A DNA stretch of 64,000 nucleotides, from contig JABAKD010000024.1 of NCBI GenBank assembly GCA_012845835.1, forward strand, positions 5,368,109 to 5,432,108, read 5' to 3'. The DNA is from Undaria pinnatifida (taxonomy: Eukaryota > Sar > Phaeophyceae > Laminariales > Alariaceae). The notes beneath the pieces are model-generated. The model did not search any database. It was given only the letters and a program-made list of their open reading frames with translations, and had not been told where the DNA came from. The position numbers and the translations under genes were made by a program. Below, in pieces: positions 1 to 64,000 of this stretch (positions are counted from its first letter, which is position 1; each line of letters begins with the position of its first letter).

Positions 1-540
1 CGCAGAGTCGTGTGGTATATCAGAGGCAGGGTGCTATCTTCGCAAGGCGAAGATGTCCTTTCTCGCAGCGCATGCCTCTAGGCCAGCAAGGCAGACGGAT
101 ATCCGCGCCATGTTTTCTAAGACGTAGTCGAGTGTACAGCAGTACTCTCCGAGGTTCCTGTAGAGTACGAAGTGTGAAGTACGAGTACACCACACTTTTT
201 TTGTTTTGTGTTTCCTTAGAGTGTTTCAAGTCCAAACTCCGGGGTACACGCTGCGGTTTGTAGCAAGACGAGCAGGAGCGTACAGCAGTAGAAGGGGGGT
301 TCCAGCAGGTGTTATGTGCACGTACAGTATGTTACCCGGATGCGGGTACACACAGGTGGTGGTTCTCTTCGCGATGCTTGATACGTTTCACCTAAGTTTT
401 AATGTCTATCCCGCACTACCGCTGCTGTATTCGTACTACTGGTCCCGCGGCAATCATGCTGTACTGCTATATTCAGCAGCCACATATGACGCTATCTAGT
501 TTTGATCGCAATGGCAACGCTACTTTCATTCCCAGTATAT
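1..540. other. unique left flank, no gene recognised
   Basis: This stretch has no counterpart in the repeat units to its right. Open frames are short (97 codons or fewer), overlap on both strands and have no splice or start context that stands out. I see no RNA gene or mobile element in it. Confidence 0.5.
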
Positions 541-552
541 GGGCTTTTACCC

Positions 553-682
553 GGTTTAGCGGTTGTAAACCGCTAAATTGGGACCCAGAATAGTGGTTAT
601 TAACCGCTAAACCGGTTTACCGGGCGGTCCCGGTTTAGCGGTTATTTCGCCCTTTGGCACTAGGGACCGCTAAACCGGGACC
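553..682. repeat. cluster of five inverted/direct copies of a GGTTTAGCGG core
   Basis: The core GGTTTAGCGG, or its complement, occurs at 553-562 (+), 570-579 (-, last two bases differ), 604-613 (-), 632-641 (+) and 667-676 (-). The right half contains a perfect 17-bp inverted repeat, 626-642 against 666-682, with a 23-base loop. The left half can also pair (553-562 with 570-579). The cluster lies just outside the part of the flank that resembles the macro-repeat. It could be a small palindromic transposon, a replication or recombination hot spot, or a protein-binding array; the sequence alone does not say which. Confidence 0.8.
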
Positions 683-764
683 CCTACTGTATATATCATA
701 TGGCTGAAGAAAGTCATACATCGGCCAAAAAATACCAATTAAAAGTGAAATCGCAAGCCACGTC

Positions 765-788
765 ACGTACGTACGTACGTACGTACGT
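765..788. repeat. (ACGT)6 tetranucleotide tract
   Basis: Six perfect ACGT units. Each ACGT is itself palindromic, so the tract is fully self-complementary. The paralogous place in units 1 and 2 (about 22,051-22,062 and 44,881-44,892) has a much shorter ACGT run, so this is a length-variable microsatellite. Confidence 0.9.
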
Positions 789-844
789 GCCAGGCCGATA
801 CTGACTGGTACATACCAGGTACATGCTAACACCCGCACCATCGC

Positions 845-1420
845 CAAGACCTAGCACCACGCGTATAGCAAACCCCTACATCTATGCTACCTAAAGCTGT
901 TAAAAACCCTTGTGCCCCCCCCCCATCGAACACTCCGCCTTTTCCTCACTGGTTGTACGACATGCAGGATATACATAATAATTTGGTGCATTCCGTCCAA
1001 AACCGTTAGATTTATCCCCTTAAAGGATTTATTGTTTCCACGCACAGATTGAGTTGCCCCCCCCTCCCCCACCCCCCCCTCGCTCCCTTCTGTTCAAACC
1101 CATGCCCCCACGCCCTCTAAAACTCCGCCCTCCCCTCACCGGTTATACGACTTACAGGATACACTTGATAAACTGATGCATTTCCTTCCACAGCTGTCAG
1201 ATTTTGTCCCCCTCAAAAACGGGTTTTATATTTTCCGCGCACAGACTGCCTAACATCACCCTGTTGACCCTGATAGCAACACTGTAGTTCCAAGGGGAGT
1301 CGCCGACCTATATCCTTGATGAGGACACACACCCAGTAATACGCGCGATCGGAGTATCACACACAGCTTGCAAAGATGGGTTTCGACAAAATCTTCGATG
1401 TCACAGCTGGGGGTGTATTT
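845..1420 (-). mobile_element. dispersed G/C-rich 'CACTCCAG' repeat, reverse orientation, interrupting an older sequence
   Basis: Reading the minus strand, the element runs from a CACTCCAG-like end (near 1,420), through a block with GATACTCCGATCG and GTGTGTCCTCATTAAGG-type sequence, then homopolymer G tracts, to an outer block with GCGTGGTGCTAGGTC (near 851). The sequence on its two sides (to about 820, and from about 1,425) is contiguous in units 1 and 2 around 22,085-22,095. The element is therefore an insertion of about 600 bp relative to those units. No coding capacity is visible. No convincing terminal repeat or clean target duplication could be fixed by eye. Confidence 0.65.
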
Positions 1421-1529
1421 CGTTTATTTCGTATGACACGTTTCAAGGCTTGCAGCCGACCACGGGAAACAAACCCAAGTGCAAGTCCAGGGAACCCCCC
1501 CCCCCGCCAATATGTTATAAAAATAAAAA

Positions 1530-1990
1530 TGCACTCCAGCCGTAAGATCGAAGATTTCGTCGAAACTCATCTTTGCAAGCTGTGTGTGATACTCCGATCG
1601 GGCGTACTACTGGGTGTGTGTCCTCATTAAGGCTATAGGCCGGCGACTCCCCTTAAAACTACATAGTACAGTAGTAGCTTGTACCATGGTCAACAGTGTG
1701 CTGTTAATCAATTTGCACGCTGAACCTGTGAAACCCGTTTTTGAGAGGGACAAAATCTGACTGCTTTGGAAGGAATGCATCAGTTATGAAGTATTTCCTG
1801 TAAATCGTATAACCGGTGAGGGGAAGTCGAAGTTTTTAAGGGGGGGAGGGGGGGGTTGAAAAGTAGGTGGAGAGAAGGGGGGCGCGCGTTGGGGGGGGGG
1901 CTTCCAACAGCGGTAGGTCGTATACATGTATAGCAGCATACTGTACGCGTGGCGCTAGGTTTAGGCTATGGTGGGGCTGGCGGAGAAGGA
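1530..1990 (+). repeat. dispersed 'CACTCCAG' repeat, forward orientation
   Basis: This is a forward copy of the same family, starting TGCACTCCAGC at 1,530 and ending in the outer block near 1,950-1,990. With the reverse copy at 845-1,420 it forms a head-to-head palindrome, arms about 450-575 bp, spacer about 110 bp. The left arm interrupts sequence that is continuous in the units, so the palindrome arose from independent insertion and not from a single terminal-inverted-repeat transposon. Confidence 0.7.
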
Positions 1991-2600
1991 GGGGGCGGAC
2001 GGGAAGTGAATTTGAACTTGTGAAGGCCATATAATAAAATAATTTGAGCTACCGCGTGGATGGCTCGAAAAGTAAAGAGGTGATCTCACCTGTCCGGTAG
2101 TGTTTATTACACTGGCAGATTCTTAGTTTAGGTCGGGCGGCGGGGGTCCTACATTTTTGTGTTTTGTCAGCCATGCCTACGCTTAATGTACTATCTGGTA
2201 TAATGTATATTGCTATGAATTGCTCTTGGTCGTATTTTTTTTTTTCCTCGTACCGTTCTGTTTCTCTTTTCGATTCCAATTGTTTTTTCCGTACTCACTC
2301 GTAGCTTTTTCTACTTCGTTATAATCGTTTTCCTCCGCCCCCCCTTTTTCTATTGTTTATTTTAACTCTTGGTTGCAAAGTAGTCTGATGTGCTGGCTTG
2401 CATAATTTTTTAACTGCGTGTTCGTTGCGGTTCAGTGCGCTGCTAAATCAACGGTGCTCTTTTCGCATTGCGTTTTTCTGTCTCATAGTTTGTGACCACG
2501 GAACGTGTCTCTCTATGAAGCACCAGCACGGACACTACTACTTCTATTAGTCGTTGTGCAGGATAAAGATGGGCGAGCATAACAGTTTAACGAGCAGAAC
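1991..2600. other. diverged unit-tail sequence, no gene recognised
   Basis: Matches 25,440-25,640 and then 26,137-26,486 of unit 1. A minus-strand frame with an ATG at 2,172-2,174 runs into a consensus-like splice donor (AG/GTGAGATC) at about 2,085-2,092. The paralogue in unit 1 keeps both the ATG and the donor, but nearly all codon differences between the two are amino-acid-changing, so a constrained exon is not supported. Confidence 0.4.
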
Positions 2601-3655
2601 TGTTATCGTGTTCCACTTCGGGTGCTACCTTTTCTGAAACCTCTTCCTTTCTTCTATGCGTTCCCATTCACCAGTACTTTCTGCCCAACGGTTTAGTGAC
2701 AGTGGGCCCACGGATTAACCTATACCCGAGGCGTCTTATCCTCAATCACGAGGTGTGGGTTGGTCTATAGCCCCATTTGCTGTCATTGTTTTGAATAGCA
2801 GTATCTTCGATCCACTTCCCAATTTCCTGGTGTCTTAGTTAGCCATTACCATATCATCGTGTGATCTTCATCTACGACTATTTAAGGCGGGCTATTGCTA
2901 TAGTGATTCACTAGATGTCCGCTATCTGCATGAGCTATAGACCAACCGTCTATCTATGCTGATAACTTAAGGTCTGCTTTCCATTATTTCCTTTGTTGCG
3001 CGATTCGGAATTGGAATCGTGAGATTCGGAATCAATAGAGTATCTAGGAAGGCTGTAGTGCAATCCAGGATTAGGCACGCACATATATACCAGGTATCGC
3101 GCAACAGTATTATTGAACCACGAGACCTGCGGGGCTTGTAGGAAACATAATAATTCGTAGTGGCATCCTGCCTTAGGCTACGCGCCCTGCGCTGATTGGC
3201 TTAGAATTAGTATCTGCACGTTAGCATAAAGAGTAGGATGGTTCTTACGATAACACTAGCACTCGATGTGATTGGCTGCATTGTGAGTTGGTCCTTAACT
3301 CCCATTTCAATTATGCAATCAGTCACGCACGTGAACTTGTAGAAGTGACCGGCGTAGGCAGTTAGCAGCTTGCACTCAGGCGTGGCGTTTGGCATGGAGC
3401 TTTGGATACCTTTCCAGTACGAGAGCCGGTATTTGGCGCTTGGTCAGAGCCAAGCTTCCACCCCGCCCCCTTCTCTCCTCCCCTCTCTCGATCACTCTTG
3501 TATCCTGACCAAAATCAGCCACCCTTGGTCGATAACAAGAGAATCTAACATCTACCTGGGTTTATACTGCTGTCAGATGTGGTCAAGCGACAGACATACC
3601 TGTCCCTTCTCAGGATCATATCGACAAGGATCCCTCAAGGCAAACACCTTAATAT
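2601..3655. mobile_element. 1,055-bp presence/absence segment; possible solo LTR fossil
   Basis: In units 1 and 2 the flanks are directly joined (26,484-26,490 and 49,312-49,318: ...GCAGAACACACAAAC...). Here they are separated by 1,055 bp, with AAC repeated on both sides. The segment begins TGTTATCG and its right junction reads ATATAACA, which resembles the TGTTA..TAACA ends of Copia-type long terminal repeats. A TATATATA stretch lies internally and there is no coding capacity. A solo LTR is one reading. A deletion in the common ancestor of the full units is the other, because no clean 5-bp target duplication is visible. Confidence 0.4.
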
Positions 3656-4224
3656 AACACACAAACTACCGATCGGCCAGCCAATCGGAGACGGACAGAA
3701 AACCAGAAACGCGTTTTTCTAATAATATCTATTCCATTTGCGACGAAACTGTCAGTTTTGTTTTGCCTACTGTTGCGCACGCCCAGCCGTTTGGTCAGTT
3801 CCAGTACGTTGAGTGCATCGCTTAGCGTCTCTGCGTCTCTGCTTCGCGATGCACCACATTCTTCTCCCTGATCTCTCGGCGTGTCCTCCGTCAGACATCC
3901 CCCGATTCGACCGAGGGCCTTGGTCTTGCGGTATTGATTGATGCCAGACAGCTTCATGAAAATGTTCACCACCGCCACTCCTGGCTGCTCCTCCTGAAGC
4001 CCAGCGATTGCGACGAAAAGGGGTGAAGGTTTGACAGTAATCAACCACCTGAGAGCGCAGCGATAAATGAGTAGGATCACGCTGTACCCTCGTCGTACGA
4101 CTTGCTTCTTTCCGTTGCAGGTCGGACGAACGAAACCAACGATCTCTCCATAAAGAAGGGACCGACGCTGTATGTAATTGGTACTTTTGTCGCGCTTTGT
4201 GTTTAGTGCATGATGGTGGTGCAC
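3649..4224 (-). CDS. hypothetical 191-codon frame, relic of unknown gene
   Basis: A 191-residue minus-strand open frame with an N-terminal HHHHALNT stretch, a QRRSLLYGE segment and a middle portion containing GVAVVNIFMK. I do not recognise a family. Its last two codons and stop lie in the extra 2,601-3,655 segment, so the present C-terminus postdates that rearrangement, or the segment was lost from the other copies. In units 1 and 2 the paralogous sequence (26,484-27,094 and 49,312-49,922) keeps the first part, then leaves this frame; the long form is open only here. It could be the 3' part of an old transposon or a decayed host gene. A real product is doubtful. Confidence 0.25.
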   Translation of the reverse strand: MHHHHALNTKRDKSTNYIQRRSLLYGEIVGFVRPTCNGKKQVVRRGYSVILLIYRCALRWLITVKPSPLFVAIAGLQEEQPGVAVVNIFMKLSGINQYRKTKALGRIGGCLTEDTPRDQGEECGASRSRDAETLSDALNVLELTKRLGVRNSRQNKTDSFVANGIDIIRKTRFWFSVRLRLAGRSVVCVLY

Positions 4225-4301
4225 GAGGTACCAGATATTTCAGTACGAAAAATGCATCACAGGTCTAAAGGAGACAAGTGATTATACCTACCGCCATTAC
4301 A

Positions 4302-4531
4302 TTATGCACGACAACCAGTGGGACGCCGAGCACAACAAGGTCTCCAACATGGCGTGATCTCACAGAGTGTAGGAGGAGCAACAGGAGGGACAGGAAGAGA
4401 AGGTTGACCTGATTCTTGGATTTTGGGGCTGGTAGAGATTCCGACCAGACACACATTACAATATTTTTTCTTAGCAGTGTCATGCCGCTGCTGTGAATAC
4501 CCACGAGAAGTGCCGTGAAAAATCGGGCTTT
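4302..4531 (-). pseudogene. Cys-rich C-terminal relic, possibly PiggyBac-type transposase
   Basis: The minus-strand frame reads ...QQRHDTAKKKYCNVCLVG... and then a second Cys cluster (TLCEITPCWRPCC) before its stop. Many PiggyBac-family transposases end in a basic stretch followed by a CxxC pair and a Cys/His-rich finger, and that general layout fits. No DDE core or upstream domain could be identified, and the upstream frame breaks up. Units 1 and 2 carry a longer but shifted version (27,099-27,539; 49,927-50,367). The family call is tentative. Confidence 0.25.
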
Positions 4532-5075
4532 GTTGTCATGCCGACTTTGAACGAGAAACCCGCAGAGGATGTACTGATAAATCGCTTTGTCAACGTCAAT
4601 TCAATCCCGTCATGTTTAACCGCACCAAGCGCGTGATGCACTCCAGCATAGCCTTCCAAACAGAAGCTTGGTCAGCACAAACTACCATTTGCAAAAAATA
4701 CAATGCCGTACGAAGCGTAAACTGTGCTACCGATGTTTCCGAATCATTCCGCGCAAACGGTGGAGGAACCGATGGAGAATGTTCTCTGTCTGACTGTCAG
4801 ACGCCAATTGACCGACCTATCAAGCAGACAATTAAACATGTGCGGTTCGAGTCAATCTCTCGTCAGATTCCTGCACTGTCGACGTCAAACATGAAGCGCC
4901 TTGCAATGCGACGCTTAACCGTGTCCATTGCGGCCCTGGACGCCATGCCTTTTGCCGCGAATTTTGAACGTGACAATCAAACTAATGTCATCAATATCTA
5001 TACGCAGCATCTGCTGATACAGCTGCTGCACATTCGCCAAACGCCGCCCCACCGCACGATACACATCAAATCATA
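4532..5075. other. diverged unit-tail sequence, no gene recognised
   Basis: Matches 27,365-27,914 of unit 1 with many substitutions and small indels. A 164-codon plus-strand frame (4,612-5,106) is open here, but its counterpart in unit 1 is broken up and the encoded residues show no recognisable domain. I treat it as fortuitous. Confidence 0.4.
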
Positions 5076-5079
5076 TTGT

Positions 5080-6019
5080 CTCTCCATGTCGAGGTACAAA
5101 AAATGAAACGGAGTCAGTCCATCACGTCGGGGACGGTTACACCCCAAATCTTCTTCTCTCCCAGGTGCACCTCCACTCCTTCTTCATTTACGAAAAGTTC
5201 GTATGCACTGTCCTTCCGCCATCTCCAGGGAAACCGGTTCATCCACTCGCGCTTGTAAGGGCCAGACTTGGACAGAACACAGATGCAATCGACAGTCACC
5301 TCCTGCGTAGTGGTCGGGCGTGAAAAACGCAGATTCAGGGCAGATTGGGGCGGACGTACGGCAAGATGTCGTCAAAGACATAGCGTCTAGCGACGTTAAA
5401 ATGGCAGGTGGACTGAACTGTCTTGCCCGGGTTTCTTACCACACACAGGTACCAGGTAATCGTAAAAGATCGCACGCCCATTCCGGAACTAGCGACGAGA
5501 ACACCGTGACAACGGCACTCTGATCACTCGGCGCCCGCGTTCGAGCAGCTCTACTACCGTAGTTGGACGCGTGTTACAATAGAGGTGGCACTTTTTCGTC
5601 TGAAACGGTTCCTGAATGACGGGGCTCTTTAACTCGAAATCGTCGGGAATAGGTGGTTTTTTGGCATGATCCTTGTTGTCTACGTAGGACATAGGATTTT
5701 TCAACCTGTGAGCAGTTGTAGTGTTCTCCAAATTGGCTTTTGAGTTAATACATGTCTTAAGCTCCCAAAGTCAACAGCCCCCGTAAAAAAAACGGTGAGT
5801 ACATCTATCGTAGAATGCGTCGTTGATCGCTAAAGGTGGAAGATGAATGTATTGTACGTACAGCCATTCCATCTTTAGCTAAGGTCCGTGAAGGGTATTA
5901 TACCTCTCACGGTTTGCTTGTTATACCCACAATGGCATGCCTAGTGTCGGCAAATGAACACGATTCACTATCATATATGCAAGAAGAACAAGAAACGTGA
6001 AAAGTCTTTCGTGAAGGTC
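5080..6019. other. start of unit, hairpins but no recognised gene
   Basis: Small minus-strand frames of 61, 65 and 80 codons (the last at 5,489-5,731, starting MENTTTAHRL) are preserved in all units, but nearly all this DNA is identical between copies, so conservation says nothing about coding. Two imperfect hairpins occur: GCTAAAG..CTTTAGC around 5,828-5,880, and CCGTGA..TCACGG around 5,886-5,911. I recognise no domain. Confidence 0.4.
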
Positions 6020-7237
6020 TCAGGTATCAATTCTGATCACATGTGGTGGTTCGAGCGGTAGCGTGCCGGCGTGCGCCAAACTAGTATACCCATGCTTATG
6101 CCAGAAGGCTCCCAGATGCGACATGGTGTAGCATGTCAACCCACAACTCACCAGACACGCCCTGTCATCAAAAGTCATGGCCACTTCACCCAGGTGCTCC
6201 CTTGCCTTGTCAACATCCTGACGGAGCTGCCGCCTCCCCGTGACCCACCCCCAAACGCCCCACGTGCCCTTGTTGCTTGTCAAATCCCTTCCCTCCCGCA
6301 TCTCCTCCCTTAACGCCACTTCAGCGGCGAACACGCGCTCAAGCCGGCCAGCAGCGGGAGCCACCATAACCGTGGCGACTCTCCCTTCTTTCTCTTCGGA
6401 GCCCATGATATCACCTGAAAATTCTTCGGAAATCCTAGTGAACATCACCGACCCGTCGTCGGCGGGCCACATGGCAGACCTGCCACTCCCGGACAGAAAC
6501 GGTGGTAGCCGCACCTCCCCGACCTTCAGGGCGAGTTTGGGGCCTGAAACTACCCTGGGGTTGTTGCTCTGGGAATCAGATCCATGCTCGTCCGAGTCCT
6601 GCTGTTCGCCGTCGGGGCTACTGGAGCTTTCCGGCGTAGACGTGGGGCTGTGACCGGTGCCATGGCTTGGGCTAGGGCTTGGGCTAGGGCTGGGGGTGGA
6701 TCTGTCCCGGCTGCCAGGAGAGGGAGGATTCGTGCTAGAGGTGGGGATGCCACTCGCTGGGTGTTTGGGATCACCACCGTTGGCGCTGGCGGCGGGGACG
6801 GGGTCAGAAGATGGGGTAGGTATGGCGGCGGGGCTAGCGATGGGGCTGGCGCTTGGGGTCTTGTTGTTGGCAAAATCTTCGTGGTCAGCGTTGGCGGTGG
6901 ACTGGTGAGCGCTGTCGTCTTTCCCGTTGGTGGCTGCGGGGTCGATTTGAGCATGCTTGAATGGTGATGGGTGGCCAGTGACCGGTCCCCCCGGAGCGTC
7001 GAAGTCGCCAGTCGGGAAGATCAAGTCAGCCTCGTCGTTGTTGTCGCCGTTCGCGGAGGGGGAGAGCGTAGCAGAGGAAGAGGAAGGCGGTGCCGTGGAA
7101 GAGGAGGAGGAGGAGGCACGGTTTGCGAGGGCTTCGATTTTTGCGTGATACGCCGCTTGCGACGCCTTGAGGGCGGGGGACAGCTCGACTGCCTGCCGGC
7201 CGGAGGCACCCTGTACGGTAGATGAGTTCGTGGACAA
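6020..7237 (-). CDS. Ser/Pro-rich protein with unique C-terminal domain, unknown function (unit 1)
   Basis: This is the longest open frame of the unit, 405 codons. Residues 1-40 look alpha-helical (KASQAAYHAKIEALANR). Residues 41-225 are low-complexity Ser/Pro/Ala/Thr with runs of Ser and an alternating Ser-Pro stretch near 180-191. Residues 226-405 are of ordinary composition with several Trp and Cys (GTWGVWGWVTG, CLVSCGLTC). I do not recognise a family. No ATG lies between the upstream in-frame stop and the frame; translation would need TTG at 7,237, or, more likely, an upstream exon spliced in (a CAG acceptor-like site sits at 7,211-7,213). A hydrophobic segment (SLLLVALLLL) lies just upstream in another frame. 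The three copies differ by few changes, three of them amino-acid replacements (295, 359, 214). Confidence 0.5.
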   Translation of the reverse strand: MSTNSSTVQGASGRQAVELSPALKASQAAYHAKIEALANRASSSSSSTAPPSSSSATLSPSANGDNNDEADLIFPTGDFDAPGGPVTGHPSPFKHAQIDPAATNGKDDSAHQSTANADHEDFANNKTPSASPIASPAAIPTPSSDPVPAASANGGDPKHPASGIPTSSTNPPSPGSRDRSTPSPSPSPSPSHGTGHSPTSTPESSSSPDGEQQDSDEHGSDSQSNNPRVVSGPKLALKVGEVRLPPFLSGSGRSAMWPADDGSVMFTRISEEFSGDIMGSEEKEGRVATVMVAPAAGRLERVFAAEVALREEMREGRDLTSNKGTWGVWGWVTGRRQLRQDVDKAREHLGEVAMTFDDRACLVSCGLTCYTMSHLGAFWHKHGYTSLAHAGTLPLEPPHVIRIDT

Positions 7238-7280
7238 AAATGGTCGACAAGAGAAGAAGGGCGACCAACAGCAAGGATGT
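7229..7280 (-). other. hydrophobic segment in a frame overlapping the start of the Ser/Pro-rich frame
   Basis: A minus-strand frame opening with ATG at 7,400 reads a basic stretch (CHRRT) followed by about 17 hydrophobic residues (SLLLVALLLLSTIFV), like a signal anchor. It overlaps the first codons of the 405-codon frame in a different phase. A GT..CAG pair of about 59 bp (7,211-7,269) would join the two frames but remove most of the hydrophobic core, so the connection is unresolved. The same arrangement is present in units 2 and 3. Confidence 0.3.
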
Positions 7281-7548
7281 ACGGCGGTGGCACGGAAAGT
7301 CAGAGCAGTCTCTCAGGGTACTAGAGAGGAGGTACCCTCGATGATAGATAGGGGGTTTGGTAAGCAAGGATTTTGGTGGCTCCTTATGTCCCCCAATCAA
7401 ACATAGAAGTAGTAGGCATCAATGTGTTTACTGTATACCAGTTGGGTTATGGGTAGGAGTAGGGTATAAAGGTATATAATAGCAGCATTGAAATCGTCGA
7501 ATGTCACAGTCCAAGGGGAACCCAACCCATGAACAATCTGCAAACATG

Positions 7549-7594
7549 TAGGTTACAACTACGTTTTCTTACAATTCGATTATGTTGTAACCTA
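7549..7594. repeat. perfect 11-bp inverted repeat
   Basis: TAGGTTACAAC at 7,549-7,559 is exactly complementary to GTTGTAACCTA at 7,584-7,594, with a 24-base AT-rich loop. It lies between the Ser/Pro-rich frame and the candidate exons to its right, so it could be a hairpin or a dimeric binding site. It is present identically in units 2 and 3. Confidence 0.7.
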
Positions 7595-7725
7595 TTGTTG
7601 AGGTGGTCGACCTTGGGATACCACCTTCACCGGTTTCAATACCACGTTTACATATTATCCAAGATCCAACATAATTTTAAAGCGGCGAATGCCCTATTGA
7701 CAGGTGCCTCGGTGGGTTGGCATAC

Positions 7726-8218
7726 CGGCTCTTCTCCCGGTTCCGGCATCTTGGACACGATGACCGAGTCGGCGCCGTAGCGAATGACCTGTGCGGTCTC
7801 AACGGCCCCAATGTATTCCACATAAACCACGCCCGCCTCGTCCTCCTGCACGTTGCAGAGTTCGAATGCGCAACCAGAGAAGGTTAGTGACGGAATGAGT
7901 GGTTTCAACAAGAAGATTTAGAAAGGGAGGCGGCGGTAATACCGTACACGGCGGTGTGCACCACACGCCCGGTGATAGAAGTTTCGGGGTCCTGAAAACG
8001 TACTCCCTGGTTTGATATACTCCAGAAATGTGATATGCAGCATCCCCCGGTGACAAATTGAGGGGTCGTTTCGAAGTTTTTTCCAGAGCGACACGACTTA
8101 CGCTGGGGGTTGCGATAAAAATGGGTGCAATAAAAGTGATTCCTCCAGCGAACTGCCACGTTTCAAACACACGTTGCTGAGTCGCGCGACAGCCCCTGCC
8201 GACCTCGAGCCCCCCGAA
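7726..8218 (-). CDS. candidate downstream exons of the secreted-protein gene (unit 1)
   Basis: Two minus-strand segments have good borders and phase 0 at both ends. The first, 8,102-8,218 (39 codons, FGGLEVGRGC..FIATPS), follows a CCCTAAC branch-like motif and CACCAG, and ends at GTAAGTCG. The second, 7,726-7,845 (40 codons, EDEAGVVYVEYIGAV..EPGEEP), follows CACTAAC and GTGCAG, and ends at GTATGC. A third piece between them (DPETSITGR..) could be an exon in unit 1, but its phase is shifted by the 11-bp difference in units 2 and 3. These segments have protein-like composition with alternating hydrophobic strands. They could be later exons of the gene starting at 11,374, or a separate gene beginning with an ATG at 8,451. 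The link is inferred only from strand, spacing and shared intron phase. Confidence 0.35.
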
Positions 8219-8520
8219 CTGGTGGGGTTAGGGCCATCATCACTTTTATGGTCGTGTTGATCTGATCCGACGTGCAAGGGAAAAATTATCCACATGCAAC
8301 GAATGGGGAGGTTGTTGCTGTGCTTGTCCTGGTATTTCGGCACATATCGCTTGGGGGTGTCATTCACGATATTAGGCATGACACGGCAGGGGGTGTGGTT
8401 GTTCAACGTACCCGGGTGATCAATCCGGTGGTTGGTTGGGATAAATAACATTTCACCGCCGGTTGGTATACTCCAGGGGTGAGCTATACAACGTACCGGG
8501 TGGTATACACCATCATGAAC

Positions 8521-8690
8521 GAGTAGTAGTAGTAGCAGTAGCAGTGCTAGCGACAGCGATACGAGTAGTAGTGGTAGTAGTTTATGAGGCAGAGCAGTAG
8601 TAGAGGCACATCAGCGTCAAATTTCAGTGCTACAATTGGCAGGTTTAGTACAGTAGTGGCGCAGTAGTAGTAGTAGCAGCAGCGGGTGAG
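8521..8690. repeat. GTA/GCA trinucleotide-rich microsatellite stretch
   Basis: Runs of GTAGTAGTAG mixed with GCAGTAGCAG occur at about 8,523-8,580 and again at about 8,652-8,685. Copy numbers of the triplets differ by substitution between units (GTAGTAGTAGTAGCAG versus GTAGTAGTAGCAGCAG). Found also at 31,351-31,515 and 54,179-54,340. Confidence 0.8.
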
Positions 8691-9229
8691 TCTTCTCTGC
8701 CGCCAGCTGGATAATTGTTTTAGGCAGGTTAATGTGGCCCTCTTGACCTCTCTAACAGCAGACAACACGTTAGAACGACCGATCTTAACTATATGCGTTC
8801 GATGCATGCTTTCGACTCTGTTTACGTTTGCATAACTACGAAGAGTTAGGTGCACGCTGTGAAATGACCAAAAATACGGTTAAACTGCTTCTTAGGAAAC
8901 ACGTGCTGCATGTTGGGAGATGGGAGCCGTGACAATATCAACTTGCAGGGGAAATTCTTGAAGAAATGTGATCCCGCTTTTGCGAGGCGAATTCGGCTTG
9001 GTTCATACGTTCCCACTACTATTTCAGCCGTGTTGTATATGAGGATACTGCTGTGGTAGACAAATACTGTCCTTCAGTAGCGCGCCCGCGGGGGTATGCG
9101 GCCAACTCATGAACGAGATAGGGGTATCACGCTTGACACTGCAAACATTTCCCCCGGCAGTTGTATACCACCAGCAACATGAGAAGTATGAGCTAAACAC
9201 CAGAACATCGGAACTCAATTTTGACGCAC

Positions 9230-11374
9230 CTGGGGCGCTTTGCATAGCACATTCTTAGTCGTGGACAAATTGAAGAAACGGCGTTTCTATCATCCACACA
9301 AAGGGATGCCCCTCATTAATCGATTTCAAATTTTGATGATGATGGGAACCACAAGCGATTACAACAGCACTTACAATGCTGCCATCCATGACCCCCGCGA
9401 CGGAACCGGCGGCCTCGAAGGTGACCTTGCCGGCTACGGAGAAAAGGGGCACAGTAGAACCCTGCCGTTGGGGAGAGGAGCAGGGGTCGCCTGAATTTCA
9501 ACCTCATACGATATCCGGTGGTTGGTTAGCTGCCATAGACCATGAGTTGTAACTTCTTGGAAGTTTCAATATTCTCTCGATTCACACTGTCAGCTGACCA
9601 TCGTACGGGCAACGACAGGGCTAAGCACACCCTCAGCCAAGTCCGGCAGTATGCATCTAATGGCAGTATGTATCTTGATGACGGAGAACCTGACAGTGTA
9701 TTGAGTGCTCCTCGTCTCTTTCCTGTGGCAATCCCTACAACTTCACAACCTCCATATGAATACTGTAGCCAGCACAAGGTTACGGCGTTCAGTTACCTCT
9801 ACTCACGGACATCCAGCGCATCCTGTGTCTTTGTGGGTTCATCACAGATACACACACCTGGTATTTATTTAGGAGTGCACTACGTGATAGAGGTGATACA
9901 TAGCGGATGCAATACTTCTACGGGGAATGAGCAATGCAAGGCCGACGTGCTGTGTACCAAGGCGGAAAGCACCCAAGCAATCAAACCAATGCAAGACCGA
10001 CGTACTCGTTACCAAAGCGGAAATCATCCAAGCGATCAAACTTGACACAGCGAGACTGGACCGAGTGAGAAGAAAGGCATGACATAGATAAGATTGAAGA
10101 GCAAAAAACCAACATGATACGAAAGAAGTAAGGAGACAAGGAAAAGTAAACATGGAACAAGGAGCGAACAGCGAACAGAAAGGGGAACCATAGACTATAC
10201 AAGGGGAATGCTGAAGAAAAACGGAACGTCAAAAAGGAAAATAACGAGAGCAGAAAACCTAAAAGAAAACAATCACGAGAGAGGCGAAGAGCCATGAAAC
10301 AAAGGGAACAAATACATAATATTGACGTAATGGATGCGCACACACAATCAAGCATAATCTAATTAGACAGAAACCGCACCCAGCAAAGGTAAAACACGTG
10401 AGATTCGTACAAAACCACCTACAGAAAACACTCATTCGTGGACGAATTTCACCTGATCACGGGCGATGGTGATGCCAGGCGATTGGAGCGTCATCGTTGC
10501 TCCTTTGTGCACTACAAAGTGGATGTTCTTCGTGTCGAGAGGTGCGTGCGAACGCAGTACAAGGTCATGGTCGACGTGCATGACCTATACGAGGACGCAC
10601 GCGGTGCAGAGCACAAGGTTGCGGGCATGTTTATCGAAGACAAAACAACTTGGAAAAAGCCTGCTGGACAAAAAATAGTTTGGTTGGAAATATAGTGTCT
10701 ATTTAAGTACCACATTAACACTAAAATAGTAATTACATTTCTGTACGTGTGGTTACTAGGATTTTGGCGTATATGTAAGGGCCGTTTGTATTTTAATCCA
10801 CCAACAAAACATTCCTTTAATTCCGTTCATAAGTGTTCATACCGACGCGTAAAACGAATTGTATAACGGGCCCTATTCAGGTTACGGCGTGTATGTGGGC
10901 GCCTGTAAGGCGACACGGCACACGCAGCCCTCTTGCTGCTATACTACTGCTGGTGCTGCCGCTGCTGCTACTGCTAAACGATACCGATGCCAGTCCTGCT
11001 GCTGCTCCTCCTCTGCTGTCATAGTCACAAGACGCGGGGCGGCGGACGAACTATAGACTCTAGAGGGAGGAGGCATTAGCCAAGGGGCATGGTAGATAAA
11101 ACCCAACCCGTTCCATAGTGCACAGCGGACTTCATGTCACGCTGTGTGTGGGTGCTGCTCCTCCTTCTGCTGCTGCTTTATCAGTGCATACGTCGCTCAC
11201 CCTGGGCTCGTGGCACGAGATATCCCTGAGGAACGTGATCGTCCCTGACACGACCATCTCCCCCGGGGGAAGCTCGTCGCAGGACCGCACGTAGACTGAA
11301 GCTCCATCACAAAGAACGGCGTTGAACAGCATGGCAGCCGAGAACACGGAAGCTATGGTCCAAGACACCCTCAT
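9230..11374 (-). CDS. secreted protein, N-terminal three exons; possible right-handed beta-helix protein (unit 1)
   Basis: Exon 1 (11,201-11,374) starts at an ATG in a CCACAATGAGG context and encodes a clear signal peptide (MRVSWTIASVFSAAMLFNA..CDG), then a Cys-Asp-Glu-Leu motif and alternating strands (VVSGTITFLRDISC). It ends at GTGAGC. Exon 2 (9,375-9,461) has a pyrimidine-rich CAG acceptor and a GTAAGT donor and reads VAGKVTFEAAGSVAGVMDGS. Exon 3 (9,230-9,286) lies between GATAG and GTGCGT and reads KRRFFNLSTTKN. All junctions are phase 0. The order signal peptide, 'C-x-L..I-x-F..DI-x-C', 'V-T-F-x-A..G-x-x-D-G', 'R-x-F-x-L-S' resembles the start of pectin-lyase-fold secreted proteins, so a wall or extracellular role is inferred. 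The C-terminal exons are not settled, and intron 1 (1.7 kb) is long. Confidence 0.45.
9932..10041. repeat. 55-bp imperfect direct duplication
   Basis: Positions 9,932-9,986 and 9,987-10,041 are adjacent copies beginning CAATGCAAG and ending near AGCAATCAAAC / AGCGATCAAAC, about 80% identical. The pair lies inside intron 1 of the secreted-protein gene model. It is present at 32,760-32,869 and 55,588-55,697. Confidence 0.8.
10046..10330. other. purine-rich tract inside intron 1
   Basis: About 280 bases of the plus strand are strongly enriched in A and G (AGAAGAAAGG-like words). The minus strand gives a long hydrophobic frame only because it is pyrimidine-rich. No gene is supported. The same tract occurs in units 2 and 3. 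Confidence 0.6.
10438..10695 (+). CDS. hypothetical 85-codon frame, possible exon
   Basis: Plus-strand frame MDEFHLITGDGDARRLERHR.. ending KIVWLEI with a charged, protein-like composition. It is antisense to intron 1 of the secreted-protein model. The frame stays open upstream of the ATG for only a short distance and no family is recognised. AT-rich sequence follows the stop. It may be a terminal exon of a plus-strand gene or chance. Copies: 33,266-33,523 and 56,094-56,351. Confidence 0.2.
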   Translation: MDEFHLITGDGDARRLERHRCSFVHYKVDVLRVERCVRTQYKVMVDVHDLYEDARGAEHKVAGMFIEDKTTWKKPAGQKIVWLEI

Positions 11375-11934
11375 TGTGGCTGCTTTTAGAATTACCGTTG
11401 CTGTGCTGTGATGAGACCTGGGCGGAAAAGGCTTACCTCCACGGCAGCTGGGCAGGGCAGGGCAACGCGATGCTGTGTGCGCGGATGATGGAGCGAGGAT
11501 GGACATTCGCAGGAGACGAACCTAATAATGGACACACACCCGGAGAAGACATCTGATTGGCCTATCTTTGGCTCGGAGGAGGAGCCTAGTTGATAGGTTC
11601 CATGGTTACGAATGAGAAATATTTATGTTGACGGATGATCGCCCCATCGTTATGCCTTTGGAAGACACCGAATACCAAGTGTTGTTCTTGATTCTTGATG
11701 GGCTGCGTGGTGACGTGATGTCTACAGACGGTTGTTTATGTTGCAGAGCAGTAGTTAATCGTCTATCCCACCTACCACCCAATCACCAAGACAACAGCAG
11801 CTCCTACGATAGCCATGAATTATACTCAGTACACAGTACGCAATGTCGAGCACGTTCAGCGAGATACTCTGGCTATACCATGGTTACATCTCTAGAAGCC
11901 CATGAGGCACAACCACAGGAGGGAATACTGTGTC

Positions 11935-13110
11935 CCGTGGTATGCCCTCTGCGGTGTTTCCACTGAGCATGGGGTACTCGATGGGAAATACCTTGAGAAG
12001 CGACATCGGAATGCACCGTTACACGTAGCGTGGGGTACCCCATGCGGGAATTCAACCTATAGGATACACCATCGGCACAGGCCGTGGAATAATCCATGGG
12101 ACGGGACATGTGCTACCGCATATTACACGAGATATCCCACGAGAAACGTCATGGGGCGTACCATGGCGAACACCCCGTGGAGTCCCATAGGGACCATGGG
12201 AGCATGCGTCTAGTGGCATATCTCACGGGATGTCCTATGGCACGTGCCATGGTACGCCCGATGTTACAAACAATCAATTATGGCATACCTCGCGAAAAAT
12301 GCACCATAGTCTAGTCTAATGACTTATAGGGGAATTTGTCTAATGGCATCCTCCATTCAATGCACAATGAAATAATGGAATGACCGCGGGACACTCCATG
12401 GTCTGTATCATAGCGTGCAGCGTATATCGTACTATCGCTGTGATACTTTACAGTGTACCTACCGTGGTGAACGAATATTTACGCACACTGGTGACGCCAT
12501 TGACGCATTGATCTCGTGGTGTGTCCTATGGGATGCACCACGGTATGTGCCAAGGCTTATCTCATTGGGCATTTACTCCATTGTTTGCGCCTGAATGCCT
12601 GGCACGCCATGTCACTGTTATGTAATCATAGAGCAAGCCACGGGACACCCTGTCAAACTTCTCATTAGACACAGTTATCGACACGCCGTTATTGACATAT
12701 TTGACGGCAAAACGCTGTGGGGCGTGCCATGACCAAACCTCACGGAGGCTATTGCGGCCCACCATGGGAACATTCTCCGCTTAAAATATCCCATTGGATG
12801 CCACATGGAAAATCATGGCGTAGACTATTCCATGATATTACAATGGGGTCAGGGTACTCCCATCGCACATCCAAATATTGGAGGGGGTTACGCCCACGAT
12901 AATAGTCCAACATTGGCATGCCCCACGGCCTTGACCACGGGACAAGCTGTGGCGTACTCCGTGATATGCCCGATGAAAAATCGATGCGTCACATCATGGT
13001 GTACCCAGCGATACACTCCATGAGGTACCCATCAGATTAGCCGTGAGATGATGCGTGAGTTGGTTCAGGCCATGAGAGGTAACGTGGGTGGCATGGGACC
13101 ACCCATTGGA
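11935..13110. repeat. field of degenerate CCATGG/CCCGTGG-like motifs
   Basis: For about 1.2 kb the sequence is saturated with words such as CCATGGG, CCCGTGG, GGGGTAC, GGCATACC, CACGGGA and ATCCCA, spaced about 10-25 bases apart and often palindromic. Many neighbouring pairs align as a decayed 20- to 25-bp minisatellite. A smaller outlier lies at 13,515-13,565. Related GGTATACNCC words appear at 7,920-8,515. No coding frame longer than about 100 codons occurs. Copies: 34,763-35,938 and 57,591-58,765. Confidence 0.6.
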
Positions 13111-13417
13111 CGTACGGTGAGACATAAATAGCATAGAACATTACCATGTACGTACGTGGAAAACATGTATGTGCACTTTTTTTCTATTATTTTTTTTTTC
13201 TCACACTTCCACTTTCCAGCTTCTGGACAAGCCGTGGTCACAGGTGTCGTCCCTTCTCCCCCCCGGTTCTTGCCTTCAATTTTTATCGCGCATAGGGTTC
13301 AGCAGTCCCACTGCTCGTCGATTTTTCATCGAGTGTTGCTAACTCACGCTGTCGCGCTTTAAGCAAGTCAATTTGTGCACAAGAAGAAGTCCCAACGAAT
13401 TTATACGAGTATGCACT

Positions 13418-13492
13418 CGGCGGGGCTTGAACTCACAAAACTGACCTATACCAGGCTCAACAATAAACCTGATACGCCACCGGGGCGACCGT
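13418..13492 (-). repeat. tRNA-derived SINE-like head with pol III A and B boxes
   Basis: On the minus strand, TGGCGTATCAGG (13,468-13,479) fits the A-box pattern TRGYNNANNNG, and GTTCAAGCC (13,424-13,432) fits the B-box pattern GWTCRANNC, 35 bases apart as in a tRNA. The surrounding sequence (GCCCCGGTGGCG.., ..GTGAGTTCAAGCCCCGCC) is typical of tRNA-like heads. The acceptor stem does not pair, so this is not a working tRNA; a SINE or tRNA pseudogene is more likely. Unit 2: 36,246-36,320; unit 3: 61,054-61,128. Confidence 0.5.
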
Positions 13493-13499
13493 GTGCATT

Positions 13500-16066
13500 A
13501 TGGGATCAGGAGTGTTCACAGAATACCTGATAGGGCACCCCATGGCATCCCATGGGCTCCACCATAAGACACATGCCTCTCGTGGGCTACAGTATCGTAC
13601 AGACCAAGGGAACACGTTTGCTGCCTTTTCCGAAGAAGAATCGACCTAATGCACAGCAGTTGGAACCCCAGAGTCCGTATGAATACCCACTGTCGTTTTT
13701 GGTTTCCTATTGATTGGCCGATGTTCGAGTTTCACTGAGATCCAAAAGTACGAAGCAAACAGAGCAGAAACATGATATATCGCAGACCTTCAGGAGGGTA
13801 GCCACTAATGATGTCAATTTTATCCCGGCTGCAGACTGCAACGACAAGGGCTCTTGTGCCTTTCATCTGCACCCGATAATGTGTGGGATAAAATAATCAG
13901 TTGTGCACGGAATACACATGCCTTGTTGTGCGCGCAAAATTACGCGAAAACATAAAAAAAAACGTTGTCAATCTGTTCGTCCCTCTAGCCTGCAGACACA
14001 CGCCGGAAACACAAAGCCGACGCATACCTGGCCGTATAGTATTGACCGATGTCAGGGCTCACCTGAATATTCTCGGTGATGTCTACTTCTAGACGATTAT
14101 CACCACCACGGCTCGACACAGCTCACAAGCCAAACGTGACGTGCCGCGTCACTCAGTGAAGGTGTGTGTCCGTACGCGCAATAACGAGGGTGACACAATA
14201 CGATAGGCGGTGCAGCCTGTTCTACGACCGTGTGACATACCGAGCGTGCTGGGGCCCGATCTGATGAGCCAGTCAACCGGTGCAGTTCACACGCTCTACT
14301 ACTGCCTCTCACAGCACGATTCGGAATACGGCATCTCACTATGTACAGTAACGTGTGGGGCAGCACCCTCCACAAATAACATATATTCGACACCACGCTA
14401 CACCTTCTGCATTCTACACCAAAAATCTCAAACCGCTGCGGTTCCGAAGTTCCATGGGCAACCAACAGTGTAAACCTGCTGTACGTCGACTTGCGGGTCA
14501 CTCCCCCCCCTCCCTGTTAAACCGAACCGAACCTACTCAAGTGTATACGTTTTCCACCACTTGAAATTACTATGAAATGACCCATCTATAATATCCTCGG
14601 CGGTTACCCCTCATACCACCTTCCCTCCAAATCTTGCTTCCATGCTGTCGTTGTTGACATGCAGTTTGTAAATAAACGGGGTTCTGTTCCTCCTCCAGGT
14701 AAAGCGGTTCTCCCATTTCATTGCGAAACGGCCGGGCCTCTACAGAACACGTGTACCGTCAACGCTTGCCTCCTGTGTGAACGTTTGGTGTGTGATGCAA
14801 ACATGCAATGAGGGGGGGGAGGGGAGACGTAACGCAGGGATGCTGTTCCAGTGATGATGCTCATCATACGTTCGACGCGCATTCACCACATGCTGCTGTC
14901 ATCAATACAAGTACATCTCTACGGTGGGATCAGCCACATGAGCATCGAATTCAACTTCACTATGTAGGCACCACAAGTATAGCGGGGCTCGCTGCCACAT
15001 TTTTGGTTGTACAGTTGGTTGTACAGTAGGAATAAAGCGTCCTGTTGCCGTCATCGCTATACCTTCCGCACTCATCGTAAAGCACCGTCCACTCGCTAAG
15101 TGCTCCAACCGAGGGGGCATGGAGATCACAGATGGCGTCATAATGGCGCATAGTACACTTGCTTGCACCGCTATGTATCCGGCACGCTATCGTATAACAC
15201 CATATTCAACAGCTGTGCTTTCCGATCGAGGGGAGTACTATGACCACCGCTGGTGCTATTCGACAACCGCACACCGCAAATATGTTCTTGCTAGCCCCGC
15301 TTGTCTGAGACAAAAACTTAAACATTTGACACCAGTTCAGAGTTAATCATGCTACTGCCATGGCATTGCCCCGGAAGACTAGCAAATACGTAGGATTCCG
15401 GATGTGGGATATGGAACTGGGATAAAAGTGTTTCACATGTCTTTGAAGGCGTGCACGCGTAGAGACAAGAGGGGATGCTAAATTGGTACTAGGTATCGTC
15501 CTCGCTTATCGGTCAGTTCCTTCCGTGGCCGTTGGAATAATGCTATTATATTCTCTGAGGTCACAAGGGAGTGGACATCGTGGAGCTTGCTCAGTTCAGA
15601 GGCCTTGTTTCTGTATCAGGGGTTTTCATTTTACCACGCGACAGGCGTTAAGATATTAAAAGCTAAGAAATATTGGCCGGAATTTAGCGACATCCAGGGC
15701 TAAGAAATTGTGCTGATTTCAAGGGGGAAATATTAGTTAGACATCAGGAGGTGCAAGAGGTTGAGCAGAAAAGAAATTACCAGTATGCACTATAACCCCG
15801 AAGAATGAGCAACTGCTTAGACACTCCCCCAGGCCGCATCAGGCTCCCAAATAAGCTGTCTTTTCCCCAAACTTTTCCCCACAATAAATACGTATAAGTT
15901 TTCAATATCGTGTTGGATTATGTTTTCGAGAGCTGAGATTGTTTTCGCCAAAATGTATTCCGTCCGCCCTCAGAGCATCCAGATGCGCAACAGCACCGTT
16001 TTCTACCGCCCTGCGGCCGAATCAGTGCGTGCGGTTGGGTGGCTTCTTTCGCCTGTACACCAGATA
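13500..16066. other. gene-poor stretch
   Basis: About 2.6 kb with only short overlapping frames. A minus-strand segment at about 14,990-15,160 (YDAICDLHAPSVG..) and a plus-strand one at 15,119-15,346 both look vaguely protein-like, but neither has convincing splice borders. No repeat family, tRNA or mobile element is apparent. Unit 3 carries a few substitutions and single-base indels here. Confidence 0.4.
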
Positions 16067-16168
16067 GAGGATTGCAACGTACTGCACTGCAGACCGTTGT
16101 GGAGGATATAAATACCTCGACCTGCACCTTCATAGAGGATATCAATACCTTGACCTGCACTGCATCGT
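16067..16168. repeat. 33- to 35-bp imperfect tandem repeat (three units)
   Basis: GAGGATATAAATACCTCGAC.. at 16,102-16,127 recurs at 16,135-16,160 with two changes, and a weaker third copy lies at 16,067-16,092. The 33-bp period is a multiple of three, so any frame through it gives an 11-residue repeat. Copies: 38,895-38,996 and 63,712-63,806, the last more diverged. Confidence 0.75.
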
Positions 16169-16245
16169 GGCGGACGATTGACCGTGTTGAGGGTCCGCGG
16201 TGATGAAACTCTCCCAAGACTTTTTGAGGTATTCTCGACCGAGGC

Positions 16246-16455
16246 TTGTCGCAACTCAAGTCATATGTCGTCAACGACCATGGCCGTGTTGGTGGCTATA
16301 GCTTGGAGGGACACCATACGGCATTGAAGATGAGGCGCGCGGACGCTTTATCGGAAGAAGAACACGCTGCAGACGTTGATAAACGGATGTTTTTTATGGC
16401 CACTTCAATTCATCTTGTGGATTTTGAGCGATGGATGCCATGCGGTATATGTTGA
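16246..16455 (+). CDS. hypothetical 69-codon frame, possible exon
   Basis: Frame with a charged, helix-prone middle (MRRADALSEEEHAADVDKR). It is open from a stop at about 16,227. Unit 3, which is more diverged here, keeps the frame to the window edge with two silent and three replacement changes (Leu-Phe, His-Arg, Arg-Lys). No family is recognised and there is no clear splice site. Copy in unit 2 at 39,074-39,283; partial at about 63,886-64,000. Confidence 0.2.
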   Translation: MSQLKSYVVNDHGRVGGYSLEGHHTALKMRRADALSEEEHAADVDKRMFFMATSIHLVDFERWMPCGIC

Positions 16456-17218
16456 CGTACAATGTGCACTTTACGTTTGGGCATGCTGTTTTCGGGCGGC
16501 CGAGTTTTTTTTCTCGCACGTTCGGCTGCGTGGCAGGCAAGGGAACCTTCGGTACATTACGACGCATGCCTGAAACCCGGCCGAGCTCCGTGGCGGGTCT
16601 TCTGAGCATTCAATGTCGCTGAACCCGCTCCGATTTCAAAGGATTGCGTTTCGCCTCGCTGAACCCCGCAATGTGTGTGTTCTTTTGTTTTCTAAATAGC
16701 CTGCTCTGCTCTCAAATGAACTTTTCTATGCACCCCGATTTCTCTCCCGCTGTGCAACATCAGCCTAATTTTTTTGACATTTTTGCTGTTTCATGCGACG
16801 CAGCTACATATAGCCAGCAGCAGGAGCAACACATCTCCCGAGCACCATACGTACCTGTTGCATCTAGCCCTGTGACGTCTGTTGTACACCTCGCACTGAA
16901 CGTGTACCACACACGGCATTTCTGTGAACAATAGCCTCCCTCCCTCCGTCTCCCTGGCTGGGAGGTTAGCACTTAGCTACTACTTCTCGAGTTGGTATGC
17001 TCCCCGCGCCGCATCCGGGAGGTACTCGAACCGAGCAAGACTACATCGCACGGCCCTTACTGCCTATTGCCTCGTTTTTATGAACCACGCACTGTCCACA
17101 GAAACCCAAAAGGTACTTATGAGCGAAGTAGACTATTCATACCGATCGACATAATGTACGACGAGTAGGCCCTTCTATACTCACTCGAGTTCCACCCCAT
17201 TCCCCAAACGAAACCTGG

Positions 17219-19750
17219 CATATATCCCTTAATGAGGGCACACAACCCGTAATACACGCGATCGGAGTATCACACACAGCTTGCAAAAATGAGCTTCGAC
17301 AAAATATTCGACCTCACAGCTGGAGTGTATTTTTATTATTATAATATCTCAGAATATAGCAGGAGCCTCGGCGAGGTTTCGCCAGTTTTATTTCCGACTC
17401 CATTCCGGTACTACCGTAGGCACAGTATGCAATTATCGCATTTCTCTCATCTTATCTTCTGGGCGTTTTCTAAGTGTGTGAGCTTTGTAAGTTGTTGACA
17501 CGTTAGAAAATATCCCGTCTTTAATAGATTCTGGGATGAAGGTGATGAACCAACCCTAGACCTCACTCTTAGACACTTCACTGCGTGCCTGATTCGCATT
17601 GCAAGGAAAGGAGACTAAAATTGTCTATCGCCAGAAGCTACTACGCGTAGGCCCTTTTCTACTCATGTTCCACCACGGAGGTTTTGCTCGCTTTGCTGCT
17701 GTTGTTTCTGTGCTGCTGCATCACACATGACTCTTCAGGCTCAGTGCTTGTGACAGTCACGGTACAGCAGCAGCCGCGCTGTGAGATCTTTACTTTGCGT
17801 GACAGCCACAGACGGTGCTTCTGTGTCTCTTGTGTATGTACTTGCGTGCTTCTGTATGTACCAGGTGTGTGTGGCGTGTATGGTGCCACAGGCTCAGCAG
17901 TGTACAGGAGAGCCACAACAGCAGCAAGCAGTGCGTCTGCAGGGGCCGTGCTTCACGCTGTTGCCTATGTGCCAGTAGTCACGCTGTGTGTGGGTGGTTG
18001 GTGCACAGAAGAATATGGAGCCGCGATGACAACAACTTCCACGTTCAATGCAACAGTCGAACACACTTGGTCGGACCTCCTACCAGGTAAACGACGCATG
18101 CATCAGAATTAGGAGAAACAGTAGCTGTACTCATTTTCGTCACGATTTCTGATATTTTTTGTGTTGGCCCTCATACATATCATTGGAAAGGCTGTGCGTT
18201 CCCCCTGTTGGACTTTCAACGCTCCCGGTATATCAGGTTAAAACCATTCTGGAGGGGAACGCTGTACCGCATAACAAAGGCGTCTTGACCGCTCGGCAAA
18301 AAAAATGGGTCGGAATACACGCCCTTTCAAAGCAGGAACATGTTATTATGAAAATGGCGTTTCGCACCCTTTCGCGAAGTAAGAACATGGACACAAGAAA
18401 TTCCGCGGAACTTGGAGAGAAACAAAGTAAACTAGGCTGAGACGAAATAAGAGTTTCTCAACGTCTGGCGTGTACTGTAAAACTCCGTACGTGCGTGCCA
18501 TACGGCTGTTTTCGCTGCAATCCGTGCACACCCCTTACTCTGGCCGCTCGGGCTGCTTCGTGAGGCCAAATCTGAAATCGTTGCACGGTGATCAAATCAC
18601 TTCTTCTCCACAGTAGTTATCTGCTGGTGTTCTTAATTGCATATCCCAAACTCTGAGGCGTTATAGTTTACTTTGATTTTTACGACAGGTTCTACGACAG
18701 CCAACGCCCCAGGAATAGATGAAACGAGAAGGCGGAGCGGCGATATCGCTGGTCAAGATGGAGCCGCCACGAGGCGAAACCACAAAAAGTGCTTCAAGCG
18801 AGTCTGGTGAGACCATTTGCATTACTCTGGATACGGAGGAATAAAACGCCTGGCCGCATTATGAAAATACGTGGAAGTGTGGTGAGCTTAGGCTGACTCT
18901 GACAGGAAACGAAACTGGAAAACAGAAGTGGTATGTACTTCTGCTTTTCGTTTGGCCCAAATTCGTATATGGAGTTTCGTCATTTACAATCTTATGGTGT
19001 TTCGTACATGCCGGGGTTTCGTTGGAGTTAGGAGGATGTTCGAGGGATTAAGCAAGGGATGCGGAGCCTCCTCCGAAAGGAGTTGGCCGGTCCTTGTTCC
19101 TTCGACGGAGTTTTTATAAAAATGAAAATACACTCCAGCTGTGAGATCGAGGATTTTGTCGAAACTCGTCTTTGCAAGCTGTGTGTGATACTCCGATCGC
19201 GCGGATTACGGGTTGTGTGTCCTAATGAAGGATGTAGGTCGGCGACTCCCCTTGCGACCACAGTGTAGCTATCAAGGCCAACAGGGTGATGTTAGTCAGT
19301 CTGTGCGGGGAAAATATAAAACCCGGTTTTGAGGGGGACAACATCTGACAGCTGCGGAAGGAAATGCATCAGTTTATCAAGTGAATCTTGTAAGTCGAAA
19401 ATTCTGTTAGGGGGGGGGGGGGGTTCAAAGACGTGGGGGCCTGGATTTGATCAAGAGGGGGGTAGGGGCGGCGGGACGGGCGGGGCAGCTAAATATGTGC
19501 GTGGAAACTATAAACCCTACCCTGTACGTCGTACAACACGTGAGGAGAGGGCGGAGCGTTCGAGGGGGTGGGGGTGGGGGTGGGGGTAGGGGTGGGGAAG
19601 GGGGGGAGGGGGGGGGGGGGCAGAAAGGGTTTTTCAAACCAACATCTTTAGGTCGCATATATGCGGGGGTTTACTATACGCGTGGTGCTAGGTCTAGGCG
19701 ATGATGCGGGTGGTGGGGAAGGAGGGGGCGTTTTGGGAGGGAGGGGGTAT
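17219..19750. repeat. 1.8 kb segment bracketed by head-to-head dispersed repeats (unit 1)
   Basis: A truncated reverse copy of the 'CACTCCAG' family at 17,219-17,340 and a long forward copy at 19,111-19,750 face each other with their CACTCCAG ends inward. Between them lies about 1.8 kb with a 142-codon plus-strand frame at 17,684-18,112 that begins with a hydrophobic stretch (MLALLLLFLCCC) and ends near a possible donor (CCAG/GTAAAC), plus a 93-codon frame at 18,159-18,440. Neither is recognised. It looks like a long-terminal-inverted-repeat transposon, but the arms differ greatly in length, so two separate insertions are equally possible. Confidence 0.55.
19564..19620 (+). other. strong G-quadruplex-type tract
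   Basis: At least five runs of five Gs separated by single T or TA, then G runs of 7 and 13. It is part of the G-rich portion of the forward dispersed repeat. Unit 2 has the same tract at 42,393-42,449. Confidence 0.85.
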
Positions 19751-21890
19751 TAATGAAATCAGTAAATGTATGATGATCAAGCTTGTCAGTCCGTTGGAGC
19801 ATCAAGGCAACGACCAACTGCAGGCACTGTGCCTGTGCCTTTGTCTATTTTCGTCTTCCTGTCTCCTGCGTCTCCGTGTGTCGCTTTGTCTCGAACAATC
19901 AAGCAAATAGCAGCAAGCAGTTGTTGGCGTGCCAGAGATCTCAAGCAGACCATGACAGCAACCACGAGCATGCGGTGTAGTCGATGGCTCGCCATCACGG
20001 GAGCCTTGAGTCCCTAGCTACCTCCATATGCCGCGATGCCGTGTCCGAGATTGGAGAGGGGATCATGGGATACCGAGAGAATATGATAATATGTACGGGT
20101 GGCTTGGCTCGGCGCGCAATGCCTCCAGAGTTGGATTCAAACCCTCAGTTTCGTCCGGCTCTAGAACCGTACAGATCTGGTGCCTGATTTCGTCTGGCCA
20201 GGCCATTTCCGTTCGAAATACGGATTGTTGTTTTTGAGATTTATGCTTTTGGTCAATGGATAAGAGTCGATGAATCGGAACTGGCAAGACGTTCTTCCTT
20301 GATCTTTCTACAAACAGGGTTCTGCTTTTCGGTTTCGTCTCCCACAAGAGTTAGCGATCAGCTCTGTTTTTCTCCATCCGCCGGAGCACAAAAGAAAAGA
20401 AAAACAGCATTCCCTAGCCCAAGAGCTCTAGAAATCGCTGCTCGCCAGACCATGCCAGACCATCCTGATACCCGCGAGAATGCCGGTGCTGATGTGCTGA
20501 TCGCTTTACTGCAATTGATATGACGAGATGGCACGCTGATACACAACATCACGGCATCCCCGCGACTCATGAAACCGTGAGGTAGTAATAAGTTAGAGTT
20601 GCATCTACGCTTTGTGGGATAAACTACGTGGGATGAGTAGTCTAGTGTAGCGTCTATTTTCTAGTAGTACAGGGTTAATTGCGCCGCATCATGAAACAAC
20701 CTCCAGCAAACGCACGCGTCGGCTCGCCGCCAGTTTTCAGCAGCCCACCACTCACCACAACTCCATCAATCCAGCGACGGAATAGCGCCCCCTCTCTCTC
20801 GCATGCCCGCCAACGACTCCTTGCTTCCCGTCCGCAGTCCTTTCTGCTAATCATACGACTCCTCCAAGCCGTCCGCAGCTGTTCCATTTTTATCAGCAAT
20901 CTCGAGCACTCCGCGATCAGCTAGCGGTCGATGTACGCGCGCGATGGGTCTCCTGCTCCTTTGCGACACAGCTGCTGCGATCATGGTTTCGTGTAGAATT
21001 CTTGAAACGCCGTTCGGTGCCTCTGAGGCCTCTGCTTGTAGATGTGCTTGGCGTGGTTGCTCGGTGTGGGGTGTGGGGTTTGATTTTGTGGAGGGGTTTC
21101 CATGCCAAAACAGATGAAATTACGATAAAGGGGCTACAACACGATTTAAACGGTGTACGCTGTTGAAGCAGTGTCTGTGCTTCGGAAAGCTTCTGCCTTC
21201 TATTCAGAGGTACAGCAGCTGTGGTTGGCATTGTCCCATCGATGCTGATCGTGTTATCACACACACCACCCATGGGAATTCTGTGCTTGTGTGCTCGTAC
21301 GTTATGTAGTGCCACTTGAGCTTGAGTTTCGGGCCGAGTTTGAAACGCTCAGCTTACTATAAATACAGAGGACAGAATAGGCAACGCTCCTAGCATTTAG
21401 TATTAATATAAATACAGTAGTTGCATTTGGAACCCAGCTTGTTGGGTACTGCATCGACCCCGGCTGGATGGCGCATCCGTTCTGTTGCTGTGTGTGTTTT
21501 CGGTTGATGAGTTGTTGTGAAGCTTCGTTTTCTTTGTATTCGGTACGAGGGCGACGACAATGGCATTGACACCCACTCAGTCGTCAGAAACGGTGCGCAG
21601 GTGATAGGCCACGCGGCAATGCTCTTTTTCCTACTCCTATGAAGTAGGGTCGTTCAAGACCCAATATGGTTGGTACCCGCGACGTAGGTTGGGTGGCTTC
21701 ATATTATTCTTGTTGCTAGTTGCTGGGAGGCTGTTGTCGTTTCATTGTTTTTGTCACGCATTAACACACATAAACAAGTCTGTGATCACAGGGCAGGGTC
21801 CGGTCACCCTCTGCTGTGATACACATTGTTAGTCATTTCTAACCTTTCCCCCCCAGTGACGTCAATAGGGGGCACTTCGACGGGTATTCC
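19751..21890. other. gene-poor stretch
   Basis: Only modest frames occur. The longest is a 132-codon minus-strand frame at 20,917-21,315 (MALHNVRAHKHRIPMGG..) with a plausible composition but no recognised domain or splice borders; an 81/74-codon pair overlaps at 20,675-20,924. A single T indel near 20,370 distinguishes units 1 and 2. I see no RNA gene. Confidence 0.35.
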
Positions 21891-21900
21891 GTACGGAACA

Positions 21901-21924
21901 GGGTTAGGGTTGGGGTTAGGGTTG
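21901..21924 (+). repeat. interstitial telomere-like tract (TTAGGG-type)
   Basis: GGGTTAGGGTTGGGGTTAGG plus GTTGG: about three to four TTAGGG/TTGGGG repeats. It is short and internal, so it may be a relic of break repair or subtelomeric origin, and it hints that the genome uses TTAGGG telomeres. Also at 44,731-44,754. Confidence 0.7.
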
Positions 21925-22204
21925 GTTACAGCAGCAGCATCATAGAGGACACCCCAGACCGAAAGTGCTATTCGTACGTATATCATATGGCTGAAGAAAG
22001 TCATTCATCGGCCAAAAAATAACAATTAAAAGTGAAATCGCAAGCCAGCGTCACGTACGTACGTGCCAGGCCCATATTGGTACATGCACATGATACGTTT
22101 CAGGACTCGCAGCTGAAACCGACTTAAACCACATGCATGCTACCCACGGGAAACCAGACCCAAGTACAAATCTAGGGAAAACCCCCCTCCCCGCTATAGA
22201 CTAT

Positions 22205-22260
22205 GTACACAGCTTGGAAAGACGAGTTTCGACGAAATCATCGATCTCACGGTTGGAGTA
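22205..22260 (-). repeat. short reverse fragment of the dispersed 'CACTCCAG' repeat
   Basis: Contains the CACAGCTTGGAAAGACGAG and GAAATCATCGATCTCACGG portions of the reverse arm, diverged from the other copies. Together with the forward arm at 24,861 it brackets the cassette array. Unit 2 copy at 45,035-45,090. Confidence 0.6.
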
Positions 22261-22305
22261 GACTGCATTCTTCATATTTGTAATTAAATACAAGGGCTCT
22301 GCTCC

Positions 22306-22327
22306 GCGGGCGGCAGACGCCGCCCGC
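22306..22327. repeat. GC-rich 9-bp perfect hairpin
   Basis: GCGGGCGGC (22,306-22,314) pairs perfectly with GCCGCCCGC (22,319-22,327) across a 4-base loop. It lies upstream of the cassette array. Copy at 45,136-45,157. Confidence 0.75.
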
Positions 22328-22359
22328 TACGCTCGCGCCAGGAATACAACACAACAAAT

Positions 22360-22726
22360 GTGAAAGAGACAGGAATAGAAGGTGCATGGTTTCATGAAGC
22401 CCGCGACTTGATAATGCCAAGAGCTCTATGGGCAGAGCTGTTTACTCTGTGCTGTGTTGCGAGCTTGCTGGTGATGTCACGTTCAGATTGGCAGTGCGGG
22501 CGAATACAACAAAAAAAGACATTTATTATTCAGAACGGGTGTATGATAGCGCATCATCACCACCAGCTGCTTGTGGTAGAGCACCAAATAAGAACGCAAG
22601 ATGGCATTGTGGTTGTACACCACTACTTGCAGTATATGGAAAACGAACCCGACTACCCAGTGTACATTGGACAAGCACGTGACTCTACAACTTGCCATGA
22701 AGATTGTACCTGGGGCGCCTAAAAAT
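22360..22726 (+). other. leader region of the cassette array with overlapping frames
   Basis: Two overlapping plus-strand frames (MKETGIEGAWFHEARD.. at 22,360; MGRAVYSVLCCELAGDVTFR.. at 22,428) precede the array. One C is present in unit 2 (45,190-45,557) but absent in unit 1 near 22,681, so the first frame ends differently in the two units. I do not recognise either frame. This may be a pseudogene remnant. Confidence 0.3.
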
Positions 22727-22758
22727 AACCAGCTGCTAGCTTACTGGCGTTTATTTAT

Positions 22759-22780
22759 GGGCGTGGGACGTATAAATAGA
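22759..22780 (+). promoter_or_regulatory. GC-box plus TATA-like promoter motif, repeated in each cassette
   Basis: GGGCGTGGGACGTATAAATA: a GC-rich box directly before TATAAATA (22,771-22,778), about 60 bases upstream of an ATG. Repeats at 23,344-23,365 and 23,929-23,950, and in unit 2 at 45,590-45,611, 46,175-46,196 and 46,760-46,781. Promoter function is inferred from motif shape only. Confidence 0.4.
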
Positions 22781-22837
22781 ATCCGTAGAACAAAATATAC
22801 ACCTGGTACGCGGGGCGCAGTTAGTTGGTTGGTTCTT

Positions 22838-23233
22838 ATGAAACAGGAAACAGAAAAAGAGACTCCCACGTACAGAACGGCCCACCCACCCACCACGGAC
22901 GACGCAGTGCACCCTCCACCCATCCACCGACCAAACTTTTACTACATACAGGAGAATAGCAGTGCAGCAGTACCACCGCCACCGGCAGAGCCTCCACCAC
23001 CTCCCCCTCCTTGGCTTTGGTTGGTGGGCTTCGGCTTTCCCACGTACAGAACGGCCCACCCACCCACCACGGACGACGCAGTGCACCCTCCACCCACCCA
23101 CCGACCAAACTTTTACTACATACAGGAGAACAGCAGTGCAGCAGTACCACCGCCACCGGCAGAGCCTCCACCACCTCCCCCTCCTTGGCTTTGGTTGGTG
23201 GGCTTCGGCTTTTCAGCAGGAGAGCTACGATAG
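22838..23233 (+). CDS. proline-rich cassette ORF, unknown function (cassette 1, unit 1)
   Basis: From the ATG 60 bases downstream of the TATA-like box: MKQETEKETPTYRTAHPP.., 131 codons. It contains two 58-residue modules, each with HPPT..DDAVHPPP, NFYYIQENSSAA, a proline run and WLWLVGFGF, ending SAGELR and TAG. A longer form opens upstream through ..LLAYWRLFMGVGR. The modules combine a polyproline segment with an aromatic/hydrophobic end. No family is recognised. The reverse strand is also open for over 110 codons, so part of the openness is compositional. Confidence 0.3.
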   Translation: MKQETEKETPTYRTAHPPTTDDAVHPPPIHRPNFYYIQENSSAAVPPPPAEPPPPPPPWLWLVGFGFPTYRTAHPPTTDDAVHPPPTHRPNFYYIQENSSAAVPPPPAEPPPPPPPWLWLVGFGFSAGELR

Positions 23234-23422
23234 ATGCTTGAAGACGACATGCTTCTCGCTCTCCGAGTTGTAAAGTGGTGGGGAAGCGCCACGGCGACAG
23301 GTGGCCAGCGTAACCAGCTGCTAGCTTACTGGCGTTTATTTATGGGCGTGGGACGTATAAATATAATTCGTCGAACAAAATATACACCTGGTACGCGGGG
23401 CGCAGTTAGTTGGTTGGTTCTT

Positions 23423-23818
23423 ATGAAACAGGAAACAGAAAAAGAGACTCCCACGTACAGAACGGCCCACCCACCCACCACGGACGACGCAGTGCACCCT
23501 CCACCCACCCACCGACCAAACTTTTACTACATACAGGAGAATAGCAGTGCAGCAGTACCACCGCCACCGGCAGAGCCTCCACCACCCCCCCCTCCTTGGC
23601 TTTGGTTGGTGGGCTTCGGCTTTCCCACGTACAGAACGGCCCACCCACCCACCACGAACGACGCAGTGCACCCTCCACCCACCCACCGACCAAACTTTTA
23701 CTACATACAGGAGAACAGCAGTGCAGCAGTACCACCGCCACCGGCAGAGCCTCCACCACCTCCCCCTCCTTGGCTTTGGTTGGTGGGCTTCGGCTTTTCA
23801 GCAGGAGAGCTACGATAG
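23423..23818 (+). CDS. proline-rich cassette ORF (cassette 2, unit 1)
   Basis: 131 codons with one Asp-to-Asn change in the second module. The longer in-frame form starts at 23,234 (MLEDDMLLALRVVKWWGS..), immediately after the TAG of cassette 1, so the two frames abut without a gap. Cassette 3 keeps the promoter-like box but loses the frame soon after its ATG (24,008). Confidence 0.3.
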   Translation: MKQETEKETPTYRTAHPPTTDDAVHPPPTHRPNFYYIQENSSAAVPPPPAEPPPPPPPWLWLVGFGFPTYRTAHPPTTNDAVHPPPTHRPNFYYIQENSSAAVPPPPAEPPPPPPPWLWLVGFGFSAGELR

Positions 23819-24400
23819 ATGCTTGAAGACGACATGCTTCTCGCTCTCCGAGTTGTAAAGTGGTGGGGAAGCGCCACGGCGACAGGTGGCCAGCGTAACC
23901 AGCTGCTAGCTTACTGGCGTTTATTTATGGGCGTGGGACGTATAAATAGAATTCGTCGAACAAAATATACACCTGGTACGCGGGGCGCAGTTAGTTGGTT
24001 GGTTCTTATGAAACAGGAAACAGAAAAAAAGACTCCCACGTAACGGCCCACCCACCCACCACGGACGACGCAGTGCACCCTCCACCCACCCACCGACCAA
24101 ACTTTTACTACATACAGGAGAATAGCAGTGCAGCAGTACCACCGCCACCGGCAGAGCCTCCACCACCTCCCCCTTCCTTGGCTTTGGTTGGTGGGCTTCG
24201 GCTTTCCCACGTACAGAACGGCCCACCCACCCACCACGGACGACGCAGTGCACCCTCCACCCACCCACCGACCAAACTTTTACTACATACAGGAGAACAG
24301 CAGTGCAGCAGTACCACCGCCACCGGCAGAGCCTCCACCACCTCCCCCTCCTTGGCTTTGGTTGGTGGGCTTCGGCTTTTCAGCAGGAGAGCTACGATAG

Positions 24401-24571
24401 ATGCTTGAAGACGACATGCTTCTCGCTCTCCGAGTTGTAACGTGGTGGGGAAGCGCCACGGCGACAGGTGGCCAGCGTAGGGAGCTGAGAGTAGGTGCCT
24501 ACTTGTGGAACACTAAAAAGCCGGCAGTCAACTTCAACATCTCACGACTTTGCGCCGTAGATGCGTCGTAG
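24401..24571 (+). CDS. short frame closing the cassette array, possible original C-terminus
   Basis: After the third cassette the frame MLEDDMLLALRVVTWWGS.. continues into unique sequence (..RRELRVGAYLWNTKKPAVN..) and stops at 24,571, 56 codons. This may be the pre-duplication end of the cassette gene. No family is recognised. Copy at 47,231-47,401. Confidence 0.25.
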   Translation: MLEDDMLLALRVVTWWGSATATGGQRRELRVGAYLWNTKKPAVNFNISRLCAVDAS

Positions 24572-24860
24572 AGTCGTAGATCATGCGTTGGTAAAAACGA
24601 AAATAAACACCCTAAAATCGTAGATCATACGTTGGATAAAGTTACGGAATGAAAAAAATAAAGAGAGAAACGGGAAAAAAGGAAACGAAGAAAGCGAAGA
24701 AAGTAAGGAACGCGAAGAATGCCGGGAAGGTTCTCCGAGAGGGGGGTTTAGGCAGGCGTGTTCCAAGGGGGAGCGCTGAGAGCGAAGCAGTTCCCATTAA
24801 CCAAGTGAATAAGGTTTAAAAAAATTTCGAGGACAAATGTAATTATATCTATTTTAAAGA
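24572..24860. other. purine-rich spacer with an 18-bp direct repeat
   Basis: TCGTAGATCATGCGTTGG at 24,575-24,592 recurs as TCGTAGATCATACGTTGG at 24,618-24,635. Beyond it the plus strand is A/G-rich to about 24,720. No gene is seen. Confidence 0.5.
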
Positions 24861-25440
24861 ATGCACTCCAGCCGTGAGATCGAAGATTTCGTCGGTTATG
24901 AGTATACAGAATGCACTCCAGCCGTGAGATCGAAGATTTCGTCGAAACCCATCTTTGCGAGCTGTGTGTGATACTCCGATCGCGCGTATTACGTAGTGTG
25001 TGTCCTCATCAGACTAAGGATATAGGTCGTGTTGGTAAATCAGCCGCTATCACGAACAGGTCCGCGACTACCCTTACAACTACATAGTGCAGTAGCTTAT
25101 ACCAAGGTCAATAGTCAGTGTGATGTCAATCAATGTCTGCGCGGAAACTGTTAATAAACACGAAGCCCGTTTTTGAGGGGGACAAAACCTGACTGCTGTG
25201 CAAGGAATGCATCAATTGTTTTATATATTGTATATCCTGTAAATCGTATAGCTGGTGAGAGGAGGGCGGAGTTTTAAGTGGGGAAGGGGGGAGGGGGTTG
25301 AAATGAGGTGGAGAGAAGGGGGGTGGGGTTGTCCGACAGCTTTAGGTCGCATTAATATATAGTAGCTTACTGTACGCGTGGCGCTAGGTCTCTACACGAT
25401 GGTGGGGGTGGCGGGGAAGGAGGGGGCGAGCGGGAAGTGA
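24861..25440 (+). repeat. dispersed 'CACTCCAG' repeat, forward copy with duplicated tip
   Basis: The first 35 bases (AATGCACTCCAGCCG..TTCGTCG) are directly duplicated at 24,861-24,895 and 24,911-24,945. The rest follows the family order: GATACTCCGATCG, GTGTGTCCTCATC, CCCGTTTTTGAGGGGGAC, G-tracts, then the GCGTGGCGCTAGGTC outer block near 25,375. Unit 2: 47,691-48,270. Confidence 0.75.
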
Positions 25441-25647
25441 ATTCGAACATGTGAAGACCATACAATAACAAAAATTGAGCTACCGCATGGATGGCTCGAA
25501 GGATAAGCGGCGATCTCACCTGTCGGGTAGTGTTGATTACTCTGGAAGATTTTGATATTAGGTCTGGCGGCGGGGGTCCTATATTGTTGTTTTTTGTCAA
25601 CCATGTCTAAGTTTAGTATACTCCCTGGTACATTTAAAATAATTATA
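25441..25647. other. spacer between two dispersed repeats
   Basis: Single-copy sequence shared with the left flank (2,010-2,230). It includes a minus-strand ATG (25,601-25,603) and a GTGAGATC donor-like site, discussed under the left flank, but no supported gene. Confidence 0.4.
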
Positions 25648-26090
25648 CTGCACTCCAGCTGTGAGATCGAATATTTGTCGAAACTCATCTTTGCAAGCTG
25701 TGTGTGATACTCCGATCGCGCCTGTTACGGGTTGTGTGTCCTCATTAAGGATATAGGTCGGCGACTCCCCTTACAACTACAGTGCAGCTATCAGGGTCAA
25801 CAGGGTGATGTTAGGCAGTCTGTGCGCGGAAACTATAAAACCCGTTTCTGAGGGGGACTAAATCTGACAGCTGTGGAAGAAAATGCATCAGTTTATCAAG
25901 TAAATCCTGAAAGTCAAATATACGGTGAGGGGAGGGCGGAGTTTTCAAGGATGTGGGGGGCTGAATATTGATCAAAAGGGGGGCGGGAGGGGGGGAGGGG
26001 GGGGAGGGGATGGGTGGGGGTAAAGTGGCGGGGGGGGCGGGGGGCGGGGTAGGAGGGCTTTAGGTCGCATAGATATAGGGGTTTTATATA
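25648..26090 (+). repeat. dispersed 'CACTCCAG' repeat, second forward copy in tandem
   Basis: A second complete forward copy, 0.2 kb beyond the first, ending in long G tracts (25,977-26,052) and the TTTAGGTCGCATAGATATAG outer block. Unit 2: 48,476-48,918. Confidence 0.75.
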
Positions 26091-26483
26091 TGTTGCTAAT
26101 AGTTGCTGATTATTGTGCTTTTGTTCTTTTTCGTCGTACCGTTCTGTGTCCCTTTTCGTCTCCAAGTGTTTTCCCGTACTCACTCGTAGCTTTCTTTACT
26201 TCGTTAGCATCGTTTTCCTCCCCCCCCCCCTTTTTCTGTGGTTTATTTTAACTCTTGTTTGCAGAGTATTCTGGTGTGCTGGCTTGCATTTATTTTTGAC
26301 TGCATGTTCGTTGCGGTTCAGTGCATGGCTAATTAAACCTTGCTGCTCTATTTGCATTGCGATTTTCTGTCTCTAAGTGTGTGACCGCAGAACTTACCTC
26401 TCTATGAGGCACCAGCACGGACACCATTACTATTTATAGCTGTGCAGAATGAAGATGGGGGAGCATAGCAGTTTAACGCGCAG
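26091..26483. other. pyrimidine-rich spacer, no gene
   Basis: T/C-rich sequence with an 87-codon frame that owes its hydrophobic character to composition. It matches 2,220-2,600 of the left flank. Confidence 0.4.
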
Positions 26484-27094
26484 AACACACAAACTACCGA
26501 TCGGCCAGCCAATCGGAGACGCAAAAAAATCCAGAAACATGTTTATCCAATGATATCTAATCGATTTGGACTAACTTTCCAGTTTTTTTTTGCCTACTGT
26601 TGCGCACGCCCAGCCGTTTGATCAGTTCCAGTACGCTGAGTGTATCGCTTAGCGTCTCTGCGCCCCTGCTTCGCGTACACCACATTATTCTCCCCGATCT
26701 CTCGGGGTGTCCTCCATCAGACATCCCCCGATTCGACCGTGGGCCTTGGTCCTGCGGTATTGATTGATACCAGGCAGTTTCATGAAAATGCGCACCACCG
26801 CCACTCCTGGCTGCTCCTCCTCAAGCCCCGGGGTCGCGACGAAAAATTGTGAAAGTTTGACAGTAAGTTACTCACCGGTAGAGTGACAGCGCAGCGATAA
26901 ACGAGTACGATCACGCTGTACCCTAGTCGTACGACTTGCTTCTTTCCATTGCAGGTCGGGCGAATGAAACCAACCATCTCTCCATAAAGAAGAGATCGAC
27001 GCTGTATGTAATTGGTACTTTTGTCGTGCTTTGTGTTTAGTGCATGATGATGGTGCACGAGGTACCTGATATTCCAGTACGAAAAATGCGTCAC
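26484..27094 (-). pseudogene. relic of the 191-codon left-flank frame (unit 1)
   Basis: The first 80 or so codons (..HHHHALNTKHDKSTNYIQRR..) align with the left-flank frame at 3,649-4,224, after which this copy leaves the frame; the remaining sequence still aligns at DNA level. A donor-like CCG/GTGAGTAAC occurs where the frames part (about 26,870-26,880). Unit 2: 49,312-49,922, identical. Confidence 0.3.
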
Positions 27095-27098
27095 AGGT

Positions 27099-27539
27099 CT
27101 AAGGGAGACAAGTGAATATAGTTACCGCCACTACATTATGCACGACAACCAGTGGGACGTCGAGTTCAACAAAGTCTCCAACATGGGGTGATTTCACACA
27201 GGGTGTAGGAGGAGCAACAGGAGGGACGGGAAGAGAACGTTGACCTGATTCTTGGATTTTGGGGCTGGTAGATTTTCCGACCAGACACACATGACAATAC
27301 CTTTTCTCAGCAGTGTCATGGCGCTGCTGTGAATACCCATGAGAAGTGCCGTGGAAAGTCAGGCTCTGTTGTAATGCTGACTTTGAACGAGAAACCCGCA
27401 GAGGATAAACTGAGAAATGGCAATGCCACAACATCAGTTCAGTCCCGTCTTGTTTCACCGCACCAAGCGCCTGATGCACGCCAGCATAGCCTTCCAAACA
27501 GAAGCTTGGCCAGCACAAACTACCAGTTGAAAAATACAA
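27099..27539 (-). pseudogene. Cys-rich coding relic, possibly PiggyBac-type C-terminus (unit 1)
   Basis: 146-codon frame containing SQQRHDTAEKRYCHVCLVG.., like the left-flank relic, but the second Cys cluster is out of frame here because of a small indel. There is no catalytic core. Unit 2: 49,927-50,367. A transposase origin is tentative. Confidence 0.25.
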
Positions 27540-27914
27540 TACCGTACTGAGTGTAAACCGTGCTGCCGATGTTTCCTAATCAATCAACCCAACGGGTGGA
27601 GGAACCGATGGAGGGTGTTCTCTGTCTGACTGTCAGACGCCAATTGACCGACCAATCAAGCAGAAAATTTAATGCCTGCGGTTCGAGTCAATCTCTCGTC
27701 AGATTCCTGCACTGTCGACGTCAAACATGAAGCGCCTTTCGATGGGACGCTTAACCGTGTCTATTGCGGCCCCGGACGCCATACCGTTTGCTTCGAGTTT
27801 TGAACGTGACAATCAAACTAATGTCGTCAATGATATCTAAACGCAACATCTACCGGTACAGCTGCTGCACGTTCGCCAACCGCCGCCCCACAGCACAATA
27901 TACATCAAATCATA
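27540..27914. other. end of unit, no gene recognised
   Basis: Matches 4,700-5,075 of the left flank at about 90%. Small frames only. Unit 2: 50,368-50,742. Confidence 0.4.
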
Positions 27915-28858
27915 TTGTCACTCCATGTCGAGGTACAAAAAGTGAAACGGAGTCAGTCCATCACGTCGGGGACGGTTACACCCCAAATCTTCTTCTCTCC
28001 CAGGTGCACCTCCACTCCTTCTTCATTTACGAAAAGTTCGTATGCACTGTCCTTCCGCCGTCTCCAGGGAAAACGGTTCATCCACTCGCGCTTGTAAGGG
28101 CCAGACTTGGACAGAACACAGATGCCATCGAGAGTCACCTCCTGCGTAGTGGTCGGGCGTGAAAAACGCAGATTCAGGGCAGATTGGGGCGGACGTACGG
28201 CAAGATGTCGTCAAAGACATAGCGTCTAGCGACGTTAAAATGGCAGGTGGACTGAACTGTCTTGCCCGGGTTTCTTACCACACACAGGTACCAGGTAATC
28301 GTAAACGATCGCACGCCCATTCCGGAACTAGCGACGAGAACACCGTGACAACGGCACTCTGATCACTCGGCGCCCGCGTTCGAGCAGCTCTACTACCGTA
28401 GTTGGACGCGTGTTACAATAGAGGTGGCACTTTTTCGTCTGAAACGGTTCCTGAATGACGGGGCTCTTTAACTCGAAATCGTCGGGAATAGGTGGTTTTT
28501 TGGCATGATCCTTGTTGTCTACGTAGGACATAGGATTTTTCAACCTGTAAGCAGTTGTAGTGTTCTCCAAATTGGCTTTTGAGTTAATACATGTCTTAAG
28601 CTCCCAGAGTCAACAGCCCCCGTAAAAAAAACGGTGAGTACATCTATCGTAGAATGCGTCGTTGATCGCTAAAGGTGGAAGATGAATGTATTGTACGTAC
28701 AGCCATTCCATCTTTAGCTAAGGTCCGTGAAGGGTATTATACCTCTCACGGTTTGCTTGTTATACCCACAATGGCATGCCTAGTGTCGGCAAATGAACAC
28801 GATTCACTATCATATATGCAAGAAGAACAAGAAACGTGAAAAGTCTTTCGTGAAGGTC

Positions 28859-30076
28859 TCAGGTATCAATTCTGATCACATGTGGTGGTTCGAGCGGTAG
28901 CGTGCCGGCGTGCGCCAAACTAGTATACCCATGCTTATGCCAGAAGGCTCCCAGATGCGACATGGTGTAGCATGTCAACCCACAACTCACCAGACACGCC
29001 TTGTCATCAAAAGTCATGGCCACTTCACCCAGGTGCTCCCTTGCCTTGTCAACATCCTGACGGAGCTGCCGCCTCCCCGTAACCCACCCCCAAACGCCCC
29101 ACGTGCCCTTGTTGCTTGTCAAATCCCTTCCCTCCCGCATCTCCTCCCTTAACGCCACTTCAGCGGCGAACACGCGCTCAAGCCGGCCAGCATCGGGAGC
29201 CACCATAACCGTGGCGACTCTCCCTTCTTTCTCTTCGGAGCCCATGATATCACCTGAAAATTCTTCGGAAATCCTAGTGAACATCACCGACCCGTCGTCG
29301 GCGGGCCACATGGCAGACCTGCCACTCCCGGACAGAAACGGTGGTAGCCGCACCTCCCCGACCTTCAGGGCGAGTTTGGGGCCTGAAACTACCCTGGGGT
29401 TGTTGCTCTGGGAATCAGATCCATGCTCGTCCGAGTCCTGCTGTTCGCCGTCGGGGCTACTGGAGCTTTCCGGCGTAGACGTGGGGCTGTGACCGGTGCC
29501 ATGGCTTGGGCTAGGGCTTGGGCTAGGGCTGGGGGTGGATCTGTCCCGGCTGCCAGGAGAGGGAGGATTCGTGCTAGAGGTGGGGATGCCACTCGCTGGG
29601 TGTTTGGGATCACCACCGTTGGCGCTGGCGGCGGGGACGGGGTCAGAAGATGGGGTAGGTATGGCGGCGGGGCTAGCGATGGGGCTGGCGCTTGGGGTCT
29701 TGTTGTTGGCAAAATCTTCGTGGTCAGCGTTGGCGGTGGACTGGTGAGCGCTGTCGTCTTTCCCGTTGGTGGCTGCGGGGTCGATTTGAGCATGCTTGAA
29801 TGGTGATGGGTGGCCAGTGACCGGTCCCCCCGGAGCGTCGAAGTCGCCAGTCGGGAAGATCAAGTCAGCCTCGTCGTTGTTGTCGCCGTTCGCGGAGGGG
29901 GAGAGCGTAGCAGAGGAAGAGGAAGGCGGTGCCGTGGAAGAGGAGGAGGAGGAGGCACGGTTTGCGAGGGCTTCGATTTTTGCGTGATACGCCGCTTGCG
30001 ACGCCTTGAGGGCGGGGGACAGCTCGACTGCCTGCCGGCCGGAGGCACCCTGTACGGTAGATGAGTTCGTGGACAA
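28859..30076 (-). CDS. Ser/Pro-rich protein, unknown function (unit 2 copy)
   Basis: Copy of the 405-codon frame of unit 1, uninterrupted, with Asp at residue 295 and Lys at 359. It also lacks an ATG in frame. The domain layout is unchanged: helical start, Ser/Pro low-complexity middle, Trp/Cys-bearing C-terminal portion. Confidence 0.5.
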   Translation of the reverse strand: MSTNSSTVQGASGRQAVELSPALKASQAAYHAKIEALANRASSSSSSTAPPSSSSATLSPSANGDNNDEADLIFPTGDFDAPGGPVTGHPSPFKHAQIDPAATNGKDDSAHQSTANADHEDFANNKTPSASPIASPAAIPTPSSDPVPAASANGGDPKHPASGIPTSSTNPPSPGSRDRSTPSPSPSPSPSHGTGHSPTSTPESSSSPDGEQQDSDEHGSDSQSNNPRVVSGPKLALKVGEVRLPPFLSGSGRSAMWPADDGSVMFTRISEEFSGDIMGSEEKEGRVATVMVAPDAGRLERVFAAEVALREEMREGRDLTSNKGTWGVWGWVTGRRQLRQDVDKAREHLGEVAMTFDDKACLVSCGLTCYTMSHLGAFWHKHGYTSLAHAGTLPLEPPHVIRIDT

Positions 30077-30564
30077 AAATGGTCGACAAGAGAAGAAGGG
30101 CGACCAACAGCAAGGATGTACGGCGGTGGCACGGAAAGTCAGAGCAGTCTCTCAGGGTACTAGAGAGGAGGTACCCTCGATGATAGATAGGGGGTTTGGT
30201 AAGCAAGGATTTTGGTGGCTCCTTATGTCCCCCAATCAAACATAGAAGTAGTAGGCATCAATGTGTTTACTGTATACCAGTTGGGTTATGGGTAGGAGTA
30301 GGGTATAAAGGTATATAATAGCAGCATTGAAATCGTCGAATGTCACAGTCCAAGGGGAACCCAACCCATGAACAATCTGCAAACATGTAGGTTACAACTA
30401 CGTTTTCTTACAATTCGATTATGTTGTAACCTATTGTTGAGGTGGTCGACCTTGGGATACCACCTTCACCGGTTTCAATACCACGTTTACATATTATCCA
30501 AGATCCAACATAATTTTAAAGCGGCGAATGCCCTATTGACAGGTGCCTCGGTGGGTTGGCATAC

Positions 30565-31046
30565 CGGCTCTTCTCCCGGTTCCGGCATCTTGGACACGAT
30601 GACCGAGTCGGCGCCGTAGCGAATGACCTGTGCGGTCTCAACGGCCCCAATGTATTCCACATAAATCACGCCCGCCTCGTCCTCCTGCACGTTGCAGAGT
30701 TCGAATGCGCAACCAGAGAAGGTTAGTGACGGAATGAGTGGTTTCAACAAGAAGATTTAGAAAGGGAGGCGGCGGTAATACCGTACACGGCGGTGTGCAC
30801 CACACGCCCGGTGATGGTCCTGAAAACGTACTCCCTGGTTTGGTATACTCCAGAAATGTGATATGCAGCATCCCCCGGTGACAAATTGAGGGGTCGTTTC
30901 GAAGTTTTTTCCAGAGCGACACGACTTACGCTGGGGGTTGCGATAAAAATGGGTGCAATAAAAGTGATTCCTCCAGCGAACTGCCACGTTTCAAACACAC
31001 GTTGCTGAGTCGCGCGACAGCCCCTGCCGACCTCGAGCCCCCCGAA
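30565..31046 (-). CDS. candidate downstream exons of the secreted-protein gene (unit 2)
   Basis: Corresponds to exons 30,930-31,046 and 30,565-30,684, with splice borders unchanged. One conservative replacement (Val to Ile in AGVVYVEY) occurs in the second exon. Because 11 bp are missing between them, the stretch after FIATPS reads on in one frame for 45 more codons here, without needing the GTAAGT donor, and ends ..SLSKSSC. Which reading is used is not decidable from the sequence. Confidence 0.35.
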
Positions 31047-32057
31047 CTGGTGGGGTTAGGGCCATCATCACTTTTATGGTCGTGTTGATCTGATCCGACG
31101 TGCAAGGGAAAAATTATCCACATGCAACGAATGGGGAGGTTGTTGCTGTGCTTGTCCTGGTATTTCGGCACATATCGCTTGGGGGTGTCATTCACGATAT
31201 TAGGCATGACACGGCAGGGGGTGTGGTTGTTCAACGTACCCGGGTGATCAATCCGGTGGTTGGTTGGGATAAATAACATTTCACCGCCGGTTGTTATACT
31301 CCAGGGGTGAGCTATACAACGTACCGGGTGGTATACACCATCATGAACGAGTAGTAGTAGTAGCAGTAGCAGTGCTAGCGACAGCGATACGAGTAGTAGT
31401 GGTAGTAGTTTATGGGGCAGAGCAGTAGTAGAGGCACATCAGCGTCAAATTTCAGTGCTACAATTGGCAGGTTTAGTACAGTAGTAGCGCAGTAGTAGTA
31501 GCAGCAGCAGCGGGTGAGTCTTCTCTGCCGCCAGCTGGAGAATTGTTTTAGGCAGGTTAATGTGGCCCTCTTGACCTCTCTAACAGCAGACAACACGTTA
31601 GAACGACCGATCTTAACTATATGCGTTCGATGCATGCTTTCGACTCTGTTTACGTTTGCATAACTACGAAGAGTTAGGTGCACGCTGTGAAATGACCAAA
31701 AATACGGTTAAACTGCTTCTTAGGAAACACGTGCTGCATGTTGGGAGATGGGAGCCGTGACAATATCAACTTGCAGGGGAAATTCTTGAAGAAATGTGAT
31801 CCCGCTTTTGCGAGGCGAATTCGGCTTGGTTCATACGTTCCCACTACTATTTCAGCCGTGTTGTATATGAGGATACTGCTGTGGTAGACAAATACTGTCC
31901 TTCAGTAGCGCGCCCGCGGGGGTATGCGGCCAACTCATGAACGAGATAGGGGTATCACGCTTGACACTGCAAACATTTCCCCCGGCAGTTGTATACCACC
32001 AGCAACATGAGAAGTATGAGCTAAACACCAGAACATCGGAACTCAATTTTGACGCAC

Positions 32058-34202
32058 CTGGGGCGCTTTGCATAGCACATTCTTAGTCGTGGACAAATTG
32101 AAGAAACGGCGTTTCTATCATCCACACAAAGGGATGCCCCTCATTAATCGATTTCAAATTTTGATGATGATGGGAACCACAAGCGATTACAACAGCACTT
32201 ACAATGCTGCCATCCATGACCCCCGCGACGGAACCGGCGGCCTCGAAGGTGACCTTGCCGGCTACGGAGAAAAGGGGCACAGTAGAACCCTGCCGTTGGG
32301 GAGAGGAGCAGGGGTCGCCTGAATTTCAACCTCATACGATATCCGGTGGTTGGTTAGCTGCCATAGACCATGAGTTGTAACTTCTTGGAAGTTTCAATAT
32401 TCTCTCGATTCACACTGTCAGCTGACCATCGTACGGGCAACGACAGGGCTAAGCACACCCTCAGCCAAGTCCGGCAGTATGCATCTAATGGCAGTATGTA
32501 TCTTGATGACGGAGAACCTGACAGTGTATTGAGTGCTCCTCGTCTCTTTCCTGTGGCAATCCCTACAACTTCACAACCTCCATATGAATACTGTAGCCAG
32601 CACAAGGTTACGGCGTTCAGTTACCTCTACTCACGGACATCCAGCGCATCCTGTGTCTTTGTGGGTTCATCACAGATACACACACCTGGTATTTATTTAG
32701 GAGTGCACTACGTGATAGAGGTGATACATAGCGGATGCAATACTTCTACGGGGAATGAGCAATGCAAGGCCGACGTGCTGTGTACCAAGGCGGAAAGCAC
32801 CCAAGCAATCAAACCAATGCAAGACCGACGTACTCGTTACCAAAGCGGAAATCATCCAAGCGATCAAACTTGACACAGCGAGACTGGACCGAGTGAGAAG
32901 AAAGGCATGACATAGATAAGATTGAAGAGCAAAAAACCAACATGATACGAAAGAAGTAAGGAGACAAGGAAAAGTAAACATGGAACAAGGAGCGAACAGC
33001 GAACAGAAAGGGGAACCATAGACTATACAAGGGGAATGCTGAAGAAAAACGGAACGTCAAAAAGGAAAATAACGAGAGCAGAAAACCTAAAAGAAAACAA
33101 TCACGAGAGAGGCGAAGAGCCATGAAACAAAGGGAACAAATACATAATATTGACGTAATGGATGCGCACACACAATCAAGCATAATCTAATTAGACAGAA
33201 ACCGCACCCAGCAAAGGTAAAACACGTGAGATTCGTACAAAACCACCTACAGAAAACACTCATTCGTGGACGAATTTCACCTGATCACGGGCGATGGTGA
33301 TGCCAGGCGATTGGAGCGTCATCGTTGCTCCTTTGTGCACTACAAAGTGGATGTTCTTCGTGTCGAGAGGTGCGTGCGAACGCAGTACAAGGTCATGGTC
33401 GACGTGCATGACCTATACGAGGACGCACGCGGTGCAGAGCACAAGGTTGCGGGCATGTTTATCGAAGACAAAACAACTTGGAAAAAGCCTGCTGGACAAA
33501 AAATAGTTTGGTTGGAAATATAGTGTCTATTTAAGTACCACATTAACACTAAAATAGTAATTACATTTCTGTACGTGTGGTTACTAGGATTTTGGCGTAT
33601 ATGTAAGGGCCGTTTGTATTTTAATCCACCAACAAAACATTCCTTTAATTCCGTTCATAAGTGTTCATACCGACGCGTAAAACGAATTGTATAACGGGCC
33701 CTATTCAGGTTACGGCGTGTATGTGGGCGCCTGTAAGGCGACACGGCACACGCAGCCCTCTTGCTGCTATACTACTGCTGGTGCTGCCGCTGCTGCTACT
33801 GCTAAACGATACCGATGCCAGTCCTGCTGCTGCTCCTCCTCTGCTGTCATAGTCACAAGACGCGGGGCGGCGGACGAACTATAGACTCTAGAGGGAGGAG
33901 GCATTAGCCAAGGGGCATGGTAGATAAAACCCAACCCGTTCCATAGTGCACAGCGGACTTCATGTCACGCTGTGTGTGGGTGCTGCTCCTCCTTCTGCTG
34001 CTGCTTTATCAGTGCATACGTCGCTCACCCTGGGCTCGTGGCACGAGATATCCCTGAGGAACGTGATCGTCCCTGACACGACCATCTCCCCCGGGGGAAG
34101 CTCGTCGCAGGACCGCACGTAGACTGAAGCTCCATCACAAAGAACGGCGTTGAACAGCATGGCAGCCGAGAACACGGAAGCTATGGTCCAAGACACCCTC
34201 AT
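32058..34202 (-). CDS. secreted protein, N-terminal three exons (unit 2)
   Basis: Exons 34,029-34,202, 32,203-32,289 and 32,058-32,114. The start context, signal peptide, donors and acceptors are identical to unit 1, so if unit 1 encodes a protein this copy does too. Confidence 0.45.
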
Positions 34203-37200
34203 TGTGGCTGCTTTTAGAATTACCGTTGCTGTGCTGTGATGAGACCTGGGCGGAAAAGGCTTACCTCCACGGCAGCTGGGCAGGGCAGGGCAACGCGATG
34301 CTGTGTGCGCGGATGATGGAGCGAGGATGGACATTCGCAGGAGACGAACCTAATAATGGACACACACCCGGAGAAGACATCTGATTGGCCTATCTTTGGC
34401 TCGGAGGAGGAGCCTAGTTGATAGGTTCCATGGTTACGAATGAGAAATATTTATGTTGACGGATGATCGCCCCATCGTTATGCCTTTGGAAGACACCGAA
34501 TACCAAGTGTTGTTCTTGATTCTTGATGGGCTGCGTGGTGACGTGATGTCTACAGACGGTTGTTTATGTTGCAGAGCAGTAGTTAATCGTCTATCCCACC
34601 TACCACCCAATCACCAAGACAACAGCAGCTCCTACGATAGCCATGAATTATACTCAGTACACAGTACGCAATGTCGAGCACGTTCAGCGAGATACTCTGG
34701 CTATACCATGGTTACATCTCTAGAAGCCCATGAGGCACAACCACAGGAGGGAATACTGTGTCCCGTGGTATGCCCTCTGCGGTGTTTCCACTGAGCATGG
34801 GGTACTCGATGGGAAATACCTTGAGAAGCGACATCGGAATGCACCGTTACACGTAGCGTGGGGTACCCCATGCGGGAATTCAACCTATAGGATACACCAT
34901 CGGCACAGGCCGTGGAATAATCCATGGGACGGGACATGTGCTACCGCATATTACACGAGATATCCCACGAGAAACGTCATGGGGCGTACCATGGCGAACA
35001 CCCCGTGGAGTCCCATAGGGACCATGGGAGCATGCGTCTAGTGGCATATCTCACGGGATGTCCTATGGCACGTGCCATGGTACGCCCGATGTTACAAACA
35101 ATCAATTATGGCATACCTCGCGAAAAATGCACCATAGTCTAGTCTAATGACTTATAGGGGAATTTGTCTAATGGCATCCTCCATTCAATGCACAATGAAA
35201 TAATGGAATGACCGCGGGACACTCCATGGTCTGTATCATAGCGTGCAGCGTATATCGTACTATCGCTGTGATACTTTACAGTGTACCTACCGTGGTGAAC
35301 GAATATTTACGCACACTGGTGACGCCATTGACGCATTGATCTCGTGGTGTGTCCTATGGGATGCACCACGGTATGTGCCAAGGCTTATCTCATTGGGCAT
35401 TTACTCCATTGTTTGCGCCTGAATGCCTGGCACGCCATGTCACTGTTATGTAATCATAGAGCAAGCCACGGGACACCCTGTCAAACTTCTCATTAGACAC
35501 AGTTATCGACACGCCGTTATTGACATATTTGACGGCAAAACGCTGTGGGGCGTGCCATGACCAAACCTCACGGAGGCTAATGCGGCCCACCATGGGAACA
35601 TTCTCCGCTTAAAATATCCCATTGGATGCCACATGGAAAATCATGGCGTAGACTATTCCATGATATTACAATGGGGTCAGGGTACTCCCATCGCACATCC
35701 AAATATTGGAGGGGGTTACGCCCACGATAATAGTCCAACATTGGCATGCCCCACGGCCTTGACCACGGGACAAGCTGTGGCGTACTCCGTGATATGCCCG
35801 ATGAAAAATCGATGCGTCACATCATGGTGTACCCAGCGATACACTCCATGAGGTACCCATCAGATTAGCCGTGAGATGATGCGTGAGTTGGTTCAGGCCA
35901 TGAGAGGTAACGTGGGTGGCATGGGACCACCCATTGGACGTACGGTGAGACATAAATAGCATAGAACATTACCATGTACGTACGTGGAAAACATGTATGT
36001 GCACTTTTTTTCTATTATTTTTTTTTTCTCACACTTCCACTTTCCAGCTTCTGGACAAGCCGTGGTCACAGGTGTCGTCCCTTCTCCCCCCCGGTTCTTG
36101 CCTTCAATTTTTATCGCGCATAGGGTTCAGCAGTCCCACTGCTCGTCGATTTTTCATCGAGTGTTGCTAACTCACGCTGTCGCGCTTTAAGCAAGTCAAT
36201 TTGTGCACAAGAAGAAGTCCCAACGAATTTATACGAGTATGCACTCGGCGGGGCTTGAACTCACAAAACTGACCTATACCAGGCTCAACAATAAACCTGA
36301 TACGCCACCGGGGCGACCGTGTGCATTATGGGATCAGGAGTGTTCACAGAATACCTGATAGGGCACCCCATGGCATCCCATGGGCTCCACCATAAGACAC
36401 ATGCCTCTCGTGGGCTACAGTATCGTACAGACCAAGGGAACACGTTTGCTGCCTTTTCCGAAGAAGAATCGACCTAATGCACAGCAGTTGGAACCCCAGA
36501 GTCCGTATGAATACCCACTGTCGTTTTTGGTTTCCTATTGATTGGCCGATGTTCGAGTTTCACTGAGATCCAAAAGTACGAAGCAAACAGAGCAGAAACA
36601 TGATATATCGCAGACCTTCAGGAGGGTAGCCACTAATGATGTCAATTTTATCCCGGCTGCAGACTGCAACGACAAGGGCTCTTGTGCCTTTCATCTGCAC
36701 CCGATAATGTGTGGGATAAAATAATCAGTTGTGCACGGAATACACATGCCTTGTTGTGCGCGCAAAATTACGCGAAAACATAAAAAAAAACGTTGTCAAT
36801 CTGTTCGTCCCTCTAGCCTGCAGACACACGCCGGAAACACAAAGCCGACGCATACCTGGCCGTATAGTATTGACCGATGTCAGGGCTCACCTGAATATTC
36901 TCGGTGATGTCTACTTCTAGACGATTATCACCACCACGGCTCGACACAGCTCACAAGCCAAACGTGACGTGCCGCGTCACTCAGTGAAGGTGTGTGTCCG
37001 TACGCGCAATAACGAGGGTGACACAATACGATAGGCGGTGCAGCCTGTTCTACGACCGTGTGACATACCGAGCGTGCTGGGGCCCGATCTGATGAGCCAG
37101 TCAACCGGTGCAGTTCACACGCTCTACTACTGCCTCTCACAGCACGATTCGGAATACGGCATCTCACTATGTACAGTAACGTGTGGGGCAGCACCCTCCA

Positions 37201-40046
37201 CAAATAACATATATTCGACACCACGCTACACCTTCTGCATTCTACACCAAAAATCTCAAACCGCTGCGGTTCCGAAGTTCCATGGGCAACCAACAGTGTA
37301 AACCTGCTGTACGTCGACTTGCGGGTCACTCCCCCCCCTCCCTGTTAAACCGAACCGAACCTACTCAAGTGTATACGTTTTCCACCACTTGAAATTACTA
37401 TGAAATGACCCATCTATAATATCCTCGGCGGTTACCCCTCATACCACCTTCCCTCCAAATCTTGCTTCCATGCTGTCGTTGTTGACATGCAGTTTGTAAA
37501 TAAACGGGGTTCTGTTCCTCCTCCAGGTAAAGCGGTTCTCCCATTTCATTGCGAAACGGCCGGGCCTCTACAGAACACGTGTACCGTCAACGCTTGCCTC
37601 CTGTGTGAACGTTTGGTGTGTGATGCAAACATGCAATGAGGGGGGGGAGGGGAGACGTAACGCAGGGATGCTGTTCCAGTGATGATGCTCATCATACGTT
37701 CGACGCGCATTCACCACATGCTGCTGTCATCAATACAAGTACATCTCTACGGTGGGATCAGCCACATGAGCATCGAATTCAACTTCACTATGTAGGCACC
37801 ACAAGTATAGCGGGGCTCGCTGCCACATTTTTGGTTGTACAGTTGGTTGTACAGTAGGAATAAAGCGTCCTGTTGCCGTCATCGCTATACCTTCCGCACT
37901 CATCGTAAAGCACCGTCCACTCGCTAAGTGCTCCAACCGAGGGGGCATGGAGATCACAGATGGCGTCATAATGGCGCATAGTACACTTGCTTGCACCGCT
38001 ATGTATCCGGCACGCTATCGTATAACACCATATTCAACAGCTGTGCTTTCCGATCGAGGGGAGTACTATGACCACCGCTGGTGCTATTCGACAACCGCAC
38101 ACCGCAAATATGTTCTTGCTAGCCCCGCTTGTCTGAGACAAAAACTTAAACATTTGACACCAGTTCAGAGTTAATCATGCTACTGCCATGGCATTGCCCC
38201 GGAAGACTAGCAAATACGTAGGATTCCGGATGTGGGATATGGAACTGGGATAAAAGTGTTTCACATGTCTTTGAAGGCGTGCACGCGTAGAGACAAGAGG
38301 GGATGCTAAATTGGTACTAGGTATCGTCCTCGCTTATCGGTCAGTTCCTTCCGTGGCCGTTGGAATAATGCTATTATATTCTCTGAGGTCACAAGGGAGT
38401 GGACATCGTGGAGCTTGCTCAGTTCAGAGGCCTTGTTTCTGTATCAGGGGTTTTCATTTTACCACGCGACAGGCGTTAAGATATTAAAAGCTAAGAAATA
38501 TTGGCCGGAATTTAGCGACATCCAGGGCTAAGAAATTGTGCTGATTTCAAGGGGGAAATATTAGTTAGACATCAGGAGGTGCAAGAGGTTGAGCAGAAAA
38601 GAAATTACCAGTATGCACTATAACCCCGAAGAATGAGCAACTGCTTAGACACTCCCCCAGGCCGCATCAGGCTCCCAAATAAGCTGTCTTTTCCCCAAAC
38701 TTTTCCCCACAATAAATACGTATAAGTTTTCAATATCGTGTTGGATTATGTTTTCGAGAGCTGAGATTGTTTTCGCCAAAATGTATTCCGTCCGCCCTCA
38801 GAGCATCCAGATGCGCAACAGCACCGTTTTCTACCGCCCTGCGGCCGAATCAGTGCGTGCGGTTGGGTGGCTTCTTTCGCCTGTACACCAGATAGAGGAT
38901 TGCAACGTACTGCACTGCAGACCGTTGTGGAGGATATAAATACCTCGACCTGCACCTTCATAGAGGATATCAATACCTTGACCTGCACTGCATCGTGGCG
39001 GACGATTGACCGTGTTGAGGGTCCGCGGTGATGAAACTCTCCCAAGACTTTTTGAGGTATTCTCGACCGAGGCTTGTCGCAACTCAAGTCATATGTCGTC
39101 AACGACCATGGCCGTGTTGGTGGCTATAGCTTGGAGGGACACCATACGGCATTGAAGATGAGGCGCGCGGACGCTTTATCGGAAGAAGAACACGCTGCAG
39201 ACGTTGATAAACGGATGTTTTTTATGGCCACTTCAATTCATCTTGTGGATTTTGAGCGATGGATGCCATGCGGTATATGTTGACGTACAATGTGCACTTT
39301 ACGTTTGGGCATGCTGTTTTCGGGCGGCCGAGTTTTTTTTCTCGCACGTTCGGCTGCGTGGCAGGCAAGGGAACCTTCGGTACATTACGACGCATGCCTG
39401 AAACCCGGCCGAGCTCCGTGGCGGGTCTTCTGAGCATTCAATGTCGCTGAACCCGCTCCGATTTCAAAGGATTGCGTTTCGCCTCGCTGAACCCCGCAAT
39501 GTGTGTGTTCTTTTGTTTTCTAAATAGCCTGCTCTGCTCTCAAATGAACTTTTCTATGCACCCCGATTTCTCTCCCGCTGTGCAACATCAGCCTAATTTT
39601 TTTGACCTTTTTGCTGTTTCATGCGACGCAGCTACATATAGCCAGCAGCAGGAGCAACACATCTCCCGAGCACCATACGTACCTGTTGCATCTAGCCCTG
39701 TGACGTCTGTTGTACACCTCGCACTGAACGTGTACCACACACGGCATTTCTGTGAACAATAGCCTCCCTCCCTCCGTCTCCCTGGCTGGGAGGTTAGCAC
39801 TTAGCTACTACTTCTCGAGTTGGTATGCTCCCCGCGCCGCATCCGGGAGGTACTCGAACCGAGCAAGACTACATCGCACGGCCCTTACTGCCTATTGCCT
39901 CGTTTTTATGAACCACGCACTGTCCACAGAAACCCAAAAGGTACTTATGAGCGAAGTAGACTATTCATACCGATCGACATAATGTACGACGAGTAGGCCC
40001 TTCTATACTCACTCGAGTTCCACCCCATTCCCCAAACGAAACCTGG

Positions 40047-42579
40047 CATATATCCCTTAATGAGGGCACACAACCCGTAATACACGCGATCGGAGTATCA
40101 CACACAGCTTGCAAAAATGAGCTTCGACAAAATATTCGACCTCACAGCTGGAGTGTATTTTTATTATTATAATATCTCAGAATATAGCAGGAGCCTCGGC
40201 GAGGTTTCGCCAGTTTTATTTCCGACTCCATTCCGGTACTACCGTAGGCACAGTATGCAATTATCGCATTTCTCTCATCTTATCTTCTGGGCGTTTTCTA
40301 AGTGTGTGAGCTTTGTAAGTTGTTGACACGTTAGAAAATATCCCGTCTTTAATAGATTCTGGGATGAAGGTGATGAACCAACCCTAGACCTCACTCTTAG
40401 ACACTTCACTGCGTGCCTGATTCGCATTGCAAGGAAAGGAGACTAAAATTGTCTATCGCCAGAAGCTACTACGCGTAGGCCCTTTTCTACTCATGTTCCA
40501 CCACGGAGGTTTTGCTCGCTTTGCTGCTGTTGTTTCTGTGCTGCTGCATCACACATGACTCTTCAGGCTCAGTGCTTGTGACAGTCACGGTACAGCAGCA
40601 GCCGCGCTGTGAGATCTTTACTTTGCGTGACAGCCACAGACGGTGCTTCTGTGTCTCTTGTGTATGTACTTGCGTGCTTCTGTATGTACCAGGTGTGTGT
40701 GGCGTGTATGGTGCCACAGGCTCAGCAGTGTACAGGAGAGCCACAACAGCAGCAAGCAGTGCGTCTGCAGGGGCCGTGCTTCACGCTGTTGCCTATGTGC
40801 CAGTAGTCACGCTGTGTGTGGGTGGTTGGTGCACAGAAGAATATGGAGCCGCGATGACAACAACTTCCACGTTCAATGCAACAGTCGAACACACTTGGTC
40901 GGACCTCCTACCAGGTAAACGACGCATGCATCAGAATTAGGAGAAACAGTAGCTGTACTCATTTTCGTCACGATTTCTGATATTTTTTGTGTTGGCCCTC
41001 ATACATATCATTGGAAAGGCTGTGCGTTCCCCCTGTTGGACTTTCAACGCTCCCGGTATATCAGGTTAAAACCATTCTGGAGGGGAACGCTGTACCGCAT
41101 AACAAAGGCGTCTTGACCGCTCGGCAAAAAAAATGGGTCGGAATACACGCCCTTTCAAAGCAGGAACATGTTATTATGAAAATGGCGTTTCGCACCCTTT
41201 CGCGAAGTAAGAACATGGACACAAGAAATTCCGCGGAACTTGGAGAGAAACAAAGTAAACTAGGCTGAGACGAAATAAGAGTTTCTCAACGTCTGGCGTG
41301 TACTGTAAAACTCCGTACGTGCGTGCCATACGGCTGTTTTCGCTGCAATCCGTGCACACCCCTTACTCTGGCCGCTCGGGCTGCTTCGTGAGGCCAAATC
41401 TGAAATCGTTGCACGGTGATCAAATCACTTCTTCTCCACAGTAGTTATCTGCTGGTGTTCTTAATTGCATATCCCAAACTCTGAGGCGTTATAGTTTACT
41501 TTGATTTTTACGACAGGTTCTACGACAGCCAACGCCCCAGGAATAGATGAAACGAGAAGGCGGAGCGGCGATATCGCTGGTCAAGATGGAGCCGCCACGA
41601 GGCGAAACCACAAAAAGTGCTTCAAGCGAGTCTGGTGAGACCATTTGCATTACTCTGGATACGGAGGAATAAAACGCCTGGCCGCATTATGAAAATACGT
41701 GGAAGTGTGGTGAGCTTAGGCTGACTCTGACAGGAAACGAAACTGGAAAACAGAAGTGGTATGTACTTCTGCTTTTCGTTTGGCCCAAATTCGTATATGG
41801 AGTTTCGTCATTTACAATCTTATGGTGTTTCGTACATGCCGGGGTTTCGTTGGAGTTAGGAGGATGTTCGAGGGATTAAGCAAGGGATGCGGAGCCTCCT
41901 CCGAAAGGAGTTGGCCGGTCCTTGTTCCTTCGACGGAGTTTTTATAAAAATGAAAATACACTCCAGCTGTGAGATCGAGGATTTTGTCGAAACTCGTCTT
42001 TGCAAGCTGTGTGTGATACTCCGATCGCGCGGATTACGGGTTGTGTGTCCTAATGAAGGATGTAGGTCGGCGACTCCCCTTGCGACCACAGTGTAGCTAT
42101 CAAGGCCAACAGGGTGATGTTAGTCAGTCTGTGCGGGGAAAATATAAAACCCGGTTTTGAGGGGGACAACATCTGACAGCTGCGGAAGGAAATGCATCAG
42201 TTTATCAAGTGAATCTTGTAAGTCGAAAATTCTGTTAGGGGGGGGGGGGGGGTTCAAAGACGTGGGGGCCTGGATTTGATCAAGAGGGGGGTAGGGGCGG
42301 CGGGACGGGCGGGGCAGCTAAATATGTGCGTGGAAACTATAAACCCTACCCTGTACGTCGTACAACACGTGAGGAGAGGGCGGAGCGTTCGAGGGGGTGG
42401 GGGTGGGGGTGGGGGTAGGGGTGGGGAAGGGGGGGAGGGGGGGGGGGGGCAGAAAGGGTTTTTCAAACCAACATCTTTAGGTCGCATATATGCGGGGGTT
42501 TACTATACGCGTGGTGCTAGGTCTAGGCGATGATGCGGGTGGTGGGGAAGGAGGGGGCGTTTTGGGAGGGAGGGGGTAT
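40047..42579. repeat. segment bracketed by head-to-head dispersed repeats (unit 2)
   Basis: Same structure as in unit 1: reverse arm 40,047-40,168, forward arm 41,939-42,579, internal frames at 40,512-40,940 and 40,987-41,268. The G homopolymer near 42,238-42,252 is one base longer than in unit 1. Confidence 0.55.
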
Positions 42580-44730
42580 TAATGAAATCAGTAAATGTAT
42601 GATGATCAAGCTTGTCAGTCCGTTGGAGCATCAAGGCAACGACCAACTGCAGGCACTGTGCCTGTGCCTTTGTCTATTTTCGTCTTCCTGTCTCCTGCGT
42701 CTCCGTGTGTCGCTTTGTCTCGAACAATCAAGCAAATAGCAGCAAGCAGTTGTTGGCGTGCCAGAGATCTCAAGCAGACCATGACAGCAACCACGAGCAT
42801 GCGGTGTAGTCGATGGCTCGCCATCACGGGAGCCTTGAGTCCCTAGCTACCTCCATATGCCGCGATGCCGTGTCCGAGATTGGAGAGGGGATCATGGGAT
42901 ACCGAGAGAATATGATAATATGTACGGGTGGCTTGGCTCGGCGCGCAATGCCTCCAGAGTTGGATTCAAACCCTCAGTTTCGTCCGGCTCTAGAACCGTA
43001 CAGATCTGGTGCCTGATTTCGTCTGGCCAGGCCATTTCCGTTCGAAATACGGATTGTTGTTTTTGAGATTTATGCTTTTGGTCAATGGATAAGAGTCGAT
43101 GAATCGGAACTGGCAAGACGTTCTTCCTTGATCTTTCTACAAACAGGGTTCTGCTTTTCGGTTTCGTCTCCCACAAGAGTTAGCGATCAGCTCTGTTTTT
43201 TCTCCATCCGCCGGAGCACAAAAGAAAAGAAAAACAGCATTCCCTAGCCCAAGAGCTCTAGAAATCGCTGCTCGCCAGACCATGCCAGACCATCCTGATA
43301 CCCGCGAGAATGCCGGTGCTGATGTGCTGATCGCTTTACTGCAATTGATATGACGAGATGGCACGCTGATACACAACATCACGGCATCCCCGCGACTCAT
43401 GAAACCGTGAGGTAGTAATAAGTTAGAGTTGCATCTACGCTTTGTGGGATAAACTACGTGGGATGAGTAGTCTAGTGTAGCGTCTATTTTCTAGTAGTAC
43501 AGGGTTAATTGCGCCGCATCATGAAACAACCTCCAGCAAACGCACGCGTCGGCTCGCCGCCAGTTTTCAGCAGCCCACCACTCACCACAACTCCATCAAT
43601 CCAGCGACGGAATAGCGCCCCCTCTCTCTCGCATGCCCGCCAACGACTCCTTGCTTCCCGTCCGCAGTCCTTTCTGCTAATCATACGACTCCTCCAAGCC
43701 GTCCGCAGCTGTTCCATTTTTATCAGCAATCTCGAGCACTCCGCGATCAGCTAGCGGTCGATGTACGCGCGCGATGGGTCTCCTGCTCCTTTGCGACACA
43801 GCTGCTGCGATCATGGTTTCGTGTAGAATTCTTGAAACGCCGTTCGGTGCCTCTGAGGCCTCTGCTTGTAGATGTGCTTGGCGTGGTTGCTCGGTGTGGG
43901 GTGTGGGGTTTGATTTTGTGGAGGGGTTTCCATGCCAAAACAGATGAAATTACGATAAAGGGGCTACAACACGATTTAAACGGTGTACGCTGTTGAAGCA
44001 GTGTCTGTGCTTCGGAAAGCTTCTGCCTTCTATTCAGAGGTACAGCAGCTGTGGTTGGCATTGTCCCATCGATGCTGATCGTGTTATCACACACACCACC
44101 CATGGGAATTCTGTGCTTGTGTGCTCGTACGTTATGTAGTGCCACTTGAGCTTGAGTTTCGGGCCGAGTTTGAAACGCTCAGCTTACTATAAATACAGAG
44201 GACAGAATAGGCAACGCTCCTAGCATTTAGTATTAATATAAATACAGTAGTTGCATTTGGAACCCAGCTTGTTGGGTACTGCATCGACCCCGGCTGGATG
44301 GCGCATCCGTTCTGTTGCTGTGTGTGTTTTCGGTTGATGAGTTGTTGTGAAGCTTCGTTTTCTTTGTATTCGGTACGAGGGCGACGACAATGGCATTGAC
44401 ACCCACTCAGTCGTCAGAAACGGTGCGCAGGTGATAGGCCACGCGGCAATGCTCTTTTTCCTACTCCTATGAAGTAGGGTCGTTCAAGACCCAATATGGT
44501 TGGTACCCGCGACGTAGGTTGGGTGGCTTCATATTATTCTTGTTGCTAGTTGCTGGGAGGCTGTTGTCGTTTCATTGTTTTTGTCACGCATTAACACACA
44601 TAAACAAGTCTGTGATCACAGGGCAGGGTCCGGTCACCCTCTGCTGTGATACACATTGTTAGTCATTTCTAACCTTTCCCCCCCAGTGACGTCAATAGGG
44701 GGCACTTCGACGGGTATTCCGTACGGAACA

Positions 44731-44754
44731 GGGTTAGGGTTGGGGTTAGGGTTG
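44731..44754 (+). repeat. interstitial telomere-like tract (unit 2)
   Basis: Identical to the tract at 21,901-21,924 of unit 1. Confidence 0.7.
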
Positions 44755-45668
44755 GTTACAGCAGCAGCATCATAGAGGACACCCCAGACCGAAAGTGCTA
44801 TTCGTACGTATATCATATGGCTGAAGAAAGTCATTCATCGGCCAAAAAATAACAATTAAAAGTGAAATCGCAAGCCAGCGTCACGTACGTACGTGCCAGG
44901 CCCATATTGGTACATGCACATGATACGTTTCAGGACTCGCAGCTGAAACCGACTTAAACCACATGCATGCTACCCACGGGAAACCAGACCCAAGTACAAA
45001 TCTAGGGAAAACCCCCCTCCCCGCTATAGACTATGTACACAGCTTGGAAAGACGAGTTTCGACGAAATCATCGATCTCACGGTTGGAGTAGACTGCATTC
45101 TTCATATTTGTAATTAAATACAAGGGCTCTGCTCCGCGGGCGGCAGACGCCGCCCGCTACGCTCGCGCCAGGAATACAACACAACAAATGTGAAAGAGAC
45201 AGGAATAGAAGGTGCATGGTTTCATGAAGCCCGCGACTTGATAATGCCAAGAGCTCTATGGGCAGAGCTGTTTACTCTGTGCTGTGTTGCGAGCTTGCTG
45301 GTGATGTCACGTTCAGATTGGCAGTGCGGGCGAATACAACAAAAAAAGACATTTATTATTCAGAACGGGTGTATGATAGCGCATCATCACCACCAGCTGC
45401 TTGTGGTAGAGCACCAAATAAGAACGCAAGATGGCATTGTGGTTGTACACCACTACTTGCAGTATATGGAAAACGAACCCGACTACCCAGTGTACATTGG
45501 ACAAGCACGTGACCTCTACAACTTGCCATGAAGATTGTACCTGGGGCGCCTAAAAATAACCAGCTGCTAGCTTACTGGCGTTTATTTATGGGCGTGGGAC
45601 GTATAAATAGAATCCGTAGAACAAAATATACACCTGGTACGCGGGGCGCAGTTAGTTGGTTGGTTCTT

Positions 45669-46064
45669 ATGAAACAGGAAACAGAAAAAGAGACTCCCAC
45701 GTACAGAACGGCCCACCCACCCACCACGGACGACGCAGTGCACCCTCCACCCATCCACCGACCAAACTTTTACTACATACAGGAGAATAGCAGTGCAGCA
45801 GTACCACCGCCACCGGCAGAGCCTCCACCACCTCCCCCTCCTTGGCTTTGGTTGGTGGGCTTCGGCTTTCCCACGTACAGAACGGCCCACCCACCCACCA
45901 CGGACGACGCAGTGCACCCTCCACCCACCCACCGACCAAACTTTTACTACATACAGGAGAACAGCAGTGCAGCAGTACCACCGCCACCGGCAGAGCCTCC
46001 ACCACCTCCCCCTCCTTGGCTTTGGTTGGTGGGCTTCGGCTTTTCAGCAGGAGAGCTACGATAG
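45669..46064 (+). CDS. proline-rich cassette ORF (cassette 1, unit 2)
   Basis: Same 131-codon frame as in unit 1, with both 58-residue modules intact. Confidence 0.3.
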   Translation: MKQETEKETPTYRTAHPPTTDDAVHPPPIHRPNFYYIQENSSAAVPPPPAEPPPPPPPWLWLVGFGFPTYRTAHPPTTDDAVHPPPTHRPNFYYIQENSSAAVPPPPAEPPPPPPPWLWLVGFGFSAGELR

Positions 46065-46253
46065 ATGCTTGAAGACGACATGCTTCTCGCTCTCCGAGTT
46101 GTAAAGTGGTGGGGAAGCGCCACGGCGACAGGTGGCCAGCGTAACCAGCTGCTAGCTTACTGGCGTTTATTTATGGGCGTGGGACGTATAAATATAATTC
46201 GTCGAACAAAATATACACCTGGTACGCGGGGCGCAGTTAGTTGGTTGGTTCTT

Positions 46254-46649
46254 ATGAAACAGGAAACAGAAAAAGAGACTCCCACGTACAGAACGGCCCA
46301 CCCACCCACCACGGACGACGCAGTGCACCCTCCACCCACCCACCGACCAAACTTTTACTACATACAGGAGAATAGCAGTGCAGCAGTACCACCGCCACCG
46401 GCAGAGCCTCCACCACCCCCCCCTCCTTGGCTTTGGTTGGTGGGCTTCGGCTTTCCCACGTACAGAACGGCCCACCCACCCACCACGAACGACGCAGTGC
46501 ACCCTCCACCCACCCACCGACCAAACTTTTACTACATACAGGAGAACAGCAGTGCAGCAGTACCACCGCCACCGGCAGAGCCTCCACCACCTCCCCCTCC
46601 TTGGCTTTGGTTGGTGGGCTTCGGCTTTTCAGCAGGAGAGCTACGATAG
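46254..46649 (+). CDS. proline-rich cassette ORF (cassette 2, unit 2)
   Basis: Same as the unit 1 cassette 2, including the Asn variant. The extended frame starts at 46,065. Confidence 0.3.
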   Translation: MKQETEKETPTYRTAHPPTTDDAVHPPPTHRPNFYYIQENSSAAVPPPPAEPPPPPPPWLWLVGFGFPTYRTAHPPTTNDAVHPPPTHRPNFYYIQENSSAAVPPPPAEPPPPPPPWLWLVGFGFSAGELR

Positions 46650-49600
46650 ATGCTTGAAGACGACATGCTTCTCGCTCTCCGAGTTGTAAAGTGGTGGGGA
46701 AGCGCCACGGCGACAGGTGGCCAGCGTAACCAGCTGCTAGCTTACTGGCGTTTATTTATGGGCGTGGGACGTATAAATAGAATTCGTCGAACAAAATATA
46801 CACCTGGTACGCGGGGCGCAGTTAGTTGGTTGGTTCTTATGAAACAGGAAACAGAAAAAAAGACTCCCACGTAACGGCCCACCCACCCACCACGGACGAC
46901 GCAGTGCACCCTCCACCCACCCACCGACCAAACTTTTACTACATACAGGAGAATAGCAGTGCAGCAGTACCACCGCCACCGGCAGAGCCTCCACCACCTC
47001 CCCCTCCTTGGCTTTGGTTGGTGGGCTTCGGCTTTCCCACGTACAGAACGGCCCACCCACCCACCACGGACGACGCAGTGCACCCTCCACCCACCCACCG
47101 ACCAAACTTTTACTACATACAGGAGAACAGCAGTGCAGCAGTACCACCGCCACCGGCAGAGCCTCCACCACCTCCCCCTCCTTGGCTTTGGTTGGTGGGC
47201 TTCGGCTTTTCAGCAGGAGAGCTACGATAGATGCTTGAAGACGACATGCTTCTCGCTCTCCGAGTTGTAACGTGGTGGGGAAGCGCCACGGCGACAGGTG
47301 GCCAGCGTAGGGAGCTGAGAGTAGGTGCCTACTTGTGGAACACTAAAAAGCCGGCAGTCAACTTCAACATCTCACGACTTTGCGCCGTAGATGCGTCGTA
47401 GAGTCGTAGATCATGCGTTGGTAAAAACGAAAATAAACACCCTAAAATCGTAGATCATACGTTGGATAAAGTTACGGAATGAAAAAAATAAAGAGAGAAA
47501 CGGGAAAAAAGGAAACGAAGAAAGCGAAGAAAGTAAGGAACGCGAAGAATGCCGGGAAGGTTCTCCGAGAGGGGGGTTTAGGCAGGCGTGTTCCAAGGGG
47601 GAGCGCTGAGAGCGAAGCAGTTCCCATTAACCAAGTGAATAAGGTTTAAAAAAATTTCGAGGACAAATGTAATTATATCTATTTTAAAGAATGCACTCCA
47701 GCCGTGAGATCGAAGATTTCGTCGGTTATGAGTATACAGAATGCACTCCAGCCGTGAGATCGAAGATTTCGTCGAAACCCATCTTTGCGAGCTGTGTGTG
47801 ATACTCCGATCGCGCGTATTACGTAGTGTGTGTCCTCATCAGACTAAGGATATAGGTCGTGTTGGTAAATCAGCCGCTATCACGAACAGGTCCGCGACTA
47901 CCCTTACAACTACATAGTGCAGTAGCTTATACCAAGGTCAATAGTCAGTGTGATGTCAATCAATGTCTGCGCGGAAACTGTTAATAAACACGAAGCCCGT
48001 TTTTGAGGGGGACAAAACCTGACTGCTGTGCAAGGAATGCATCAATTGTTTTATATATTGTATATCCTGTAAATCGTATAGCTGGTGAGAGGAGGGCGGA
48101 GTTTTAAGTGGGGAAGGGGGGAGGGGGTTGAAATGAGGTGGAGAGAAGGGGGGTGGGGTTGTCCGACAGCTTTAGGTCGCATTAATATATAGTAGCTTAC
48201 TGTACGCGTGGCGCTAGGTCTCTACACGATGGTGGGGGTGGCGGGGAAGGAGGGGGCGAGCGGGAAGTGAATTCGAACATGTGAAGACCATACAATAACA
48301 AAAATTGAGCTACCGCATGGATGGCTCGAAGGATAAGCGGCGATCTCACCTGTCGGGTAGTGTTGATTACTCTGGAAGATTTTGATATTAGGTCTGGCGG
48401 CGGGGGTCCTATATTGTTGTTTTTGTCAACCATGTCTAAGTTTAGTATACTCCCTGGTACATTTAAAATAATTATACTGCACTCCAGCTGTGAGATCGAA
48501 TATTTGTCGAAACTCATCTTTGCAAGCTGTGTGTGATACTCCGATCGCGCCTGTTACGGGTTGTGTGTCCTCATTAAGGATATAGGTCGGCGACTCCCCT
48601 TACAACTACAGTGCAGCTATCAGGGTCAACAGGGTGATGTTAGGCAGTCTGTGCGCGGAAACTATAAAACCCGTTCTGAGGGGGACTAAATCTGACAGCT
48701 GTGGAAGAAAATGCATCAGTTTATCAAGTAAATCCTGAAAGTCAAATATACGGTGAGGGGAGGGCGGAGTTTTCAAGGATGTGGGGGGCTGAATATTGAT
48801 CAAAAGGGGGGCGGGAGGGGGGGAGGGGGGGGAGGGGATGGGTGGGGGTAAAGTGGCGGGGGGGGCGGGGGGCGGGGTAGGAGGGCTTTAGGTCGCATAG
48901 ATATAGGGGTTTTATATATGTTGCTAATAGTTGCTGATTATTGTGCTTTTGTTCTTTTTCGTCGTACCGTTCTGTGTCCCTTTTCGTCTCCAAGTGTTTT
49001 CCCGTACTCACTCGTAGCTTTCTTTACTTCGTTAGCATCGTTTTCCTCCCCCCCCCCCTTTTTCTGTGGTTTATTTTAACTCTTGTTTGCAGAGTATTCT
49101 GGTGTGCTGGCTTGCATTTATTTTTGACTGCATGTTCGTTGCGGTTCAGTGCATGGCTAATTAAACCTTGCTGCTCTATTTGCATTGCGATTTTCTGTCT
49201 CTAAGTGTGTGACCGCAGAACTTACCTCTCTATGAGGCACCAGCACGGACACCATTACTATTTATAGCTGTGCAGAATGAAGATGGGGGAGCATAGCAGT
49301 TTAACGCGCAGAACACACAAACTACCGATCGGCCAGCCAATCGGAGACGCAAAAAAATCCAGAAACATGTTTATCCAATGATATCTAATCGATTTGGACT
49401 AACTTTCCAGTTTTTTTTTGCCTACTGTTGCGCACGCCCAGCCGTTTGATCAGTTCCAGTACGCTGAGTGTATCGCTTAGCGTCTCTGCGCCCCTGCTTC
49501 GCGTACACCACATTATTCTCCCCGATCTCTCGGGGTGTCCTCCATCAGACATCCCCCGATTCGACCGTGGGCCTTGGTCCTGCGGTATTGATTGATACCA

Positions 49601-51686
49601 GGCAGTTTCATGAAAATGCGCACCACCGCCACTCCTGGCTGCTCCTCCTCAAGCCCCGGGGTCGCGACGAAAAATTGTGAAAGTTTGACAGTAAGTTACT
49701 CACCGGTAGAGTGACAGCGCAGCGATAAACGAGTACGATCACGCTGTACCCTAGTCGTACGACTTGCTTCTTTCCATTGCAGGTCGGGCGAATGAAACCA
49801 ACCATCTCTCCATAAAGAAGAGATCGACGCTGTATGTAATTGGTACTTTTGTCGTGCTTTGTGTTTAGTGCATGATGATGGTGCACGAGGTACCTGATAT
49901 TCCAGTACGAAAAATGCGTCACAGGTCTAAGGGAGACAAGTGAATATAGTTACCGCCACTACATTATGCACGACAACCAGTGGGACGTCGAGTTCAACAA
50001 AGTCTCCAACATGGGGTGATTTCACACAGGGTGTAGGAGGAGCAACAGGAGGGACGGGAAGAGAACGTTGACCTGATTCTTGGATTTTGGGGCTGGTAGA
50101 TTTTCCGACCAGACACACATGACAATACCTTTTCTCAGCAGTGTCATGGCGCTGCTGTGAATACCCATGAGAAGTGCCGTGGAAAGTCAGGCTCTGTTGT
50201 AATGCTGACTTTGAACGAGAAACCCGCAGAGGATAAACTGAGAAATGGCAATGCCACAACATCAGTTCAGTCCCGTCTTGTTTCACCGCACCAAGCGCCT
50301 GATGCACGCCAGCATAGCCTTCCAAACAGAAGCTTGGCCAGCACAAACTACCAGTTGAAAAATACAATACCGTACTGAGTGTAAACCGTGCTGCCGATGT
50401 TTCCTAATCAATCAACCCAACGGGTGGAGGAACCGATGGAGGGTGTTCTCTGTCTGACTGTCAGACGCCAATTGACCGACCAATCAAGCAGAAAATTTAA
50501 TGCCTGCGGTTCGAGTCAATCTCTCGTCAGATTCCTGCACTGTCGACGTCAAACATGAAGCGCCTTTCGATGGGACGCTTAACCGTGTCTATTGCGGCCC
50601 CGGACGCCATACCGTTTGCTTCGAGTTTTGAACGTGACAATCAAACTAATGTCGTCAATGATATCTAAACGCAACATCTACCGGTACAGCTGCTGCACGT
50701 TCGCCAACCGCCGCCCCACAGCACAATATACATCAAATCATATTGTCACTCCATGTCGAGGTACAAAAAGTGAAACGGAGTCAGTCCATCACGTCGGGGA
50801 CGGTTACACCCCAAATCTTCTTCTCTCCCAGGTGCACCTCCACTCCTTCTTCATTTACGAAAAGTTCGTATGCACTGTCCTTCCGCCGTCTCCAGGGAAA
50901 ACGGTTCATCCACTCGCGCTTGTAAGGGCCAGACTTGGACAGAACACAGATGCCATCGAGAGTCACCTCCTGCGTAGTGGTCGGGCGTGAAAAACGCAGA
51001 TTCAGGGCAGATTGGGGCGGACGTACGGCAAGATGTCGTCAAAGACATAGCGTCTAGCGACGTTAAAATGGCAGGTGGACTGAACTGTCTTGCCCGGGTT
51101 TCTTACCACACACAGGTACCAGGTAATCGTAAACGATCGCACGCCCATTCCGGAACTAGCGACGAGAACACCGTGACAACGGCACTCTGATCACTCGGCG
51201 CCCGCGTTCGAGCAGCTCTACTACCGTAGTTGGACGCGTGTTACAATAGAGGTGGCACTTTTTCGTCTGAAACGGTTCCTGAATGACGGGGCTCTTTAAC
51301 TCGAAATCGTCGGGAATAGGTGGTTTTTTGGCATGATCCTTGTTGTCTACGTAGGACATAGGATTTTTCAACCTGTAAGCAGTTGTAGTGTTCTCCAAAT
51401 TGGCTTTTGAGTTAATACATGTCTTAAGCTCCCAAAGTCAACAGCCCCCGTAAAAAAAACGGTGAGTACATCTATCGTAGAATGCGTCGTTGATCGCTAA
51501 AGGTGGAAGATGAATGTATTGTACGTACAGCCATTCCATCTTTAGCTAAGGTCCGTGAAGGGTATTATACCTCTCACGGTTTGCTTGTTATACCCACAAT
51601 GGCATGCCTAGTGTCGGCAAATGAACACGATTCACTATCATATATGCAAGAAGAACAAGAAACGTGAAAAGTCTTTCGTGAAGGTC

Positions 51687-52904
51687 TCAGGTATCAATTC
51701 TGATCACATGTGGTGGTTCGAGCGGTAGCGTGCCGGCGTGCGCCAAACTAGTATACCCATGCTTATGCCAGAAGGCTCCCAGATGCGACATGGTGTAGCA
51801 TGTCAACCCACAACTCACCAGACACGCCTTGTCATCAAAAGTCATGGCCACTTCACCCAGGTGCTCCCTTGCCTTGTCAACATCCTGACGGAGCTGCCGC
51901 CTCCCCGTAACCCACCCCCAAACGCCCCACGTGCCCTTGTTGCTTGTCAAATCCCTTCCCTCCCGCATCTCCTCCCTTAACGCCACTTCAGCGGCGAACA
52001 CGCGCTCAAGCCGGCCAGCATCGGGAGCCACCATAACCGTGGCGACTCTCCCTTCTTTCTCTTCGGAGCCCATGATATCACCTGAAAATTCTTCGGAAAT
52101 CCTAGTGAACATCACCGACCCGTCGTCGGCGGGCCACATGGCAGACCTGCCACTCCCGGACAGAAACGGTGGTAGCCGCACCTCCCCGACCTTCAGGGCG
52201 AGTTTGGGGCCTGAAACTACCCTGGGGTTGTTGCTCTGGGAATCAGATCCATGCTCGTCCGAGTTCTGCTGTTCGCCGTCGGGGCTACTGGAGCTTTCCG
52301 GCGTAGACGTGGGGCTGTGACCGGTGCCATGGCTTGGGCTAGGGCTTGGGCTAGGGCTGGGGGTGGATCTGTCCCGGCTGCCAGGAGAGGGAGGATTCGT
52401 GCTAGAGGTGGGGATGCCACTCGCTGGGTGTTTGGGATCACCACCGTTGGCGCTGGCGGCGGGGACGGGGTCAGAAGATGGGGTAGGTATGGCGGCGGGG
52501 CTAGCGATGGGGCTGGCGCTTGGGGTCTTGTTGTTGGCAAAATCTTCGTGGTCAGCGTTGGCGGTGGACTGGTGAGCGCTGTCGTCTTTCCCGTTGGTGG
52601 CTGCGGGGTCGATTTGAGCATGCTTGAATGGTGATGGGTGGCCAGTGACCGGTCCCCCCGGAGCGTCGAAGTCGCCAGTCGGGAAGATCAAGTCAGCCTC
52701 GTCGTTGTTGTCGCCGTTCGCGGAGGGGGAGAGCGTAGCAGAGGAAGAGGAAGGCGGTGCCGTGGAAGAGGAGGAGGAGGAGGCACGGTTTGCGAGGGCT
52801 TCGATTTTTGCGTGATACGCCGCTTGCGACGCCTTGAGGGCGGGGGACAGCTCGACTGCCTGCCGGCCGGAGGCACCCTGTACGGTAGATGAGTTCGTGG
52901 ACAA
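51687..52904 (-). CDS. Ser/Pro-rich protein, unknown function (unit 3 copy)
   Basis: Third uninterrupted copy. It carries the unit-2 residues at 295 and 359 plus an Asp-to-Asn change at 214 in the acidic stretch before the C-terminal domain. Three open copies of a 1.2-kb frame with few changes may reflect recent homogenisation more than selection. Confidence 0.5.
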   Translation of the reverse strand: MSTNSSTVQGASGRQAVELSPALKASQAAYHAKIEALANRASSSSSSTAPPSSSSATLSPSANGDNNDEADLIFPTGDFDAPGGPVTGHPSPFKHAQIDPAATNGKDDSAHQSTANADHEDFANNKTPSASPIASPAAIPTPSSDPVPAASANGGDPKHPASGIPTSSTNPPSPGSRDRSTPSPSPSPSPSHGTGHSPTSTPESSSSPDGEQQNSDEHGSDSQSNNPRVVSGPKLALKVGEVRLPPFLSGSGRSAMWPADDGSVMFTRISEEFSGDIMGSEEKEGRVATVMVAPDAGRLERVFAAEVALREEMREGRDLTSNKGTWGVWGWVTGRRQLRQDVDKAREHLGEVAMTFDDKACLVSCGLTCYTMSHLGAFWHKHGYTSLAHAGTLPLEPPHVIRIDT

Positions 52905-53392
52905 AAATGGTCGACAAGAGAAGAAGGGCGACCAACAGCAAGGATGTACGGCGGTGGCACGGAAAGTCAGAGCAGTCTCTCAGGGTACTAGAGAGGAGGT
53001 ACCCTCGATGATAGATAGGGGGTTTGGTAAGCAAGGATTTTGGTGGCTCCTTATGTCCCCCAATCAAACATAGAAGTAGTAGGCATCAATGTGTTTACTG
53101 TATACCAGTTGGGTTATGGGTAGGAGTAGGGTATAAAGGTATATAATAGCAGCATTGAAATCGTCGAATGTCACAGTCCAAGGGGAACCCAACCCATGAA
53201 CAATCTGCAAACATGTAGGTTACAACTACGTTTTCTTACAATTCGATTATGTTGTAACCTATTGTTGAGGTGGTCGACCTTGGGATACCACCTTCACCGG
53301 TTTCAATACCACGTTTACATATTATCCAAGATCCAACATAATTTTAAAGCGGCGAATGCCCTATTGACAGGTGCCTCGGTGGGTTGGCATAC

Positions 53393-53874
53393 CGGCTCTT
53401 CTCCCGGTTCCGGCATCTTGGACACGATGACCGAGTCGGCGCCGTAGCGAATGACCTGTGCGGTCTCAACGGCCCCAATGTATTCCACATAAATCACGCC
53501 CGCCTCGTCCTCCTGCACGTTGCAGAGTTCGAATGCGCAACCAGAGAAGGTTAGTGACGGAATGAGTGGTTTCAACAAGAAGATTTAGAAAGGGAGGCGG
53601 CGGTAATACCGTACACGGCGGTGTGCACCACACGCCCGGTGATGGTCCTGAAAACGTACTCCCTGGTTTGGTATACTCCAGAAATGTGATATGCAGCATC
53701 CCCCGGTGACAAATTGAGGGGTCGTTTCGAAGTTTTTTCCAGAGCGACACGACTTACGCTGGGGGTTGCGATAAAAATGGGTGCAATAAAAGTGATTCCT
53801 CCAGCGAACTGCCACGTTTCAAACACACGTTGCTGAGTCGCGCGACAGCCCCTGCCGACCTCGAGCCCCCCGAA
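53393..53874 (-). CDS. candidate downstream exons of the secreted-protein gene (unit 3)
   Basis: Exons 53,758-53,874 and 53,393-53,512. As in unit 2, the 11-bp block is absent and the Ile variant is present, which groups units 2 and 3 together. Confidence 0.35.
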
Positions 53875-54885
53875 CTGGTGGGGTTAGGGCCATCATCACT
53901 TTTATGGTCGTGTTGATCTGATCCGACGTGCAAGGGAAAAATTATCCACATGCAACGAATGGGGAGGTTGTTGCTGTGCTTGTCCTGGTATTTCGGCACA
54001 TATCGCTTGGGGGTGTCATTCACGATATTAGGCATGACACGGCAGGGGGTGTGGTTGTTCAACGTACCCGGGTGATCAATCGGGTGGTTGGTTGGGATAA
54101 ATAACATTTCACCGCCGGTTGTTATACTCCAGGGGTGAGCTATACAACGTACCGGGTGGTATACACCATCATGAACGAGTAGTAGTAGTAGCAGTAGCAG
54201 TGCTAGCGACAGCGATACGAGTAGTAGTGGTAGTAGTTTATGGGGCAGAGCAGTAGTAGAGGCACATCAGCGTCAAATTTCAGTGCTACAATTGGCAGGT
54301 TTAGTACAGTAGTAGCGCAGTAGTAGTAGTAGCAGCAGCGGGTGAGTCTTCTCTGCCGCCAGCTGGAGAATTGTTTTAGGCAGGTTAATGTGGCCCTCTT
54401 GACCTCTCTAACAGCAGACAACACGTTAGAACGACCGATCTTAACTATATGCGTTCGATGCATGCTTTCGACTCTGTTTACGTTTGCATAACTACGAAGA
54501 GTTAGGTGCACGCTGTGAAATGACCAAAAATACGGTTAAACTGCTTCTTAGGAAACACGTGCTGCATGTTGGGAGATGGGAGCCGTGACAATATCAACTT
54601 GCAGGGGAAATTCTTGAAGAAATGTGATCCCGCTTTTGCGAGGCGAATTCGGCTTGGTTCATATGTTCCCACTACTATTTCAGCCGTGTTGTATATGAGG
54701 ATACTGCTGTGGTAGACAAATACTGTCCTTCAGTAGCGCGCCCGCGGGGGTATGCGGCCAACTCATGAACGAGATAGGGGTATCACGCTTGACACTGCAA
54801 ACATTTCCCCCGGCAGTTGTATACCACCAGCAACATGAGAAGTATGAGCTAAGCACCAGAACATCGGAACTCAATTTTGACGCAC

Positions 54886-57030
54886 CTGGGGCGCTTTGCA
54901 TAGCACATTCTTAGTCGTGGACAAATTGAAGAAACGGCGTTTCTATCATCCACACAAAGGGATGCCCCTCATTAATCGATTTCAAATTTTGATGATGATG
55001 GGAACCACAAGCGATTACAACAGCACTTACAATGCTGCCATCCATGACCCCCGCGACGGAACCGGCGGCCTCGAAGGTGACCTTGCCGGCTACGGAGAAA
55101 AGGGGCACAGTAGAACCCTGCCGTTGGGGAGAGGAGCAGGGGTCGCCTGAATTTCAACCTCATACGATATCCGGTGGTTGGTTAGCTGCCATAGACCATG
55201 AGTTGTAACTTCTTGGAAGTTTCAATATTCTCTCGATTCACACTGTCAGCTGACCATCGTACGGGCAACGACAGGGCTAAGCACACCCTCAGCCAAGTCC
55301 GGCAGTATGCATCTAATGGCAGTATGTATCTTAATGACGGAGAACCTGACAGTGTATTGAGTGCTCCTCGTCTCTTTCCTGTGGCAATCCCTACAACTTC
55401 ACAACCTCCATATGAATACTGTAGCCAGCACAAGGTTACGGCGTTCAGTTACCTCTACTCACGGACATCCAGCGCATCCTGTGTCTTTGTGGGTTCATCA
55501 CAGATACACACACCTGGTATTTATTTAGGAGTGCACTACGTGATAGAGGTGATACATAGCGGATGCAATACTTCTACGGGGAATGAGCAATGCAAGGCCG
55601 ACGTGCTGTGTACCAAGCCGGAAAGCACCCAAGCAATCAAACCAATGCAAGACCGACGTACTCGTTACCAAAGCGGAAATCATCCAAGCGATCAAACTTG
55701 ACACAGCGAGACTGGACCGAGTGAGAAGAAAGGCATGACATAGATAAGATTGAAGAGCAAAAAACCAACATGATACGAAAGAAGTGAGGAGACAAGGAAA
55801 AGTAAACATGGAACAAGGAGCGAACAGCGAACAGAAAGGGGAACCATAGACTATACAAGGGGAATGCTGAAGAAAAACGGAACGTCAAAAAGGAAAATAA
55901 CGAGAGCAGAAAACCTAAAAGAAAACAATCACGAGAGAGGCGAAGAGCCATGAAACAAAGGGAACAAATACATAATATTGACGTAATGGATGCGCACACA
56001 CAATCAAGCATAATGTAATTAGACAGAAACCGCACCCAGCAAAGGTAAAACACGTGAGATTCGTACAAAACCACCTACAGAAAACACTCATTCGTGGACG
56101 AATTTCACCTGATCACGGGCGATGGTGATGCCAGGCGATTGGAGCGTCATCGTTGCTCCTTTGTGCACTACAAAGTGGATGTTCTTCGTGTCGAGAGGTG
56201 CGTGCGAACGCAGTACAAGGTCATGGTCGACGTGCATGACCTATACGAGGACGCACGCGGTGCAGAGCACAAGGTTGCGGGCATGTTTATCGAAGACAAA
56301 ACAACTTGGAAAAAGCCTGCTGGACAAAAAATAGTTTGGTTGGAAATATAGTGTCTATTTAAGTACCACATTAACACTAAAATAGTAATTACATTTCTGT
56401 ACGTGTGGTTACTAGGATTTTGGCGTATATGTAAGGGCCGTTTGTATTTTAATCCACCAACAAAACATTCCTTTAATTCCGTTCATAAGTGTTCATACCG
56501 ACGCGTAAAACGAATTGTATAACGGGCCCTATTCAGGTTACGGCGTGTATGTGGGCGCCTGTAAGGCGACACGGCACACGCAGCCCTCTTGCTGCTATAC
56601 TACTGCTGGTGCTGCCGCTGCTGCTACTGCTAAACGATACCGATGCCAGTCCTGCTGCTGCTCCTCCTCTGCTGTCATAGTCACAAGACGCGGGGCGGCG
56701 GACGAACTATAGACTCTAGAGGGAGGAGGCATTAGCCAAGGGGCATGGTAGATAAAACCCAACCCGTTCCATAGTGCACAGCGGACTTCATGTCACGCTG
56801 TGTGTGGGTGCTGCTCCTCCTTCTGCTGCTGCTTTATCAGTGCATACGTCGCTCACCCTGGGCTCGTGGCACGAGATATCCCTGAGGAACGTGATCGTCC
56901 CTGACACGACCATCTCCCCCGGGGGAAGCTCGTCGCAGGACCGCACGTAGACTGAAGCTCCATCACAAAGAACGGCGTTGAACAGCATGGCAGCCGAGAA
57001 CACGGAAGCTATGGTCCAAGACACCCTCAT
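54886..57030 (-). CDS. secreted protein, N-terminal three exons (unit 3)
   Basis: Exons 56,857-57,030, 55,031-55,117 and 54,886-54,942. Signal peptide and splice sites are unchanged from the other copies; the few base differences in this stretch fall in the introns. Confidence 0.45.
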
Positions 57031-58782
57031 TGTGGCTGCTTTTAGAATTACCGTTGCTGTGCTGTGATGAGACCTGGGCGGAAAAGGCTTACCTCCACGG
57101 CAGCTGGGCAGGGCAGGGCAACGCGATGCTGTGTGCGCGGATGATGGAGCGAGGATGGACATTCGCAGGAGACGAACCTAATAATGGACACACACCCGGA
57201 GAAGACATCTGATTGGCCTATCTTTGGCTCGGAGGAGGAGCCTAGTTGATAGGTTCCATGGTTACGAATGAGAAATATTTATGTTGACGGATGATCGCCC
57301 CATCGTTATGCCTTTGGAAGACACCGAATACCAAGTGTTGTTCTTGATTCTTGATGGGCTGCGTGGTGACGTGATGTCTACAGACGGTTGTTTATGTTGC
57401 AGAGCAGTAGTTAATCGTCTATCCCACCTACCACCCAATCACCAAGACAACAGCAGCTCCTACGATAGCCATGAATTATACTCAGTACACAGTACGCAAT
57501 GTCGAGCACGTTCAGCGAGATACTCTGGCTATACCATGGTTACATCTCTAGAAGCCCATGAGGCACAACCACAGGAGGGAATACTGTGTCCCGTGGTATG
57601 CCCTCTGCGGTGTTTCCACTGAGCATGGGGTACTCGATGGGAAATACCTTGAGAAGCGACATCGGAATGCACCGTTACACGTAGCGTGGGGTACCCCATG
57701 CGGGAATTCAACCTATAGGATACACCATCGGCACAGGCCGTGGAATAATCCATGGGACGGGACATGTGCTACCGCATATTACACGAGATATCCCACGAGA
57801 AACGTCATGGGGCGTACCATGGCGAACACCCCGTAGAGTCCCATAGGGACCATGGGAGCATGCGTCTAGTGGCATATCTCACGGGATGTCCTACGGCACG
57901 TGCCATGGTATGCCCGATGTTACAAACAATCAATTATGGCATACCTCGCGGAAAATGCACCATAGTCTAGTCTAATGACTTATGGGGATTTTGTGCAATG
58001 GCATCCTCCATTCAATGCACAATGAAATAATGGAATGACCGTGGGACACCCCATGGTCTGTATCATAGCGTGCAGCGTATATCGTACTATCGCTGTGATA
58101 CTTTACAGTGTACCTACCGTGGTGAACGAATATTTACGCACACTGGTGACGCCATTGACGCATTGATCTCGTGGTGTGTCCTATGGGATGCACCACGGTA
58201 TATGCCAAGGCTTATCTCATTGGGCATTTACTCCATTGTTTGCGCCTGAATGCCTGGCACGCCATGTCACTGTTATGTAATCATAGAGCAAGCCACGGGA
58301 CACCCTGTCGAACTTCTCATTAGACACAGTTATCGACACGCCGTTATTGACATATTTGACGGCAAAACGCTGTGGGGCGTGCCATGACCAAACCTCACGG
58401 AGGCTATTGCGGCCCACCATGGGAACATTCTCCGCTTAAAATATCCCATTGGATGCCACATGGAAAATCATGGCGTAGACTATTCCATGATATTACAATG
58501 GGGTCAGGGTACTCCCATCGCACATCCAAATATTGGAGGGGGTTACGCCCACGATAATAGTCCAACATTGGCATGCCCCACGGCCTTGACCACGGGACAA
58601 GCTGTGGCGTACTCCGTGATATGACCGATGAAAAATCGATGCGTCACATCATGGTGTACCCAGCGATACACTCCATGAGGTACCCATCAGATTAGCCGTG
58701 AGATGATGCGTGAGTTGGTTCAGGCCATGAGAGGTAACGTGGGTGGCATGGGACCACCCATTGGACGTACGGTGAGACATAA

Positions 58783-59420
58783 TATTTGGCAACACGTATC
58801 TCTTGCGTATAATTAGCGATGTCGATAATAATGGTGACTGTATGATGATGGTGACAAACACAGTGCATGACCACATCACCTCGCCTGTTGCATTTGACAA
58901 TACGTATCTCTTTCTTATAATTAGCGATGTCAGAAAATAATGGTACCTACAAATATTCTATAAGATATTCTAGCTTTCGATCGATGTATCATACAACAAC
59001 AAACTATGAAGATTTAACACGTTATTTACTACACTTAAACACTGGGTTGCATGCTGCATCTAACATCAAACCTTCTAGAATAGTAAACATTACAAGCCAG
59101 ATGATATAAAGGGATGTCTTATTGCTTCAATCGTCAGGTTTGTCCCCTTTGAGAATTTATAGTTTCCGCGCACATATTGAAATGTCCCCCCCCCCCCCCT
59201 CCCCCCCCTCCCCTCCCCCTCCACTGACCTCTTTTTCATAACAAACCCCAACCCTTTCCCCCCCCCCGCCCCTCCGTCCCCCGATCCCCCCCCCCCCCTT
59301 CCGCCTACTCTGTCCAAACGCCCCACTCACAATCAAAATCGGTCTGAGTAATAAACACCTATACGCAGTTGATACCACGTCATTATCTTTCTGACCATCC
59401 ATGACGAAGGTTTCAATTAT

Positions 59421-59466
<46 letters not shown>

Positions 59467-60332
59467 AACGCCCCCTCTTTTCCGACCACCTACACGATCG
59501 CCTAGACCTAGCACACGCGTATAACAAGCTGCTACATATCTTTGATCTCACAGCCGAAGTGTATTTGAATATTATTTGTGACCTAAACCTCCTAAAAATC
59601 CCCCCCCCCCCCTCTTGCTCTCCCTTACTCAAACGCCCCACCAAATATCAAAATCCGCCACATTAACAAACACTTCACGCACAGGATATCACCTCATTAT
59701 CTTTCGAGAGCCATCCATGCCGCTGTGTTTCCCCCCTCCCCCCCCTCCAACGCCCCCTCTTTCCCGACCACCTGCACGATCGCGTAGACCTAGCACCACG
59801 CGTATAACAAGCTGATACAAATCTTTGATCTCACAGCCGAAGTGTATTTGAACATTATTTGTGACCTAAACCTCCTAAAAAATTCCCCCCCCCCCCCCCC
59901 CTCTTGCTCTCCCTTCCTCAAACGCCCCACCAAATATCGAAATCCGCCACATTAATAAACACTTCACGCACAGGATATCACCTCATTATCTTTCGAGAGC
60001 CATCCATGCCGCTGTGTCCCCCCCCCCCCCCGCCTCGAACGCCCCTTTCTTCCCCATCACCCGCACCTTTGCCTAGACCTAGCACCACACGTATAACAAA
60101 CCCCTCACCTAAAGCCCTTTCCCCCCCCCCCCCTCGCCCCCCGCCCCCGCCCCCACCCCCCACCCTCCCCCCCCAACCCATCCCAACCCCACCACCTCGA
60201 ACACTCCACCCTCTCTTTACTCACTGATTGTACGACTTATCCCAGAATATACACGATAAACTGATGTATTATTTCCAAAAATGTCACATTTATCCCCTCG
60301 AAATAATGTATAGTTTCCAGGCACATATCGAG

Positions 60333-60364
<32 letters not shown>

Positions 60365-60763
60365 GCCCCCAATAATATACTGGTGCCAAAACCGTCAGAT
60401 TTATCCCCTCGAAAGGATTTATAGCTTACATGCACAAATTGCCCCTAACCCCCCCCCACCCCGACCCCCCTCCAAACCCGCTCGCTTTTGATCAAAACCA
60501 GGCCCCCCCTTTGCCTTCACAGCTGTCAGATTTTGTCCCCCTCAGAAACGGGTTTTATAGTTTCCGCGCACAGACTGACTAAAATCATCCTGTTGACCCT
60601 GATAGCTACACTGTAGCTGTAAGGGGAGTCGCCGACCTATATCCTTAATGAGGACACACAACTCGTAATGCGCGCGATCGGAGTATCACACACAGCTTGC
60701 AAAGATGAGTTTCGACGAAATTTTCGATCTCACAGCTGGAGTGTATTTTAATTTTTATAATAA
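58783..60763. mobile_element. 1,981-bp insertion in unit 3, rich in dispersed-repeat arms and poly-C
   Basis: Units 1 and 2 read ..GAGACATAAATAGC..; unit 3 has 1,981 extra bases with ATAA on both sides (58,779-58,782 and 60,760-60,763). The insert starts TATTTGGCAACACG, has an internal 40-bp near-repeat (58,791-58,837 and 58,898-58,943), then reverse-orientation arms of the 'CACTCCAG' family separated by C tracts, two tandem ~289-bp subunits (59,520-60,110), and a core arm at 60,515-60,750. Its right end is exactly the inner end of the arm, followed by AT-rich bases. No coding capacity is visible. Confidence 0.8.
59422..59463. repeat. 42-base C homopolymer
   Basis: An uninterrupted run of 42 C within the unit 3 insertion. 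A second run of 29 C lies at 60,336-60,364 and many shorter ones occur between. Such lengths are hard to sequence, so exact counts are uncertain. Confidence 0.85.
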
Positions 60764-63700
60764 ATAGCATAGAACATTACCATGTACGTACGTGGAAAAC
60801 ATGTATGTGCACTTTTTTTCTATTTTTTTTTTTTTCTCACACTTCCACTTTCCAGCTTCTGGACAAGCCGTGGTCACAGGTGTCGTCCCTTCTCCCCCCC
60901 GGTTCTTGCCTTCAATTTTTATCGCGCATAGGGTTCAGCAGTCCCACTGCTCGTCGATTTTTCATCGAGTGTTGCTAACTCACGCTGTCGCGCTTTAAGC
61001 AAGTCAATTTGTGCACAAGAAGAAGTCCCAACGAATTTATACGAGTATGCACTCGGCGGGGCTTGAACTCACAAAACTGACCTATACCAGGCTCAACAAT
61101 AAACCTGATACGCCACCGGGGCGACCGTGTGCACTATGGGATCAGGAGTGTTCACAGAATACCTGATAGGGCACCCCATGGCATCCCATGGGCTCCACCA
61201 TAAGACACATGCCTCCCGTGGGCTACAGTATCGTACAGGCCAAGGGAACACGTTTGCTGCCTTTTCCGAAGAAGAATCGACCTAATGCACAGCAGTTGGA
61301 ACCCCAGAGTCCGTATGAATACCCACTGTCGTTTTTGGTTTCCTATTGATTGGCCGATGTTCGAGTTTCACTGAGATCCAAAAGTACGAAGCAAACAGAG
61401 CAGAAACATGATATATCGCAGACCTTCAGGAGGGTAGCCACTAATGATGTCAATTTTATCCCGGTTGCAGACTGCAACGACAAGGGCTCTTGTGCCTTTC
61501 ATCTGCACCCGATAATGTGTGGGATAAAATAATCAGTTGTGCACGGAATACACATGCCTTGTTGTGCGCGCAAAATTACGCGAAAACATAAAAAAAAAAC
61601 GTTGTCAATCTGTTCGTCCCTCTAGCCTGCAGACACACGCCGGAAACACAAAGCCGACGCATACCTGGCCGTATAGTATTGACCGATGTCAGGGCTCACC
61701 TGTATATTCTCGGTGATGTCTACTTCTAGACGATTATCACCACCACGGCTCGACACAGCTCACAAGCCAAACGTGACGTGCCGCGTCACTCAGTGAAGGT
61801 GTGTGTCCGTACGCGCAATAACGAGGGTGACACAATACGATAGGCGGTGCAGCCTGTTCTACGACCGTGTGACATACCGAGCGTGCTGGGGCCCGATCTG
61901 ATGAGCCAGTCAACCGGTGCAGTTCACACGCTCTACTACTGCCTCTCACAGCACGATTCGGAACACGGCATCTCACTATGTACAGTAACGTGTGGGGCAG
62001 CACCCTCCACAAATAACATATATTCGACACCACGCTACACCTTCTGCATTCTACACCAAAAATCTCAAACCGCTGCGGTTCCGAAGTTCCACGGGCAACC
62101 AACAGTGTAAACCTGCTGTACGTCGACTTGCGGGTCACTCCCCCCCCTCCCTGTTAAACCGAACCGAACCTACTCAAGTGTATACGTTTTCCACCACTTG
62201 AAATTACTATGAAATGACCCATCTATAATATCCTCGGCGGTTACCCCTCATACCACCTTCCCTCCAAATCTTGCTTCCATCCTGTCGTTGTTGACATGCA
62301 GTTTGTAAATAAACGGGGTTCTGTTCCTCCTCCAGGTAAAGCGGTTCTCCCATTTCATTGCGAAACGGCCGGGCCTCTACAGAACACGTGTACCGTCAAC
62401 GCTTGCCTCCTGTGTGAACGTTTGGTGTGTGATGCAAACATGCAATGAGGGGGGGGAGGGGAGACGTAACGCAGGGATGCTGTTCCAGTGATGATGCTTA
62501 TCATACGTTCGACGCGCATTCACCACATGCTGCTGTCATCAATACAAGTACATCTCTACGGTGGGATCAGCCACATGAGCATCGAATTCAACTTCACTAT
62601 GTAGGCACCACAAGTATAGCGGGGCTCGCTGCCACATTTTTGGTTGTACAGTTGGTTGTACAGTAGGAATAAAGCGTCCTGTTGCCGTCATCGCTATACC
62701 TTCCGCACTCATCGTAAAGCACCGTCCACTCGCTAAGTGCTCCAACCGAGGGGGCATGGAGATCACAGATGGCGTCATAATGGCGCATAGTACACTTGCT
62801 TGCACCGCTATGTATCCGGCACGCTATCGTATAACACCATATTCAACAGCTGTGCTTTCCGATCGAGGGGAGTACTATGACCACCGCTGGTGCTATTCGA
62901 CAACCGCACACCGCAAATATGTTCTTGCTAGCCCCGCTTGTCTGAGACAAAAACTTAAACATTTGACACCAGTTCAGAGTTAATCATGCTACTGCCATGG
63001 CATTGCCCCGGAAGACTAGCAAATACGTAGGATTCCGGATGTGGGATATGGAACTGGGATAAAAGGGTTTCACATGTCTTTGAAGGCGTGCACGCGTAGA
63101 GACAAGAGGGGATGCTAAATTGGTACTAGGTATCGTCCTCGCTTATCGGTCAGTTCCTTCCGTGGCCGTTGGAATAATGCTATTATATTCTCTGAGGTCA
63201 CAAGGGAGTGGACATCGTGGAGCTTGCTCAGTTCAGAGGCCTTGTTTCTGTATCAGGGGTTTTCATTTTACCACGCGACAGGCGTTAAGATATTGAAAGC
63301 TAAGAAGTATTGGCCGGAATTTAGCGACATCCAGGGCTAAGAAATTGTGCTGATTTCAAGGGGGAAATATTAGTTAGACATCAGGAGGTGCAAGAGGTTG
63401 AGCAGAAAAGAAATTACCAGTATGCACTATAACCCCGAAGAATGAGCAACTGCTTAGACACTCCCCCAGGCCGCATCAGGCTCCCAAATAAGCTGTCTTT
63501 TCCCCAAACCTTTTCCCCACAATAAATACGTATAAGTTTTCAATATCGTGTTGGATTATGTTTTCGAGAGCTGTGATTGTTTTCGCCAAAATGTATTCCG
63601 TCCGCCCTCAGAGCATCCAGATAACCAAAATATCGCAACAGCACCGTTTTCTACCGCCCTGCGGCCGAATCAGTGCGTGCGGTTGGGTGGCTGCTTTCGC

Positions 63701-64000
63701 GTGTACACCAGATAGAGGATTGCAACGTACTGCACTGCAGACCCTTGTAGAGGATATAAATACCTCGACCTGCACCTTCCTAGAGGACATCAATACCTTG
63801 ACCTGCACTGCATCGTGGCGGACGATTGACGGTGTTGAGGGTCCGCGGTGATGAAACTCTCCCGAGACACTTTGAGGTATTCTCGACCGAGGCTTCTCGC
63901 AACTCAAGTCATATGTCGTCAACGACCACGGCCGTGTTGGTGGCTATAGCTTGGAGGGACATCGCACGGCATTGAAGATGAAGCGCGCGGACGCTTTATC

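What the first reader, a model, noticed from the sequence alone, without database searches (positions are those of the whole stretch)
5076..64000. 22.8-kb near-identical macro-tandem repeat of non-rDNA content
Direct comparison shows two full units and a third partial unit, all in the same orientation, with only sparse differences. The unit contains candidate genes, a SINE-like element, a telomere-like tract and its own nested tandem arrays. It is not rDNA, histone or another familiar amplified cluster. Long identical units of this size point to ongoing unequal exchange or recent amplification.
Basis: seen in the sequence. Interest (0 to 1): 0.8.

Follow-up and report, generated by a model that had tools for sequence, protein, structure and literature searches.

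The report
Tandem orphan-gene array in brown alga
A roughly 23-kb block carrying one rapidly evolving gene of unknown kind is repeated head to tail in a brown-alga chromosome, and one copy looks like a hybrid made by a single misaligned exchange between two neighbouring copies.

Summary
The window has two 22,828-bp units plus part of a third, head to tail. Fetched flanks show six units over ~130 kb: one old copy (~65-90% in alignable blocks) and recent ones (~89-100%). It is not gene-free: each unit carries a minus-strand gene, three exons of which are open in 6 of 6 copies. The protein has no credible match in Pfam, NCBIfam, PHROGs or PDB sequences.
The middle unit is a one-breakpoint hybrid: at 583 of 586 ungapped sites where units 1 and 3 differ, unit 2 follows unit 3 left of ~31.54 kb and unit 1 right of ~31.84 kb. 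One unequal crossover gives this; so would an assembler walking a repeat loop twice.
The same family forms two further macro-tandem arrays, with gene spacings mostly ~16-23 kb, on C61 and elsewhere on C31; sampled DNA of these arrays does not match this unit. The genome is a brown alga, probably Undaria pinnatifida (inferred).
The kind of structure is known; the gene family is unnamed in the libraries searched. Its function is not shown.

The parts
3656..26483 (.). Unit 1 (22,828 bp)
   Evidence: self-BLAST; the phase at which a unit is said to begin is arbitrary
26484..49311 (.). Unit 2 (22,828 bp), hybrid: left part like unit 3, right part like unit 1
49312..64000 (.). Unit 3, part inside the window (continues to window-equivalent 72246 = C31:5440354)
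31541..31835 (.). Interval of the inferred crossover in unit 2 (unit 1 equivalent 8713-9007)
   Evidence: switch of 586 informative substitutions
7726..7845 (-). Unit 1 gene, exon e1 (40 codons; AG before it, GT after it; further upstream exons not found)
6152..7210 (-). Unit 1 gene, exon e2 (353 codons: S/P-rich variable part, then conserved core 6152-6535)
5114..5302 (-). Unit 1 gene, last exon e3 (62 aa + stop), the best conserved part of the family
27953..28141 (-). Unit 2 gene, e3
   Evidence: coordinates by the offset to unit 1
28991..30049 (-). Unit 2 gene, e2
   Evidence: coordinates by offset
30565..30684 (-). Unit 2 gene, e1
   Evidence: coordinates by offset
50781..50969 (-). Unit 3 gene, e3
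   Evidence: coordinates by offset
51819..52877 (-). Unit 3 gene, e2
   Evidence: coordinates by offset
53393..53512 (-). Unit 3 gene, e1
   Evidence: coordinates by offset
14584..14823 (-). Relic e3 of a second family member in unit 1 (38% to e3, two stops); 71% DNA identity to the e3 of the gene at C31:6.73 Mb
37412..37651 (-). Same relic, unit 2
62221..62460 (-). Same relic, unit 3
58783..60759 (.). Insertion of ~1.98 kb in unit 3 only, with poly-C runs and a 289-bp tandem; short target duplication (ATAA or TAA, read by eye); relatives downstream
22726..24479 (.). Nested tandem array (585 bp x3) in unit 1; same at 45557-47309 in unit 2; no aligned counterpart in units 3, 4 and 5
25633..26004 (.). 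SINE-like dispersed element (also 19113-19485, 41941-42314, 48462-48832; inverted 1024-1420)
5492..5770 (-). Dispersed repeat fragment between e2 and e3 (4670 candidates genome-wide; most of the 150 scored copies broken by stops)

Best explanation
This is a tandem segmental-duplication array in a brown-alga chromosome in which each ~20-27 kb unit carries one member of an uncharacterised multi-exon gene family. It grew by non-allelic homologous recombination between misaligned units. Shown: six head-to-tail units of graded age; three exons open in every unit; unit 2 is a one-breakpoint hybrid of units 1 and 3; units 3 and 5 have uneven, mosaic-like identity; the same gene family forms two more macro-tandem arrays. 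Inferred: the hybrid arose by one recent unequal crossover; the genes are expressed and copies or variants are favoured; the species is Undaria pinnatifida.
For: Period, orientation and extent. Graded identity. Unit 2 switch: 165 of 167 sites left are unit-3-like and 418 of 419 right are unit-1-like, interval 8712-9008; columns with gaps were left out. Differences since: 4 substitutions in ~5.06 kb left, 2 substitutions and six 1-bp indels in ~17.5 kb right. Unit 3 is 99-100% like unit 1 over ~5.3-16 kb in 1-kb blocks but ~90-98% outside it. Unit 5 falls from ~94-98% to ~83-90% against unit 4 after window-equivalent 100663. Exons open and in multiples of 3 in 6 of 6 units. e2 of the old unit: 189 substitutions and 3 indel runs, all multiples of 3, no stop, against 3.8 stops expected (P(0)=0.02) and 21 of 97 noncoding indels in multiples of 3. 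Family: 50 matches to e3 and 38 to the core at E up to 0.01, all on 5 of 68 contigs. Other arrays: C61, 8 gene places and 8 mid-unit places alternating; C31 6.34-6.55 Mb, 9 gene and 6 mid-unit places.
Against: No read depth, long reads or second assembly could be examined. If this is the 2020 Undaria assembly, subread N50 was 11.5 kb, shorter than the unit, so the number of near-identical units is not secure. dN/dS between the old and the recent units is 0.76-0.84, 0.64-0.71 in core plus e3, and 0.41-1.11 between recent units on few changes: weak constraint or fast evolution, no clear sign of function. No transcript evidence; upstream exons and start codon not found; 3 of 586 sites do not fit the single switch. 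Whole sister units were not fetched; their repetition rests on one gene piece and one 3-kb mid-unit piece each.
Confidence: 0.78

Rival explanations
1. Unit 2 is an assembly artefact: units 1 and 3 share a ~10.7-kb stretch at ~99.5%, and the assembler walked the loop (shared stretch, end of unit 1, start of unit 3) twice. The real array would have five units. (Confidences of the rivals are not exclusive of one another.)
For: The walk would give exactly the observed order: unit 1, hybrid, unit 3. The two copies of the loop differ by only 6 substitutions in ~22.5 kb and six 1-bp indels. If the assembly is the Undaria one, subread N50 was 11,463 bp. The source there was one male gametophyte clone from one zoospore, so two alleles would not be the cause.
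Against: Unit 2 has three private substitutions and its parents differ from it at three more sites; no N in 224 kb. Units 4 and 5 differ from the rest by several percent, and the C61 copies differ by 1-4% from the query copy, which a loop error would not give.
Confidence: 0.2
2. Homogeneity comes mainly from gene conversion between long-standing units, with little change in unit number.
For: A short tract where unit 3 suddenly matches unit 4 (11998-12470: 1 of 471 differ, against 9 of 471 to unit 1) and the ~10.7-kb stretch shared by units 1 and 3.
Against: A conversion tract has two ends inside the unit; unit 2 shows one switch, with identity running out of the unit on both sides into its neighbours.
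Confidence: 0.12
3. The array is a neutral by-product: a repeat-rich region duplicates at random and the genes are passengers that decay in time.
For: High dN/dS, relic second gene in units, another tandem family without this gene next door.
Against: Three macro-tandem arrays carry this one family, and the three exons found stay open in 6 of 6 units here. How common macro-tandem arrays are in this genome at large was not measured.
Confidence: 0.3

Closest known systems
Sdic tandem gene family of Drosophila melanogaster (PMC7475035; abstract start and passages seen)
   Same: Lineage-specific gene repeated head to tail (six copies over ~46 kb in the reference strain), unequal crossing over expected, copies mixed by gene conversion, TE insertions that distinguish regions, annotated copies with protein-coding potential.
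   Different: Smaller unit, known chimeric origin and an impact on sperm competition; here the unit is ~20-27 kb, the gene is unknown, there are no population data, and one family makes three arrays.
KIR, opsin and similar vertebrate clusters of long gene-bearing units (recalled, not looked up)
   Same: Head-to-tail units of tens of kb, hybrids by unequal crossover.
   Different: Known receptor genes with population copy-number data.
Human macrosatellites such as D4Z4 and RS447 (recalled, not looked up)
   Same: Long tandem units with a coding frame.
   Different: Units of a few kb and many copies; here six units of graded age.

Membership tests
Tandem gene array grown by unequal crossover | Three or more head-to-tail units, same orientation | tested here: met
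   units 0 to 5
Tandem gene array grown by unequal crossover | Hybrid unit with a single switch between neighbouring parents | tested here: met
   583 of 586 sites; an assembly loop could mimic it
Tandem gene array grown by unequal crossover | Copy number varies between individuals | not testable with these tools
   one genome only
Tandem gene array grown by unequal crossover | Unit carries an intact gene | tested here: inconclusive
   three exons open in 6 of 6; upstream exons, start codon and expression not known. One search reports one TAG in the old unit's match, which reached 8 residues past the exon end; one search shows none inside e2
rDNA or other RNA-gene array | Rfam or tRNA match | tested here: not met
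   none at gathering score
Bulb-type lectin (B_lectin), a resemblance I thought of from memory | Profile match or fold match | tested here: inconclusive
   B_lectin not among families reported for 9 members (filters drop most matches above E 0.1); models too poor to compare (mean pLDDT 54 and 59), no fold search run
Viral or phage-derived gene family | Relatives in viral contigs or phage families | tested here: inconclusive
   none confirmed, but single-protein queries find close relatives only; best PHROG E 0.017, one member of 9

The most novel reading that the evidence does not exclude
A fast-evolving gene family, perhaps restricted to brown algae (variable S/P-rich or acidic part plus a conserved two-exon core), is repeatedly and independently amplified as ~20-kb macro-tandem units, because selection for new or more copies (for example in recognition or defence) keeps rescuing unequal-crossover products; the window catches one such product soon after it formed.
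Probability: 0.2. Interest if true: 0.6.

Novelty: new member of a known kind. Interest (0 to 1): 0.42.

Why it matters
It gives a hybrid unit with its breakpoint placed within ~295 bp, and a graded series of older units in one locus, in a lineage (brown algae) far from the usual models. It also points to a gene family with no match in the libraries searched, members of which sit in macro-tandem units in three arrays, so copy-number variation, expression and selection can be tested directly. It warns that assemblies from shorter reads may miscount such genes.

Tried and rejected
Pfam scan of six frames of about 3656-23655 with stops written as X (12 frame pieces in 4 calls): best E 0.074 and 0.24, both far under the curated cut-offs. 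Exons of split domains could be missed and no positive control was run. About 23657-26483 was not scanned by Pfam.

Other ORFs of the first list: 22601-23233+ and 23234-23818+ overlap the minisatellite. 9542-10045+ has no row under dN/dS 0.4. Some small pieces in other frames do (for example 3770-4045-, 9872-10228- and 10402-10692+, 0.34-0.36 on few changes); they were not pursued, so a further small gene is not excluded. 3649-4224- and 4612-5106+ were not examined further. ORF 5492-5770- looked like an exon by its many relatives but is a dispersed repeat.

Trigger-factor hit of the core (E 0.0084) is not shared by the profile of the family, so taken as chance; TOM1 hits at E 1.4 likewise.

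Structure: two AlphaFold jobs on single exons (17 rows each; unit 1 core and unit 2 e3), mean pLDDT 54 and 59; too weak for a fold search, so none was run. The core and e3 are split by an intron and could not be folded joined.

Paper searches on brown-alga genomes, tandem arrays or segmental duplication (listings only, with the best-ranked few shown; for hybrid tandem genes in general) showed no title or abstract start describing this family; that is no proof of absence.

Mended on re-check: identity ranges, spacing range, tree support, which loci lie behind the typed set, the GC statement (window only), and three membership rows lowered to inconclusive.
Full report
OBSERVATION. The repeat is real. 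Self-BLAST gives 3656-35955 against 26484-58782 at 99.3% (period 22,828), 3656-13127 against 49312-58782 at 97.7%, and the resumed match 13124-16352 / 35952-39180 against 60760-64000 at 98.7%, one orientation throughout. No Rfam family at the gathering score and no tRNA gene.

SETTING. The window is C31:5368109-5432108 of a 511,146,479-bp genome in 68 contigs. The EsV-1-7 cysteine motif family gives 150 of 150 scored matches over the cut-off (2157 candidates) and none in 14 control genomes; that this family marks brown algae is recalled. The size agrees with the Undaria pinnatifida assembly of 2020 (511,280,173 bp in 114 scaffolds, 50.14% GC; passages of PMC7058681), and the window's GC is 50.2% (from the base counts); but 68 contigs is not 114, so the species is an inference. 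That assembly used one male gametophyte clone (section 5 read) and PacBio subreads of N50 11,463 bp.

EXTENT. Sixteen 10-kb stretches were fetched and joined with the window (224 kb, no N). Window-equivalent positions: unit 0 about -23.9 to 3.7 kb, long with insertions and old; unit 1 3656; unit 2 26484; unit 3 49312; unit 4 72247; unit 5 92206 to about 106.4 kb. Distances between gene cores: 27.5, 22.8, 22.8, 22.9 and 20.0 kb. Identity by blocks of 1000 alignment columns: units 1-2 mostly 99.4-100% but ~90% in the first 1.65 kb; units 2-3 99-100% up to ~16 kb in unit 1 coordinates, then 91-98%; units 3-4 91-99%; units 4-5 94-98% and then 83-90% in the right half up to where unit 5 fades; unit 0 to unit 1 about 65-90% in most blocks, with a few poorly aligned blocks at 55-63%.

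THE HYBRID UNIT. Units 1 and 3 differ by 586 substitutions in ungapped columns. Unit 2 agrees with unit 3 at 165 of 167 sites up to 8712 (unit 1 coordinates) and with unit 1 at 418 of 419 sites from 9008; the exceptions are 6598, 8426 and 16779. Unit 2 has three private substitutions. Against its presumed parents it shows 4 substitutions over ~5.06 kb on the left and 2 substitutions plus six single-base indels over ~17.5 kb on the right. Two tandem units A and B that misalign and cross over once give A, B/A, B, which is what is seen. An assembler passing twice through the loop between the two copies of the ~10.7-kb shared stretch gives the same order. The present data do not separate these; the private differences speak mildly for a real unit.

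OLDER EXCHANGES. Unit 3 is 99-100% like unit 1 over ~5.3-16 kb but not outside it, with a short tract where it is unit-4-like (11998-12470). Unit 5 drops from recent to old identity at window-equivalent ~100663. So exchange seems to have happened more than once, by crossover, conversion or both.

THE GENE. On the minus strand of unit 1: e1 7726-7845, e2 6152-7210, e3 5114-5302, with GT and AG at the intron borders and phase 0 (sequence read). All three are open and in multiples of 3 in units 0 to 5. In e2 the old unit differs by 189 substitutions and three indel runs (24, 6, 24) without a stop; a simple simulation expects 3.8 stops, P(0)=0.02; noncoding indels in 7846-12000 are multiples of 3 in 21 of 97. 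In the paralogues read, the conserved core ends just before a GT donor (read as V-S) and the last exon begins mostly E/KVTVDG or close to it. Against function: dN/dS of old versus recent units is 0.76-0.84 for the three exons and 0.64-0.71 for core plus e3 in the three pairs computed; between recent units it ranges 0.41-1.11 on few changes. Start codon and upstream exons were not found.

THE FAMILY. An 85-aa frame holding e3 finds 50 places and the core 38 at E up to 0.01, all on C31, C61, C24, C1 and C32. The 50 are: C31 24 (6 genes of this array, 5 relics in it, 13 elsewhere), C61 11, C24 8, C1 4, C32 3; some carry stops or are fragments. e1 finds only the six units here, though similar short frames were seen by eye in L036 and L038. 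In a tree of core plus e3 of 16 members, the C61, C24 and C1 rows each group with their own contig with strong support, C32 with 86/88; all seven C31 rows fall together (90/90, midpoint root); the window gene has a long branch and no strongly supported partner. Searches with the typed nine-member set: Pfam best E 0.14, NCBIfam 0.22, PHROGs 0.017, PDB profile 1.4. No relative confirmed in viral contigs (two single-protein queries) or prokaryote genomes (one query), which reach close relatives only. No other eukaryote could be searched.

TWO SISTER ARRAYS. Counts are lower bounds, because only the best ~40 candidates are scored. On C61 a 3.8-kb gene piece recurs at 8 places, 9.25-9.41 Mb (96-100%, two of them in two pieces), and a 3-kb mid-unit piece recurs at 8 places that alternate with them (main pieces 96-100%, two places split); gene spacings are 18.1-21.0 kb with one of 33.8 kb. 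On C31 at 6.34-6.55 Mb nine gene places (78-100%) and six mid-unit places (89-100%) are found, with gene spacings 16.5-23.3 kb and two larger, 39.6 and 46.7 kb; the first ~900 bp of that mid-unit query is itself a dispersed repeat, but the array places match beyond it. By blastn against unit 1, the four pieces from the two sister arrays (L035, L037, L054, L055) give no match, and of four further gene pieces only L036 and L038 match, in the exons and the relic. So the family is shared at protein level, and the sampled surroundings are not; most of each sister unit was not fetched. Macro-tandem amplification of this family thus seems to have happened at least three times.

READING. Ordinary in kind: a tandem gene array moving by unequal exchange, like Sdic in Drosophila (passages of PMC7475035). 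What is less ordinary is the size of the unit, the clean hybrid, and the repeated amplification of one gene family with no match in the libraries searched. Function is a guess; a recognition or defence role would fit fast evolution and copy-number growth but nothing here tests it. Structure prediction on single exons gave no usable models.

Noticed in passing
L019-L022 (C31:5487017-5522108): A different tandem family with a period of about 11.5-12.2 kb at 73-82% identity, three partial copies; the e3 and core searches found nothing in it. Part of it shares ~300 bp with unit position 13.1-13.5 kb.
   Followed up: partly
C31:6404546-6546000 (L035, L051, L055 lie in it): Gene places repeat at a distance of about 79.3-79.4 kb (6404546/6483877 and 6421008/6500413), suggesting a higher-order duplication of several units.
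   Followed up: no
58783-60759: Insertion in unit 3 only, with poly-C runs and a 289-bp tandem; a relative at 90% lies at C31:5514169-5515481 and inverted ones nearby. Part of it is similar to the SINE-like elements.
   Followed up: partly
14584-14823, 37412-37651, 62221-62460: Relic last exon of a second family member in the units, with two stops, similar in DNA to the e3 of the gene at C31:6.73 Mb.
   Followed up: partly
5492-5770: Fragment of a very common dispersed repeat between e2 and e3; the open frame of 93 aa here is probably chance.
   Followed up: yes
L043, L044, L045 (C24:5.57-5.71 Mb): Closely similar family members on C24, at least one with parts of the core lost.
   Followed up: no
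L037 (C61:9.25 Mb): This C61 gene has a long acidic low-complexity part and what may be a degenerate second copy of the start of the core (E 0.034).
   Followed up: no
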